From Diplosphaera chodatii (taxonomy: Eukaryota; Chlorophyta; Trebouxiophyceae; Prasiolales; Stichococcaceae): DNA of 64,000 nucleotides. Position 1 is the stretch's first letter, and each line of letters begins with the position of its first letter. Location of the stretch: NCBI GenBank assembly GCA_032358165.1, contig JAALGY010000031.1:2666001-2730000 (forward strand). The letters are read 5' to 3'. Made by a program: the position numbers and the translations under genes. The notes under the pieces are model-generated. The model saw only the letters and a program-made list of their open reading frames with translations, did not search any database and was not told where the DNA came from. Positions 1-64,000 of this stretch are shown here, piece by piece.

Positions 1-204
1 AATGCAAGGTGGATGTGAACATGCAATGGGCCATAGGCTCGCAGCACAGCGTTCTGCTGTGCACCAGCTCACTTGTCGCTGCACATTGTTGCCCCTGTGA
101 TCGTCTACGCATGCTCGATGCAGCTCAGGCTGCAACCTGAACAGCAGCATAGTATGTGCTGGGTGTGTTGACCATTGCGCCTTGTGCTGCCCTTTGCAGC
201 GAGC

Positions 205-3200
205 ATGGCGGGTCGCGAACGTGAGATCACGGTGCGCATCGCGTGACGCTCGCCTTAATACGTTGCAAATGCTCGACTGCGCGCCCTGTGCCCTTGACAC
301 AGCAGTGCCGGCTGTCATCTGGCCCCCCATTGCACCAGCGCTTGCTCCATGCCTTTCCGACTTCCAGCACATCATTAGGGACTAGCGTGCGCACCAGTAT
401 CACGGCTCTGCAACATGCAGAGCATCCATCAGGATCGTAGGTCTGACTCTACCCTCGCCAAACATGACTCACTGCCGTTCCCTGCCACTCAGGCTCTGGA
501 GGTGGACGCCTATGCCAGCGTGCAGGACATGATCCATGCAGCCATCGTGCAGCATGGTTCACATGCGACTCTGCGACAGGTGGGGCACAGCGGCCTGCAG
601 TCGCCGGTCCTGGTTTCCGTTATAAACCCTAACGCCTTGCAGGCGCCTGCTTCGCTGTCGGTATCCCCTCGATTGCCCCTGAATGTACAAGAGGGACCAT
701 GCTGCGCTGCAGTCGATCCGTATCAAGTGCATAGGCGGCTGCGTGCCGTAGACTTTGGGTGGTGTGGAGCACATCGCCGACTCTGATGCATGTGGCTTCC
801 CCTGTGCAGATCTACTATGCATGCGAGGAGCGGGGGCGGATCGCGTACAAGCGGTCGGGCGGCTCCCGGCTCATCACGCACAACGACCACTGGAAGAGCC
901 AGATCCGGCACGCGCTCTACACCTCCAACCGCTTTGAAAGGTGAGGGCCTTGCCGAGCTGCTAGACTGGCGGCTAGCTAGGAATGGTCATCCCACACCCG
1001 AGTCCACACTCGCTGCTGCTTAGACTGCTGGTTGAGCCGTGTCAAGCACCTAGTAGCCACCTATGCTGCATGGTCTGTAGCCGAGGGCTGATCTGCAGGT
1101 CGTGTAGGGTATATTCCATTGCACACATCGACATGCTGTGAGTACAAGGCATAGCACACGCCAGCAGGCATTGCTGACCCTCCCATGTGCTGCAGGGCTG
1201 CCGTGGGAGATGACCACTGGGCGATTGCAGAGGCATTTCGTGGTGTCCACCCTGCCACCTGCAAGGTGAGAGTATAGACCCAGGCGGAGTTGTGACCATT
1301 GTTCACTCGGGCCAGCAATACTGCATGTCCACAACCTTTCACCTCCAGGTCCTAGGGTGTGCACTGCAGTGCTCTGCTCAGCCCCGATCATTGGTCGCAT
1401 AATGGCATCTGTCTGCATGTCCAGTCGCAGGTGCACCGTGCCACTCTGCATCGGCGAGTGCATGGTTCGCTCTCTTCGGGGTTCATGTTGGCGCGTGTGT
1501 CACTGTCCTCTGTGTGCATGCAGGTGCTGATCCGGCCGGATGAGGATCCGAGGGGCCCCGCCACGCCGGGGCCCACCACCGTGAAGCTGGGCCCCGTCAG
1601 GGCGGCCTCCCGGCGGCCTCCGCGGCCCGCCGCTGCCGCCGCCGCCGCCCCCGCTGCAGGGGGGTCCGCGGGCGCGTCCTCCCTGGCGCGTCCCCCGCAG
1701 CAGCAGCAGAGGCCGGCGGAGCCGGACTGGGCTGCTCGCAGCGGCACGCCCCAGGCCGCGACGCCCGCGCCGCTGCAGCAGGAACAGCGTTCGGCCTCGC
1801 CCGACTTCTCCTCCGCCACCAAGCGCCGCCGCTCCAGGTAAGGGAATCTACGACGTACACCTGGAGTGGGCTAATTTTGTATGCTTGGGGCGAGCCTATC
1901 CATTGAACATCAATTAATATCCTGCATCAAACGCCCATCAATACCCTTGATCATCCCGCTCTGCAGATACATAGTGCCCTGGTGTGCCCTGATGGGCTGC
2001 CTGTCAGCTGTGGGCTGCTGCCTTTCGCTGCCATGGAGCCTGTCCTGTGATCCTGCCAGCCCACAGGATCAGCTGTGCTGGGGGAACCAGCCTGGTGCTA
2101 CCTGTGGACAGGAGGTAAAGTGGGAGTCAGGCGGTCTGTGCGGGTGCTGTAACAGACCTCCTACTGCATCCTTCGCAGGTGCGCGAGGCCGGCGATGCGG
2201 TTTGCCAGCCCGGCGCCGCCGCTGGCGGGGGTGATCGAGGACGTCGCGGAGGCGACCGCCAGCGAGAGCCCCGCCGCCTCCGCCGGAGCCGTGCGCCGCG
2301 GCGCCGTGCTGTCCCGCCGCAAGTGAGCGATGTTTCAAGGTTCAGGAAGGACTTCGCAGGGCAGCGCATGCCGTTGCAGCTGCTGCAGCTGCAGCTGCAC
2401 GTTATGCTTGCCGCCTCTTAAGAACTCACGGCCACTTCAGTGGTGCAGCCAGGGCAGGGCAGCAAGGCTCGGACCATCGTCAAGTGTCGACCGAATGGTG
2501 TGCCCCCGTTGCAGCGTGGTGGCGTCGGCCCTTGCGCAGCACAGCTCCGGCTATGTGCACACGCCGTACGCGGACGCGTCCGAGGGCGAGGACGAGACCA
2601 GCCACACCGGGGCGCTCAACGGCTGCCGCCTCAGCAGCGGCACCCCCATGCGGGTGCGCCCGAGCCCATGTCCACCAGCAGACGCGCCCGACACAGCTGT
2701 AGCTCACCGTGTTGCCAGCCGCAGCAGCCAGCCGTCCATTGGAATCACTGAATCTGCCCAGCTGTTGGCGGAGCAAGCGGCCGACCTTGCCAGCTCGTCT
2801 GCAGTCATGGCGGAGCGAGCCTGTGCCGGCCAATGGCACCCAGACCTCGGCATGTGCTGTTCTGCAGGCCACAGCAGGCGTCGCCAGCCTGCTGCCGTCA
2901 AACCCCCCGGCATATGCGGCTGTCGTGCGCCATGCAAATCATGCCGCCGCCGCGTCTGCGCCGCTGCAGCCGCGGCTGCCGGACCACCTGGGGGCGTCTG
3001 GCGGCGGCCGCACGGCCCCCTTGGGGCAGGCGGCCGACGACCTGACCTTCAACAGCACCATCAAGGACCGCCTGGCAGGTGCGAGCTGTGTAAATGCCTG
3101 TGCTCGAGTGCTGCATATACGGCACAGCGGCTGTGCTCGAAACCATATTGGAGCTTGCAGGCAGCGAGTGCTGCGTCGAAGGTCACACTCTGCACATGCC

Positions 3201-5073
3201 CAATCAAGAATGCAGCAGGGAAGCCACCACATAGTTCGCCCAGTGCGGTGCTGAGCTGTCACATACATCTGCTGCAGGGCCGGGGTTCCTGAAACGGGCT
3301 GGGTCAGCGGAGGCCGAGTCGCCGCCCAACGCCCGGCTGTACGCCGCCCGCCTGCGGTCGGCGGCCCCGGCGGCGCAGGCGTCGGCCGCCGAGGAGGCGG
3401 CCTGGCCGCCGCGGCCGCAGACGCGGCAGTCGCCCGCGGAGCAGCCGCCGCGGCCGCCGCCGCCCGGCAGGGCCCCGCACCCCAAGCGCGCGGCGGTGCC
3501 CCCGTTCCAGCGGGAGCCGTCGGACGCGCCGCTGCCCAGCGGCCAGGGCACCTCGGCGCTGGCCGGCCCCAGCGTGGACGCCGCGTCAGAGGGCCCCATC
3601 AAAAAGCGCTACAAGGTTGGATTTGTTTGCCGTTGATGCTGGCACTCAGATGATGCTTGCTGTTGATGGTGGCGCTCTGAGAAGCTCTTGCTTTTCGCGT
3701 AGACTTTTGATGGCAGCGTGCTTTGCTGCGGCCCACACATGCATGGAGACGGTTCGTGGTTGTCTGAGCCAGGGGCTGCCGATGCGCAGGCTGCTGCCAA
3801 AGCTGCGGCGGCGGCGGATGCTGCGGCTCAGGAGGTGGACTCCGTGCAGCGCGCAGACTCCACAACCGCCACCGGCACCTACACCGCCTGCGGGTGATGC
3901 TCCGAAGACATACCCCGGCACTCTGTTGCAGGCGATCCGACGTTCCTGTGTTCGATCTATGGCACGCACCTCTGCGCCAGCGGAAGGCATCCTTGGTGTA
4001 CGCTGACGGCTGGCTCCCCGTCGCAGGTCCCTGCTGGCGGCGGCGTCGCGCATGGGGTGCGGGCCCGCGGAGGCGGCCACCGTGCAGCGGGGGGGCTGCT
4101 GGGCGGGCGGGCTACCCGAGGCGGAGGCCGCTGTGCCGGACTGCGACTCGCCGTGCTCGGCGCCATCACGGCGCCCGGGGGACGGCCCCGCCGCCGCCGC
4201 CATGGCCCGCCGCAAAGGTGCCGACACCAGCCATCTCCTGCCCTGTAGATGTGCGAGTCCTCGTCTCCTGTCATGTGACGCTTACAGGGGCAGCGAGTCC
4301 CACCCAGACGCACATTGCACTAGGCGTCTGAGCAGCTGCCAGGCTGTACAGTGCAGCAGTCAGCATCTCGCTCCGAGCATGCGGAGCCATCGCAGTGTAC
4401 CTGCTCTTCTCTCCTGCAAAGGGATGCACTGCAGTGGCTGTGTCTGCCAGCATGCGCGGCACGCAGCTGGCTGCTCGTGCCGGACGCGCTCGCGACGCTG
4501 TTGGTCCCTCGCACAGGCTTGCGGCCCAAGCCGCTGGACCCGGGGCGCCGCCCGCAGGCGGCGCCCGCCGCAGGGGCGCCGGCCACACCCGTCGCAGCGC
4601 TGCAGGGCAGGGCGCACCCGGCCGCAGCGGGCGTGTCGGCGACCAACACGCCCGCCACGGCCACCACCGATGGCGCCACCGCCACGCCCTTCTCCCTGGA
4701 CGCCTCCCAGGTGGGTCCCCATTCACAAGATCCCCAGCAACAAGGGCATGTCAGCAGGGGGAGTGGGGTGTTCGACCTCCGTGCGCTGGTGTGTCGTCAC
4801 GGGCGCTGGCGTCCCGTCCGTGTGCAGAGGTCCCTGCATCGGCAGGTGTCGTCCATGGCGGCTGTTCGGCACCGCCCCTGACTGCCCCGAAAGCTCTGAG
4901 CACTTACAGCATGCCGTGTTTCCCTGCTGCAGGCGGGAGCGTCGAGCGTGGTGCAGCCGCAGCGCGATGCGCATCCAGGCAGCAATGGCGAAAGGCGGCC
5001 AGATGGCGAGCAGGGCTGTGGCAGGGCGCCGGAGCCGCGGCGGCTGCTGCGCAGCCAGGCGCCACTGTGCTGA
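205..5073 (+). CDS. Forkhead-like winged-helix DNA-binding protein, 725 aa, 13 exons
   Basis: Probable nuclear transcription factor or chromatin protein. Exons: 205-231, 493-579, 810-940, 1196-1265, 1524-1837, 2179-2322, 2515-2653, 2868-3078, 3278-3615, 3703-3893, 4027-4217, 4517-4710, 4933-5073. All junctions keep phase and total 2178 nt. Residues about 15-105 form a compact domain. It has YASVQDMI near the first helix, the recognition-helix-like WKSQIRHAL, then GDDHWAIAEAF where forkhead proteins have a glycine-rich wing ending in YW. The rest is Ala/Pro/Arg-rich and looks disordered, with a basic KRRRSR stretch near exon 5's end that could act as a nuclear localisation signal. The spacing recalls the forkhead fold more than linker-histone H15, but that is my reading, not a search result. 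A CAG lies just before the first exon, so a further upstream exon outside the window is possible and the start is only likely. Confidence 0.7.
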
Positions 5074-6736
5074 GGCGGCTCAGACAGGAGGACCTCAGCA
5101 AACACACCATGGTCGCGGCCTAACGCTGCCTTGAGATCAGCGCGTGCAGCTGATGGGATAGGGGGCAAGCCTGCAACATTGCTGTCCGCTGATGCTGGCC
5201 GGCAGGCCTCTGACAGTGGCGCATACACACACCCAACGTAGTACAGCTTCGGACCGTTCTCGTCATCTTTGGTTTCGTTACTGATTTTGTTACGGGTTGG
5301 CATGCCTGGCGCTGGTTTACGAACGGGGGCGCTGACCGGCACTGTACACCGTGTCGGCCTCCATCTGGTTGAAAGGGACCTGCTGAACTGCTGACCCAAA
5401 AGGCACCCGTACCCACTTCCAACAGCCTGCGCATGTTTTGGCTGGCATGAGGGCACCTGGTGCGCCTAGTGCAGCAGCGTGACACCAAAGTTTCTTCCGA
5501 GCCCATCAATCTGGCCGAGGATCGCCGTGGTGCATGTGTGCACAGGCTCCAGGTCACACCCACGCGGTGAACCCAGGTGACTGCACTGCAGGTGTGAGTA
5601 CACAGATTGCTTCGCCGGCGTCAGCCCGAGCGCGCAGCGGGACAGCAAGGCGACGCAGGTCTAGCCGCGAGCCCATCGAAGCGCACTCGATTGTGGCGGG
5701 CGACGGGCGCAGGCCTGCTCGGGTTCCCGTCCAGTGCAGGGCGTCGCAGGAAAGGAACACCAATACACGCTGTGCGCGCTCGGCAGGTGAGGCGGTCATT
5801 TGCATGCGTTTGATCAACTTGATTCTGTGCGGCGGTCTCCCCGTGGTCGGGTGGCAGCTAGTTCTCACCCGACGTCCGGTTGCAGCGACAGTGAAGTCGC
5901 AAGTTTACTACGGCGGCAGGCAGATCACCTGCTTGGCCGCAGGGCCGTTCAAACGGGCGGCTTGTGTCAGCGGATCATTCTCCCTTTGTCCTCGTGCCGC
6001 TCGGCGCCGCCGTGGCCGGTGCAAGACAGCAGGTGTTGTGCATTTGCGGGTGGCTTGACCTGCACCAATAGCACACGACGCGCCGCACGGCTTTCAGGAC
6101 GTCTATCCCCCGCCCCATGGCAGCACAACATGCACAGCCAGCAGGCCCATGCTGCATGCGCGACCGTCAGCCGCGGTCAGCCGCCCGTCCGTCTGCTCAG
6201 TCGGCGAGTCCGCCTTGTCGTCAAGCCTCACTTTCAATTTGGCCACTTCCCGCGCAATATCGCCTCCACTCGACGCGCCCGCCCCGCGGCGGTGCTTTAT
6301 AGGAGTATGGCATATAGTACCAGTCAGCTCTCGACTTCTGCGGCCGCTCGCCGCCAACCGCCGCATGCTCATCCAAAAAGCGCACCACCGTGTTGCCGGA
6401 CAGCAGCGCCCACGGTGCTGACGTAGCCTTGCTGACTGCATGCGCTGCTGAGCATGCCGCCGCTGCGACATGCGATGTACGCTGCATTACCAGGTTCTCC
6501 GGGGGTCGCGGACGCTGCAAACGCCAGCGATGCCAGAAGGCCGAACATTGCAAGCAAGGCCGGGCTCAGGCTGAACCCCCTTCGCCGCTGCAGCGCAGGC
6601 TGCCAGGACCAGGGGACCGCCCAGCAGCCGGGCATGATCCCCGGCGGCTGCCAGCAGCCGCGGGGTGGCGGCATGCGGCATGCATGCAGCTTGGGGCGCC
6701 GGCAGCGGCGGGCCAGCTGCTGCTGACGCCCGCCTG
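5074..6736. other. Intergenic stretch between the winged-helix gene and kinase A
   Basis: About 1.7 kb with no confident gene. It should hold the 3' UTR of the winged-helix gene and the promoter and leader of kinase A. Two weak coding-like signals occur. One is a plus-strand exon pair at 5606-5786 and 5886-6058, listed separately. The other is a minus-strand stretch at 6103-6420, where two adjacent frames look coding (one has GGDIAREVAKLK, the other FLDEHAAVGGERPQK) but no intron fits between them. Confidence 0.5.
5606..6058 (+). CDS. Possible small two-exon gene, start not found
   Basis: Not recognised. Two segments, 5606-5786 and 5886-6058, join in phase through a plausible GT-AG intron (GTGAGG donor, TTGCAG acceptor) and end at TGA. 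The first exon would encode a basic Arg/Ser-rich stretch containing SREPIEAHSIVAGDG. The second would encode a short cysteine-containing tail ending in VVHLRVA. A second frame of exon 2 also looks coding (SEVASLLRRQADHLLGRR), so the frame is not certain. No good start codon is visible, and it could equally be leader sequence of kinase A. Confidence 0.15.
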   Translation: MASPASARARSGTARRRRSSREPIEAHSIVAGDGRRPARVPVQCRASQERNTNTRCARSAGEAVICMRLINLILCGGLPVVGWQLVLTRRPVAATVKSQVYYGGRQITCLAAGPFKRAACVSGSFSLCPRAARRRRGRCKTAGVVHLRVA

Positions 6737-9700
6737 ATGCGCAGCAGCCGCAGCCGCGCAGCAGTGGCTCCGCTGCTGCGCTGGGCGGCGGTGCTGGCGA
6801 TCCTGGCATGCTGCACGCTGCGGGTCAGCACGGCAGCGGCTGCCGGGGCGTCAGACCATCTGAGGCAGCTCCATGCCCTGGGGGCGCACCTGCCACAGCC
6901 AGTGCACGTCGCAGCCCCTTCGCCGGCAGATCCGCCGCCTGCAGCCGGCGCAGGGCCCCGCCGGGCGCTGCGGTCCTGGCAGAGCGCTTTGTCAGCGAGG
7001 CGGCATGCGTGGCGAGGTGCCCTGCAACAACCGCAGCCGCCGCAGGCCCCAGCGGTGGCACAGGCCCACCAGCAGTGGCGCAGCGTGCTGCGGCGGCGAC
7101 GGCAGCGCTGGCAGGCCGCGCTGTGGGCTCTGGCACGGAGCCGAGCGGCCGCAGCCCCGTCGCAGGGCGGCGACGCTCCTGCTAGCAGCGAGGACCACCA
7201 CCACAGCAGGCAAGAAGGCAGCGCACGCCATGTGGCGGCCAGGCTTGCAGCAGCCAGCGTGCCAGTCGCCAGTCGGGCGCCCACCACAGCGGAGGTTTTC
7301 CGCTTGGCAGCGACCGCCGGCGTGTCCGACTGCCCGGCGGGCACACGGGCAATCGCGGTGGCAAAGTTGCGCTTCGTGGGCAGGACAGCTGGAGACGCGG
7401 ACAGCCTGGCGGACGTCAGCGCGGGCATCAAGGCCTGCGCCGCGGACTTGCTGTCCCTCAACAAACTCCAGACCGCTGTGACGGTGGGACCGGCGGCACC
7501 AGCCGACACCTTCAACCTCACGGGCCCAGGATGCACAGGTCGTGAAAGGGGCGTCACAGCAGCACGGCGCCTGCTCCAGAGCCAGGGCAGCCAGACCGAC
7601 AGCTCAGCGGCCCCGCCACTAAGGGCACAGCAGCAGCCACCAGCAGCGCAGTCGCCGCCAGCGCAGCAGGGGGCGCAGCAGGGAACCGACTTCTCAGAAT
7701 ACGCTGCGCTGGACGCAAACCTCACGTACTGTGCATCCACAGCCAGCCAGTCCATCAATTTGGAGGTCCCAGAGTATTCGGCGCATGCGCTGCTGGACGA
7801 CTGCCTCTCCGCACGCAGCCTGACGGTGGGTGACTATCCCTGGGGCGTGACGCCCTGTTGACTGTGGCATCTTCTTGTACGACAAGCGCTCTGGTGCACG
7901 TGCACCCAGCTACCACTGATCGATCTCCCCTTGCCAATGCTGCAGCTGCGGATCCTGACCAACCAGTACATCGTGTTGCCGGCTGCGGCCGGGTACCTGC
8001 TGCCCTCTGGGGCGCCTGGCTATACCCATCCCCGCGGCTTCACTGCGACGATTGGGGTACGGTCTCATCATGGTCATGGCCATTTCCACCAGGCCCTGCA
8101 CGGCATGCAATGCACTTCTGGTCGCACCAGATTGCTTGCATACATGTCGATCAAGCATGCCTGATTGACTCTCACGTAGCCTGAGCCTGTGCAAACGTGT
8201 TGCGCAGTTGCAAGGCGGGCTCGCGGTCGCGCCGTCGCTGCAGCAGCAGACCGCGATGCTGAGCGTGCTGACGGAGCAGCTGACGTCCTCCGCGACGGGC
8301 CTCGCGTCCGTGCGGTGGCTGAACCTCACCTACTGCCCGGTCACCAGGCAGAACACCTTCAACGTGGGCGTCACCTCTGTGGGCCCCACAGCAGCCCTCC
8401 AGCAGGTGACATGCTGCCTTGTTGCATGACCGTCAAATATGGTTTTGGTGTCCCATATTTGTGACTATTTGAACAGCTTGCATCTGGGACACCAAAGTGT
8501 CCTGCCGACAGTCCTGCGGCGGCGTGACTGTCGTCGCAGCAGCTGGCGCTGTGGCCTGCATGTCTCGTGAGGCATCCTGCGGCAGCGGGGATGGTGGCCA
8601 CCTGCTTTGTCACCCACCGTGCAGCGGATCAAGGAGGCGCCAACGCGCATCGCCCAGCTGTGGGACCTGGCCGGCCTGGGGCTCAACTTCACGGGCCTGA
8701 GCGTGGTCGAGACCCCGGGGCTCACGGTGCCGGGGCAGCTCGCCGCTCTCGGCGTGCGGCTGGAGAATTCGACGGCCGTCCTTGAAGGGTGAGCCGACCA
8801 CTCCGCCAGTGGTGTTTGTTATGTTGATACTGTGTCGCGGCAGCTGCCCTCTGTTTTTGTGTCAGGCCAGACCTGCAGTGGGCCTTGCTGCTTGTGTCAG
8901 ACTGATTGACGGCTGGCTGTATCGGCAACAGCCCACAGGGCTTACCATGACCGTTGCCAAGCGACATACTGCTGCAAGAGCACAACGACATTTTCATCTC
9001 CCATGCAGGAGTGGCGACAGCAGCAGGGATGTCCTCTCCTCAGGGGAGATCGCCGGAATTGCCGTGGCAGGAGCTGTGTTCCTGCTCATGCTCAGCGCCA
9101 TTGCAGGTACGTCATGTCACCCTCACTGGCCACTCCTGCAGCCAACTGTGCTTGCAGTCACCCCGCTGTCATCAGGTGTAGACTGTTCAGTGCCATGTGC
9201 AGCTGCTCCTTGAACTCCGACATTTGCAGCATGTCAGACTGGTGGCGTGTTGCACCCTGTTCCACAGTGCTCGGCTACCTGCTGTGGCGGCGGCGCGGCA
9301 GCCGGCGGGCGTCCCCTGCCGGGTCCCCTGAAACGCCCGGCGGCGACGGCGGCAGCCAGGCAGTCGGCCTGGGCAGCCGCAACGGCTCGTCGCTGGACCC
9401 CAAGGTGCTGCAGATGGCGGAGGCGTGGGTGGGGTACACCCCCGTGGACAACCCCCTGCTGCGCGCCGGCAGCGCCAGCTCCCGCGCCCGCCTCATGGGC
9501 GCAGGTGCGCCGATTCAGAGTCCCCAAAGTGCCCCAAATTGCATTACGTTCTGTTCAACGCCCACAGTTTGCCCAGAGGTGTCGTCATCGCCTGAGCAGT
9601 GCTTGGTTGTGTGGCATGAGTGCGGCCCAGAGAGTCTGCTCTCCCTGGTCCTCATAGAAAATCCTGCCCAAGCCCATACATCCCGAAAGGTGACCGCCTG

Positions 9701-12700
9701 ACGGCCGTGCTGAAGACGACACGCGTTGCTGTTTCGCGAGGGGTGCTGGCCCTGCTTGCTGCAGGCGACGACTCGGCGCAGTCCATCGCGGCGCAGGCGA
9801 CGATGGGGCGCACCGACCTGTTCGTCAGCGGCTGGGACATCAGCCCGGAGGACGTGCAGATCTGCCGCAGCTCCGAGGACGGCGCCTCCATCTGCCTGGG
9901 CTCCGGCCAGTTCGGCAAGGCGCGGCCGCCCTCATGTTGAAGACAGTCTGCACTTGGGAGGCCCCTGCCAGATGGGTGCTGCCCGAATGCCTGGGCGATG
10001 CGGTGCAACCGCTGCAGCGCCCCAGCTCTGCATGCTGTCCCCAGGCAGCGCAGCGGCGCTTGCAGCGGGGGCGCGGTCGGAGCACCTGCTGCAGGTGGTC
10101 TGACATGGTGTCTGACATGGTGGCGTGGGGCTTGCAGGTGTACAAGGCATTGCGGGCCGGCGTGCAGGATGTGGCGGTGAAGTTTCTGCACCGCACCAAC
10201 GCCGAGGACCTGCAGAAGTTCATCGAAGTGAGAGTCCCTGCCGCTGCTTGTGACCCATCACAGAGGTCTGAACAGCCCTGAGCTTTGGGCTACGCACACT
10301 ATTGTAGCTGCGCTGCTGTGCACTCAAAGAGCAAGTCAACATGAGGAGGAAGTCACGTGCGGCGCTCACTCCTGCTCTTGGTGAGGCTGCAGGAAGTCAG
10401 CATCCTGAAGTCGCTGAATTACGACAAGAACATCGTGCAGTTCTACGGCGCGTGCATGCGCCCGGGGCAGGACCTCATGCTGGTCACTGAGGTGCGCATC
10501 CTCGTTGGACTCAAACCTGGACCCGCCCCAGCAACCAGATGTCTGTAGCTGTGGGAGTTTATTCCATTGACTCCAGCATTTGTGCAGCTATCACAGCCTG
10601 CTGCGCCCATCCCGTCGATGTGGGGACGCAACACAGGTTGCTGCTGCACCATGTGCAGGAGGCTTGAGGAGACATCAGCATGCCTCCCAACGTTCACTGT
10701 GACTGAAATCCTCGACCCTGTTGGCGCAGTACATGGCGGGGGGCGACCTGCGGGCGGCGCTGGACAAGGACGGGCGGCGGGAGCTGGTGTGGGAGCGCAA
10801 GGGGCAGCAGGTGGCGCTCGACATCGCGCGCGGCATCCACTTCCTGCACTCCCACGACGTGCGGGGGCTGCTCTGCAGTGCTGCCTTGCCGTGGACGACA
10901 GTGGCACCTGTAGCAGCTCTCATGTCGCTTGTGAAGACACGCCCGACTGACGAGCCAGCTGTACATGCATTCCCTCCCGCCCGATGCCGGGTTCAGTGTG
11001 TGGATGGCCAGCCTGCCGCCTTCCACCGCGCCATCGCTGCATAGCCTGCGCTGTATCGGGTGGCAGCTGCAGGACGGCCTGCGTCGGGCTTCTCACGTTT
11101 CCAAGCTCTCCTGCAGGTCATCCACTGCGACATCAAGTCCTCCAACGTGCTGCTGTCCGACGACTGGGGCACCGCCAAGGTGGCGGACGTCGGCGTCGCG
11201 CAGCTGCTGGGCAACTACAACCCCGACAACGTCGGCTGGACGTGCGCTCTCGCACCCCCGCACCCCCCTGGAGCACCCATGCTCCGGCATGACCTGCCAA
11301 AGACACTGCAGGAGAAACCCACAGACACTTGATCTTGCCATACTACACGAAAGCTGTGCGGACGCCAGATGCACGCCATCCTCATGTTGCGTCTGGATGG
11401 TCCGTATTGGGGATATTTTATAGCCCACCTCGAGTGCTTCTGAGCAAGCGTGTCCCCTTTGGCAGGTTCTCGTACGCGGCGCCGGAGCTGCTGCTCGGCC
11501 ACAGCTGCACGTCCAAGGTGTCCCATAGCTCGCATACTCCCGCCCGCCCTGCGCATGCCGCCTTGGGCCCTGCGCTGCGTGCCCCATCTTACTCACTACC
11601 TGTCAGGGCTGGCCAGCCACGAGTGCCTGGCCCTGCTTTCCGTCTGGGTATTCATACCTTCTGCAGGCTCACCTGTGGCACACCGCCGAATCCATGCTGT
11701 CCCGTCCCGCAGGTGGACGTGTACTCGTTCGGCGTGGTGCTGTGGGAGATATGCACGGGGCGGGTGCCGACGCGCGGGCGGCTGGCGGACCCCGAGGTGC
11801 CGGGCGACTGCCCCGCCGACATCCTCATGCTCATCCGGGAGTGCATGCAGGTGAGCCTCGCGCTGCTGCCCAACTGCACTGCTGGCAGCGGCGCAGCCGA
11901 ACTCCGGGTCATGCCGGTTGTTATTGCGGTGCCGGTGACCCTGCGGCTGAGTCCGGCCCGCTGGCCTGCAATGCCTTGTCGAGATTGGCCTTTTTATTGG
12001 GATTATCTAAGCTAGAGTCTTGTCGGGTACCGACCTTGGGTCGTGCAGATTTGCTTTGTGCATCTTGAGCTGATGTTGTGTTGCACCTGTGCACGCAGGT
12101 CCTGCCGGACTCGCGGCCCGACATGAAGCACTGCTTCGACCGAATCAAGGTGCGGCCCCGCTGCGCCCCCGCGCCGCAGACGCTGCCGTAGACGCCAGCA
12201 GCACCTGTGTCCTTGGCTGGTCACTGCACAGCATCGCGGCAGCTTGGCCACGCTGCAGGCTGCCCCGCTGCTCTATTTCACCCCTGGAGCGTCACAGTCA
12301 AGAGGGCGCCATCCGTGACATGCTACAAAGCCGTTCTGCAATCCCGAGTGCCTTTCTGTGCGCACGCAGTCGACGTTCTTCCGGCGCCGCTCGCCCGACT
12401 TCCTGCGCTCGGCGAGCTACAGCGACACGCGCGGCATGGCCGCCGCCAGCTGGGCGGCGCCGCCGCCGCCGCTGCCGCCCCGCTTCCGCTCCGCCAGCTT
12501 CGCGGGGACGGGCCCCGCCGGCGTCACCGCCAGCCAGTCCGGCCCGCTGGCAGGTGCGGCCGCCCCTGGTTCCGCCGGATCGCCCTGATACCAAACGCGG
12601 TGGTGTGCGTGTAAGCACTCGTTGGTCCATTGGCCGTGTGCTTCGTGCTGAAAAGCAGCGTGCTGAGCTGTGCCCGCACTGTGCCAGCGCCTTATCCGCC

Positions 12701-15700
12701 TGCCGATCGTAGCGTCTCCGGGGCCTGCCGTGTTATATCTGCACAGCCGGCTACGGACGCTGATAGCTGTGCATTTGCCACAGCTCCATGTGCTTGTGAG
12801 CAGGGCCCGGGCGGCGCACGTCGTCGATGCCGGTGTCGAGGCAGCCGGCGAGCCCGCCCGCGGCGGCGCGGCGCCCGCTGCCGCCGCTGCCGCCGGTGCA
12901 CCGCTTCGCGACGGGGTCCCTGCCCAGCAGCGCGCTGCGGCCGCCGCCCACGGGCCCGCCCGCGGAGCGGCCCCTGCCGGCGCCCCTGCGCACCGCCGCC
13001 GCCGCCCGCGCCAACGCGGCCGCCCGCGCGGCGCAGGCCGCTGAAGCGCCGGCGACGGCCGGCCCCCCTGCAGGAGCAGCAGCGCAGGCGCCTGCTTCGG
13101 CGGCAGAGCCGGCAGTCGCGGAGGCGCCGGCGGCGCCGGCGACCAGCCTGGCAGCGGGCCTGGCGGCGGCAGCGGTGGCTGCTCCAGGGCTGGCGCCCGT
13201 CGCCACCGCCCCCAAGTCGGCGTCGCCCCCCGACTCCGGCAGGTCCAAAGCCCCCAGGTCGCCGACCATCAGGGTGAGCACTTTCACCGGGCTACATCGC
13301 ACCAGACAGGCTGCTGTTGCAAGGAGTGTGATCTGGTTGCCGTGTCGCTTTGCAGCCCCATCGACAGCTTGTCCTGCTATTGATGATCGTGCAAGTGGTG
13401 TCGCTGATGAGGCATTCCCACCGCAGGGCGCACTCATCGCCGAGCGTCGGAAGGCGTTTGAGCCGAACGACCCTGCGACGGCCGCGGCCTTCTCCCCAGC
13501 CGCAAATGTCATGGCCCGCCGCGCCCGCGCAGCCGCGGCGTCCCCGCTGCTGGACCCTCCGCTGCCCCGCCGCTACTCTGCCCCCGCGGCCGCCTCCACG
13601 GCCGCCGCGGCAGCCGTCGCGGCCGAGCCGGCCGTCGGCGGCGACGGCAGCGTCAGGCCCCGCCGGCCGCAGCCCCCCGCCGCAGCACCCGCAGCCCCTC
13701 CGCCCCAGCCGGCCGTGCTGGCGGCCGTGTCGCCGACGGCAGCCGCCACCGAGTCGGCCGAGCTGGCGGCCTCGGTCGTGGCCTCAGCGGGCAGCTCCCC
13801 CGGCTCGTCTCTGCCGCCGAGCCCGAAGCCGCCGCGGCCCGGGCGCGTGAGCCGGACCACGGCCTTTGGCACGCAGCAGCGCTCGCCGCGGGGCGGCGCG
13901 CCTGAGGCACTAGCCGCCCGCGCCGCTGCCGCCGCTGCCGCCTCCGCCGAGGTCACTGCCGCGGCGGCGGCGGTGGCTGCGGCGAGCGGCGGCAGCAACC
14001 GCAGCAGCCTCCCCGGCGCTGGCGCTTCGGTGGTACTGCGGGGTCAGCCGAGCAGTGGGGCCCGCGCTGCAGCGGGGCCGGCGGCGGCGGCCGCGCTGCC
14101 GGCGCCCCGCCGCTGGCGGTCCGCCACCGCGGGCGACGTGGCCTCCGCGCAGGCGGCGACGCCGGAGCGCTTCAGGGCCGCCTCCGTCGAACCCAGGTGT
14201 GCACCACAGTCCAAATGGAGCGCCCTGTCTGCCTTCATGTTGCACCGGCCCATGAGTGGATGTCACACGCTCTGACCTCGACCGGACGACTGCATGCCAG
14301 GAAGCCATTCCGGCGCAGCAATCTGCTGCTGCAGCAGGATCTGAGGCAGACCTGTGGTGCGGCTGCATGCAGGCTGGCGAGCAGCAGCGCCGAGCACGTC
14401 GCTTGGCCTGCCCGTCGCCGTCGGACTCCCGCAGCTCAGCAGCAGGTGCGGCCACTGATCCTCCAGGTGGAAACCTCCCAGCACACCCATATCACCCACG
14501 AGGCAGTGATTGCTGCCTTTCCGGCAGTCCACAGGCAGCCTGCTGCTGTGCCGCCGCCCACACAGTACCCCAAATGCTGCCAGACCATCCATGATGCGCC
14601 AGCTTGCTGCAAGTCATCGTGCATCGCTGGCGCCCCACGCTGTGCTGGTGACGCCGCCGCATCTCCGACAACCTGCTCACACAAGCCGTGAGCGCGCCTC
14701 CCGCTGCCCTGCCTGCCAGGTTGCCGCGCTGGATTGGAGCGTGCTGGTGGGCAACCCGCTGATCGCGGACCTGTGGGGCGGCGACCTGAGCGCGGCCGCC
14801 GGCGGGGCGGGGGGCGCCACAGGGCAGCCGCCTGACGCGGAGCGCGGCGTGCCGCCCACGCGCAGTCTGGGTGGGCAGCTATGTGCATTCAGTTGGAGAT
14901 CATCATCCTCATCATCATCATCGGCACCTGCACTGTGGTCGTTATGGCAGCTGTGTGGCGCTGTCAATGCTGCTGAGCCATGGGCTTGGTTTGGTGCCCC
15001 TGCCGGCAGGACTCTTGACACAGAAAACCATGATTAATGCAGCAGTGATGCTGCCAGGATGCGATATTGATGCTGCCGGGTGTTCACAAGGTCGGTGGCC
15101 CACGCGTGCAGGGAGCATGTCCAGCACGGTGGTGCCGGAGTCGCAGGCGGCGCGCGCATTCAGCCTGCCGGTGGAGGCGGCCGGCCCCGGGGCCGCCCCC
15201 CCTGCAGCGCCCGCCGCCGCTGCCCGCCCCCGCGCCGGCAGCGGCTCGGCCTTCGGCCGCGGCAGCGTCGGCAGCGGCTTCGGCCGCCGGGCCGCCTTTG
15301 GGCTGCGCAATACGCCCAGCGAGGAGGCCCGACAGCTGGTCAGCGCCGTGCCTGATAACCCCCAGCGCTGCCTCTGGTTACTGGGAAGCGCCTACTGGCT
15401 GTTTGGCCCCGCACTCGACAGTTGTGCGGCGCGACTGTGTGCCGCTGTTGACCAGGAGGCTATGCACGGGCGAGAGTGATCATCGTGTCCCCGTCTAGTC
15501 GCAGGAGACGCACGCGGACATCGTGCAGGGCGTCGAGGCCGCGATCGCGCGCGCCCGGGCGGCGGCGGCGGCCGCGCCGGCGGCCATGGAACTGGCCCCT
15601 GAGCCGACGGCGGCCGCCGCGCCTGCGGCTGCTGCGCCGGCGCCGAGCCAGGCCTCGGGGTTCGGCTCCCCGGTGGAGGGGTCGCCGGCGAGGCCGTCCC

Positions 15701-16071
15701 CCGCGGCGCGCAGCCCCGCGGGCTCCCCGCAGCAGCCGCACCTCAAGCGCAGCCTGTCGGACACCTTTGCGCGCGCCCCCCCGCGGGTCGTGTCGCCAGC
15801 GGCAGCGGCAGCGGCGGCAGCCGGCGCGACCGGCGAGATCGAGCCCGCGCCGCTCGCCGCTTCGGACGCGGCAGCGGCTGCGCGGGGCGCGCCACCGGCC
15901 CAGCTTCCTGCTGCCGGCGCGGCCGGCGAGGGCGGGCAGCAGGCTGCGCCCACGCTCGCCCGGCTGTTGGGGGGGCGCTTCCGCAGCCGCAGCACGCAGC
16001 CCGGCGCCCCACCACCGGCCAGCGCTGCAGCACCTGCAGCGCAGGCGGCCACGCACGACTCTGGCACCTAG
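6737..16071 (+). CDS. Kinase A: receptor-like TKL-type protein kinase, 1725 aa, 21 exons
   Basis: Predicted single-pass plasma-membrane receptor kinase. Exons: 6737-7825, 7946-8056, 8208-8405, 8625-8788, 9009-9106, 9268-9504, 9765-9919, 10138-10227, 10393-10491, 10730-10858, 11117-11241, 11466-11517, 11713-11850, 12099-12149, 12370-12553, 12804-13273, 13427-14196, 14373-14445, 14720-14870, 15112-15338, 15505-16071; total 5178 nt, in phase. The first 30 residues are a signal peptide (APLLRWAAVLAILACC core). The ectodomain, to about residue 530, contains RRLLQ. Exon 5 carries the membrane helix (IAGIAVAGAVFLLML), followed by RRRGSRR. The kinase domain spans about 670-912: GSGQFGKVYK, VAVKFL, HCDIKSSNVLL, ADVGVA in place of DFG, YAAPE. 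Catalytic Asp and Lys are present, so it may be active. The 810-residue tail is Ala/Pro-rich with repeated RSAS-like phosphosites. The intron after 9919 starts with GC, not GT. Start chosen: the ATG directly before the signal peptide. Confidence 0.85.
8434..8496. repeat. Two overlapping inverted repeats in an intron of kinase A
   Basis: CAAATATGG (8434-8442) pairs perfectly with CCATATTTG (8453-8461). TTTGGTGTCCCA (8444-8455) pairs perfectly with TGGGACACCAAA (8485-8496). The second left arm fills the loop of the first hairpin and overlaps its right arm at 8453-8455, so the two stems exclude each other. The region lies in the intron 8406-8624. It may be a remnant of a small mobile element or a structured intron. 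Confidence 0.85.
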
Positions 16072-17289
16072 AACAGCAGGCGCCCCGCCGGAAGTGGCTG
16101 GTTTCCCTGGAGGGGAGGCGATTGCAGCAGTGTCACACTGGCGAATGTACCGCAGGGCCGCTGCACTGCACAGCCGGCTTGGCACTGAGCATGACTGAAC
16201 CGGCCGTGCTGCCAGCGCCCGAAACGGCGGTTTCTTGCCGCCGAACAAGGGCTGACACGTGCTGCAGCTGGCGGCATGCCTCAAACAAAGTAAACATCGC
16301 TAGAGTGCATAAACAGCTGGGCAGCCACTGGCGCCCGCAGCAGGATGTAGCCGCAGCGTTAGATGGATAAGCAGCAGCTGGCAAAGGGCGGCGGCTGTGC
16401 TGCGCACAGCGCTGTATTCAATTGCAGAACCAAGTTCGTTTGTGGGGCTGCGGCAGCGTAATGACGGGGAAGCATGACATGACGCGTCTTGATGGTTTGT
16501 GCTGCAGCAGCCGCAGAATTTTGGAGCGCTTTGGCCAACACATGACGCCGAACATTGCTTGGTTTTGTTGCATCGTCGCCTGTTTTCGTGGTCGGTGTTT
16601 GTCCATTCATTTGCATGCATTTGATTTCCTTCTCTGGGCACACCGCCGCTTGCCCGCATGTGCTCATGGGCTGCTCTGTGGCAATGCCACCTGCCCGCAT
16701 TTCATTGGTTGAGGGTGGTACACAATTTTAACGTTGCCATCCGCGAGTAGCAATGCAACTACAAGGTGTGCCACAGGCCCCAGCATATTGGTCACCCCTT
16801 ACCACCTGCAAACGCCCTTGCCAACCGGCAGTGCACATGTGCAACATCATAAGTCGCGGATTGCTGTATCACCTCTCTTCTGAAGCTGCCATTCAGCCGT
16901 CACCCACACAGCGACGCAATGTCACAGCAAGGCAGTCCTCAATACTGCTAACAGTGCTCACAGAAGCTGTGCAGCTTGTGTCAGTGTCATGCAATGCCCA
17001 TCGATGTTGGCATCAACAGATGAACAAGTGTTTGAAACGAACAAATCAAGGCGACTACATACCTGCAGAATTGGCAATGCCCAATACACAATGCACAGCG
17101 TCGGCAGGCATACTGCACGCTTGGCAGCAAACTTCAAACAGCAAACCATCACAGTAGTGCCGCATAAGAACCGATTCCCGACAGCATGGACGTCTATGTC
17201 CGCAGCGGCAGCAGCCGCTGCACTGCAGGCTCCCACTGCTGCTTTGATTCCATATTTATGCCTACAGCGCCTGGGGCTGCCCTAGTCAG
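16072..17289. other. Intergenic region between convergent kinase A and B genes
   Basis: About 1.2 kb, more AT-rich than its surroundings, holding the 3' UTRs of two converging genes. No exon-like frame, tRNA or repeat is recognised here. Confidence 0.6.
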
Positions 17290-20200
17290 TCACGTGACGT
17301 GGCACAGGGGACTGCGCCGAGCCGGCAGCGTGTCACCGCTGCTGGCGGCCTTGAAGCGGGGCTGCGGCGTCGACTGCCAAGGGGGAATGACGCCCGAGTA
17401 GCCCGAAAGCCGTCGAACGGTGGGGTTGCTTCCTGCTTCCACTTCCCCTCCGCTGCCGGCAGCCATGGCAGCGGCTGCAGGCATGCCGGTGCTGCTGCTG
17501 CCGCTCAGGCTGCGCACGGTTTCCAGGGGCGAGCTCTGGCTGGCACGCACTGCCGCTGAAGCATCCGGCGGGGTTGGCACCGAACCGGCAGGCGGGGGCG
17601 CCCTGAGCTCCGTCTCTGCAGCCACCTGCGCACAGCGCTGCCCAGGTTGAACCTGCTTGTTCAGGGCAAGGACATCGTGTCCGGCACCAGCTGCTGCTTG
17701 CCCAATGCAGCAAATACAGATCAATGCTGCGGCTCATTGTGAAAACTGGCCGTTGAGGTCACTGCAGCTTGCGAAGTAGACGTGTCGACATGGAACTTTG
17801 CGGGGCCCCACCTCCGGGCTGAAGGTCTCCAGGGGCCCAGACATGCGCCGTACCTGGTGGCGCCGCAGCCGCTCAGCACGCACGACCGCCTGTGACCATA
17901 CATGCTGGAGTCAAGCGCACCAGAGCCATGTTGATGATATGGTGACTCGGCACCCTCATGCTGTGCCATCTCACTCCAGCATGCCATTTCAGGCACCAAG
18001 CTTGGTTCCAACGCTTCTTATGCGGACAGCAGGCAAGAAGCCTGCTATCTTGGCAAGTGCTGGGGAGGTGACAGCAGCAGCACATGTTGTATGGCTTGAC
18101 ATTCAGCCGCGCGCATCTGTCAGGGAGGTGCTGCTTGTAAGATGGGACCGGGCGGTACCGTCAAGTGACAGGAGCACTTGATGAAGGTTCAGGCATCTGC
18201 TGACCTGCAGGCTGTCGGCGGACTGCGACCCAGCAGTCACACTCATGACCATGCCATCGGGACCCCCGCTGATCTTGAAGCCGCCAATGTCGTCGAGGTT
18301 GTCGCTGACAGCCCTCCTACAGACCACAAACCACTTCATGGCTCATTGCCTGTAGTCGCATGCATTTTTCCTTGGTACGGTTGAATGCTGTAAGCCGTGT
18401 GTCTGCTCGATCAGACCTTCAGCGACATAGGTGGGTGTGGTTCGGCGAGCAGCAAGCTTGTTTGCCGCAAGTGAGCAGCAGCTGAGCGGGCAATCTGGAA
18501 GTGCAGGTCCTATGGATCACCTCATGTTGACAGTGCCGCTGCGCCCGCTGCAGCTCAGCAGCGCCGTGGTCCGGTTGAAGGACTCGGCAGACATCTGCGC
18601 TGCAAGCGCAGCCGGTGTGCCCGGCTCTGACAGGCTCCCTGCCTCTGGCAGCGCATCTGCCTCTGGGCCAGCCACATCTGCATGAAGCCAGCACCCAAGT
18701 AGTGAGGGCCGTACTTGTGGAGTTGCCATGGACCGCTGTAGCTTGAGGCATGACCGGGGACTTGCAGACGCTCCATGCCAAGGGCTGGCGTCCCGTATGC
18801 CGACAGCAACGTGTGACGCTGCTACAAGGTGGGTGCACGACCCGTGCACGACCCGTGCACCCACCCTGTGCTGCAGACGCACCAGCGTCGCCAGTACTGC
18901 CGCCGCTGCCGCCGCGGAACGTGCGCAGCGCGTCCCCCAGCTGCAGCTGGCCGGCCGAGGGGCGGAAGGTGCGGCTGCGGCGGCGGGGGGACATCGCCGC
19001 CAGCGAGGCCGGCTCCACCATGACCTGCACGCAACCGGCAGATGGTCGGGCCCCGCCTTGTGGTTGCCACATAATGCCTTTCTTCACCTTGCCTTGGTGC
19101 CGGTGCCGTTCATGCCTGGAGCAAGTGCGTGTTGATACATGGATACATTGGCTGCAGCCCCTGCGGGTCGGGACCCGTTTTGTGTGCACATCAGCGCATT
19201 CGCAGGCACAGCGCAGCCACCGGGACACGCGCCTCTGGCGCTCACCTCGGACACCAGCGCCGCCAGGCTGCCTGTGGTGCGGCTGGGCTGCGGGCGGGCG
19301 GGCGCCATGCTCCCGCCGCCGCTGCCGTCAGCGGCCCCTGCGCCGTCGCGGGTGCCGGACACAGCGGCCAGGCTGCCGTCGGTGCTGCTGCGGCTGCAGG
19401 TGGCGGGCGCCAGGGCGCAGCCCGCTGTGCACGCCGCCCGCAGCCTGGCGAAGCACTCCTGCAGAATGCAGTGCGATGCGTCTGTCAGCAATGTGCGCGT
19501 CGTGAAGCTGCACAGCTGTCTTGCACACATGCACATGTTGCAGCAAGGAGGCTGTGCTGTTGCTGCAGTGTGCAGGGCCGCCAACAGGGCATTAATTGCG
19601 TTCTTGACGACACCGAATCTCGGTAGCGCAGAGGCTGTCGGGTGATTGCTACGCACCTTTGCTGTGGGTCGCTGCGCGGGTTTTGAGGACGTGCACTGCT
19701 GGATGAGGGCCCACACATCGCCGGGGCAGTCCTCCGGGGTGGGCGGCTGCAGCCTGCCGCTGTTGTTGCGTGCGCAGCCCACCACCATCTGCAAATGTGA
19801 AGCAACATGCGGGATCAGCTGAAGAGGGTTGACGGCGTATCACCTCGCGAGTATGCCGAAATACCAGCCACGGCTCCAAGCAGCAGAAGCGTAGTGTAGC
19901 ACCCCGAGGCTAGTTAGATGAACACCTCTGGTTGCACGTGCAGCAGAGAACACTCAGCCTGCAAAGGAGCAAGCGCACCAGCCACAGGCAGTTGCCAAAG
20001 GCGGCGACGTCGCCGGCGGCGTTGCGCGGCGCGGCCCGCTTGCCCAGCAGGTGCGCCAGCCCCGAGGTGGACAGCTTGGCGGAGTCCAGCTCCCGGCTCA
20101 GCAGCACGTTGCGGGCCTTGATGTTGCCGTGCACCACCTGGGCCACGGTTTAGGTGCTATCACATGGACAGCGCATGGTGTCTGGCATGTCTGCCACGTG

Positions 20201-21349
20201 CACTGGGCCATCTCGCACAGCGCAGCATGCCACAGCCAGGCTGCAAGTCCCCAAAGTGAGTGAAGCACGAGTGAGGACCAGACTGAATTTTCTGGCAGCA
20301 GCGTATGCCGCACCCCATTGGAGTGCAGGTAGTACAGGGCTCGGGCCAGGTCCAGTGCGAGGGTGCGCCCGTTGCTGTGCCACTGCAGCTGCCCGAGCTC
20401 ATCGTGCGCAAGGGCGCTGCCCAGATCGCCACCTGCACCACCGACAGCGCTGTCTGGCACACGCTATTCGCAGTGGTAACATCAGCAGATGTGATGGCAC
20501 AACCGAGTTTGGAATTTGTTACGCCGTGCTGAGTGGCCCCATCGATGTAGCCTGATGTATTCCTCAGAACATGCGCACCTTCCATGAACTCGGTGACGAG
20601 CATGGGGTCAGCCCCCTCCCGGATGCAGGCCCCGTAAAACTGCACGATGTTGCCATCGTAGTTCAGGCCCTTCAGGATGCCCACCTCCTGAGCAGGGCAG
20701 GACCCACGCGATCAGGCATCACCGCTTGATAGCATGCCCTCCATACATAATCCCAGACAAAGGTCACAGTGCGGAGCGGCACATGCGAGATCGAGGATGT
20801 GCAACTGCAATGTGCAAGGCGCACATCTATCAGGCGGTGCAGCCTCTTGCCGCTTGTGCGTTGCAGCACTTTCACGGCCACCTCCTGCACGCCACCACGC
20901 AGCGCCTTGTACACCTGCCCGTGCGGCCCTGCGCAGCCGGACGCAGTGCTCAGGTGCCAAGCATCATGGCTGCGGCGGCAGATGCAGCAACAAAGTCATT
21001 CCTGCTTGACGCTGACATCCATATGCATATCGCATTCCGGTTGCAAACAGACGCAGAACTGCAGCAGTGTGCTCACCTGAGCCGAGCAGCCATGGGGTGC
21101 CGTCTGCATGACGGCAGAACTCGATGTCCTCTGCCGCGATCATCGACCCCTGGACGCGCTGCTCTGTGGCGTCGGTGTCGGACGAGCTGCTGCTGGCGCT
21201 GCCGGCTCGGTCCAGAGTCGTGCCCTCGCCATTGCTCGTGCTGTTGCGGCTGTGCGCGGCATGCTGCGGGCTGACCGGCAGTGACGAATTGCCATCGTGT
21301 GCGCGGCGGCTCCGGCGCAAGCGGAATGCTGCGTAGTAACAACACGATC
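17290..21349 (-). CDS. Kinase B: pseudokinase paralog lacking ectodomain and membrane exon (5' end unresolved)
   Basis: Eleven exons on the complement: 21077-21349, 20825-20928, 20579-20687, 20314-20432, 19979-20137, 19657-19788, 19246-19458, 18883-19024, 18521-18677, 18205-18316, 17290-17625. They give 1856 nt (618 codons plus stop, with one base supplied by an unseen 5' exon), in phase at every junction. The gene starts with the RLRRSRR segment that follows the membrane helix in its paralogs; nothing upstream resembles their ectodomain. The glycine loop (GSGPHGQVYK) and VAVKVL lysine are kept. The catalytic loop reads HGNIKARNVLL, with Asn for the catalytic Asp. The DFG position reads STSG, and the activation segment with APE is deleted, jumping from GLAHLLGKR to GDVAAFGNC. 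The fold may persist as a non-catalytic scaffold or decoy. Intact frames argue against simple decay. An upstream exon supplying the start codon must exist but was not found. Confidence 0.75.
18828..18865. repeat. Perfect 12-bp inverted repeat in an intron of kinase B
   Basis: GGTGGGTGCACG (18828-18839) is the exact reverse complement of CGTGCACCCACC (18854-18865), with a 14-nt spacer that contains another GTGCAC. It lies just outside the exon ending at 18883 (minus strand), inside the intron 18678-18882. Confidence 0.85.
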
Positions 21350-22670
21350 CTGGCTCAGCTCGAAGTAGGCGAGCTTCTGTGGTGCTGTAGTTGGTAAAGC
21401 CCCACCAATTCAGCCTGGCACGGGTCCCAGAATGAGGAAGCCCGCATCGCCTGGCAACGCAGGTTGCATCCACAAAGTGCTGCACTTGCCTTGAAGAACG
21501 CCCATTCTGCGCTCGGCGGTGTCGTGCGATCATGTGCCGCGTATGCCCGCCCGGCTATGTCACTGGTGTGCGCCTGCGCGGCATCCCATGCGCTGCAGGG
21601 GCGTACATCCCTACGCTGCAGCATCGCCCATGATGGGGCGATCGGGTGAATATGATTATTCCAGGTTGGCCGCATCATCCAAGCAAAGTTATGGCTGGTC
21701 GAGTGGAGAGGCGAGGACGGAGGCCACGGCACCAGCAGATAAAGCTGCACGGTGGGTGGCACACATCACATCGTGGCACCCGCGAGCAGCTGCGGTCTGG
21801 GCAGCGATGAGGCATTGCAGTCGATCAAGAAAGTTGGATGGCATGCGCTGACACCACATGTCCGTGTGCAGCATGTCAGCAGATGCACGCGGTGCACCTG
21901 CCTCCAACCCTCACATACAGGAGCATCGACATGTAGGCTTTGGCAAGTCGGCGCTGCTCGCGGGTTGTGCAAGACCGTCTGGATCATTCACACGTTGATC
22001 TTGTCACGGCAGTCTGTGAGGCATTGCACACCTGCTGCACCCTGCCTTCCTGTGCCTGCCAGATTCGCCTCTCCCTTGACCACCAGACAACGCTCTGGCA
22101 GGAGGGAACGCTCGGTCAATCTCGCCGCTGAACTGTTGTGAAAGTTGTGGTAGACGCGGGTTACAGTTTGCGGGCTGCTACTCGGAGGAATGGTCAGCTG
22201 CAGGCGGTACATGCTTGGTGTCCGGTACACCTTGCCCGTGTCATGTACCGCCTAGTCCGGCTCGTGTACACGGGTGCACGCGATCGCCCCCAGGGAGACA
22301 GACCTTGCAAGACTGGTTACTCAACTTGTGTTGTGCATGGCCAGCTCGTGATGCAGCGCGTTGTCAGTTGTGGGGGTGTTGCATTGCACTGTCTGTGGGA
22401 TTGCTGATTTTCCAGGGTTTCAGATCGATCGCCACGACAGGACGGGTGCAGGAGCCGAAGAGGACCACGGCCTGTGGAACCGAGTTGTACTGCATAGATA
22501 CATGGCTTGCAGGCACGCTTGCTGCAGGGTCTAAATAGTTTTGGTGCTGCTGCCCTCAAGCAACATCAGGCGCCCAACCCAAAGTCAGAAAGTCGTTGTG
22601 CTACTATGAGACAGTGGCATGCAACAAGTCCCCAGCGCTGGCGGCGGTTCGGCAGGCAGGCCTACTGCCA
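21350..22670. other. Region between kinase B 5' side and kinase C 3' end
   Basis: About 1.3 kb. It must contain the missing first exon or promoter of kinase B (minus strand) and the 3' UTR of kinase C (minus strand). I see no frame resembling the paralog ectodomains or a membrane helix. A palindromic element at 22202-22253 is listed separately. A TGTAA on the minus strand near 22163 could be the polyadenylation signal of kinase C. Confidence 0.5.
22202..22253. repeat. 12-bp perfect inverted repeat with nested palindromes
   Basis: AGGCGGTACATG (22202-22213) is the exact reverse complement of CATGTACCGCCT (22242-22253). Inside the 28-nt spacer GGTGT pairs with ACACC. CCCGTGT in the spacer can also pair with ACACGGG a little downstream, giving an alternative fold. 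Intergenic, no coding signal. Confidence 0.8.
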
Positions 22671-25600
22671 TCACTCGAACGCGGAGTACATGCCCGACCC
22701 TGACGCATGCCGCACAGACGAATGTGCGCTCTCACCGGAGCCCGCGCTCGGCAGATCCACTACAGGGTCGCCATACAAAGCACTGCCGCTGCTGAGGCCG
22801 CGGCAAGCGGCGCCGCTACACGACTGTCCCGCCGTGCGGCCGCCGTCGTCTGCTGTCGCCACCGCCGCCGCCGCGGCTGCAGCGCGCAGCACGTTGGCGG
22901 TGCCGGCGCTGCCGAAGGCACTGACTGCCGCCAGCACCTCGCCAATGTCTGCGCTGCCAGAGCTGTGCAGCGCGGCCAGCACCTCGTCCACGAATGCCCT
23001 GTCGTACTCCGCGCTCTGCCCCGGCGTCATGCCGCCGCCAAAGCTGAGCTGGTGCGGCTGCTGGGGCTGTGCCTCCGGCTGGTGCTGCGTCACCGGCTGG
23101 GGCCGCTGCGGCGGTGACGCACCACCCGCCGGGCTCTGCTGCCCGGCGGCACTGCCGCACCCGGCTGATGCAGCGGTGAATGCTCCATCAGCATGGTGCC
23201 TCAGCGACGGCGCGAGGCTCATGTCGATGCTGCTGGCGGAGTGCTTGCTGATGCCGTCAACCGGCTGCTGCCCATCTCCTTGCAGCTCTGTGACACCGCT
23301 GCGCACACCGTTCTGTACATTCTTTGGCAACGCCTTCTTCGCCAGGTGCTGCACAATCTGGCTGCCGTACGACCCGGTGTTCTTCTCACTGCTGCTCCCG
23401 CGGTTGGAGAGCCTGTTGGAGGCGGCATTTGCCGCCGCCGCTGCCGTTGCCGCCATGCGAAAGCGCGGGACGTGCGTCTCGCAGCTGCGCTGCAGCGCCG
23501 TGAATACCTGTCGCAGGACTCGCCACCGTCTCAAAAGCACACCCACTCGTAGCGCATCAGACCCACTGCTGCAGCATGAGCCTCAGCCGCTGTGGCTTCA
23601 GGGCGATGCAGCACGCAACAAAATAGCACACTGCCGCCTGCTCAACATTCATTTGTTCACGCAGGCCGGCAGCTTTTCTCACGGTGCAGGGGAACCCTAC
23701 CTCCTTGGCCGTGGGCCGCAGCCCTGGGTCAGCAGTTAAGCAAGCATGCACCAGGCGCAACACGTCTTGCGGGCACTCCTCAGGCACTGCCGGCTCCGGC
23801 AGGTTCCCGCGCGTGACTGGCATGATTCCCGTGACAATCTGCATGATGGCAAATGTCGCAGAGCTCCATCATTCATGATATGGTGCAGGTGTGGCAGAGC
23901 ATCATGGATGCTGGGGATAGATGGGGGACTGAGCTTGTATGCGACTGTGTCTTGGCAGAGGCCAGAGAGCGGCTAACCTCATGCAGGACGATGCCCACGC
24001 TGAAGATGTCGGACTTGAGCCCAGCAGGCTGGCCCAGAATGACCTCCGGCGCCGCATAGGCGAACCTGCATCCGCAAGCACTCGCACGCTGGCTCATGGC
24101 AGCTGCGCCATCGACTCATGCAGCAGACGCTGCCTGATATATCTAGGCCCTGTCAAGCGCCGATGAAATGCTCACGTCCACTGCTCGCTGGACGCCTGGC
24201 TGAGGGGGTCCACGATGCGGGCGAGGCCGATGTCGGCGAGCTTCGCGGTGCGCGCCCGCGTGAGCAGCACGTTGCGGCTCTTCATGTCGCCGTGCATCAC
24301 CTGCGCTTCAGCAGTCCATGTCGGCATGCGCGCAACAGTGTCTGCCGTGCTGGACAGCCCCTCAGCAGGAAGTTCCCCAGAAGGGTTTTCCTCCCGCACA
24401 GGAGCGCAGACTGCAACCCCACGCCAGTGGCAGGCATGGTGCGTGCGGCTTCAGCCACCATTACGACTGATGACGGCGCCAGTGCTGGGTCATGCGAACG
24501 TGCTGCTGAGGCGCGGGCGCACGTCGTGTGAGTGCAGGAAGTACAGCCCCTTGGCGATGTCGAGCGCGATGCGGTGTCCGTCGCCGTACCACTTCAGCTC
24601 CCCGCCGGCATCCCGCTCTATGGCAGAGCACAAGTCCCCGCCTGCACCAGCCAGCGATGGCCAGTTGCTCAGCAGGTGTGAAGTAGGTAAACGTGTCCAT
24701 GATAGCACGTGCCTATGCTGTGCACCCGGTAACATGTGCTGCACAGCAGCAGTACAGGCCCTATGGCTGCTGCAGGGCAACACAAGGTGTCGTAGTATTC
24801 TAAAAACGGTGAAACGGCACCTTCCATGTACTCGGTGACCAGCATGGGATCGGACCCCTCCTGCAGGCAGGCGCCGTAGAACTGCACCACGTTGCGGTCG
24901 TAGTTCAGGCTCCGCAGGATGCTCACCTCCTGCCGCGCGCAGACCAGACAGCACCTCAGTGCTAGGGATGCACACCACGGGATACATGGTCATGAAGTCA
25001 CCGCTTCTGAAAATCTACCGGCTGCTGATGTGGGCTGGGACTGTCAGCGCCATCTAGTGCGACACTTGACGATGTGCAGGGGCCTTGCTGCAGTTGATAC
25101 GTTCTGACATGAATATCTCACCTCCAGGAACTTCTCTACTGCCGCAGCATTGGTGTGCAGCAGCTGCTTGACGGCAACGTCCTGCACCCCACCCCGCAGC
25201 GCCTTGACCACCTTGCCCGACGCACCTGAAATATAATCAGGCAGCCCATGCTCACACGACATTAGCATGTTCACCATCTACCTGCACAAGTGTACTGGGC
25301 ACAGCGCACTTCTGTCCCTGGTCCACAAGCCTTCGCACGAGAAGCTGCATGGACCACAACTTGCATGTCTAACAGCCAAAAAGCAGAACGTGATCCGCAC
25401 CTGCGCCCAGCAGCCACTCGGACCCGTCGCTGTGCCGGCAGACCTCCAGCTGCTCCGGCAGAATGGCCCACCCGGTCACCGGCTGGTCCGAGAGCTGCGA
25501 CGCTGACGGCCTGCCCTTGCCTGCGGCGCGGACTGTGCAGCAGCCTCAGTGGACACACAATCGTTGCCACAGTTGACGCAGCCTGCACCCTTTGGTCTAT

Positions 25601-28600
25601 CTCCTCACACTGTAAATTTCACCCCACCTACTGGATACTGGGCCATCTGCTCATGCTGCAGCTGCTCGGGACACGCGGGCGGCGCAGTGCAACAGGCGCA
25701 CCTGTTGAGGGGCTGCTGCCGTACAGCTCGGTGGCAGCCCCCGCTGCTCCGATCCGCCGTCGCCGCCTCCACAGCGCTGCAGGGTGGCACGTCGACAACC
25801 GTTGCTGCAGTGGATGTGGTCTCCAGATGCACAAGGGACAGCGAAGCAGGGTGTTGCAGCAGAGTTGCCTGAGTGCGGTCGGCCTTGCTGCAACAGCAGA
25901 ACATTGGGTCTGCAGAGCACCATTCAGCATCAGCGTCTGTTGCAGCGGCTCACCGAAGAGGCACACAACCAGCAGCACGGCGGCCACCACCCCCACGACG
26001 ATGCCCACGACTGGGCCAATGCTCAGATGGCCGTGGTGGTGGCCATCGTGGCCACCGCCATCCTCTGTTCCAGAGACTGGGATCCTGCGGTCGCGGCAAT
26101 TTAGTTGTCATGGTCAGATCATTGGGATTACTCACCTCAGCCCTGCTGTCTGCAGAATGCCTGATAGGACTGACGCAGTGGTTGGTGCATGCTGGCTGCA
26201 AACAGCAAGCTTGGAGATGAGATGCGCCTGGCGCCGCTGATTGTCAGCAGCGCAGCTGTGTGATGCAGGCGGAAGATGCCACCGCCTCTTGCACAGCATC
26301 AGCAACGAAGCAGCACTTGTGGCACAGCGGCAGCGCTCACGGCACAGTGATGATCGTCTTGCAGCATCCCGAGGCGACAGCCTGCTGCTCCTGCAGAGTC
26401 AGCTGACCAGTAGTCGACGCAACAGATGCCAGCACGGTCGACGAGAGCGCAGTGAACAGCGTGATTGCTGCCAAACCGAGGATCAGGACATGTCAGGCTC
26501 GGCTGTCGCAAAACCTGGGTAAGCAGTGCTCAATGCTGGGTGCTCACCTCAGCGAACGGGTTCAAGTCGGCGCCAGTACGGGTGGACACCAGCGATACAG
26601 TCCCTGACACCCCAGCAGCCGCCATCTGCGCTGTCAGGTTGGACGCAAGCACCTGCTGCAGATCCTGCAAGCAGCAATGCAAGGGTGAGTGCTGCGCTGC
26701 CCCTGTGCTCGATCTTCTCCAGATGCTCAGTGAGGGCTGCGTTCATTGACATGCGATACATATCAGCAGCAGGACGTGCACACGTTCGCAGCTCTGTCAC
26801 ACAGGACAACGTAAGGACCAGGCGATGGCTTTGGACAACACTGACACCTGAGGGCCAAATTCCTGCAGGGTGTTGCCGACGATAAAGAGCACTGCCGCAT
26901 CGTATGACCCAGTGGCAGCGGGGGCAATGCCGGTCATGTTTGCAGAGACGTAGAACGTCGGCATGACCTCGTCGATGTATGCCAGCAGTGCAGATTGAGC
27001 CGCCACAGGAATGGCACTTGACTGGTTGCTGAACTGCACATGGGAGGGGCGTACTGTTAATCCTACTGTACTGTGTTCCCTCCATGTTTTGCAGCATCGC
27101 CGAAGCCAGCTGATGAACATGAAACACCATTGCCAAACGAAACTTCAGGCACCAGCACCAGCCATGCTGCTGTGCTGCTGGCAACCATGCAGCACTTGCA
27201 GCTGTCCACATTGCTTGGTATATCTCAAGGTTTCCAACAAGGATCATCAAAGCGCACCCTGAAGATGGCCTGCAGGAAGGACTGGGTGTGCTGCGTGACC
27301 GCAGGGGGCAGCCTCCGCAGCACAGCCAGGCCCGCATCCGGCACCAGGAAGCCCTGCGGCACAACCTGCACCTGCGCAGCCGGATGATCAATGGCTCAGC
27401 CGGATGCACGACGGCTCAGTCAGGTTCTGCCACCCTGCCGCCAGCAGAAGCACACAGCAGCCGATGACCGTCCCCCCCGCATGGACAGTGCTGCGGCGGC
27501 GGCCGGGCCGAGGTTTGCTTTGGAAAGACTCGGCTCAGGGGAACTGACTCCTTCTGGCCGAGTGCAACTGGACAGTGACAGCCCCGCTTTGAGCGGTGGT
27601 GTATTCTGCATTGTGAGTACCTTGTAGCCGAACGCCAGCAGGTTTCCCTCCAGCAGCCGGTGCTGGCTCAGCACCGAGAGCTGCATGACGCGCGAAAAGG
27701 AGGTGTCGTGCTCGACGTAGGACGCCACCTGTGCAAGGAGGAACCACATGACCTTGGACACCAGCAAGGAGTGGCACACAGCTCGCGCCCCGCCGCCGCC
27801 AGGCCTCCCCCGCAGGTCCCTGGACTGGATTCGAAGTGCAGGAGATGGGGTCGAGGGTGCTGTGAAACCCAGGCGTGCAAACAAGTGCAGAAAGTCCTCT
27901 TACAGCCCTCTTACAGCCCTGGCAGCATGTGCCAGTGAGGCACCCTGCAGGGCTGGTTGCAGCGCCTGCAGGGTATGCACACCTTTGCTACTACCGCGGC
28001 AGATTGTGTAGCCAGATATCCCGCACGCGCAGCTGTCGGGGCCGCCTGTTGCATACTGCCCTTCAGTGCAAACTCTACATCCGCACCTACAGGGTATCAG
28101 GTACATGGACCACGCATTGGGAACGCGTGCGCAAACAAGGTTACATACCATGCTTTGGCCAAGTGCAAGGCCAGGTGTTCAACACGGAATGTGACCTGGC
28201 ACCTTGCTCACTTTGTGGCCCTGCAGCTGGCGTGAATGACCCAACCTGCAACAGACGCCTGCTGACCTTGGCTTTGCCTGCACCAGACCATGACACATGT
28301 TTCACAGAAAACATCCTCTGCTCGAAGTGTGCAGCCCCAGTGCAGCTGCCCCATCTGGCGCTAGGCTCGCAAGGCTCCAGCCAGTTTAGTCTTGAGCCTC
28401 TACTACTGGCGATACTGCTGTAAGCAGTATGAAATCTGCAGCATGCGCAAAGCTAGGCGGCTGAGCTGCAATAGTCCTTCTGTGGATGTCCTTGTTGGTC
28501 GTTGCTGCTTTCATATTGCCCTGGTGAAACTGGGCGCAACAGCAGTCCAGAGGCCAGGGAGTTCTCACGTGTGGCTGCAGCTACCGGCACGATGTCGACA

Positions 28601-29301
28601 TCAATGGTGACGTTGAAAAGGCTGTATGCGCTGTTCAGCGAACTGCGCATCGCTTCCTCGAAGCGCGGGTCCGTGTCAGACACCTGCGGAGACCGCGCTG
28701 CTGTTGTACGCATCTTTTACGGGGATCAGCTGCCAGGTGCAGCGGCATGCAAGGCTGGATTGAGGACGCTCCACCCTGCACTGACGATGACCAGGCAGCA
28801 GGGGATGCAGCTGTGTTGCAGGCGGGCAACATGGCTGTGCAGGCGCTCCAACAAGTCTACCTGGGGACCGACCAGGCGGTAGTAGCTGTCGGTCAGGTGC
28901 ACCGCCCTGCCCGGCGGCAGCTCGCGGCTGGTGACCACATCCGCCAGTGCGTAGTGCTCTGCAGCGCAACACCAGGAATGTGCAGGAATTCCAGGCCGAC
29001 ACTATATGCGGCGGGTCTTCATATATAGGACCCGGCTGCACGGCCAGCCGCGCATTGGCACAGTCCATGCGGGGCGGGCCTAAGCCCTGCCTGTGCCATC
29101 GTCGGGGGCGCTAGCAACGGCGTGCGCCTCGTTGAGCTCGATGTCGGCGGCGAAGCTGCCAGACGGAGCCCTGAGCCCCCTCCTGCTGCGTGTGCTGCCC
29201 TGGGGCCGCAGCTGCAGCGGCTTAGTCATGGCTGCGCTGCACGCTGCGATGGCAGCTACAAGCAAGAAGGCGATCAGCGGTGCCGCCGCTGTACGGCGCA
29301 T
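22671..29301 (-). CDS. Kinase C: receptor-like TKL-type protein kinase, about 942 aa, 18 exons
   Basis: Complement exons: 29091-29301, 28861-28958, 28585-28683, 27621-27728, 27258-27371, 26848-27033, 26548-26664, 26341-26390, 25954-26084, 25702-25776, 25401-25520, 25122-25225, 24821-24929, 24523-24641, 24176-24300, 23978-24065, 23701-23838, 22671-23507; 2829 nt, in phase. Begins with a signal peptide (APLIAFLLVAAIAACS). The ectodomain aligns exon by exon with kinase E. A His/Gly-rich stretch (GGHDGHHHGHLS) directly precedes the membrane helix (VVGIVVGVVAAVLLVVCLF), then RRRRR. Kinase domain: GASGKVVK, VAVKQL, HGDMKSRNVLL, ADIGLA for DFG, YAAPE; catalytic residues are present. The Ser/Ala/Gln-rich tail ends in GMYSAFE, resembling motifs in kinase E. 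The first intron would start with GC (after 29091). An extra exon between 28584 and 27729 cannot be excluded. Confidence 0.82.
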
Positions 29302-29990
29302 GCTGTGAGATAGTGTGTGTCCACTGGGTCCTAGCGTCTCAGCATCGCTGCAGCGTGCTCCGCGGTGTCTGGCCAGCTGTGTCTCTGGCCGACGCTGCCA
29401 GCTGCAGCTGTAGTCGCCTCAACAACAGCACTGTCCTGCAGCAACAGCATCATTGAGCAGCGTGGCAGACAATGTTCATCGAGGGTCGAAAGCAATCGAA
29501 AGCAGCACCGAAAGCGGGGTGACTGGGCACGTGTGCACAGGGATACATCACAAAGCACTGCCGCCGTAGTTACGTCTCTCACCGCGACACACAGGAGCTG
29601 ATAAAAGAGGCCCAATGATTTGATATTCTGGGGTATGCGGGTCCCGCACGGCCGCCTGCATGCCATTGCGTGCGTGAAAACGCTGTTGTACTGCTGTCAC
29701 ACACTATTGGCACATGCGCAGATGTCGCAGACCCCGCTTCGATTGCCTGAATGTATAGCAGCTCACTGTGCACTGCATTGCACCTGAATAAGTGATTGCC
29801 TGCGATAACGAGCACAGCATGTCGGAATGGGCCAAGACACCCGCGGTACAGTTGCACGTCAAATGCTGACGTCATTGGCTGTTGTTTACGTCAATGCTGC
29901 CTGGCGCCAAGCGGCAAGATATCAGATGGCGCGAGCAGCCAGATTTGCAGGCAGCAGATGACTGACACACATGTGACGAGCACAGCAGTC
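29302..29990. other. Intergenic region between phosphoglycerate mutase and kinase C
   Basis: Both flanking genes run on the minus strand, so these 690 bases should hold the mutase 3' UTR and the kinase C promoter. No coding frame or repeat stands out. Confidence 0.55.
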
Positions 29991-32900
29991 TCATATTTGC
30001 GGCCGTGTGGAGCTGGTTTCTAGAAACCGCTGCAATAGCGGCATGACCTCGCAGCCGGGAAACCTGCCGAGGCCCCCCTCTGCCGCAGCCGTCTCGCCAA
30101 ACCGCGTCACGCCATCGCCCGCCGCAGGCGAAACTGGCTGTGCCGTGCCCTGCACGGCTGCATGGCGGGAATCTGTGGCTGCCGCCAGCTCACGCAGGGA
30201 AGGCAGCTGCGGCGGGGGGTGCGGGATGTGCGGCAGCGGGTGCTGCGGGAGTGCATCTGTCCCACCAATGGCAACCACCTGCACATGGCATCAGCAACTT
30301 CATCACGGCACGCAGCGACTAGACAGCCATGCCTGTAGTCTGGAGTGCAGCTGTTGGGGAGCTGCCACATCCTGGTATGTTTTTTCGGATCAGCGGCAGC
30401 ACATTCGGGCGGGACGTCCCCTGGGCCGTGAGCAGCGCACCACATCGGCGACGCCCGCCACCACAAAGGGCACAGCCTCGTGGGAGTGGTCGCCGAACAC
30501 GACGGGCGTGGAGTGGTCGCCCGTCACGCACACCGCGAAGCCCGCAGCGGCTGCGTCCACGGCGGGGCCGGGGCTGCCCGCGGCCGTCGGCCGCCGAGCG
30601 GCGTGCTGCTGGGGCTGCCCACCGCCGCTGGCGGCTGTGCTGCTTCCTGCATCCGCCAGGCGCCGCAGCAGCTGCCCCACCATGGCGTCCACCACCTCCA
30701 GGTACTTGACCTGCAGCCAGCAACAAGCTCCACCTACGTCTCAACTCGTTTGCGTCATTCTGCTGTGATACATCAAGAGGCGTGCAATTGCCTGAAGCAT
30801 GCTGCTTGGCAGGAGTGATGCACGGGCACCTTCAGCGCTGCCGCGCGGTCGTGGCCCGTGTCGTCGACCGCCTTCACGTGCAGGAAGCCAAAGTCGCAGC
30901 GCCCCGCCGCCAGTGCCTCTGCAATGGTGGCCGCCTGCAGCGCGATGGCAAGCTGGTGAGGCGAGGCACTGCAGGGCCCTGCATGACTGCAGCAGCCACT
31001 GCTTTGTATCGTGGGCGTGGGCATTGCACAGCCTCCTTGGCTGTGCCCTCAGACCTCCAGGTGGCTACAGACACACAGTGTGCAACATCGATGGTCTACT
31101 TCATCAGGGTAGGATCCTCCCAAGCTGCCTTGTTCATGCACGACCCCGTGGTCGCACCTTGGCACCGAAGTCGGATCTGTAGTCCCCAGTCGCGCCTGGG
31201 CAGTCCAGCAGCTCCAGGCCCAGCGACAGACCGAGGCCCGCGATGATCTTTGTCGGCGCCACCATCGCGCCCCGCAGACCATGGCGCTCATGGAACGGCT
31301 GTACCGCAATCCTGCAGCACGCGCGCAAGGCTTAGAGCTGCTGGACACTGTGCGGCTGCTGCTCTCAGTGCCACCTGATGCTACAAGCACATGTGACTTC
31401 CTGGCGAGGTTTGCGTCCTGCGCTGTGAATGCGCATGGTATGGTGAAATGAAAAGTGGGGATTTGCCACAGTCCAACCATCAGCATCGTCCACGAACAGC
31501 CACCGGACCGCACCTGGACCCGCAGCCGCGCAGCAGCACCACGTTCGCCGGGTTTTTGCCCTCGGCAGCCCGCTGGCGGTTGATCGGGTGGTCCGCCAGC
31601 CGCTTCTGCATCTCCGCCGACAGCTCGTTCACCACCGCCGCCGTGTGCGCCGCCTCCAGGCTGTCGTCCAGAGGCTTGACCACCTGCAAACAGCCCGGTG
31701 CTCACTACCGAAGGTTGACATGCTGTCCCTCTTTTAGCTCACCGGCTGGAACACAATGCATGGAGGAGCGCCTGCAGGCCAGTGAAAGTTGCTATAATGT
31801 GAAAGGCAACCAGTTGAGCACACAGGATACCCGACCTGGAGCGGCAGGTTGTCCTTCAGGGGGTCGGTGCCGGAGATGGCATCACTCAGCCCCGGCCCGC
31901 GCACCACCACCCCGCACCGGTGCTCCGTCGCGTACCGCACGCTCACGGCGTGCTGCGGGTACGACGGCAGCTGCAGCCCTGCGAGCAGCAGGGCCACTAC
32001 ATCACACTGCCTGCATCTTGCGCCAGCACTCGGCCAAGCAACTGGCACCCTGGGCTGCGACAAGCATGCGGTCATGACAAGAATCGTGTTATGTCGTGCA
32101 TTTCAGATTGCCATGTGCTCCTGCCCACCATCGAGGTCGGCGCACATGCGGGGCCCCATGTCCTCAAACCGCCGGTCCGCCCGCCGCGCCGTCACGATCC
32201 CAGTGGCCTGGTCTGCAGGCAGCAGCTGACACACTCTGGTCAGAGATCATGTTGATGGAGCAAGACATACGGCAGCACAACCTGGCACCTGACCAGATCG
32301 AGACACACGCAGAAGTGGTAGGACCCATGCTCAGCATGCGCTTGTGATCGACCTGTTGTTGTTTGACATGGGTTTGAAGGCCAGGCCGTAATATTGTTTG
32401 TAGCACTCACGAGTGCCACACACCTCGAGTGGCAAAGTTGGATTTGAAGGCAATGTCGCCCGGCGCCATCGGCAGCCCGGCGCCCATGCTCTCAAAGGCG
32501 CCCCGGCCGCGGTAGTACCTGTAGTCACAGGATGGCTGTTCACTATTGTTTATGCACAGCTGCCTCCCTTCTGTGTTGTGACTACTGCAGGTAAGCATCC
32601 TGCGCGGCACTCTGCTTATGCAGTAGGTCAGCACAGGCAGCCTGTTCGACATCCAGCATGGGTTGCAGGCACAGAGGTTCCACTTGGTCATATCGACACC
32701 CTCGGCAACGGCACCAGGTGTGCGCACTTCCGGGGGTCATAGCCCAGCAGCGAGAGGTGCGCCGTGTCAGACCCGCATGCGAGCCCGGGCTCCACTGGGT
32801 CCAGTAGGCCGTTGTGGCCGCCCGCTGCGGCAGCACAGACACATATTCAGGCATCACCTCAGCCGCTGCACTGTTCACGTGCGATGTTTGCCCATCTGCG

Positions 32901-33123
32901 CATTGTCGTGAGCACCGGAGAGCCAGGCCCTTGCAATCTGGTGGATGCGCCCAGCAGATGCATGCCTCCTGGCGGAGCTGCACTGATGGCCTGTCTGACC
33001 TGCGATGGCGTCCAGGAAGGGCGTGTGCGCTGCTTCCAGCGGTGTGCGGTTGCCCAGTTCCGGGATGGACACATCGCCCAGGCCGTCGATCAGCACAAAC
33101 GCGACCCGGCGGCATGGCGCCAT
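29991..33123 (-). CDS. 2,3-bisphosphoglycerate-independent phosphoglycerate mutase, ApgM-like, 515 aa
   Basis: Predicted to interconvert 3- and 2-phosphoglycerate in glycolysis without 2,3-bisphosphoglycerate; member of the alkaline-phosphatase metalloenzyme superfamily. Complement exons: 33000-33123, 32728-32824, 32424-32518, 32129-32212, 31836-31978, 31514-31683, 31158-31311, 30830-30952, 30441-30710, 29991-30278; 1548 nt, in phase. The N-terminus has the metal-binding [10 protein letters not shown] and [15 protein letters not shown] typical of the archaeal-type family. [15 protein letters not shown] carries the putative nucleophilic Ser. KAVDDTGHD and [19 protein letters not shown] supply the C-terminal metal ligands. 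It is longer than usual (archaeal relatives are near 400 aa) because of an Ala/Gly-rich insert in exon 9 and a Pro/His stretch in exon 10. Land plants have homologs of this family; whether this one has mutase activity or another phosphotransfer role is not shown. No targeting peptide is obvious. The start is the ATG directly before the first conserved strand. Confidence 0.88.
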
Positions 33124-33794
33124 GCTGTTACCGTCAAAGATTGGCAGCTAGGTCGCAGGAGGGTGGACCCTGCGCCTCAGCATGACCTCTGCGCTACAGT
33201 ATCAAAGACATCGACAGCGGTGATCGTGACACACGGCTTGGGCGGAGCTGAGGGTTGCTGCATGCGCATGATCAGCCAATGCAATTCGCCACAAGCAGCG
33301 TGGTTCACAGGCGCCAAAGGACGCGGCTTTAGCCTTACAGCTGCGTGCTGGGCACACGAAGCTAGCGTTGCTGCTGCAGCAAAGACATTTTGAGGGCTGT
33401 GTAGTGTGTACAGTACAGACTGGCACCTCCACTGCCAGCACATTTGACATTCAGCTGCACACATGACTCGGTACACTTGCAGTTTGCAGATTTCAAGAGC
33501 ATCTGCACTACCTTTGATGTGATGCTGCGTGACGTACGTGATGGCCTGCGTTGCAACTGATCAACACCTTCTGGCATGCAAATTGAGATTGCAGTAATTC
33601 TGCAAGCAGCACCATGTTGACTGAACTTGCAATTGAACTTGCAAGCAGCTGCAGAGCGTCAAGAGTTGCTCTTCGCACACAAACCAGAATGTGGACGTTA
33701 TGATCTGCCACTGACTCACCCCATCAGCACTGGCATCCACTGTGTCAGGCTGGCGGTTTCGCCAACCAGCACTCAATGCAGCTGATCTGAGGTC
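33124..33794. other. Bidirectional promoter region between mutase and SET gene
   Basis: About 670 bases between two divergently transcribed genes, so likely both promoters and 5' UTRs. Locally AT-richer. No recognised element or coding frame. Confidence 0.5.
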
Positions 33795-36700
33795 ATGCCT
33801 GCAGTAGGGCAACCAGGCAACGGGCAGTTACACGCAGCCCCAGACAGGTGTACTGCCGCGGCCACTGCGAGCATCGCAGCTGGTGCTGCCACTGTCGCTG
33901 TGAGCGGCAACACAAACTCCCTGGGAGCGGACCTGCCGCCACAAGCGCCACCCCCTTACCGACACCTCCGACGCAGCCGCATTGTAGGCCGCAAACCCGT
34001 CAGTCTCCATCCTGACGAGGTGAGGCTCCCACCTGGACCTACTGACTCGGGTGTCCAAGTGCATGGCCAGGTGCAGCGGCGTCCTCAGGAGCAACGGATG
34101 TCCAGGCATGCACGCCGCCCCTCAGTTGCGGGCGGCAAGCACTGCACGCAGGATGACGAGGTACTGCGGGCACTGCCTTGCAGGTGCCGGAGTGCGAATG
34201 CCAGCCAGACTGGGCGCGCGGCGGTTGGGGGTGCAGCCCCGAGACCTGCCTCAACGTGGCGGTCCGCATCGAGTGCACCGAGGGGCACTGCGCCTGCAGC
34301 GGCGGCTGCGGCAACCAGCGCATGCAGCTATCGCAGAATGCGCCCGTCAGGTGGGCATGCGCTCGGACACAGCGTGTCAAGACCAAAGTATGGTGAGCCT
34401 CATGCCCGGAGAGCAATAGGCGTTGCAAGTTGGCTCTTCAGCAGGACATGTGTCTGTGATGCAGGCTGGCGTACATGGGCAGCAAGGGCTGGGGGCTGCG
34501 TGCGGCTGCAGCGATCCCGGAGGATGCCCTCATCCTGGAGTATGCGGGCGAGGTGGTCAGCTTGGCGGAGGCGGGGCGGAGGGCGAAGCAGTATGCGGCC
34601 CGTGGCGTGCGCCACACCTACATCATGGAGCTCCAGTGCGTCTGGCAATGGATGCAACACTCTGGACTGCGCAGCCAGCAGGTTGATCTGCTGCGTCATC
34701 CACACGGCGATCGTGGCAGCTGCTTGCGGAAGGGCGCAAGATATTGCCCTCACAACAGAAAGCTGCACCCTTCCTCGTCGAATTGCAGGGGCGATGAGGT
34801 GATCGACGCCACGGCAGCGGGGTCCGAGGCCCGCTTCATCAACCACTCCTGCGAGCCCAACTGCGAGATGCAGAAGTGGCAGGTGCCCACTGGTCAACGC
34901 CCGCCTGTACGCTGACAGCTGACTGACCAGGCTGCTTGCATTTGCGTCTTGCCCATCTGGTACTCTCAGCAGGACATGCGAACAGCTCGAGAGGGCGAGC
35001 AGGTTGCGGCGTGGGTGGCAGGTGCTGGGTGAGCTGTGCGTGGGCATCTTTGCGGTGCGGGACATCGTTGCCGGGGAGGAGCTGACCTACTCCTACAACC
35101 TGGAGTGGAACGGCGGCCGCCGCGTCAGGTGAGTCGCATCCGCGAGCACAAATGCAGCAACCAGCTACCCACAGCAGCGCTCATACCCTTCACCATGCCC
35201 CGGAAGGGCCCTGGCGTAAGGCGCAAGCACCAGACCGCGGGGCTCAGCAGCTGCGAATCGCACTCTGCAGGTGCCAGTGCGGCGCTGCGAGCTGCGTTGG
35301 CTTCCTGGGCGGCCACGCCAAGTCCTTCCAGGCGCTCCTCGCGGCAGAGGCCGCTGTGGCGGTCGCTGTGGATGTAGCGCTGGACAGGTTTGAGGACACC
35401 AGCGACAGCGGCGGCAGCGACGTCGACGCCCTGTCCGACTTTGGCTCGGACAGTGATGAGGTGCCTGCGGGGCAGCCGGCGGCATCGGCAGCGTCAGAGC
35501 CAGCGGCCCCTGCGCAGCAAGCACATCCTGGGCCGTCAGCAGCGGCTGCTGTGGCTGGCCCTGCACAGGGCCCCCAAGCGCCGGCAGCGGCAGCAGGGGC
35601 GGCTGGTCATGATCGGCTGCGGCAGGATGCGCAGGTCCTGCCCAGCATCAGCCAGCGCCCACACGGGCGCAGCAAGCAGCCCATCAAGCGGAAGCGCAAG
35701 AGCAGTGCGATGGTGGCGGCAGTCCCTGCAGCAGCTCCGGCACAGCCGAGGAGCCGCGTCTCCTCTGCGCCTGGCAGCCGGGAACCGCCTGGCGTCCACG
35801 CAGACGGCAGCAGTGCAGCAGCTGCACGTCAGCGCATCGACAAGCGGCAGCGAGTGGGCTCGGCACTTGAGTCCGAAGCGATCGAGCAGGTGATTGCATG
35901 CCTTTGCAGACACTGACATGCTTGTGTTGGTAAACAACGTGGCCTGTATACCAACATAAGCATGTCGGTGTCTGCACACAGGCTGTCCTTGCGCAATGTG
36001 TGGCTGCGCAGTGTGGACAGCCCCTGGCACACTGTGCATGCTGCGACCGTAGATTGCCGCAAGCATCGGAACTCCACCCTGACTCCGCAACTCCAAGCAA
36101 GTGGCCCAGCACCGAGGCAGCTTGCTGCGCGATTGCATCTAAACCGTAAAACCCTGAACTGCAGGCGGACCAGCTGCAGCTGTTCGACGACAGCGATGAG
36201 GAGGTGCCGGCGGGCCCCCCGGCCCCGCAGCCCGCCCCCGCAGCGCCGGCCGCCGCGCCGCGGCCGCCCAGCGCGCCGCTGGTGGTGGACGCGCAGCTGG
36301 CGGCGGCGCTGGCGGCGCTGCCGCCGCTGGGCGGGCTGGCGGCTGCGCAGCGGGCTCCGCCGGCGGCGGGACCGCCACGCTCTGCCGCCCCCCCGGCGCC
36401 AGCCGCTCGTGCCGCGCTGCCGGCGCCTGGCGCTCAGCCCGCCGGTGCACCAGAGCAGTTGCTCAGCCGGCCGGCATCATCTTTGCGCACGCCGCTCGCG
36501 ATGCGGCACCCTGCCGCTGCTGCGCAGCAGCCCGACACGCCAGCGGCTCGTGCCGCTGCCCCTCTGATGCAGCCCGGAGCGGCCGCGGCAGCACCGTTGC
36601 GGAGCCACCCCGCAGCGATGTGGCCCGCCGCCCTGCCGGCCCCAGCTGCAGCAGCTGCAGCTGGTCCCTTCGCACAGTTGTCTGATCTGCGGCCGGCTGA

Positions 36701-37451
36701 CTACTGCTGGCCGGCAGCGCCAACAGCAGCCCCTGCACAGCGCGGCATCCCGCTGCAGCGCTGGACTCCAGGGCCTGCCCCAGCAGCCGGGGGTGCGGTG
36801 CCACGTGCCCCGGTCGCCGCGGCGCTGCAGCAGCTGCAGCGGCGGCTGGGTGTGCCTGGGCCGCAGCAGGCCGGGGCCCGGGCCCAGCAGCCGCAGGCGC
36901 ATCCACAGCAGCAGTGGCGGGGCTGGCCCGGCCCGGAGGGCCACTGGCGGCACGAGGCGCAGTTGCCGCACGCCCCCTGGCAGCAGCAGCAGGCGTGGCG
37001 CGGCCGCCACCCAGCCCAGCAGCCTCAGCACCAGCACCAGCACCTGCCTCAGCATCACCACCAGCACCGGCATCGCCACGAGCCCGAGCAGCCGCGGGCC
37101 GATGTGGCCAGTGCCAGTGGCGCGCACGCGGAGTCGGTCCCTGCAGCGGTGCTTGCGCGGCAGCACCAAAGTTGGCACCCATCCGCGCCTCGGCCATGCC
37201 CTGGCGCCGCTGCGATAGCTGCGCCGCCGCCAAACCAGCGTCCGGCACCGCTATTGCCACAGCAGGCGCCCGCGCCAGCAAGAAGAGGCTGGCGGGGCCC
37301 CGCAGAGCTGCCGCCGATCCTGCCTGTCGGCCGAAAACCGGCACGGCAGGTCCAGTGGGCGGCCCCTGCTGGCAGGGGCATGGGCGTGGCCACAGCATCC
37401 CGCTTTGTGCGGCAACCTGAGGGCATCATGAAGCGGGAACCTGTGAAGTGA
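33795..37451 (+). CDS. AWS-SET-postSET histone lysine methyltransferase (SET2/ASH1-like), 889 aa
   Basis: Predicted nuclear histone H3 lysine methyltransferase; the AWS plus SET plus post-SET order points to the H3K36 group. Exons: 33795-34019, 34184-34350, 34465-34635, 34789-34882, 35022-35128, 35271-35889, 36165-37451; 2670 nt, in phase. Residues about 50-76 are the lead-in PPPYRHLRRS. The AWS Cys cluster follows (PECECQPDW, CACSGGCGNQRM). The SET core has KGWGLRAAAAIPEDALILEY, then RFINHSCEPNCEMQKW (cofactor and catalytic motif) and EELTYSYNLEW. The post-SET Cys motif is CQCGAASCVGFLGG. The C-terminal 500 residues are acidic Ser/Asp, then basic (KQPIKRKRK, likely nuclear localisation), then Ala/Pro/Gln-rich with a His-rich run (HHHQHRHRHE). 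No WW or clear SRI domain is seen, so coupling to RNA polymerase II is not supported by sequence. The large intron 35890-36164 holds a perfect RNA hairpin. Confidence 0.9.
35905..35976 (+). repeat. Intronic 27-bp inverted repeat resembling a microRNA precursor
   Basis: Arms 35905-35931 and 35950-35974 plus two bases (to 35976) pair over 27 positions with an 18-nt loop. The only two non-Watson-Crick positions are T-G and G-T, which are G-U wobbles in the sense transcript but would be A-C mismatches on the antisense strand. So the fold is intact only as RNA of the host gene's strand. It lies in intron 35890-36164 of the SET gene, 15 nt after the donor. Arm length and loop fit an algal intronic microRNA or small-RNA hairpin, but processing is not shown. 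Confidence 0.9.
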
Positions 37452-38018
37452 GATGGACAAGCGGGCAGTGAGTATGATCTGCGGCTGCATGTCGGCTGCT
37501 GCTCATGCAAAATGTCGTGTCTTGCATGGCTGCGGCCTCGATACCGATGATGCGGCTTTGTTGCGGCAGTGGACTGCGCACTAGTTCTGGGTCTACATGC
37601 CAGATGGGGGCGGCTGCCATAGCGCATCAATCTTGTCGCTTCGACTACTCGTGGTCAAGCCATGAACATGTTGCTACACATGCTTGACGCGCAGCGCTGT
37701 TCCCAGCCCTGCCCCTCCATGCATGTCCCCGTACCAAAGGTCAACACAAACCCAAACATGATAGCACAACACATCCATCTGCATCTGGGACGTCCCCCAA
37801 CGACTCTTGTCTTGTATGTCTGCCTGACAGAGCGAGATGTCTAAAACCAACTGCTGATGGACGCCGATAACAGCGTGCAACCCTGTGGACAACATGGCAG
37901 CGCTCAACACGCGATCTGCATGTCAACACCTGGCGTCGCCCATATGCCGATCAACAGCTTGGCATGGGCCACTGCTGCAGGCCCTGAAGCACATGCTGCT
38001 GGCTCATTGCATTGTGCC
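37452..38018. other. Intergenic region between convergent SET gene and small minus-strand gene
   Basis: About 570 bases expected to hold two 3' UTRs. No coding frame, repeat or RNA gene recognised. Confidence 0.55.
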
Positions 38019-38810
38019 CTACTCGTCCCAGCCGTGCCAGGACATCTCCAGGAAGGGATTGCAGCCGGCAGGCGCATGCCCTGCCTCTGGCGCCATGCGC
38101 AGCGGTCCATTGACGCTCTGCTGCAGCAGCGGCAGCTCCCGCTGGCTGTCGGGCTGTGGCGCGGCGTCAGCGCCCAGGGCCACGCTACTACTGGGTGGGC
38201 CGCAGGCGCCCTCCGGTGCGGTGGCGCCGGGATACCGAGGGCAAGTCTCCAGCTGCTGCAGAGTGAGGGTGCTGAGGGTTGCCGGCAAACGAGGACTGGC
38301 GAGGGACTCTGGCACAGCCGACAGCAGCGCAGCGGCCTCGGCCGAGGCGGCGGCGGCAGCGGTGGGCTCACGGCCGAGGGTGGGGCCATTCCGCCCCAGG
38401 GAGGGTGCCGCACGCTGCAGCCTGCCAGCAGCGCTGCTCGACTGCAGTGCAGTGGGTGCCGCGAGCGGCTGCCGCCCCGCCGCCAGAGGCGGCCCCCGCT
38501 GATGCGCCGCTGGCGGCGGCCGGCCGGGCTGCTGCTGCAGTGGGGCTGGCGCTGCTGCAGCCGCGGCTGCGACGGCAAAGGGGCTGCGGTACCGCTGGCT
38601 CGGGCGCTGCCGCAGCTCTGTCGCAGCCCCTGGCGTGTCGGAAGAACCAGCCGCAGGTCCACCGTCGCTTTTGGGGTCATTGCGGGAATCGTGGTTGCCA
38701 TTGGCACCGCCGAAGATTGCAGCGCTTGCTGCTGCCGCCGCCCTGGTGCCGATGTACTGGTGTTCCGCTGCTCTGCTGCTGCTCGGCATGCTGGCTGGCC
38801 AGCCTACCAT
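38019..38810 (-). CDS. Hypothetical Ala/Pro-rich protein, about 263 aa
   Basis: Not recognised. A single long frame from ATG at 38810 to a TAG at 38019-38021, without introns. Composition is typical of disordered tails in this window: alanine runs, PPPAAHQRGPPLAAG, Ser/Gln patches and a Trp at the end (MSWHGWDE). An early segment (AAIFGGANGNHDSRNDPKSD) looks structured and non-repetitive, which supports coding. It could be the last exon of a longer minus-strand gene rather than a free gene. A later ATG at 38789 is an alternative start. It follows the small gene at 38968-39376 on the same strand. Confidence 0.45.
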   Translation of the reverse strand: MVGWPASMPSSSRAAEHQYIGTRAAAAASAAIFGGANGNHDSRNDPKSDGGPAAGSSDTPGAATELRQRPSQRYRSPFAVAAAAAAAPAPLQQQPGRPPPAAHQRGPPLAAGRQPLAAPTALQSSSAAGRLQRAAPSLGRNGPTLGREPTAAAAASAEAAALLSAVPESLASPRLPATLSTLTLQQLETCPRYPGATAPEGACGPPSSSVALGADAAPQPDSQRELPLLQQSVNGPLRMAPEAGHAPAGCNPFLEMSWHGWDE

Positions 38811-38967
38811 GCGCCCCAGCCTAAGCACTTACAAGGAAGCAACCTCGTCGGCTGTGCCCTCTGCAACACTTGCTTCCGCACTTACGATCAGCAACAAACA
38901 AGCAACTGCATAGCAGCACAGACAAACACTGAGAATCTTAAGATGCGTGCAAAGTGACTACTGCTGA

Positions 38968-39376
38968 TCACATGGCCACTGTGATGGAGGCGGCTCGATG
39001 GAGTTGGCCGACCAGAAAGCCCTCTGCTGCTGCATCCACGCCGCCATTGCTGTCACTGCCGCCGCTGCCGCCGCCGCTGCTGCGCCGTGCCTCTCTTGGC
39101 AGCCCCCCACGCAATTGCTTCTCACCTGCGAAGCGGCATGTGACATCAGCCCCGGCAACGATGAGTCACCAGCATGCGCCAAAGACGCGCTGTCACAGCT
39201 GCTGAACACGGGCAGCAATCCTCTTCTCCTGGTCTGCTGAGAAGCAGTTGCCGACCTGTTGGAAGGCGGAAGCGGGCCATCGTGGCGGCGTCCGCGAGAA
39301 CTTCTGCGGACTGCCGGCGGCGGCGCGCCTGTTCCAGCATGCCTGTGACGCGCCTGCAACCAACAACCGAGCTCAT
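38968..39376 (-). CDS. Small hypothetical protein, 92 aa, two exons
   Basis: Not recognised. Exon 1 (39256-39376) encodes a charged helix with MLEQARRRRQSAEVLAD and ends after RFRLPT. A 130-nt GT-AG intron (39126-39255) leads in phase to exon 2 (38968-39125), which encodes GEKQLRGGLPREARRSS, a Gly/Ser linker and an end reading GQLHRAASITVAM. Together 279 nt. The ATG at 39376 is the first in frame, but a CAG acceptor lies just inside it (GTTGGTTGCAG), so exon 1 may instead be an internal exon of a longer gene. No membrane segment or signal peptide. Confidence 0.45.
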
Positions 39377-39835
39377 GGGCACAGGCATGGGCGAGGCATG
39401 CACATGCGCACACGCCCGTAGCATCTGCTAGCAGTGGAAAGTTCACTCTTTCGATGCTGCCGAGCAGGCCCTGTAGCCCCGATCACTCCGTGCACAAAAC
39501 TGGATGCAATGATTATAATGATGCAAAGCGATGACGGTCAGTGGCACGGTTCAAGTCTGTCGAAATGAGGGCCAACCCGCAGCTGTGGCCACGCGGCCAG
39601 GACTCAGCCCGATGTAGCGGATACACCCGCCCTTGCTCCAACGCCGAGATGCCTTTGGCCTCGTCAGCGGGACCCTGACTCAGAGGCGTGTCCTGCACAC
39701 AGCATTGCACCTTTGACTGTGTCTGTCAAGGATGATTGTGAGCTCCACGGTGGTGGGTCAATGTGTCACTGGTGTTGGGTGAGAAGTCTGGTTAGTAGCC
39801 AGCCCGCTGCGGTGGTGGGGCTTGGGCAGCTTCCA
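39377..39835. other. Gap between kinase D 3' end and the small minus-strand gene
   Basis: About 460 bases, expected to hold the kinase D 3' UTR and the promoter of the small gene. A minus-strand frame at 39513-39710 has non-repetitive composition (DEAKGISALEQGRVYPLH) but no splice partners that I can join, so I do not call it. Confidence 0.4.
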
Positions 39836-42800
39836 TCAGCAGCAGGAACGGCAGACAGCTGCAAAACCGTGGCAGACCTGCATGCCCTGCCTTTCGTCGT
39901 CAGCAACACGCTGTGAGTGGCGCCCCAATGACGGTTGCCGCTCCTGGGTGGGCGACCCGGCCGGCCACTCCAGGGTAGGGCCATCGAAGCTGCCTGAGCG
40001 CCGCAGGCAGCTCCCGGCAGCGGTACTGCCGGCGTTGTGAAGCCATGGCAGCGGCTGCTGCTGTGGCGTGGCAGGCTGGAGGAAAGGGGAACGTGGGGAG
40101 CCGCCGAAAGGGCTGTTGAACTCGCTTGCCACTTCCTCCACCATCCTGCAGAAGGGGGCCAGCGCTGCGGGAATCCTGTATCAGGCGCAGTCTGCCAGCC
40201 TGCGTGTGCTGTCTCACGAGGAGCTGAGCAGGACACCCTGACACTATGTGTGTGAGTGGAAACGGCACCTGAGCTGGCCGGCTCTGCTGCAAGCCGGAGG
40301 TGTCGGCGGCAGCGGGGCAGCAGCATTCAGCACGCCGTGCGCAGCCGCGGACGCCTTCAGGCGGTCGAACACCTCCTGCATTTGTCGCAGCGCGCATCTG
40401 CTCAGCTGGGAGTCCTACTGCGTGAAAGTGCACCGCCAGCACTGTCCGCTGCAAGGGATGCCAGCAGAGACGGTCAAGCTGACGAGCAGGTTCTGTGATG
40501 CTGCGCCGCGGTTGTCCGACCTTGGTGCCGGGCCGGTCAGCGGGCTGCAGCTTGGTGCAGTCGGCTATGAGGCTGCGCACGTCGGCCGGGCACTCCTCCG
40601 GCACCCTGGGCTCGTGCAGCAGGCCGCGCTTCACCGGCGTCGTGCGTGTGACGATCTGCAGTGTGCGGCAGCACGCATCAGGTTTCCCACACAGGCAGTG
40701 ACTGCCACTGGCGATGCATCTGCTCTGTGAAGCTTCTGGTCTCCCGTTCACAACCGAACAATGCAGTGACGGAGGCATTTGTCACCTCCTTCAGAAGCAC
40801 GCCCAGCGCAAAGATGTCAGCCTGCAGGCTCAGCAGCATGGACATTTATGTGCATCCAAGTTTGCACGCATTTGTGATGTCTTGTGATGACCGCCCGCAG
40901 CGCGTCCGGCATGTGCAAAGCTGCTCTGCAGGCATCAGCACAGTTCTTTGCATTCGCACCTTCAGTGAGAGGTCTTCGCCGAGCAGGACCTCTGGGGCTG
41001 CATAGCTGAGAGTGAAGTTCAGGGCTCGGGTGTGGCGGCTGCTGTCGCTCAGCACCGTCGCGAGCCCGACATCACAGATCTGCCGCCACAACAATAAATC
41101 TCATCCAATGACTCGTCATGGTAGAGATGCAGCAGGCACAGGATAGAAATTTACTAAACATAGGTGGCTTGCCGAGCACTTCCTACAACTGCAACACACT
41201 GCACGTTTGCACGGCCTATGTGTCAGTTGCACCTTCGCACTGGTGTGGGCGCCGTTGAGCACCACATTCGACGACTTCAGGTCGCCGTGCAACACCTGCA
41301 GCGCAAGGTGAGCATATGCAATCCGATTTCACTGCAGCGCTGTTGAAATGCTGATGGACGAAGCCTCAGTTGCTGAATGCTGCAGCACAGCCTTCTCCTT
41401 GGTAGGCGCAGGAACTGCGGTGTGTACGCTCCTGATTGGTGTGCAGGAAGTGGAGCCCGCGGACGATGTCCGACGCAATCAGGCGCCCATTCTTGTACCA
41501 TGCCAGCTCCTCATCATACTTCAGCGCCTGACACAGGTTCCCTCCTGAGATAGCGCACCATTGACGGTCGTCACATGGCAGGCCCAGCCCGCTGCCGGGA
41601 GTAGGTGGGTGCTGCTGCAAGGGTGCACGTCTGCACCAGTGCACCTCTGCTTGTTTCAACCGGACACCGCTGCTCTGCTGCAAACTGTGCGCCGTCCTCA
41701 CCTTCCATGTACTCGCAGATGAGCATGGGGTCGCGGCCCGGGTGCAGGCAGGCGCCGTAGAACTGCACGATGTTGCAGTCGTAGTTGAGGCCCTTCAGGA
41801 TGCCCACCTCCTGCGGGGTGTGCAACAGCATTCCTGACAACTACACCGGCTAAAACTTTGGGGCTAGCGGTCTGTTGCCCGCAAACTCCCAGAGCTGCAT
41901 TCGGGCAGCACAGCCTCTGGTTGTGTGCCTCAAAAGCAGTCCGCAAGGAGGCTCCTCCATACATGGTCAGCTTGCAATGGTGCCGAGCTGTCACAACGCT
42001 GTGGCTTCACCTCTGTGAACTTGTCCATGTCGGTCTCGTTGGCCACATGGATGAGCTTGGCCGCCACATCCTGCACCCCGCCCCGCACCGCCTTCAGCAC
42101 CTGCATTGAGACGAGCGGTGCTGTACAGCAGCCACTGCTGAAAGCATACGCTCACATGTCTCAGCTCTCTACTGATGTCAGACTCGTGCATCTACACACG
42201 TTGGCTTTGCGACAGCAGCTTGCAGCTGCCAGGCGGCGGCTTCAGCTTTTGTGGACGCTACCTACAGCAACGACTCTCTAGCAGTGCAGCGCTGACACCC
42301 CGGCAGCCTGACAGAGGCTGCCGTGTTTCTGTGCCACAAGCGCGCACCGTGCCGAAGGTGCCGGAGCCCAGATGCACCTCCGAGCCGTCGGCGTTCCTGC
42401 AGATTTCGATGTCGGAAGGCTGCAGCGCCCAGCCCTGCGGTGTCAGGACCTTCCTAATAGCGTCGGAGCCAGGTACACTGACCTGTGCGCAAGCCTGGTT
42501 GCCACCCACATGATCAGCGACCTGCAGGTGCGCCTGACACACTAAGAGGGCCCCATGGATGCGTGGCGCACCTGCAGCTTGCGGTCGAAGGCCTCCAGCT
42601 CTGCACTGCAGGACTCGGTGAGAGACTGTGCCAGGCAACGCGGCAGATACACTGTTTGCCTCCCAGCAGGGCACAGTGACAGTGGATACCTCATCTGCAG
42701 GGATTGCATGAGCACACCTGGGCAGCTGGAGCTGGGCTTGATGCTGGCGAGTCCGCGCCTACGCCGGCAGTACGCAAGCAACCCTGCAGGACAGACTCAC

Positions 42801-45636
42801 AATGATTGCAGTGGATTGCCAGTTTCAGAGCGCAGCATAGGACAGCAAGCGCAGGCGGCACGAGAGTGTTCCTGCACCGATTTCGATTGGGGAACACTGT
42901 GCAGCTGCGCACCCAGCAAGAGCAGCAGGCTGGCGACGAGGCCGCCCATTGCGCGCACGCGCTGCCGCGGTTGCCCTGAACACTTTGGGTCCGCAGCGTC
43001 CCCCGGGAGGCGCACAGCCTCCGACATGAAGCGGCGTGCGTAGCCGTGCCGCCGCCGCTCCGACCACTGCACCATGGGCAAGGCCACCAAGGTCATCAGC
43101 GTCTCAAGACTGCTACAAAGCATCACCTGCGTGGACACAAGCTACAGACAGATGCGCGGCATGATAATGCGTGTTTGTAGCAGCAGCACAGCACATCGGT
43201 ACATGACCTGCACACGGTCCTACTGATGATGGAACATTTGTACAGTATGCATTCAGACACTGTGTAGAAGAGTGTCACACGACACAAAGTACGACTCACC
43301 ACAGCGTAGGGCGCCAGCTCTGGAGCTTCTCGAATGGTGGCAATGCTGATGCTGCCAGACATGTATGGCGCTGCAGCTGCTGGCAGCCTGTGGCGCATCT
43401 GCTGCTGCAGAGCCTGCATGGACAATGCACAGAGCATGCTCTCAAGCTGCCTGTCAGCGGGCCTAGCACGTCCACATGTCCGTTTTGAACCAGGATTCCT
43501 TCTTCCAACCATGTGTGTATGCTGGGGGTTTGGTGACAAGGATGATGAGCTGCATGGAGCCAGCACCTGTGTTTTCACGGTGCCAGGTGGGTGGCTGGTT
43601 GCCACCGCAAAGCTGGCAACGACACCGCCGGCGCCGCCCGACAAGGCTGTTAGCATGCGCAGCTGCACCGACAGCATGTCCGGCACGGCGGCTGCCAGAG
43701 CCGACTGCAGCGCTGTCTGCGCTCTCCCCAAGCCCAGGCACTGCGCCAAGCTCCCCTCAACCTACAGGGCATCAAATTGTATGACACTGCAGACGCAAGC
43801 AGCTTTTACAGTCCAGGCCATAACACATGATGCTCTGACGTTCATGCTGCAGTCGGGCAAGGTGCACGCTTCCATCGACAACATGTGTCCAGAGGGATGG
43901 AAGAGCTCACCAGGAGGTCCACAACAAAGTCCGACTGAGCCGCGTGCGAGTACGACCTCGGCAGGCGCATCAGCACGGTGTAGCCGCCCGGCAGCAGCTC
44001 CGATCCCTCTGGCACCACCTTGACCTGTGATGTCACGACTGTGTGCATTCGTGGTATTGATTCACTAGCCTGGTTCTCTTGGGGAGTGGCCTGAGGGGTC
44101 GTTGACAGGTTGCCACACACCATGGAAGCGCACATGTCACACCAGAGTGGCACAAAACATGTCACCTCGTAGCCGAGCGTCTCCAGCACCTGCGGCACCA
44201 TCGACGCCAGTGCCGCCCCGCTGTGCGGCTGCACACCAGGGGCGCGGCGTGTTCAGCACCCGCACCCGTCCAATGGTAGCAACTGCTACCGATAACTTGA
44301 GCACTGTGCATACCACCTGGTGCCACTGGCTGACAGGTACAAAATTTGCTTGTGTGCATCAGACACCAGGTCAGGGCATGCGAATGAGCGGTCAGCACTT
44401 CAGTCAGGGGTTGCTGAAGCAGTAGTGTCACCCTGGCGCTGCGCGTGGCCCTGCCACTCGCATCAATGTACGCTGTGGCTTTCACCTCCACTGCGGCTAA
44501 ATTGCTGCTGAGCAGGCCTGTATGTAGCACGGTGGCAGGCTCACACAAGTGGCCACCAGGTGGCGGGGTCCCTCTTGGCACATCGATTGAGCAGTCCAGT
44601 GCAGCCCAGGAGGCGACAGAGGTGCTGCCTCAACTGCACACTGCGTGGGCCTGCCACACGCTGTTGCGCTTGCTGCAGCAGTGTACCTGGACACGCGCTG
44701 CTGGCGCAGCCTGACCGCTCAGCGTCCGGCAGCGAGCCGGCGCCTGGCGCAGACAACGCTGGCGCTGGTCTTGCGGTGACCTGCATTGGCATAGCTTGCC
44801 CTCGATTCTTTGTTCGTGGTACCATGTCATGGCATGGTGACACACATGCGTGCTGGGGTCAACATACAGCTTTTACAAATCAATCATTCAGCCTGCTGCA
44901 GCTTCACCTGGGTGCGCAGCCGGAACACCTTGTAGTACGCATCCACCCCCTGCTGCAGGGCCTCCAGGAGCCGAGGCGTGACACCCTCCGCCATGTGGCG
45001 CCCGTACAGCCTGAGCTGCATGCGCACCAGCGGCACCCAGAGCCCCGGCGGCAGCTCGCCGGGCAGCAGGATGCCGGCCATCGGCATCGTGGGCGGCCCT
45101 GGAGCAAGCACAGCGAGGACTGCACCCTGCCTTGGTCATCAGCACTCAATATGGCATCCGTTCGCGTGACAGCGTGACACATGCGGTGCAAGTACGCTGT
45201 GATGTGCGCTAGCTGTCGAGCAACACTCAAGAAGGACGGTGCGTGGGCATGTCGTCACCAGACGGAGAGCATCATGTGGCCGTCATGCAATGCCACGGTA
45301 GGCACCTTCAGCCGGCACCTCTTCTTCGAGCACCGCGTACAGCGCCGCACTGTGGTTGAAGTGCACCTCAGGCTCGGCAGCACCAGCTTCGATTGCGAAT
45401 GGCCTGCCCGGTGTGCTCTTTGGCAACAGAGGCACATCTGCCCAGCCTTGTCCCGAAGCATTCTGGGGACATGGCGGCGGGATTGGCTCATGCTGCGGCT
45501 GCAAGTGCAGAGCCAATGGCAGCACTCCAGAAGCTGCAGCCCTTCCCCAGCAGCTCATCATCATCAGCAGCTGTGCAGCTGCCGCAGTCACTGCTGCTGC
45601 AGGCGAGGTCCCGTGTCGCCAATTACGCACAACCAT
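39836..45636 (-). CDS. Kinase D: receptor-like TKL-type protein kinase (partly resolved model)
   Basis: Paralog of kinases A, C and E. Exon 1 (45306-45636) starts with a signal peptide (AAAVTAAAAQLLMMMSCWG). Exon 2 is 44908-45098. The ectodomain continues through segments near 44400-44500 (VEVKATAYIDASG), 44170-44220 (PQVLETLGYE), 44030 (VKVVPEGSELLPGGY), 43600-43750 and 43340-43420, which match kinases C and E in order. A hydrophobic stretch near 42915-42960 (MGGLVASLLLLLG) is the likely membrane helix. Kinase motifs: GSGTFGTVLK, VAAKLI, HGDLKSSNVVL, CDVGLA for DFG, YAAPE; catalytic Asp and Lys are kept. The last exons are 40269-40375 and 39836-40175; the tail is short. Exon edges between 42300 and 44900 are not resolved: one join seems to need an extra exon, so a defect cannot be excluded. 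It is divergent from kinase E. Confidence 0.7.
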
Positions 45637-47933
45637 GGCGCTACACTACTTGACCAGTCTGACACCCACTAACAGCTGCTGCTCAACCATCAATCTGACA
45701 GCTCCTGCACAACCCTCAACACAGCGAGTACTGCAACGTACTCAGATGCGAGATGGATTTACTGGTGGCAGGAATACAACAGGCAAGGGCTGTCGAAAGC
45801 AGCGTTCCAGTATGTGCTGTCGGCAGCTCATGATGAGGGTGCTTGAAGAGGTCGACGCTTTGAGCCTGGCAGCCTGGGCTACGCGTGGTGCTGGCTCTGT
45901 CACGAAAATGCATTGCCGGTGCCAATCTCATGACTCACTGACAAGGGGCGTATACAGGCAGCGGGACACCAACTGCCAGCTCTGGCCGCCGCTTCATCGA
46001 GCTGCGGCCCAGACAATCTCAAATGCTGCAATTGGTGATGCCCGACGCTGGCGCGACTCTTGCTGCCATGATTGCTGCATCATCACGCAGCTGAGAATGT
46101 GCTGCTTATCGCCCCTGTCCCTGCTCGGATCTGGCCCTTCCAAATGTCCGAGGTGTCCTGGTGTTGGCAGGCATGCATGGCAGGATGGCACTCGCTACTG
46201 AACAGAGCTAGCTGCAATGATGTCCATCAGCTGCGAGCGGGGTGAGCAGCATGCATCGCAGGGTTGAAACAGCTGCAGCACTGCTGCTACGGCGGCGTCA
46301 GGTAGGTGCTGCACCCCCTGTTAGTGGCTGGCCTATCAAGTGGTGTGATGTTGTTGCAGCAGCCCAGCGTGTACGTTATTATTCCCACTACAGTCCGCGA
46401 CCTTCTTCCTGCTCAGAACAGATGAGGTCGGGTGGCGGCGCAGCAGCACAGCAGCAGAACATCATCAGCAGCCTGCACGCCACATCTGCAGTCCTGACAC
46501 TGCGGCTGGCACCAGTGATGAGCTCACAAGGGTCAACCTTTCTGTGTTGGCGGCGGCTGTGGTGATGCGTCAGCAAGCTCAGCTCACGTCGTTGGATGCT
46601 GCTCAACTGCAGTGATCCTGCGTGCTGAAGTGTATGCAGCATGCGCCAAACCGATGTCCCATGCGCACAGGACAACGTGGCAGCTTTCACCTTGTAAACA
46701 TGGGTTGCGTGTTATCGTTATCCAGCCAACCCGTGCGTCTGGCTTCGGCAGTTGCAACAGCAGGACGCCGAGCAGTGCAGTGCGGCCTGCACCCCTTGCA
46801 GTCCAGTGGTGGCAGTGCACACGAGGTGCACCAAGAGTCGTGTGAACCAAGCACAGACTGGCTAGGGAAATGAACGATAAATGCAAGTGGTGCGCTGGCT
46901 GCTGGCTGTGCAGCCAAACAGCTGCACTGACATGCTGCGGCGCATGGATGCCTGACTGCAGCAAGCACTGCCGGACAGTCCTCTTTGCAGGCCGTGGCGT
47001 TCCGAACTGGGAGAGGAAGGACGGTGTGCTCCCATGCGAGATTCCATACACATATAAGAAGCCTGCAGGGCCACAGCAGTCGCATTGGCCGTGCCGTGGC
47101 ACAGGTGCACCTGCTGCAGAGCCGCACCACACCAGCGAAGGAATCATGGTGGCACATCATGTAAATGCGTCCCATCACTCTGCCATGCTCAGCAAGCTCT
47201 GAAGGGCGCACGTACGTGATGCGAAGTTGCAATTGCCGCCGGGTCGCGTGGCCCTTTCCGTGTCTAGCTGCAAGCAGTAACCTACCTAGCCCCGCTGGAG
47301 TCTATCATCTGCGGATGCGCTCACGCGTATAGCAAAAGCAGCATATTGTGTGCCTCTCCCTTCTGCTTTTATGCCGTGTGAAGTATTCCGGTGCTTTTTG
47401 GTGGCGATGACTGAAGGATTTCGGCATCCGAACAGCACGTGGGGCGGCACGGTTGCATCCTCGCAAAAGACCAGCACGCTGATAGTCGCGTCATCAGTTG
47501 GGGCTAGGGCCCATGCAGGATTGTTGCACAGCACTTTGCAGCTCCATTGTCGGCCCGTGCGTCAGCTGCGTGTGACTTGTTCCGGCATGTTTGCTGACCA
47601 GCCATCTGGCTCACCGAGCCGGGCATCATATGGGCTGCTGCTGCAGCGGCTTCCAGCATGACACCTAGAGGACAGCACTGCAAACGTTGTCTCACACGGT
47701 GCAGCGTGCCGTGCTGCATACATGTCGATCTGCTATCGTACTGCTTTGGATGCAGCACAGCTCACAAAGCCAGCAGCCTGCGTCACCAACTGGTGACGTA
47801 GCCAGGTCAGCTCTCAGACGGCACGAAAACCACCTGGCGAATCAAGCGCAGCACGCCTTCGGGCCGGCACCCCAGCATATCCGTGGAGCTGCTGTGCACA
47901 CCGCCTGGGCTGCGCGGGCATGCGGCCGGTATA
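45637..47933. other. 2.3-kb region between divergent kinase D and kinase E
   Basis: Contains both upstream regions. Several long open frames exist on each strand (for example minus 46584-47147), but their composition (many Cys, His and Trp, no splice-consistent neighbours) is what GC-rich non-coding DNA gives. No repeat, RNA gene or mobile element is recognised. Confidence 0.5.
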
Positions 47934-50900
47934 ATGACGGCAGCCAGGCCGGTCCGGCTGTGCAGGCTGCTCTGCACGGCGGCGCTGCTGCTGCTCTGTG
48001 CCGACTTGTGGCCGGCTGCAGCGACTGATGGCGGCGGCATCGGCTGGGGTGAGCGCGGCCACGGCAGCGGCCGGCGCCTGCGGCAGGCGGCGCCAGCGGC
48101 AGGCCCTGTAGATGCGCCAGCGACGGTGCCGCAGGCGGCCGACACGGCGTCCGCTGCTGCAGCGCCGAGTGCCGCACCGGCGGATGTGCCGGCGCCCGAT
48201 GCAGCATCTGCCGCCGCGCTCGCCGCCGCTGGTGGCCCCGGTGCGCACTTGCATGACACGGCCCAGTCATATTGCCCGTGAGACAACAGGGGACATGCAG
48301 TCCGCAATGCCCCTCCGGCGCGTCACATTGGAACGCGTTGGCTGGCGTCGAATAAGGCCGGTGCTTCGTGCCGCAGATGATGACCCGAGCTCCGTCGAGG
48401 GCTCGGACGACGCCGACGACTTCAGCACGCCCACCATGTCGGTGCTGAAGCCCGACGAGCTGCCCGGCGGCTACTTCGCGCCCTACCTGAACCTCACCTG
48501 GCGGGTGCGTGACAGCTTGAGCCAGTACCTTAACCAGGCAGCAGCGTAATCGGCCACGCATGCAGAGCGCCCTGCTGATGCTTGCCTGAGCAGATTTGGC
48601 CCTCTGCTCAACAAAACTGGCAAGCCTTGTGACGTTTGCTGCCGAGGTTGTCACGGCTGCCAGGTGCTGATGCAGTCCAAACAAGGTTCGCAGAGCAGTG
48701 CCAGCGGCGCGGCAATCCAGACCCATGTGCAGTGGCATATGACGCTTGTGCTGGCCTGGCGCAACAGATCGTGGGGCCGGACACACGCCCCGTCACGGCG
48801 GACCTGCGGACGGCCATCCAGCGCGCGTTCGCCTCCACCACCTCCCTGAACAAGTTCGAGTCGCAGGTCACCGTGACCGCGGCGCAGGCCGCGCCGGTGA
48901 CCCGCATACCGACGAACCCCCTGCGGACGGGCACCACCCCAGGTGCGGGGCCGGGCATTCAAAAATCACAACAAGCAGAGTGGGGCTTGCTGATGGCTAG
49001 GGCTCGGCCTCCTGATGCCCTCCAGTGTGAGATGACCCGGCGGACAGCACTGTGCAGCGGCATGGGGCCCTGCTGCGTCGCTGGCTTCCAAGCTCTGACT
49101 CTGATGAGCGCATTGCACACACCGTGCGACATCGCTGCAGGGGGGAGCGCGGCCCAGGTGCCCGCGCCGCCGCCGGGCGCAAAGGCGACGACCCGGCGGC
49201 TGCTGCAGGGCGCCCCGCTGGGCGGCAGGCTGTCGGCCTCCAGCAGCCGCGCAGCGAGCAGGCTCACCCGCCGGCTGCTGCAGGGGGCCCTGCCCCCAGG
49301 GGCGGAGGGCCCCAGCAGCACGCAGCCGCCGCCGCCGCCGCCGGCGCGGACGGAGATCCGCCCCGAGAAAAATGCCACAGGTGCCACATCTGATTGGTCA
49401 ACAGCGCCTGACGGCACGAATGCACGGGCGCTGCAGCTTGCGGTTGGTCGGCAGCGCAAATAACCTGGCAGGCTCATGGCTCATGGCACCCTTTCAGGCT
49501 CGAGGCCCTCGAAGGCTGTACAAACATGCACAAGTGTGAAATTTACTGCGCAGTGCGGAGCGCTTTTCACGCAGTCGACGCACACGTGGTGGTGGGCTTC
49601 ACGCCCCAGTCGACCTTCTCCCGCACGGGCCTGGTGCGGACGAGCGACGGCTACCAGCGCCGGGCGCTCATCAGCTCCCTGGAGATATTTGGCTACGAGG
49701 TGCACCAGAACGGATGGTGCACGGATGTTGCATGGATGGACGCAACATACGCATGTGCAGTGTGATCAATGTTGGATGGATGCCTTGGGCTGCCAGACAG
49801 TGTGCACATCAGCCCCTCTGAGAGCCGAAGCACTGCTCACGGGATGCTGCTTGCTGTCCACAGGCGGATTTTCTGCCGCTGATCATCGACTTTCCCGCCA
49901 ACTACATCACACTCGCTGCACGGCTGCCGACGTACGACATATCGGCGGGGACCAGCTTCCACGCGCACCTGACGGTGTGCCCGCCCTGCCGTTGCGCCAA
50001 AGTGTGGATATCTTGAACGACCTCCGCATGCTTCACCAACACCCATACAACAGACACGTCCCTACGACTTGGGCGCACACAGTTTGAGCTGCATGTTGGC
50101 ATGCAGCGGTGCCATGATGCAGCCTCCTATCTGCCCTGCGCTGACGCCCGCCGTTTGCTGTGTGTGACAGTAGTGGGGTGTCCACCTGCAGTTCACGGGC
50201 GCCGGGGCGGCGCCCTTAGCGGTGGAGGGCCAGACCGCGCTGCAGGGACTGGTGGTGAGCGTGGTGCCGCAGCTGCTGGCGGCGCACTTCACGGGCATCG
50301 TGGAGGCGGCGACGGGCGACTACACCCGGGTGGAGCTGCAGGTCAACACCGCGCACCGCAACGGCACCTTCACCCCGCAGGTAGGGCCCAGGGTGTGGGC
50401 ACGCTGCACGGCACCTATGAGAGTGTTGGGGGGACACGGCTGCCGCTCGCAGGCTGCACCAGAGCAGCCGCCCTGTTTCTGCACGCCCTGGGGGTTGCCG
50501 TGCTGTGCCGGCTCTGCTGCCGGCGGATTTGCTTGGCGCTGTGCCTGGTCGACCACCGGCCTGGCGGCCAGCGCCACGCTGTTTCAGGCAGCGCTGCCAG
50601 GGGTCGCATCCCCACTGAGCTGCCGGCTGCCGCCGTCCAGGAGCTGACGGCGGTGCTGCTGCCGAGGCTGGTCGCAAACCTGGCGTTTGTGAACCCGCCC
50701 CTCAACGTGACGATGGCGGCGCACTACGGCGCCGGCGCGCCGGACCCCAGCCCTGCGGTGCGTGCAAGCCTCGAGGGGTCTGGCGCCGAGCACGATGCTT
50801 GGCAGGCTGTGGCATTGCCGCAATTGTGCGTCCTGCATGCTGTGCGATGCACGCAGGGCCATGATGTTGGATGCGCATCTGTAAAGCTTGCAGGTATCTG

Positions 50901-53900
50901 CCTGACACCATCTGCCGAGTGGCTTCAACAGTTGCACGCTGAGCCTCGGCAGCGAAACTGCTGTTGTGTGCTGTGCCTTTTGGCCCATCACTGATCGCAA
51001 GGAATTCTACCATGCACAGGAGGCCAAGGTCATCGCAGCCCGCAGCCTGACAATCCTGCCGCTCAGGCACGCCTGACACTGCTGCTGCTTCATTGAGCTG
51101 GAGCATCACATCCTTGTCGTGCAACTAGCAGCGCACCTGCCTGCCCAGCATCCCCCATGCACCAGCGCATTGAGCCATCCCAAGGAGTGCGGGCTGTTGC
51201 ACGGTTGACAGAGCAGCTGCTGGGTGTCCATGCAGTGACATCGGCATCACCAACGCCACTGTGGTGGATGGCGGCGCCGACATCGATTTGTCGCCCGGGG
51301 CCATTGTGGGCATGGTGCTCGGCAGCCTGGCAGCCATGCTGATCGCCATCGTGCTGCTAGGTACGTTGCAACGGCTGGCCAGCCTCTTTGCTGGCGTCAG
51401 ATGGCAGGTGCACGGCGCTCGGAGCAGGTTGTGGCAGGGACCACGACCCCGGCATGTGGTCTGCAGCATGTAGCGAAGTCTGCGCTTGCCCAGTCACCGC
51501 ATCCGTGCTGCGTGCTCTGCAGTCATGCTTGGTAGGCGACGCGGCTGGTTGGCGCTTCCCAGCCTCCCAGGTGCACCAGCAACCACAGCCGCCAGGGGCT
51601 TCTGCTGTCGACATGGACATATAGTCTGTGTGCGACTGTGGATTTGGCGCCGTTCCACGTTGGCCTCAGAGTGACTGACTTTCTTGAATCCTGCAAACTC
51701 ACCTTGCATTTCCCACTCTGCAGGCACCAAGGATGGCGGCATGGGCGGCTTCGATGCCAAGCTACAGGGCTTCGCCATCGCGCCGTCAGACATCCAGATC
51801 TGCCGGCGGGACGACGGCACCGAGTGGCTGCTGGTGGGTTGACAGATGACACTGCTAACCATGGTGTTTCCTGTCCATGTGATGCGCAGCGCTTGCTCAA
51901 AGCACTGGGTAAAACTCAATTTGTAAGGCCTATGCGGACCCTGTTGTTTCTGCTGCCGCAGGGCCAGGGCGCCTTTGGCAAGGTGTACAAGGCGCTGCGG
52001 GGCGGGGTGCAGGACGTGGCCGTCAAGCAGCTGCACCATACAGGGGATGGCCAGCTGGAGCACTTCATCGAGGTGTGCTCATCTTAGAGATGTGTCTCTC
52101 ATCAGCAACCTGCAGACACTACACCCACAGCTGGCCCGTCAGGCGCGCGCTCAGCATGGCACTGGCTGCGCCGGCTGCCTGGAATGCCGGCGGCCCTGCG
52201 ACGGCAGGTGGTCTGATGGAGAGTGTGGTGCTGCAGGAGGTGTCCATCCTGAAGGGCCTGAACTACGACCGCAACATCGTGCAGTTCTACGGCGCCTGCA
52301 TCCAGGAGGGCACCGACCCCATGCTGGTCGTTGAGTACATGGAGGGTGGGCACGCTTCTTTGGTCACATGCATATGCATTTGCGCCATCGCAAAGCTGAC
52401 GAGATAGTGCAGCGCAGCATAAGCATGTTGACTGAACGGCTTGGCGTGCTGGGGGAGGCATAAGATGTCATCTCCATCTGGGGGAAATGTCTGCATTCAG
52501 GCGGTGACCTGTGCACGGCGATCGCCGCTGACGACTTCGGGGAGCTGCGGTGGTACAACCGCGGCCACCAGGTCGCGCTCGACATCGCGCGCGGCCTCTA
52601 CTTTCTGCACTCCCACGACGTGAGCCTGTGCAGCGCGTCGCCTGTGCCTCTTGCAGATGCGCATGATGACTACCAGCACGAGGCCTTGTATGCTGAGGTG
52701 TTGCATCAGTTTGCACCTGATCGCGCACATCTGATGGGTCCCGCATGCTCTGGATGCAGGTCATGCACCTGGACCTGAAGACGAAGAACGTGCTGCTGAC
52801 CGCTGACATGGTTGGCAAGGTGACTGCTGCACCACCTGCAGCCACGCTGTGCACTTTGTGGGGTATCCTGCTGCACAGTCGGCGCTCAAGTGCTGAGCCC
52901 TGGCTGCAGATCGCGGATGTGGGGCTGGCTCAGATGGTGGAGACGGGCGCCGAGCAGGACGACATGCTCGCCTGGACGTGAGCAGCCCTTTTCGTTGCTG
53001 CTTGCACACCCCTGCTCATGGCATGCCCCGCTGCCTGCCTGCCCAGCTGCTGACCCGCCCTGCCGTGCACTGCCCGCTGCTGTCTGCCGTCACAGCAAGA
53101 CCTGCAGCTGCCATGATGGATGGAACGCAGTGGCAGGGGCGCCCCGCTCACCTGAGTCCTCAGCAAGCAGAGCCTGTGCCGGCGTGCAGGTTCGCCTACG
53201 CGGCGCCGGAGGTGCTGGTGCAGGACCCGCGCGGGCTTTCGGCCGACATCTACAGGTGTGCACATAGTCTCCGCGGTGCCTCCTGTGCGCTGGAGTCTGG
53301 CCATGGGTTCGTGCCGTCATCACAGTTGAGACACAGGCAGAGGACAGACAATGCGCCGGCTGAGACGTGCGACACCAGGCAACAGCTCATCTGGCAAAAG
53401 GTGTATTTTGGGGCATGCAGCTTTGGCGTGGTGCTGCTGGAGATCGTGACGGGGATCATGCCGGTGACGCGGGGCCGGGTGCCGCCGCCCACCGTGCCGG
53501 AGCAGTGCCCGCAGGACGTCTGGGACCTCATCCAGCGCTGCATGCTCACCAAGCCGGAGGACCGCCCCACCGCCAAGGTGCGGACCCGTCCTGTGCGGAA
53601 ACAACGCGGCAGTGAAAGGGCTGGCGAAATGACTCCGTGGTCCTGAACTGTGGACGCTGCCTCGGGCGGCAATATCTCCTGGATGCCTGCTTCACGGACT
53701 GCAACCTGCAAGGCAAGGAGGTGGCCAAGGCCCCTCGACATCATCCACACACCATCAAACACCATCAATCTGTTACAGGAGTGCTTCGACGCGATCACGA
53801 TGTCGGTCCAGCACTCGGTGGTGGTGGGCGCAATCGACGGCAGCAGCGCCGCGGTGGCGACCACGGCGGCGGTGGGCCGCTTCAGGGCCTCCACAGTGCC

Positions 53901-54960
53901 GCACCCCGCCCCCCGCAGCTGGGACGGCGGCTCGGCAGGTGCAGCAGGACCTGTTTGCTGACACTGGTGTGGGCACTTGGCGTGGCACTTGCACTGGGCG
54001 TGTCATGAGCTTGCTGTTCCATCCTGATTGCTTTGTTTTCTGGCTGTCTAACGGCGCGTGTAACTTGATGTGTGATTATGATGCTGCAGGCGCCGCAGCC
54101 AGGGACGGGTTCGTGCACAGCGCGGCCGGCTTCCTGTCCGACGGCCGCGCGCCGGCGCTGGAGGACGTCAGCCCGGTCCGCGGCGGGGACGCAGAGTCCA
54201 GCAAGGCGCGCACCGCCAGAGCGGCAGCTGCCGTCTGGCTGCATCATATTAACAACATCATATATCCGCCTATAAATCATATAAAACGCGTTGCTTTCTG
54301 CATGGCACATGCCTCTGCCTTCGCAAAGATGGGTGTAGGGTTGTTGGATTTCAGGAACACTTGTTCTGCAGTGCTGCTCTAGTGGCTCATGCTCAGGGAG
54401 CCAAGGATCTTGTGACTGCAAGCACCAGCTAAGTTCCGCGGCCGTGCTGCACTGCTTCGCTGCTCAGTGGTGCGGCTTGATTGATGCAGGCCACCAGCCT
54501 GCCGGCGGACGCGGACTCGGGGTTCCAGGCGCAGCTGGTGGCCTGGCGCATGCGCGAGCACAGGAGCCGGCAGCACCACCTGCCCGCCAGCGGCAGCAGG
54601 AAGCAGTGGCAGGCGGACCGCCGGGTGCGGTCCCAGGAGGTGCCGCGTGCGCCGAACCCCTTTGCCGATGCCAATGGTGGCGTGGGGCCGCCGGGCTTTG
54701 GCGGCGGCTTCCCGAACCCCTTTGCAGCCGAGCGCGAGCGCAAAGCCTCTGACAGCGCTCCTGCAGCAGAGGCGGCAGCCCATCAGGCGGCAGCAGACAG
54801 CAGCGGCGCCAGTGGTGGCAGTGCCGAAGCTGCCCCGGCAGTGGCGGCGGCTGTTGTGGCGGTGCCGTCAGACATAGGCGATCAGCAGCAGGGTAATGCA
54901 GGGCAGGTGGTGCAGCAGCCGCCGCAACATCTGCAGCAGCCTCCAATGCAGCATCAGCAT

Positions 54961-55026
<66 letters not shown>

Positions 55027-56504
55027 GAGGAGGAGGAGGAGGTGCACCGACATGCGGAACCCCTGCCGACGAAAATGCACCCAGAGCTGTCTGCTTCCTC
55101 CCCGCTGGACCAGTACTTCCTGTCGATGGGCTCGGTGTCGCAGCCGTCGTCCGACGGCCTGACCAACGGCAGGTTCGGGCTGACGGATGCCGCGGCTCTT
55201 GGCGACGCTGCCAAGGTGAGCCCCCGCTGTTGTTGTTCCTAGGCTGCAGCTCTGACAACTATCATGCGATGCTGGACCGCTTCATGCTGACATGCGTCAT
55301 GCGGCTGCTGCAGGTGGCGGAGGAGACCGCGGAGATCGAGAGGTTCGTTCGTGCAGCTGACGGCCCAGCAGACGAAGCAGCGGTGTCGGAGCTGCACCTC
55401 GGCGACCTGTACAGCGCATTTGAGCGGCAGGACTCCCTGGGGCCACAGCAGAACGGGTTCCCAGCCATTCTGCAGCAGGAAGCGGCCAATGGCCATGCCC
55501 CCGCCAGCCAGTCAGCCAGCGACAGTGCTTCCAGTGCGGCGTCTGCCGACGGCTGTCAGCCCGGCGCCGCTGCCGGCACGGGCGGACGGCTGCTGCCCGG
55601 CGGCAGCGCCGACAGCAGCAGCGACGTGTATGCTGCGTTCAGTGGCGGCATGCAGCCCAGCACCCCTGTGGCGGACCCCCCTCGGATGTCAGATCGCCAG
55701 CTGCGGGCCGGCAGCAGCGGCAGCGCTCTAAGCACCGGTGACCCGCTGCCGGGCGCGCGCCATGTCAGCCTCAGGGGCGATGACATATATGCAGCATTCG
55801 GGGCCGCGGATGAGGCGGGGCCAGCTCCCGAGGCGCTGCTGCCGCCGCCTGCGCCGCTGCCGCCGCTGCAGCCGCCCCAGGCTCGGCCGCAGTCTCTCAG
55901 CAAGTCCCGGTCGAGCAGGGAGGCCCCCCGGCTGCAGCCAGCCAAGGCCCCCTGGACATCCGCGCAGCTGCAGCTGGGCAGACGCCAGCTGAGGCAACAG
56001 CAGCCGCAGCAGCAGGGGCTGCCAGCCAACGGGCATGGCCCCCACAAGTCGATGGGCGCCTTCAGCACAGCCGCCAAGCAGCCTGCAGCCGTGGTCGTCC
56101 CCAGTGGCACCCAGGGCGACGGCAATGCTGCAGCCTACGCGGTGTACCAGAAGTACCATCAGGCGCACCCGCTGCCATTGACGGCACCGCCGCCGCACCT
56201 ACCTGAGCCGTCGGTGGACCCAGCGACACAGCCACGTAGCATCAACGATGCCACCTACGATGGGGAGGACGCCTTTGCAGTGTACGGCCACTTCTCAGAC
56301 GGCTCGCCGCCACAGCAGACGGTCGGGGCAGAGGATGGCAGCTACGCCGGCGAGGATGCGTACTCGGTGTATGGTCGCTTCACAGAGGGCGCACAGCCAG
56401 CGGCAAATGGACAGGAGCACGGAATGTATGCCGATTTTGCAGAAGCGCAGCAAGTGAACGGCCTGGAGGGCATGTATGCCGGTTTTGCAGGCGAGCGTGC
56501 ATGA
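47934..56504 (+). CDS. Kinase E: receptor-like TKL-type protein kinase with YxxF-repeat tail, 1524 aa, 22 exons
   Basis: Exons: 47934-48231, 48377-48504, 48768-48942, 49141-49380, 49575-49699, 49864-49974, 50192-50380, 50641-50757, 51020-51066, 51236-51360, 51724-51833, 51962-52072, 52237-52345, 52501-52619, 52760-52819, 52910-52977, 53190-53255, 53421-53577, 53779-53938, 54090-54232, 54490-55215, 55314-56504; 4575 nt, in phase. Signal peptide at the start (RLLCTAALLLLCADLW). The ectodomain has two RRLLQGA motifs in exon 4. Membrane helix in exon 10 (GMVLGSLAAMLIAIVLL). Kinase, about residues 555-785: GQGAFGKVYK, VAVKQL, HLDLKTKNVLL, ADVGLA for DFG, YAAPE; all catalytic residues present. The 740-residue tail contains a 21-codon CAG polyglutamine run and seven Tyr-x-x-Phe motifs (YSAF, YAAF, YAAF, YGHF, YGRF, YADF, YAGF). 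Intron 51067-51235 starts with GC. Start: the ATG directly before the signal peptide. Exon 3 could begin further upstream, since its frame stays open. Confidence 0.87.
54961..55023 (+). repeat. (CAG)21 trinucleotide repeat encoding polyglutamine
   Basis: Twenty-one uninterrupted CAG triplets inside exon 21 of kinase E, preceded by CAT/CAG alternation (His/Gln) and followed by CAA and a run of Glu codons. Expected to vary in length between strains. Confidence 0.95.
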
Positions 56505-56835
56505 GCACTACATATCAGTCAGCTGGGGTTCTGCATCCGCCTGAGCGAGGCTTCGCAGGGCACTGGATGCCGTTTGAGGGCCCATCACCATTTTGTCAGC
56601 TTTGAAGGGTGAGTACGGATTGGTTGTAGCAGTGGAAAGGCTTCAGCGTCTCGTGGCGAGTCCATCAGCTGCTGATACATGACAGGAAAGTTCATCTATT
56701 GCAACATCCGTTGGTACCGTATGTTGTCACGAACAGGCGTCCTTGCTGAAGCATTTGATGCGTGAGGTCGGAGCAGTGAGCACACATGATGTGTGCTTGT
56801 CAAAAGCTGCTAATATTCGTTCATTGGGGGTCTTG

Positions 56836-56840
56836 TTACA
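56836..56840 (-). terminator. Candidate TGTAA polyadenylation signal for PCNA
   Basis: TTACA on the plus strand reads TGTAA on the minus strand, about 575 nt past the PCNA stop. TGTAA is the usual green-algal polyadenylation signal. A five-base motif is weak evidence alone. Confidence 0.3.
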
Positions 56841-56872
56841 TTCTGCGATATTCTGGCAAAACTGCTCTTCAT

Positions 56873-56877
56873 TGTAA
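56873..56877 (+). terminator. Candidate TGTAA polyadenylation signal for kinase E
   Basis: TGTAA about 370 nt past the kinase E stop. If both this and the minus-strand signal 33 bases away are used, the two mature 3' ends overlap. Confidence 0.3.
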
Positions 56878-57414
56878 GGTCTTCAGTATTGAAGGCAACC
56901 ATCCCGATTGACATTGTACTCAGTTGTTACTGTGTTGCCATGTTGTTCCGTAGCGGCACCCCGCAGGCAGCAACACAAAAAAGCAACACCCAACTGCCTG
57001 CCTGCCTCGCTGCAATCTCAGAAGTTGGTACCTGATCCACCATGTACCAGACTGCAATGGCGCAGCCAGAGTCCGAAACCAAGATGCACTGCAACGACTT
57101 GTTGCCTTGAGCTGCTGCCCATCATCTTCACTCTGCGTCATCCATCTGCAAGTGCATCAACACGGACAGTCAGCATGCTCGGCATGATCAACAGCTTTCT
57201 GCACTGTCCGCCAAGGCAAAAAGCAGCTTGCTGCAGCAGCAGACTGCAGCCTCTTGAGCTGCTTGCACCTGCAGCCAGGGCCACCTGCTGCGCATATGCA
57301 AGCCGCAGGCGAGTTGCAGGCAACAATGCACAGGGGACAGGGCAGACCCGCCAAAGCCTGCTGACGATGTCCCGTTCCATACTGCTTCCCCTGAGATAGT
57401 AGCTTTGTTCCGTG

Positions 57415-59641
<2,227 letters not shown>

Positions 59642-61049
59642 GGTGGCTGCCTTCGACTGCAATCGAGGTGAACTCACTGGCCCCTTTCCCAGTTACAGTT
59701 GGTGGCAGGAGTGTGTGGTTGGCTGTGATCGACAGTGATGGCGGAGCAGAGTCGAAGAGAAGCAGCGCAAGCGTTCTGGGCTGCAGCAGCGAGCGGACTA
59801 TGTGGCATGCACACGAAATGCTGCGCATGCTGTGGCTGGTACTTTGTGCTATAGCTACAACGGTTCGCTGTTATCGCGCCTACTTTCTAATCTACTTAGC
59901 TTGCAGCTGCATACAACTACCTTCCTAACTACTACTAAATTACGGCATTCCACCCGGTTGTGACTGTGGCACGGTGCTATCTCCAGGCCGCTTTGCAGCG
60001 TTCCGCATCCACAACAGGCGCTGCATGGGCAGCACCTGACGGCAGGACTAGAGCCAGCGACGAGTGTGCTGAGCACAGCCGTCAAGTGCAGGCAAGTGGG
60101 CCAACCTGGGCACATCAGCTTGCGGGGCAGGGTGGGCTCCGCGCCGTGGGTCGTCCCACTGTATGGTCAATATCAAATACCACGTCGCACGCATCAGCTC
60201 GGCCCTGCGCCGACCGGGCGGTCGCAAGTACAGCTGGGCTCGCCATCCGCAGACCCAACAAGCCCAACAGCGGCTGCCACGCGGCCTTCACGGCGTACTC
60301 GACTGCCTGCTATGCTGCACTGGCCAGTCTCACGCCTTTGCCCTCGTCGCCGCTTGTGCCAATCCAGCAAGTACCCCGGCTATAGGCCGCCAGGAAAAGG
60401 TTCGGGAGGAACTTTGGTGTGCAAATAGGACGCTGTGCAGCCGTACGTAGCGGGGCCGTCCGCTTCCGCAGCCGTATCTGCCATTTGAGGTTGTTTTGCG
60501 GAGCGCTCAGCTTCGGTCATGGTGCCGCTGGTCGTTACTGTGACCGTCGTCATCTGCGGTTGACTGCGCCAGCACGGCGTCGCGTCCGACCTGCGTGTGC
60601 TGGCGCACCGCACAAGCTGGCGCTAGTCGGCTACAAGGCGCTGTGCTACAGCCCCCGAGCGCTCCGCTGTGCCGTCAGGCCACGGACTGCGGTGACGGCC
60701 TTGTCAGCCACAGCGGGACATCGGTCACGGGCGTGTAACCTTGCTGGCACCCACATCTTGCACTATGCTGCATCTGCAGCCCCAAGACGTGCAGGCATCA
60801 GCGTCTTTCGACGACTCGGTGTCGGCTGCAGCAGTTTCAGTGGTGCTGAACCCAGTACAAGCCAGTCTCACGAATCTTGCTCCCCGCACAGGTGTCTTTC
60901 CGGAGCCTGTCACAGCAAGCGCTCACGCTGCACTCACGGAAGCAGCAGACGTCGGCTTCTGCACCAACGGGAAGCCGTGAACGCGGGGTTGGCAGCGGGG
61001 TACCGAGGCCCGAGTCCGTGGGCACCAGGGCGTGTGTTGGCTGCTGACC
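59642..61049. other. Region between divergent PCNA and SBP-box genes
   Basis: Holds both upstream regions. Short frames with plausible composition occur on both strands: minus 60380-60580 (TMTEAERSAKQPQMADT) and plus 60163-60450 (VNIKYHVARISSALRR), plus an ATG frame at 60765-60980 listed separately. None has clear splice partners or homologs I recognise. I see no obvious E2F-type site next to the PCNA start. Confidence 0.4.
60765..60980 (+). CDS. Possible upstream open reading frame of the SBP-box gene, 71 aa
   Basis: An ATG frame of 71 codons ending in TGA 69 nt before the proposed SBP-box start codon. The composition is not low-complexity (SAAAVSVVLNPVQASL, TGVFPEP), so it may be translated as a uORF that limits downstream initiation, or it may be chance. 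No known peptide recognised. Confidence 0.25.
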   Translation: MLHLQPQDVQASASFDDSVSAAAVSVVLNPVQASLTNLAPRTGVFPEPVTASAHAALTEAADVGFCTNGKP

Positions 61050-64000
61050 ATGCCGCCCGAGCCAGCCACGCAGTCGCCGGAGCCTGACATGACGCCAGAC
61101 TCCCAGCCAGACCGCACACAGGCGCAGCAGGCGCCGGCTGAGCAGCCGGTGGGCGCTGGACAGCCTGATGCCTCAGACGCAGCAGCCGCTGGTGGCCCTC
61201 TGGAGTCTGCAGAGGCAGCCCAGCCGGCCCAGCAGTTGCAGCAGGCAGCCACTCCCGCGGCCACATCCCGTGGCAGCCAAGACGCAGCAAAGGCAGCACA
61301 GCAGCCGGCGTCAGACATTTCGCCAGACGCTATGCAGAGCGCCGCGGATGCTCCCACCGCTGCTCTTGCTGCATCACCAACAGCACAGCAGCAGACGACT
61401 GCAAAGACCGTCCAGCGGTCCCCCGTCATAGATATACCAGCGCAGCCGCAGCAGCTGGCGGCGAACCCTAAACGGCCAGCCCTCGCGCCGCCCTCTCCGC
61501 CCTCGCCGGCGCGATCCGGCAGCCTGTCAGACGCCGAGCTGCCGCCGACGGCTGCCGAGGCCGCTCAGGACGCCCCGCAGTCGCAGTCCCCTCCAGCAAC
61601 CGATGCCGCAGCCGGGGAGCCGGCTGCTCAGCAGGGCAGGCATGAGCGTGCGGATGTAGAGCAGCAGCAGCAGCATCAGCAGCAGCAGCAACAGGGTCAG
61701 CAGCAGGAGGAGGATGTGCAGCCGGCGGCACAGCAGGAGGGTCAGCAGCAGCCCTTGGAGGATGACCTGGATGATCAGCAGCAACAGGAGATGGACCCTG
61801 AGCAGGCGCACGAGCATGCGCAGCTGCCGTTGCTGTCGGCCTCCAACGCAGCTCCAGCAAACAGACGCAACACGCCGTACATATGCCAGGTATGGATCCG
61901 CATACCAGACTCGGGTCGTGTTTGTGTGACTTGTATCCTGCACACCGCAGTGTACCGAACTCACCGGAAAGGCCACTGCTCATTGTTGCTCACACCCGCT
62001 GGCGTGGTAGTGCTGCGCACTTGCCTTCAGTGGCTGCAACCGATGGAGGCCACGTGTTGGTTGCAGGTGGACGGTTGCGGGCGCAACTTGGCGAAGGAGA
62101 AGGAGTATTACCGGCGCTACAGGGTGTGCAAGTCGCATGCCGGCGCCCAAGAGGTGCGCTGCAAAGCAGTCGTGCCAGCTCACGTGCAGAGAGATCGAGC
62201 TCTCACCCTGCAGCGTGCCATGCTGTTCGGCTGCTGGCGACACATGAGGCTGCTCGACAGGCGTTGACTTGCGGCAAGTGATCATGCTGAATGTCGAACG
62301 GAAACGCAGGCTGAATGCTGCCCCTTGGTTGAGCTGCAGGTGGTCCTGGGCGGCGAGGCCAAGCGCTACTGCCAGCAGTGCTCCGTGTTCCACCTGCTCA
62401 CCGACTTTGACGGCGACAAGAGGCGTGTCAACATAGCCTGCTCACAAGTGTCTGATGCAGCTGCCCTGCATGCCTTGCGGCCAGCGCGTGGCATGGCGAC
62501 TCGCCGTGTCTTCAGCAGAGCGATCCTCATGCGATCAAACTGCGGCTCTGAGCACAGCCCTCCTTAGAGCTGCCAATCGTTGCAGACACAAAAATCGTTG
62601 CCTCATGAACATATGGATGCCCTTCACTGAACCTGCCAAACTGCCCATACTCGGTAGCCGACTGCCCTCCTCTCGGCTGTGCAGGAGCTGCCGCGCGCGG
62701 CTGTCGTGGCACAACAACAAGCGGCGCAAGAAGGTGGTCACCGAGGGCGAGGCCCTGGCGTCGGCGGCGGGGCCCGGCACCCTGGCGCCGCGGGTCACCC
62801 GCGCCACCCTGGCCAGCAAGGACAAGCCCGCAGGTGTGGCTGCGTGTGTCTGTGCGAGCACCCCAATCATGCTGCGCGGAGCACAGGCAATGTCCTGCCC
62901 ACCGTGTGTGCTGCCGCCAAGTCATCAGTGTGATATTGCCATGCCAAGATCCTGCAATGTTCGCATGCCACAGATGCCGATGGCGGGGTGCGGAGCTCAG
63001 GGCGCGTGGCCGCGCGCCGCGTGTCGTCAGAGGTCGAAGACGAGGCCGCTGGGCTGCAGTGGGGCGCGGTGCGGGGCAGGCGGGGCGGCGCCGCTGCCCC
63101 GGTCGTCGGCGCCGCCGGACAGCGGCCCGCCGCTCAGCCGGCGGCGGGCGCAGCACCCTGGGGCAGTGGGCACCAGATGGGTGAGTATAGTCATTCAGCT
63201 TGTGTGATACTTGAGGAGTTGAGGTACATACTCGACCTTGCTCAGTGGGGGTTGTTCTGCAACTATTCTCTGGGTTGCTGGGGATGCGGCAAGCGGTTTC
63301 CAGCCACTCTTCTTGGCAGATTTTATCTGCTGGCCGTCGCCAAATGCGTTGCTTCCCGTCTTCAGGCGCTGGAGAGGATGCACAACAGCGGCTGGCGGCT
63401 GCAGCCGCCGCCGGCGCCGCCGCAGCAGCAGCTGCTGCGCCGCCGATGCTGCTCGGCTCGCAGCTGGCGCAGCTGCAGGCCAGCTCCAGCCTGCTTGCTG
63501 CTGCACAGGTGGTCCATTTGCCAAAGCAGCATGCAGGTCGCATCGTTAGCGCCCTCACCTGCCTTAAGCCTTCTGCTGGCAAATGTGAAGCATCGCAGCG
63601 GACACGCTCGTATGATTCACTATCTCAACTGGGGCGATCTCTGCTGCAGGCGTATGCAGCAGGGCAGCGTGGCTCCATGGATCCCGCGGCTCTGGCAGCG
63701 CAACTGGGGCTGCCGGCGCCGCCCGTGGGCCCCAACTGGTCGGCGCTGGCCGCGCTGCAGAGCATTGACACCTCAGCAGACGCTGTGATGCGGCAGGTAC
63801 GCGACCATCTTATGCGCGCTGTGTCCCCTGGCACACCTGCGTGGAGATTGTGGTCATGTTCCTCTGTGGTCAGCAGGTACTGAGCATCGTGGTCCCTCGA
63901 TTGCTTCTTGGTCTTTGGGTGGAGACCAATGTCTTGGCCGTGACCGCAGGCACAGCTGCAGCACCTGGCGCACCTGCAGGCGTCGCAGGCCGCGGCCGAG
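61050..64000 (+). CDS. SBP-box transcription factor (SPL family), 3' end beyond window
   Basis: Plant-lineage DNA-binding protein expected to bind GTAC-core sites in the nucleus. Exons: 61050-61889, 62067-62153, 62340-62422, 62685-62833, 62974-63180, 63366-63508, 63650-63796, 63950 to the edge; 569 codons visible, in phase. The first 277 residues are disordered and Gln/Pro/Ala-rich. The SBP domain starts at about residue 278 and runs about 75 residues: CQVDGCGRNLAKEKEYYRRY, VCKSHAG (first zinc site), then CQQCSVFH and SCRARLSWHN (second zinc site), and the bipartite nuclear signal KRRKK. The usual His in the YHRRH segment is Tyr here (YYRRY), although the other zinc-binding residues stand. 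Intron 62423-62684 has a GC donor. After the domain come Ala/Gln-rich helices (LGSQLAQLQASSSLL). No miR156 site can be judged, since the end is missing. The start is the ATG nearest the long frame. Confidence 0.9.

What the first reader, a model, noticed from the sequence alone, without database searches (positions are those of the whole stretch)
6737..56504. Cluster of five receptor-like kinase paralogs with an unrecognised shared ectodomain
Kinases A, C, D and E carry a signal peptide, a homologous ectodomain, one membrane helix, a TKL-like kinase and a disordered tail; B is a derivative. The ectodomain is conserved exon by exon. For example, the segment before the helix reads EAKVIAARSLTILPL in E and EQQAVASGCCKTIITV in C, with the same phase-2 exon end. 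Another block has an alternating pattern ending in Pro-Gln (NGTFTPQ in E, LQEFGPQ in C). I recognise no known receptor module (no LRR, lectin, LysM or scavenger Cys pattern). Local duplication in both orientations, with divergence of the ectodomain, is what a sensing or self-recognition locus would look like. The function itself is inference.
Basis: partly seen in the sequence, partly recalled or inferred. Interest (0 to 1): 0.85.

Follow-up and report, generated by a model that had tools for sequence, protein, structure and literature searches.

The report
Algal receptor kinases with unrecognised ectodomain
A green alga carries a cluster of cell-surface receptor kinases whose outer, sensing part matches no known family in the databases searched here but is shared with other green algae, which suggests that such algae have more surface receptors than published counts list.

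The parts
6737..12149 (+). Gene A: signal peptide and ectodomain exons 6737-7825, 7946-8056, 8208-8405, 8625-8788; membrane helix exon 9009-9106; juxtamembrane 9268-9504; juxtamembrane and kinase exons 9765-12149 (14 exons modelled; tail not modelled)
   Evidence: phase-consistent model; counterpart on C41 (modelled to residue 875 of 912); external-profile hit 7.6e-13
19657..21158 (-). Gene B: kinase-only derivative, exons 21158-21077, 20928-20825, 20687-20579, 20432-20314, 20137-19979, 19788-19657; HxD reads HGN, DxG reads STSG, no APE segment
   Evidence: spliced alignment of the E protein over 18800-22300 matched only its juxtamembrane and kinase part; B against its C41 counterpart omega 0.11 over 235 codons: conserved pseudokinase
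23701..29301 (-). Gene C: signal peptide 29301-29091; ectodomain exons from 28958 to 26341; helix exon 26084-25954; juxtamembrane and kinase 25520-23701; open frame of a low-complexity tail down to 22701
   Evidence: external-profile hit 2.7e-27
40353..45636 (-). Gene D: weak signal 45636-45306; ectodomain exons from 45098 to 43300; exon with the likely helix 43126-42878; juxtamembrane and kinase 42694-40353 (exon end at 41426 lacks a proper donor in the model)
   Evidence: external-profile hit 9.1e-17, covering model residues 106-358
47934..53938 (+). Gene E: signal peptide 47934-48240; ectodomain exons 48377-48504, 48768-48942, 49141-49380 (RRLLQ linker), 49554-49699, 49864-49974, 50192-50380, 50641-50757, 51020-51066; helix exon 51236-51360; juxtamembrane and kinase 51724-53938
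   Evidence: external-profile hit 2.7e-20; nearest external relatives P0001, P0002
54490..56504 (+). Gene E disordered tail: exons 54490-55215 (poly-Gln) and 55314-56504 with stop; nine Y-[AGSD]-x-[FYIVLM] motifs in the last exon; exons between 53938 and 54490 not settled
   Evidence: exons; 38% identity over 77 aa to the tail of P0001, E 0.11; motif 9 against shuffle mean 1.06, 0 of 2000 reach

Best explanation
A, C, D and E are type I single-pass receptor kinases (TKL/TK-group, Ser/Thr-like catalytic loop) of a green alga. Shown by sequence: a conserved ectodomain family joined to a membrane helix and a kinase with the Lys, HxD and DxG (D-[VI]-G) residues, kept by purifying selection over dS mostly 0.2-0.5; the same layout lies in one open frame or one transcript-derived protein in relatives. 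Inferred: the ectodomain is two modules of beta-alpha-beta-beta-alpha-beta topology, glycosylated in A, C and E, the first split by a low-complexity linker that in A, C and E bears a dibasic RRLLQ motif (a possible processing site). It binds an extracellular cue, most likely a soluble or wall-derived ligand, so that receptors come together and the kinases phosphorylate each other and downstream partners. Local duplication in both orientations then gave receptors with different, individually conserved ectodomains, and B is a retained pseudokinase that could compete for or scaffold partners. The E tail with its repeated YxxF-type motifs would be a docking or sorting platform.
For: External-only profile recovers all four ectodomains, reversed controls fail. 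Shared intron columns and phases. Single-ORF relative L009 with ectodomain, helix, kinase and tail in a 1375-aa frame and complete MMETSP-derived protein P0002 of the same layout. Catalytic motifs. dN/dS. The 11 loci where L009's ectodomain matches (E<=1) are all kinase loci. Two AlphaFold models with different targets give largely the same order of strands and helices.
Against: No ligand, no biochemistry, no transcript from this species. AlphaFold confidence is poor (mean pLDDT 38.6 and 49.2), so the fold and the two-module reading are weak; the two halves match each other only suggestively (score 13.7; one of 40 column shuffles scored higher, over 29 columns). Some group-to-group profile comparisons were weak (A against the E and C/D groups 5% and 0.1%, C/D against the tandem proteins 33%). 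L009 itself lacks the HxD aspartate (HGG), so the family holds likely pseudokinases. D has a weak signal peptide. The helix-plus-juxtamembrane block of C shows omega 1.01 over 45 codons.
Confidence: 0.75

Rival explanations
1. The ectodomain is a highly diverged member of a known extracellular module of ferredoxin-like topology (SEA-like or similar) that sequence profiles cannot see; the receptors are then a new combination, not a new domain.
For: Predicted order beta-alpha-beta, linker, beta-alpha-beta, then in P0003 beta-alpha-beta-beta-alpha-beta; the linker sits between the second and third strand, where SEA domains (recalled) are cleaved.
Against: No SEA or other extracellular-module match in Pfam, none in PDB sequences, no G[STI]V[VI]V motif in 17 of 17 ectodomains. 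The Foldseek lists (best 50 of each search) show kinases or unnamed proteins and so did not test it.
Confidence: 0.4
2. The cluster is a self-recognition or mating-type-like locus whose ectodomains diversify under selection.
For: Several diverged paralogs in both orientations; ectodomain omega is about 2 to 13 times the kinase omega; gene presence or absence in the neighbouring cluster.
Against: Omega 0.18-0.52 in the modules and 0.33-0.59 in the RRLLQ linker; all five genes kept in order on the second copy. Site-wise or within-species selection was not tested.
Confidence: 0.1
3. Wall or matrix integrity sensors: the ectodomain anchors to or measures the algal cell wall rather than binding a diffusible ligand.
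For: Conserved ectodomains, long low-complexity Pro/Ala-rich stretches before and inside the ectodomain (seen); inference by analogy to land-plant wall sensors (recalled).
Against: No wall-binding module recognised; nothing tests binding.
Confidence: 0.3
4. Gene-model artefact: ectodomain-like and kinase exons belong to separate neighbouring genes, or the loci are decaying copies.
For: No transcript evidence from this species; B and L009 have lost catalytic residues; one D exon border is unresolved, and the juxtamembrane exons of D' were not clearly recovered.
Against: L009 is one open frame; P0002 is one complete transcript-derived ORF; the models of A', C', D', E' show no stop; purifying selection.
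Confidence: 0.03

Closest known systems
P0001 (metagenome, JGI) and P0002 (MMETSP transcript-derived protein)
   Same: Same ectodomain, helix and kinase layout; 38% identity over 68% and 32% over 97% of the E region searched; P0001 shares a block of the E tail
   Different: Organisms not named in the output; P0001 is N-terminally incomplete; P0002 has a short tail without the Y motifs
[Myrmecia] bisecta kinases WJX72_004105 (P0003) and WJX72_010587 (P0005), hypothetical proteins with a kinase domain
   Same: Homologous ectodomain (part of the external profile; P0003/P0005 42% identical over 92 aa), helix, D-V-G kinase
   Different: Separate kinase subclade; P0005 has a shortened ectodomain
P0004 and P0006 (JGI metagenome kinases)
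   Same: Same ectodomain family and kinase clade
   Different: Carry the ectodomain twice in tandem
Chlorella-type LRR receptor kinases (PMC3268121, passages read; Micractinium P0009)
   Same: Receptor kinases of green algae; the P0009 kinase lies in the same supported D-V-G group
   Different: LRR ectodomain; the LxxLxLxx[NC] pattern is in 0 of 17 ectodomains here and a Pfam LRR hit in 0 of 11
Land-plant RLK/Pelle receptor kinases (BRI1, BAK1, SymRK in PDB)
   Same: Architecture; kinase similarity
   Different: Ectodomains of other families; best PDB kinase hits of E are JAK/Src-type as much as plant receptor kinases, so the subgroup is not settled

Membership tests
Receptor-like kinase (1-2 membrane helices plus kinase domain; definition read in PMC10834447 section 6) | kinase domain | tested here: met
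   Five external members and six single-ORF relatives have PF07714 and PF00069 above cut-off; A, C, D, E keep VAVK/VAAK Lys, HxD and D[VI]G in their modelled kinase exons
Receptor-like kinase (1-2 membrane helices plus kinase domain; definition read in PMC10834447 section 6) | membrane helix between ectodomain and kinase | tested here: met
   Hydropathy peaks 2.6-3.3 in A, C, E; D only 1.7-1.8, D' 1.9; no dedicated predictor at hand
Receptor-like kinase (1-2 membrane helices plus kinase domain; definition read in PMC10834447 section 6) | signal peptide | tested here: inconclusive
   Hydrophobic N-terminus in A, C, E (2.7-3.1), weak in D (1.8); no dedicated predictor at hand
Known receptor ectodomains (LRR, lectin, LysM, malectin, WAK, DUF26) | Pfam match in the ectodomain | tested here: not met
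   None in 5 external full-length members at E<=5, 11 ectodomains at E<=1 or 6 single-ORF relatives at E<=0.1
SEA domain | beta-alpha-beta-beta-alpha-beta fold | tested here: inconclusive
   Order of elements fits in low-confidence models; fold searches dominated by the kinase
SEA domain | GSVVV-type cleavage motif (recalled) | tested here: not met
   0 of 17 ectodomains; not all SEA domains have it (recalled)
SEA domain | Pfam SEA match | tested here: not met
RLK/Pelle kinase family | kinase groups with RLK/Pelle in a tree | not tested
   No land-plant kinase set at hand; PDB ranking mixed
Active protein kinase | phosphotransfer | not testable with these tools
   Residues present in A, C, D, E; lost in B

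The most novel reading that the evidence does not exclude
Trebouxiophyte and related green algae hold a large, uncounted class of receptor kinases built on an ectodomain of a fold new to science, deployed singly or in tandem, with retained pseudokinase partners, so that surface receptor kinases expanded in chlorophytes independently of land plants.
Probability: 0.4. Interest if true: 0.8.

Novelty: new variant of a known kind. Interest (0 to 1): 0.6.

Why it matters
The chlorophyte rows visible in the passages of PMC10868138 give one to four receptor-like kinases per species; one study quoted there found them in nine of 18 chlorophytes and the distribution is called patchy. Other papers point to more: five LRR receptor kinases in Chlorella (PMC3268121, passages) and an LRR-RLK expansion in green algae (PMC10834447, passages). 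Here one algal genome has the ectodomain-kinase layout at 15 loci (two homologous copies counted apart) plus five intronless relatives with a shorter or diverged ectodomain (two of them a near pair), and no ectodomain that I scanned matches a known receptor module. If general, chlorophytes have a receptor repertoire of their own that censuses by known ectodomains would not classify, which would give concrete candidates for how algae sense fungi, bacteria, each other or their walls.

Tried and rejected
Three searches of the large protein set: E region 105-640 gave 10 proteins, of which six carry the ectodomain by my profile; the Myrmecia P0003 ectodomain found only itself, missing its paralog P0005; a six-member profile returned 103 proteins, only two of them family members, and among the 111 proteins then in hand the ectodomain profile passed only P0001-P0006. 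So the spread of the family outside this genome is a lower bound. Two AlphaFold jobs gave mean pLDDT 38.6 and 49.2. Three Foldseek searches listed kinases or unnamed proteins in the 50 rows shown each, so they say nothing on the ectodomain fold. An internal repeat between the two ectodomain halves is suggestive only. Profile comparison with A alone was weak against the E and C/D groups (5% and 0.1%) and better against Myrmecia and the tandem proteins (85% and 79%); C/D against the tandem proteins gave 33%. Ten other window ORFs scanned against Pfam gave one hit. Two readings were downgraded: self-recognition by hypervariability and split gene models. Literature: (eight searches of the held open-access library; listings and abstract starts seen) showed no paper naming this ectodomain; that library lacks most subscription journals. 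Papers read: PMC10834447 (passages plus section 6, part 1 of 2); passages only of PMC3268121, PMC10868138, PMC6652019, PMC11523091, PMC11126685.

Limits of the counts. In the kinase tree the window E row was dropped by a length rule in my script; its C41 counterpart stood in for it. The Y-motif pattern was chosen after looking at the E tail; it is absent from the tails of P0002-P0006. Omega values are Nei-Gojobori pairwise estimates without standard errors, with block borders set by eye. The C41 models came from a spliced aligner guided by the window proteins: A' reaches residue 875 of 912 and has an extra intron in exon 1, E' has one spurious 7-base exon, and the juxtamembrane exons of D' are unreliable. 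The stretch of C41 opposite window bases above 58.1 kb was not fetched.
Full report
Setting. The window lies at bases 2666001-2730000 of contig C25 in an 85.6 Mb, 55-contig genome. GC of 2 kb steps is 57-74%. An ORF at 60981-62264 has an SBP-domain match above the Pfam cut-off (SBP proteins are a green-plant transcription factor family, recalled), and the named proteins nearest to E are from [Myrmecia] bisecta and Micractinium tetrahymenae. I take it as a green alga near the Trebouxiophyceae; no name was given.

The observation. An all-against-all comparison of six-frame ORFs found five paralogous kinase loci. Phases agree throughout; borders are GT-AG with a few GC donors; one D exon end remains unresolved. 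Three introns inside the ectodomain lie at the same alignment column (within one) and phase in all four genes, and others in two or three.

One gene or two? In the same genome an intronless relative (L009, match C25:2885851-2887908) reads a hydrophobic start, ectodomain, helix, kinase and tail in one 1375-aa frame. It resembles, exon by exon at 36-91% identity, an intron-bearing gene at C19:1772.8-1777.9k, so it looks like a retrocopy. Its HxD reads HGG, so it is probably a pseudokinase. P0002 comes from a transcriptome collection and is marked complete. Searching the genome with the L009 ectodomain at E<=1 gave 23 matches at 11 loci, all kinase loci; six of the 11 are weak on their own (best E 0.011 to 0.61). 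Five more intronless kinases (L010-L014; L013 and L014 a near pair) have helix and kinase with a shorter or diverged ectodomain that the external profile sees weakly (E 9e-6 to 0.034, the last below inclusion).

The second copy. Window bases 9-58102 align, inverted, to C41:214-274k at 72-90% nucleotide identity (49 blocks of 200 or more bases); the part opposite the window's last 6 kb was not fetched. A', C', D' and E' keep their exons with the small exceptions told under Tried and rejected. Ectodomain main block omega: A 0.20, C 0.28, D 0.42, E 0.18; module 1: 0.25, 0.32, 0.28, 0.52; kinase: 0.07, 0.10, 0.14, 0.04. The other blocks are looser: signal and N-terminal linker 0.49-0.64, RRLLQ linker 0.33-0.59, helix and juxtamembrane 0.47, 1.01 (C, 45 codons), 0.52, 0.14. 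dS is mostly 0.2-0.5 (0.17-0.88 over blocks). So the ectodomains are conserved coding sequence, less constrained than the kinases but not diversifying on average. B against B' has omega 0.11 over 235 codons although HxD, DxG and APE are gone in both: a pseudokinase kept by selection. All five genes are present on both copies. In a second cluster about 130 kb away C25 has four such kinase genes and C41 three; the one at C25:2519.5-2524k has no counterpart, 10.2 kb on C25 standing against 1.1 kb on C41. Strains were not available.

Loci counted. A, C, D, E and their counterparts (8), L009, the C19 gene, C25:2519-2524k, C25:2504-2510k, C25:2526-2532k, C41:420-426k and C41:395-400k make 15 loci with ectodomain and kinase matches. 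For the last four the ectodomain evidence is one short match each (E 1.7e-5 to 9.2e-5 in searches of 50 kb). Kinase relatives are many more, their ectodomains not examined.

What the ectodomain is. No Pfam match of substance: of 11 ectodomains one hit at E 0.0042 to an unrelated domain (Aft1_HRA), two at 0.17 and 0.26. Five external members and six single-ORF relatives gave only kinase models and sub-threshold matches, the latter in the kinase or near the helix. No NCBIfam match and no PDB sequence at E<=10. AlphaFold on P0002 and P0003 was poor overall, but much of the first module of P0003 reaches pLDDT 60-80. Both models give beta-alpha-beta, linker, beta-alpha-beta, then further strands and helices, which in P0003 read beta-alpha-beta-beta-alpha-beta with short, low-confidence inner strands. 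A dibasic RRLLQ-like motif is in 11 of 17 ectodomains, in the linker where I looked. Sequons number 4 to 8 per ectodomain except D and D' with none. The fold searches returned kinases. The fold is therefore open.

The kinase. The 26 rows from this genome, its C41 copy and their nearest relatives (several unnamed metagenome proteins) form one supported group (98/98) apart from three outgroups and a long Chlamydomonas eustigma row; 25 of the 26 read D-V-G or D-I-G in place of D-F-G, and B has neither. The LRR kinase of Micractinium belongs to this group, so this kinase type is paired with more than one ectodomain. PDB neighbours of the E kinase at E<=1e-25 are JAK, Src-family and plant receptor kinases: TKL/TK-like, subgroup open.

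The tail. The last exon of E has 13 Tyr, nine starting Y-[AGSD]-x-[FYIVLM]; shuffles average 1.06 and none of 2000 reach nine. E' keeps nine, L009 has four (p 0.0095), P0001 three (p 0.02); P0002-P0006 have none. A tail block matches P0001 at 38% over 77 aa (E 0.11 at a nominal database of 10 million). This resembles YxxPhi sorting or docking motifs (recalled), a lead only.

Literature. PMC10834447 (section 6, part 1) defines RLKs as proteins with one or two helices and a kinase and says that almost up to 70% of them have one of seven ectodomain classes. PMC3268121 (passages) reports five LRR receptor kinases in Chlorella as a separate lineage. PMC10868138 (passages) lists one to four RLKs in the chlorophyte rows I saw. 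PMC6652019 and PMC11523091 (passages) report kinase-family expansion in Asterochloris (52 members in families not further described there) and gains or losses in Trebouxia; this ectodomain is not described in what I read, though members could be among those kinases. Eight searches of the held library showed no paper naming it.

Verdict. The finding is real and somewhat larger than stated: a lineage-specific receptor-kinase class with an unrecognised, conserved ectodomain. The self-recognition reading is disfavoured. Ligand, fold and activity are unknown.

Noticed in passing
window 55314-56504 (+): Last exon of E repeats Y-[AGSD]-x-[FYIVLM] nine times, kept in the C41 copy, four and three times in L009 and P0001, absent in P0002-P0006; possible sorting or docking motif.
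   Followed up: partly
window 9-58102 against G000:C41:214-274k: The window has an inverted, collinear, diverged copy (dS mostly 0.2-0.5), and some kinase matches elsewhere also come in near-equal pairs: perhaps a hybrid or duplicated genome rather than ordinary alleles.
   Followed up: partly
window 19657-21158 (-): B is a pseudokinase without ectodomain or APE segment yet under strong purifying selection (omega 0.11).
   Followed up: yes
G000:C25:2885851-2887908 (L009): Intronless relative of an intron-bearing gene on C19, with degenerate catalytic loop: likely retrocopy that kept a 1375-aa frame.
   Followed up: partly
G000:C25:2519.5-2524k: Receptor-kinase gene present on C25 and absent from the collinear place on C41.
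   Followed up: yes
P0004, P0006: Metagenome relatives carry the ectodomain twice in tandem.
   Followed up: partly
kinases: The DFG motif reads D-V-G or D-I-G in 25 of 26 rows of the group, including the LRR kinase of Micractinium.
   Followed up: partly
window 60981-62264 (+): ORF with an SBP-box transcription factor match.
   Followed up: no
window 6900-7200 (+): The N-terminal part of gene A before the first module is rich in Arg/Trp repeats (RSWQSALSARRHAWRGAL, WRSVLRRRRQRWQAAL) of unknown meaning (seen).
   Followed up: no
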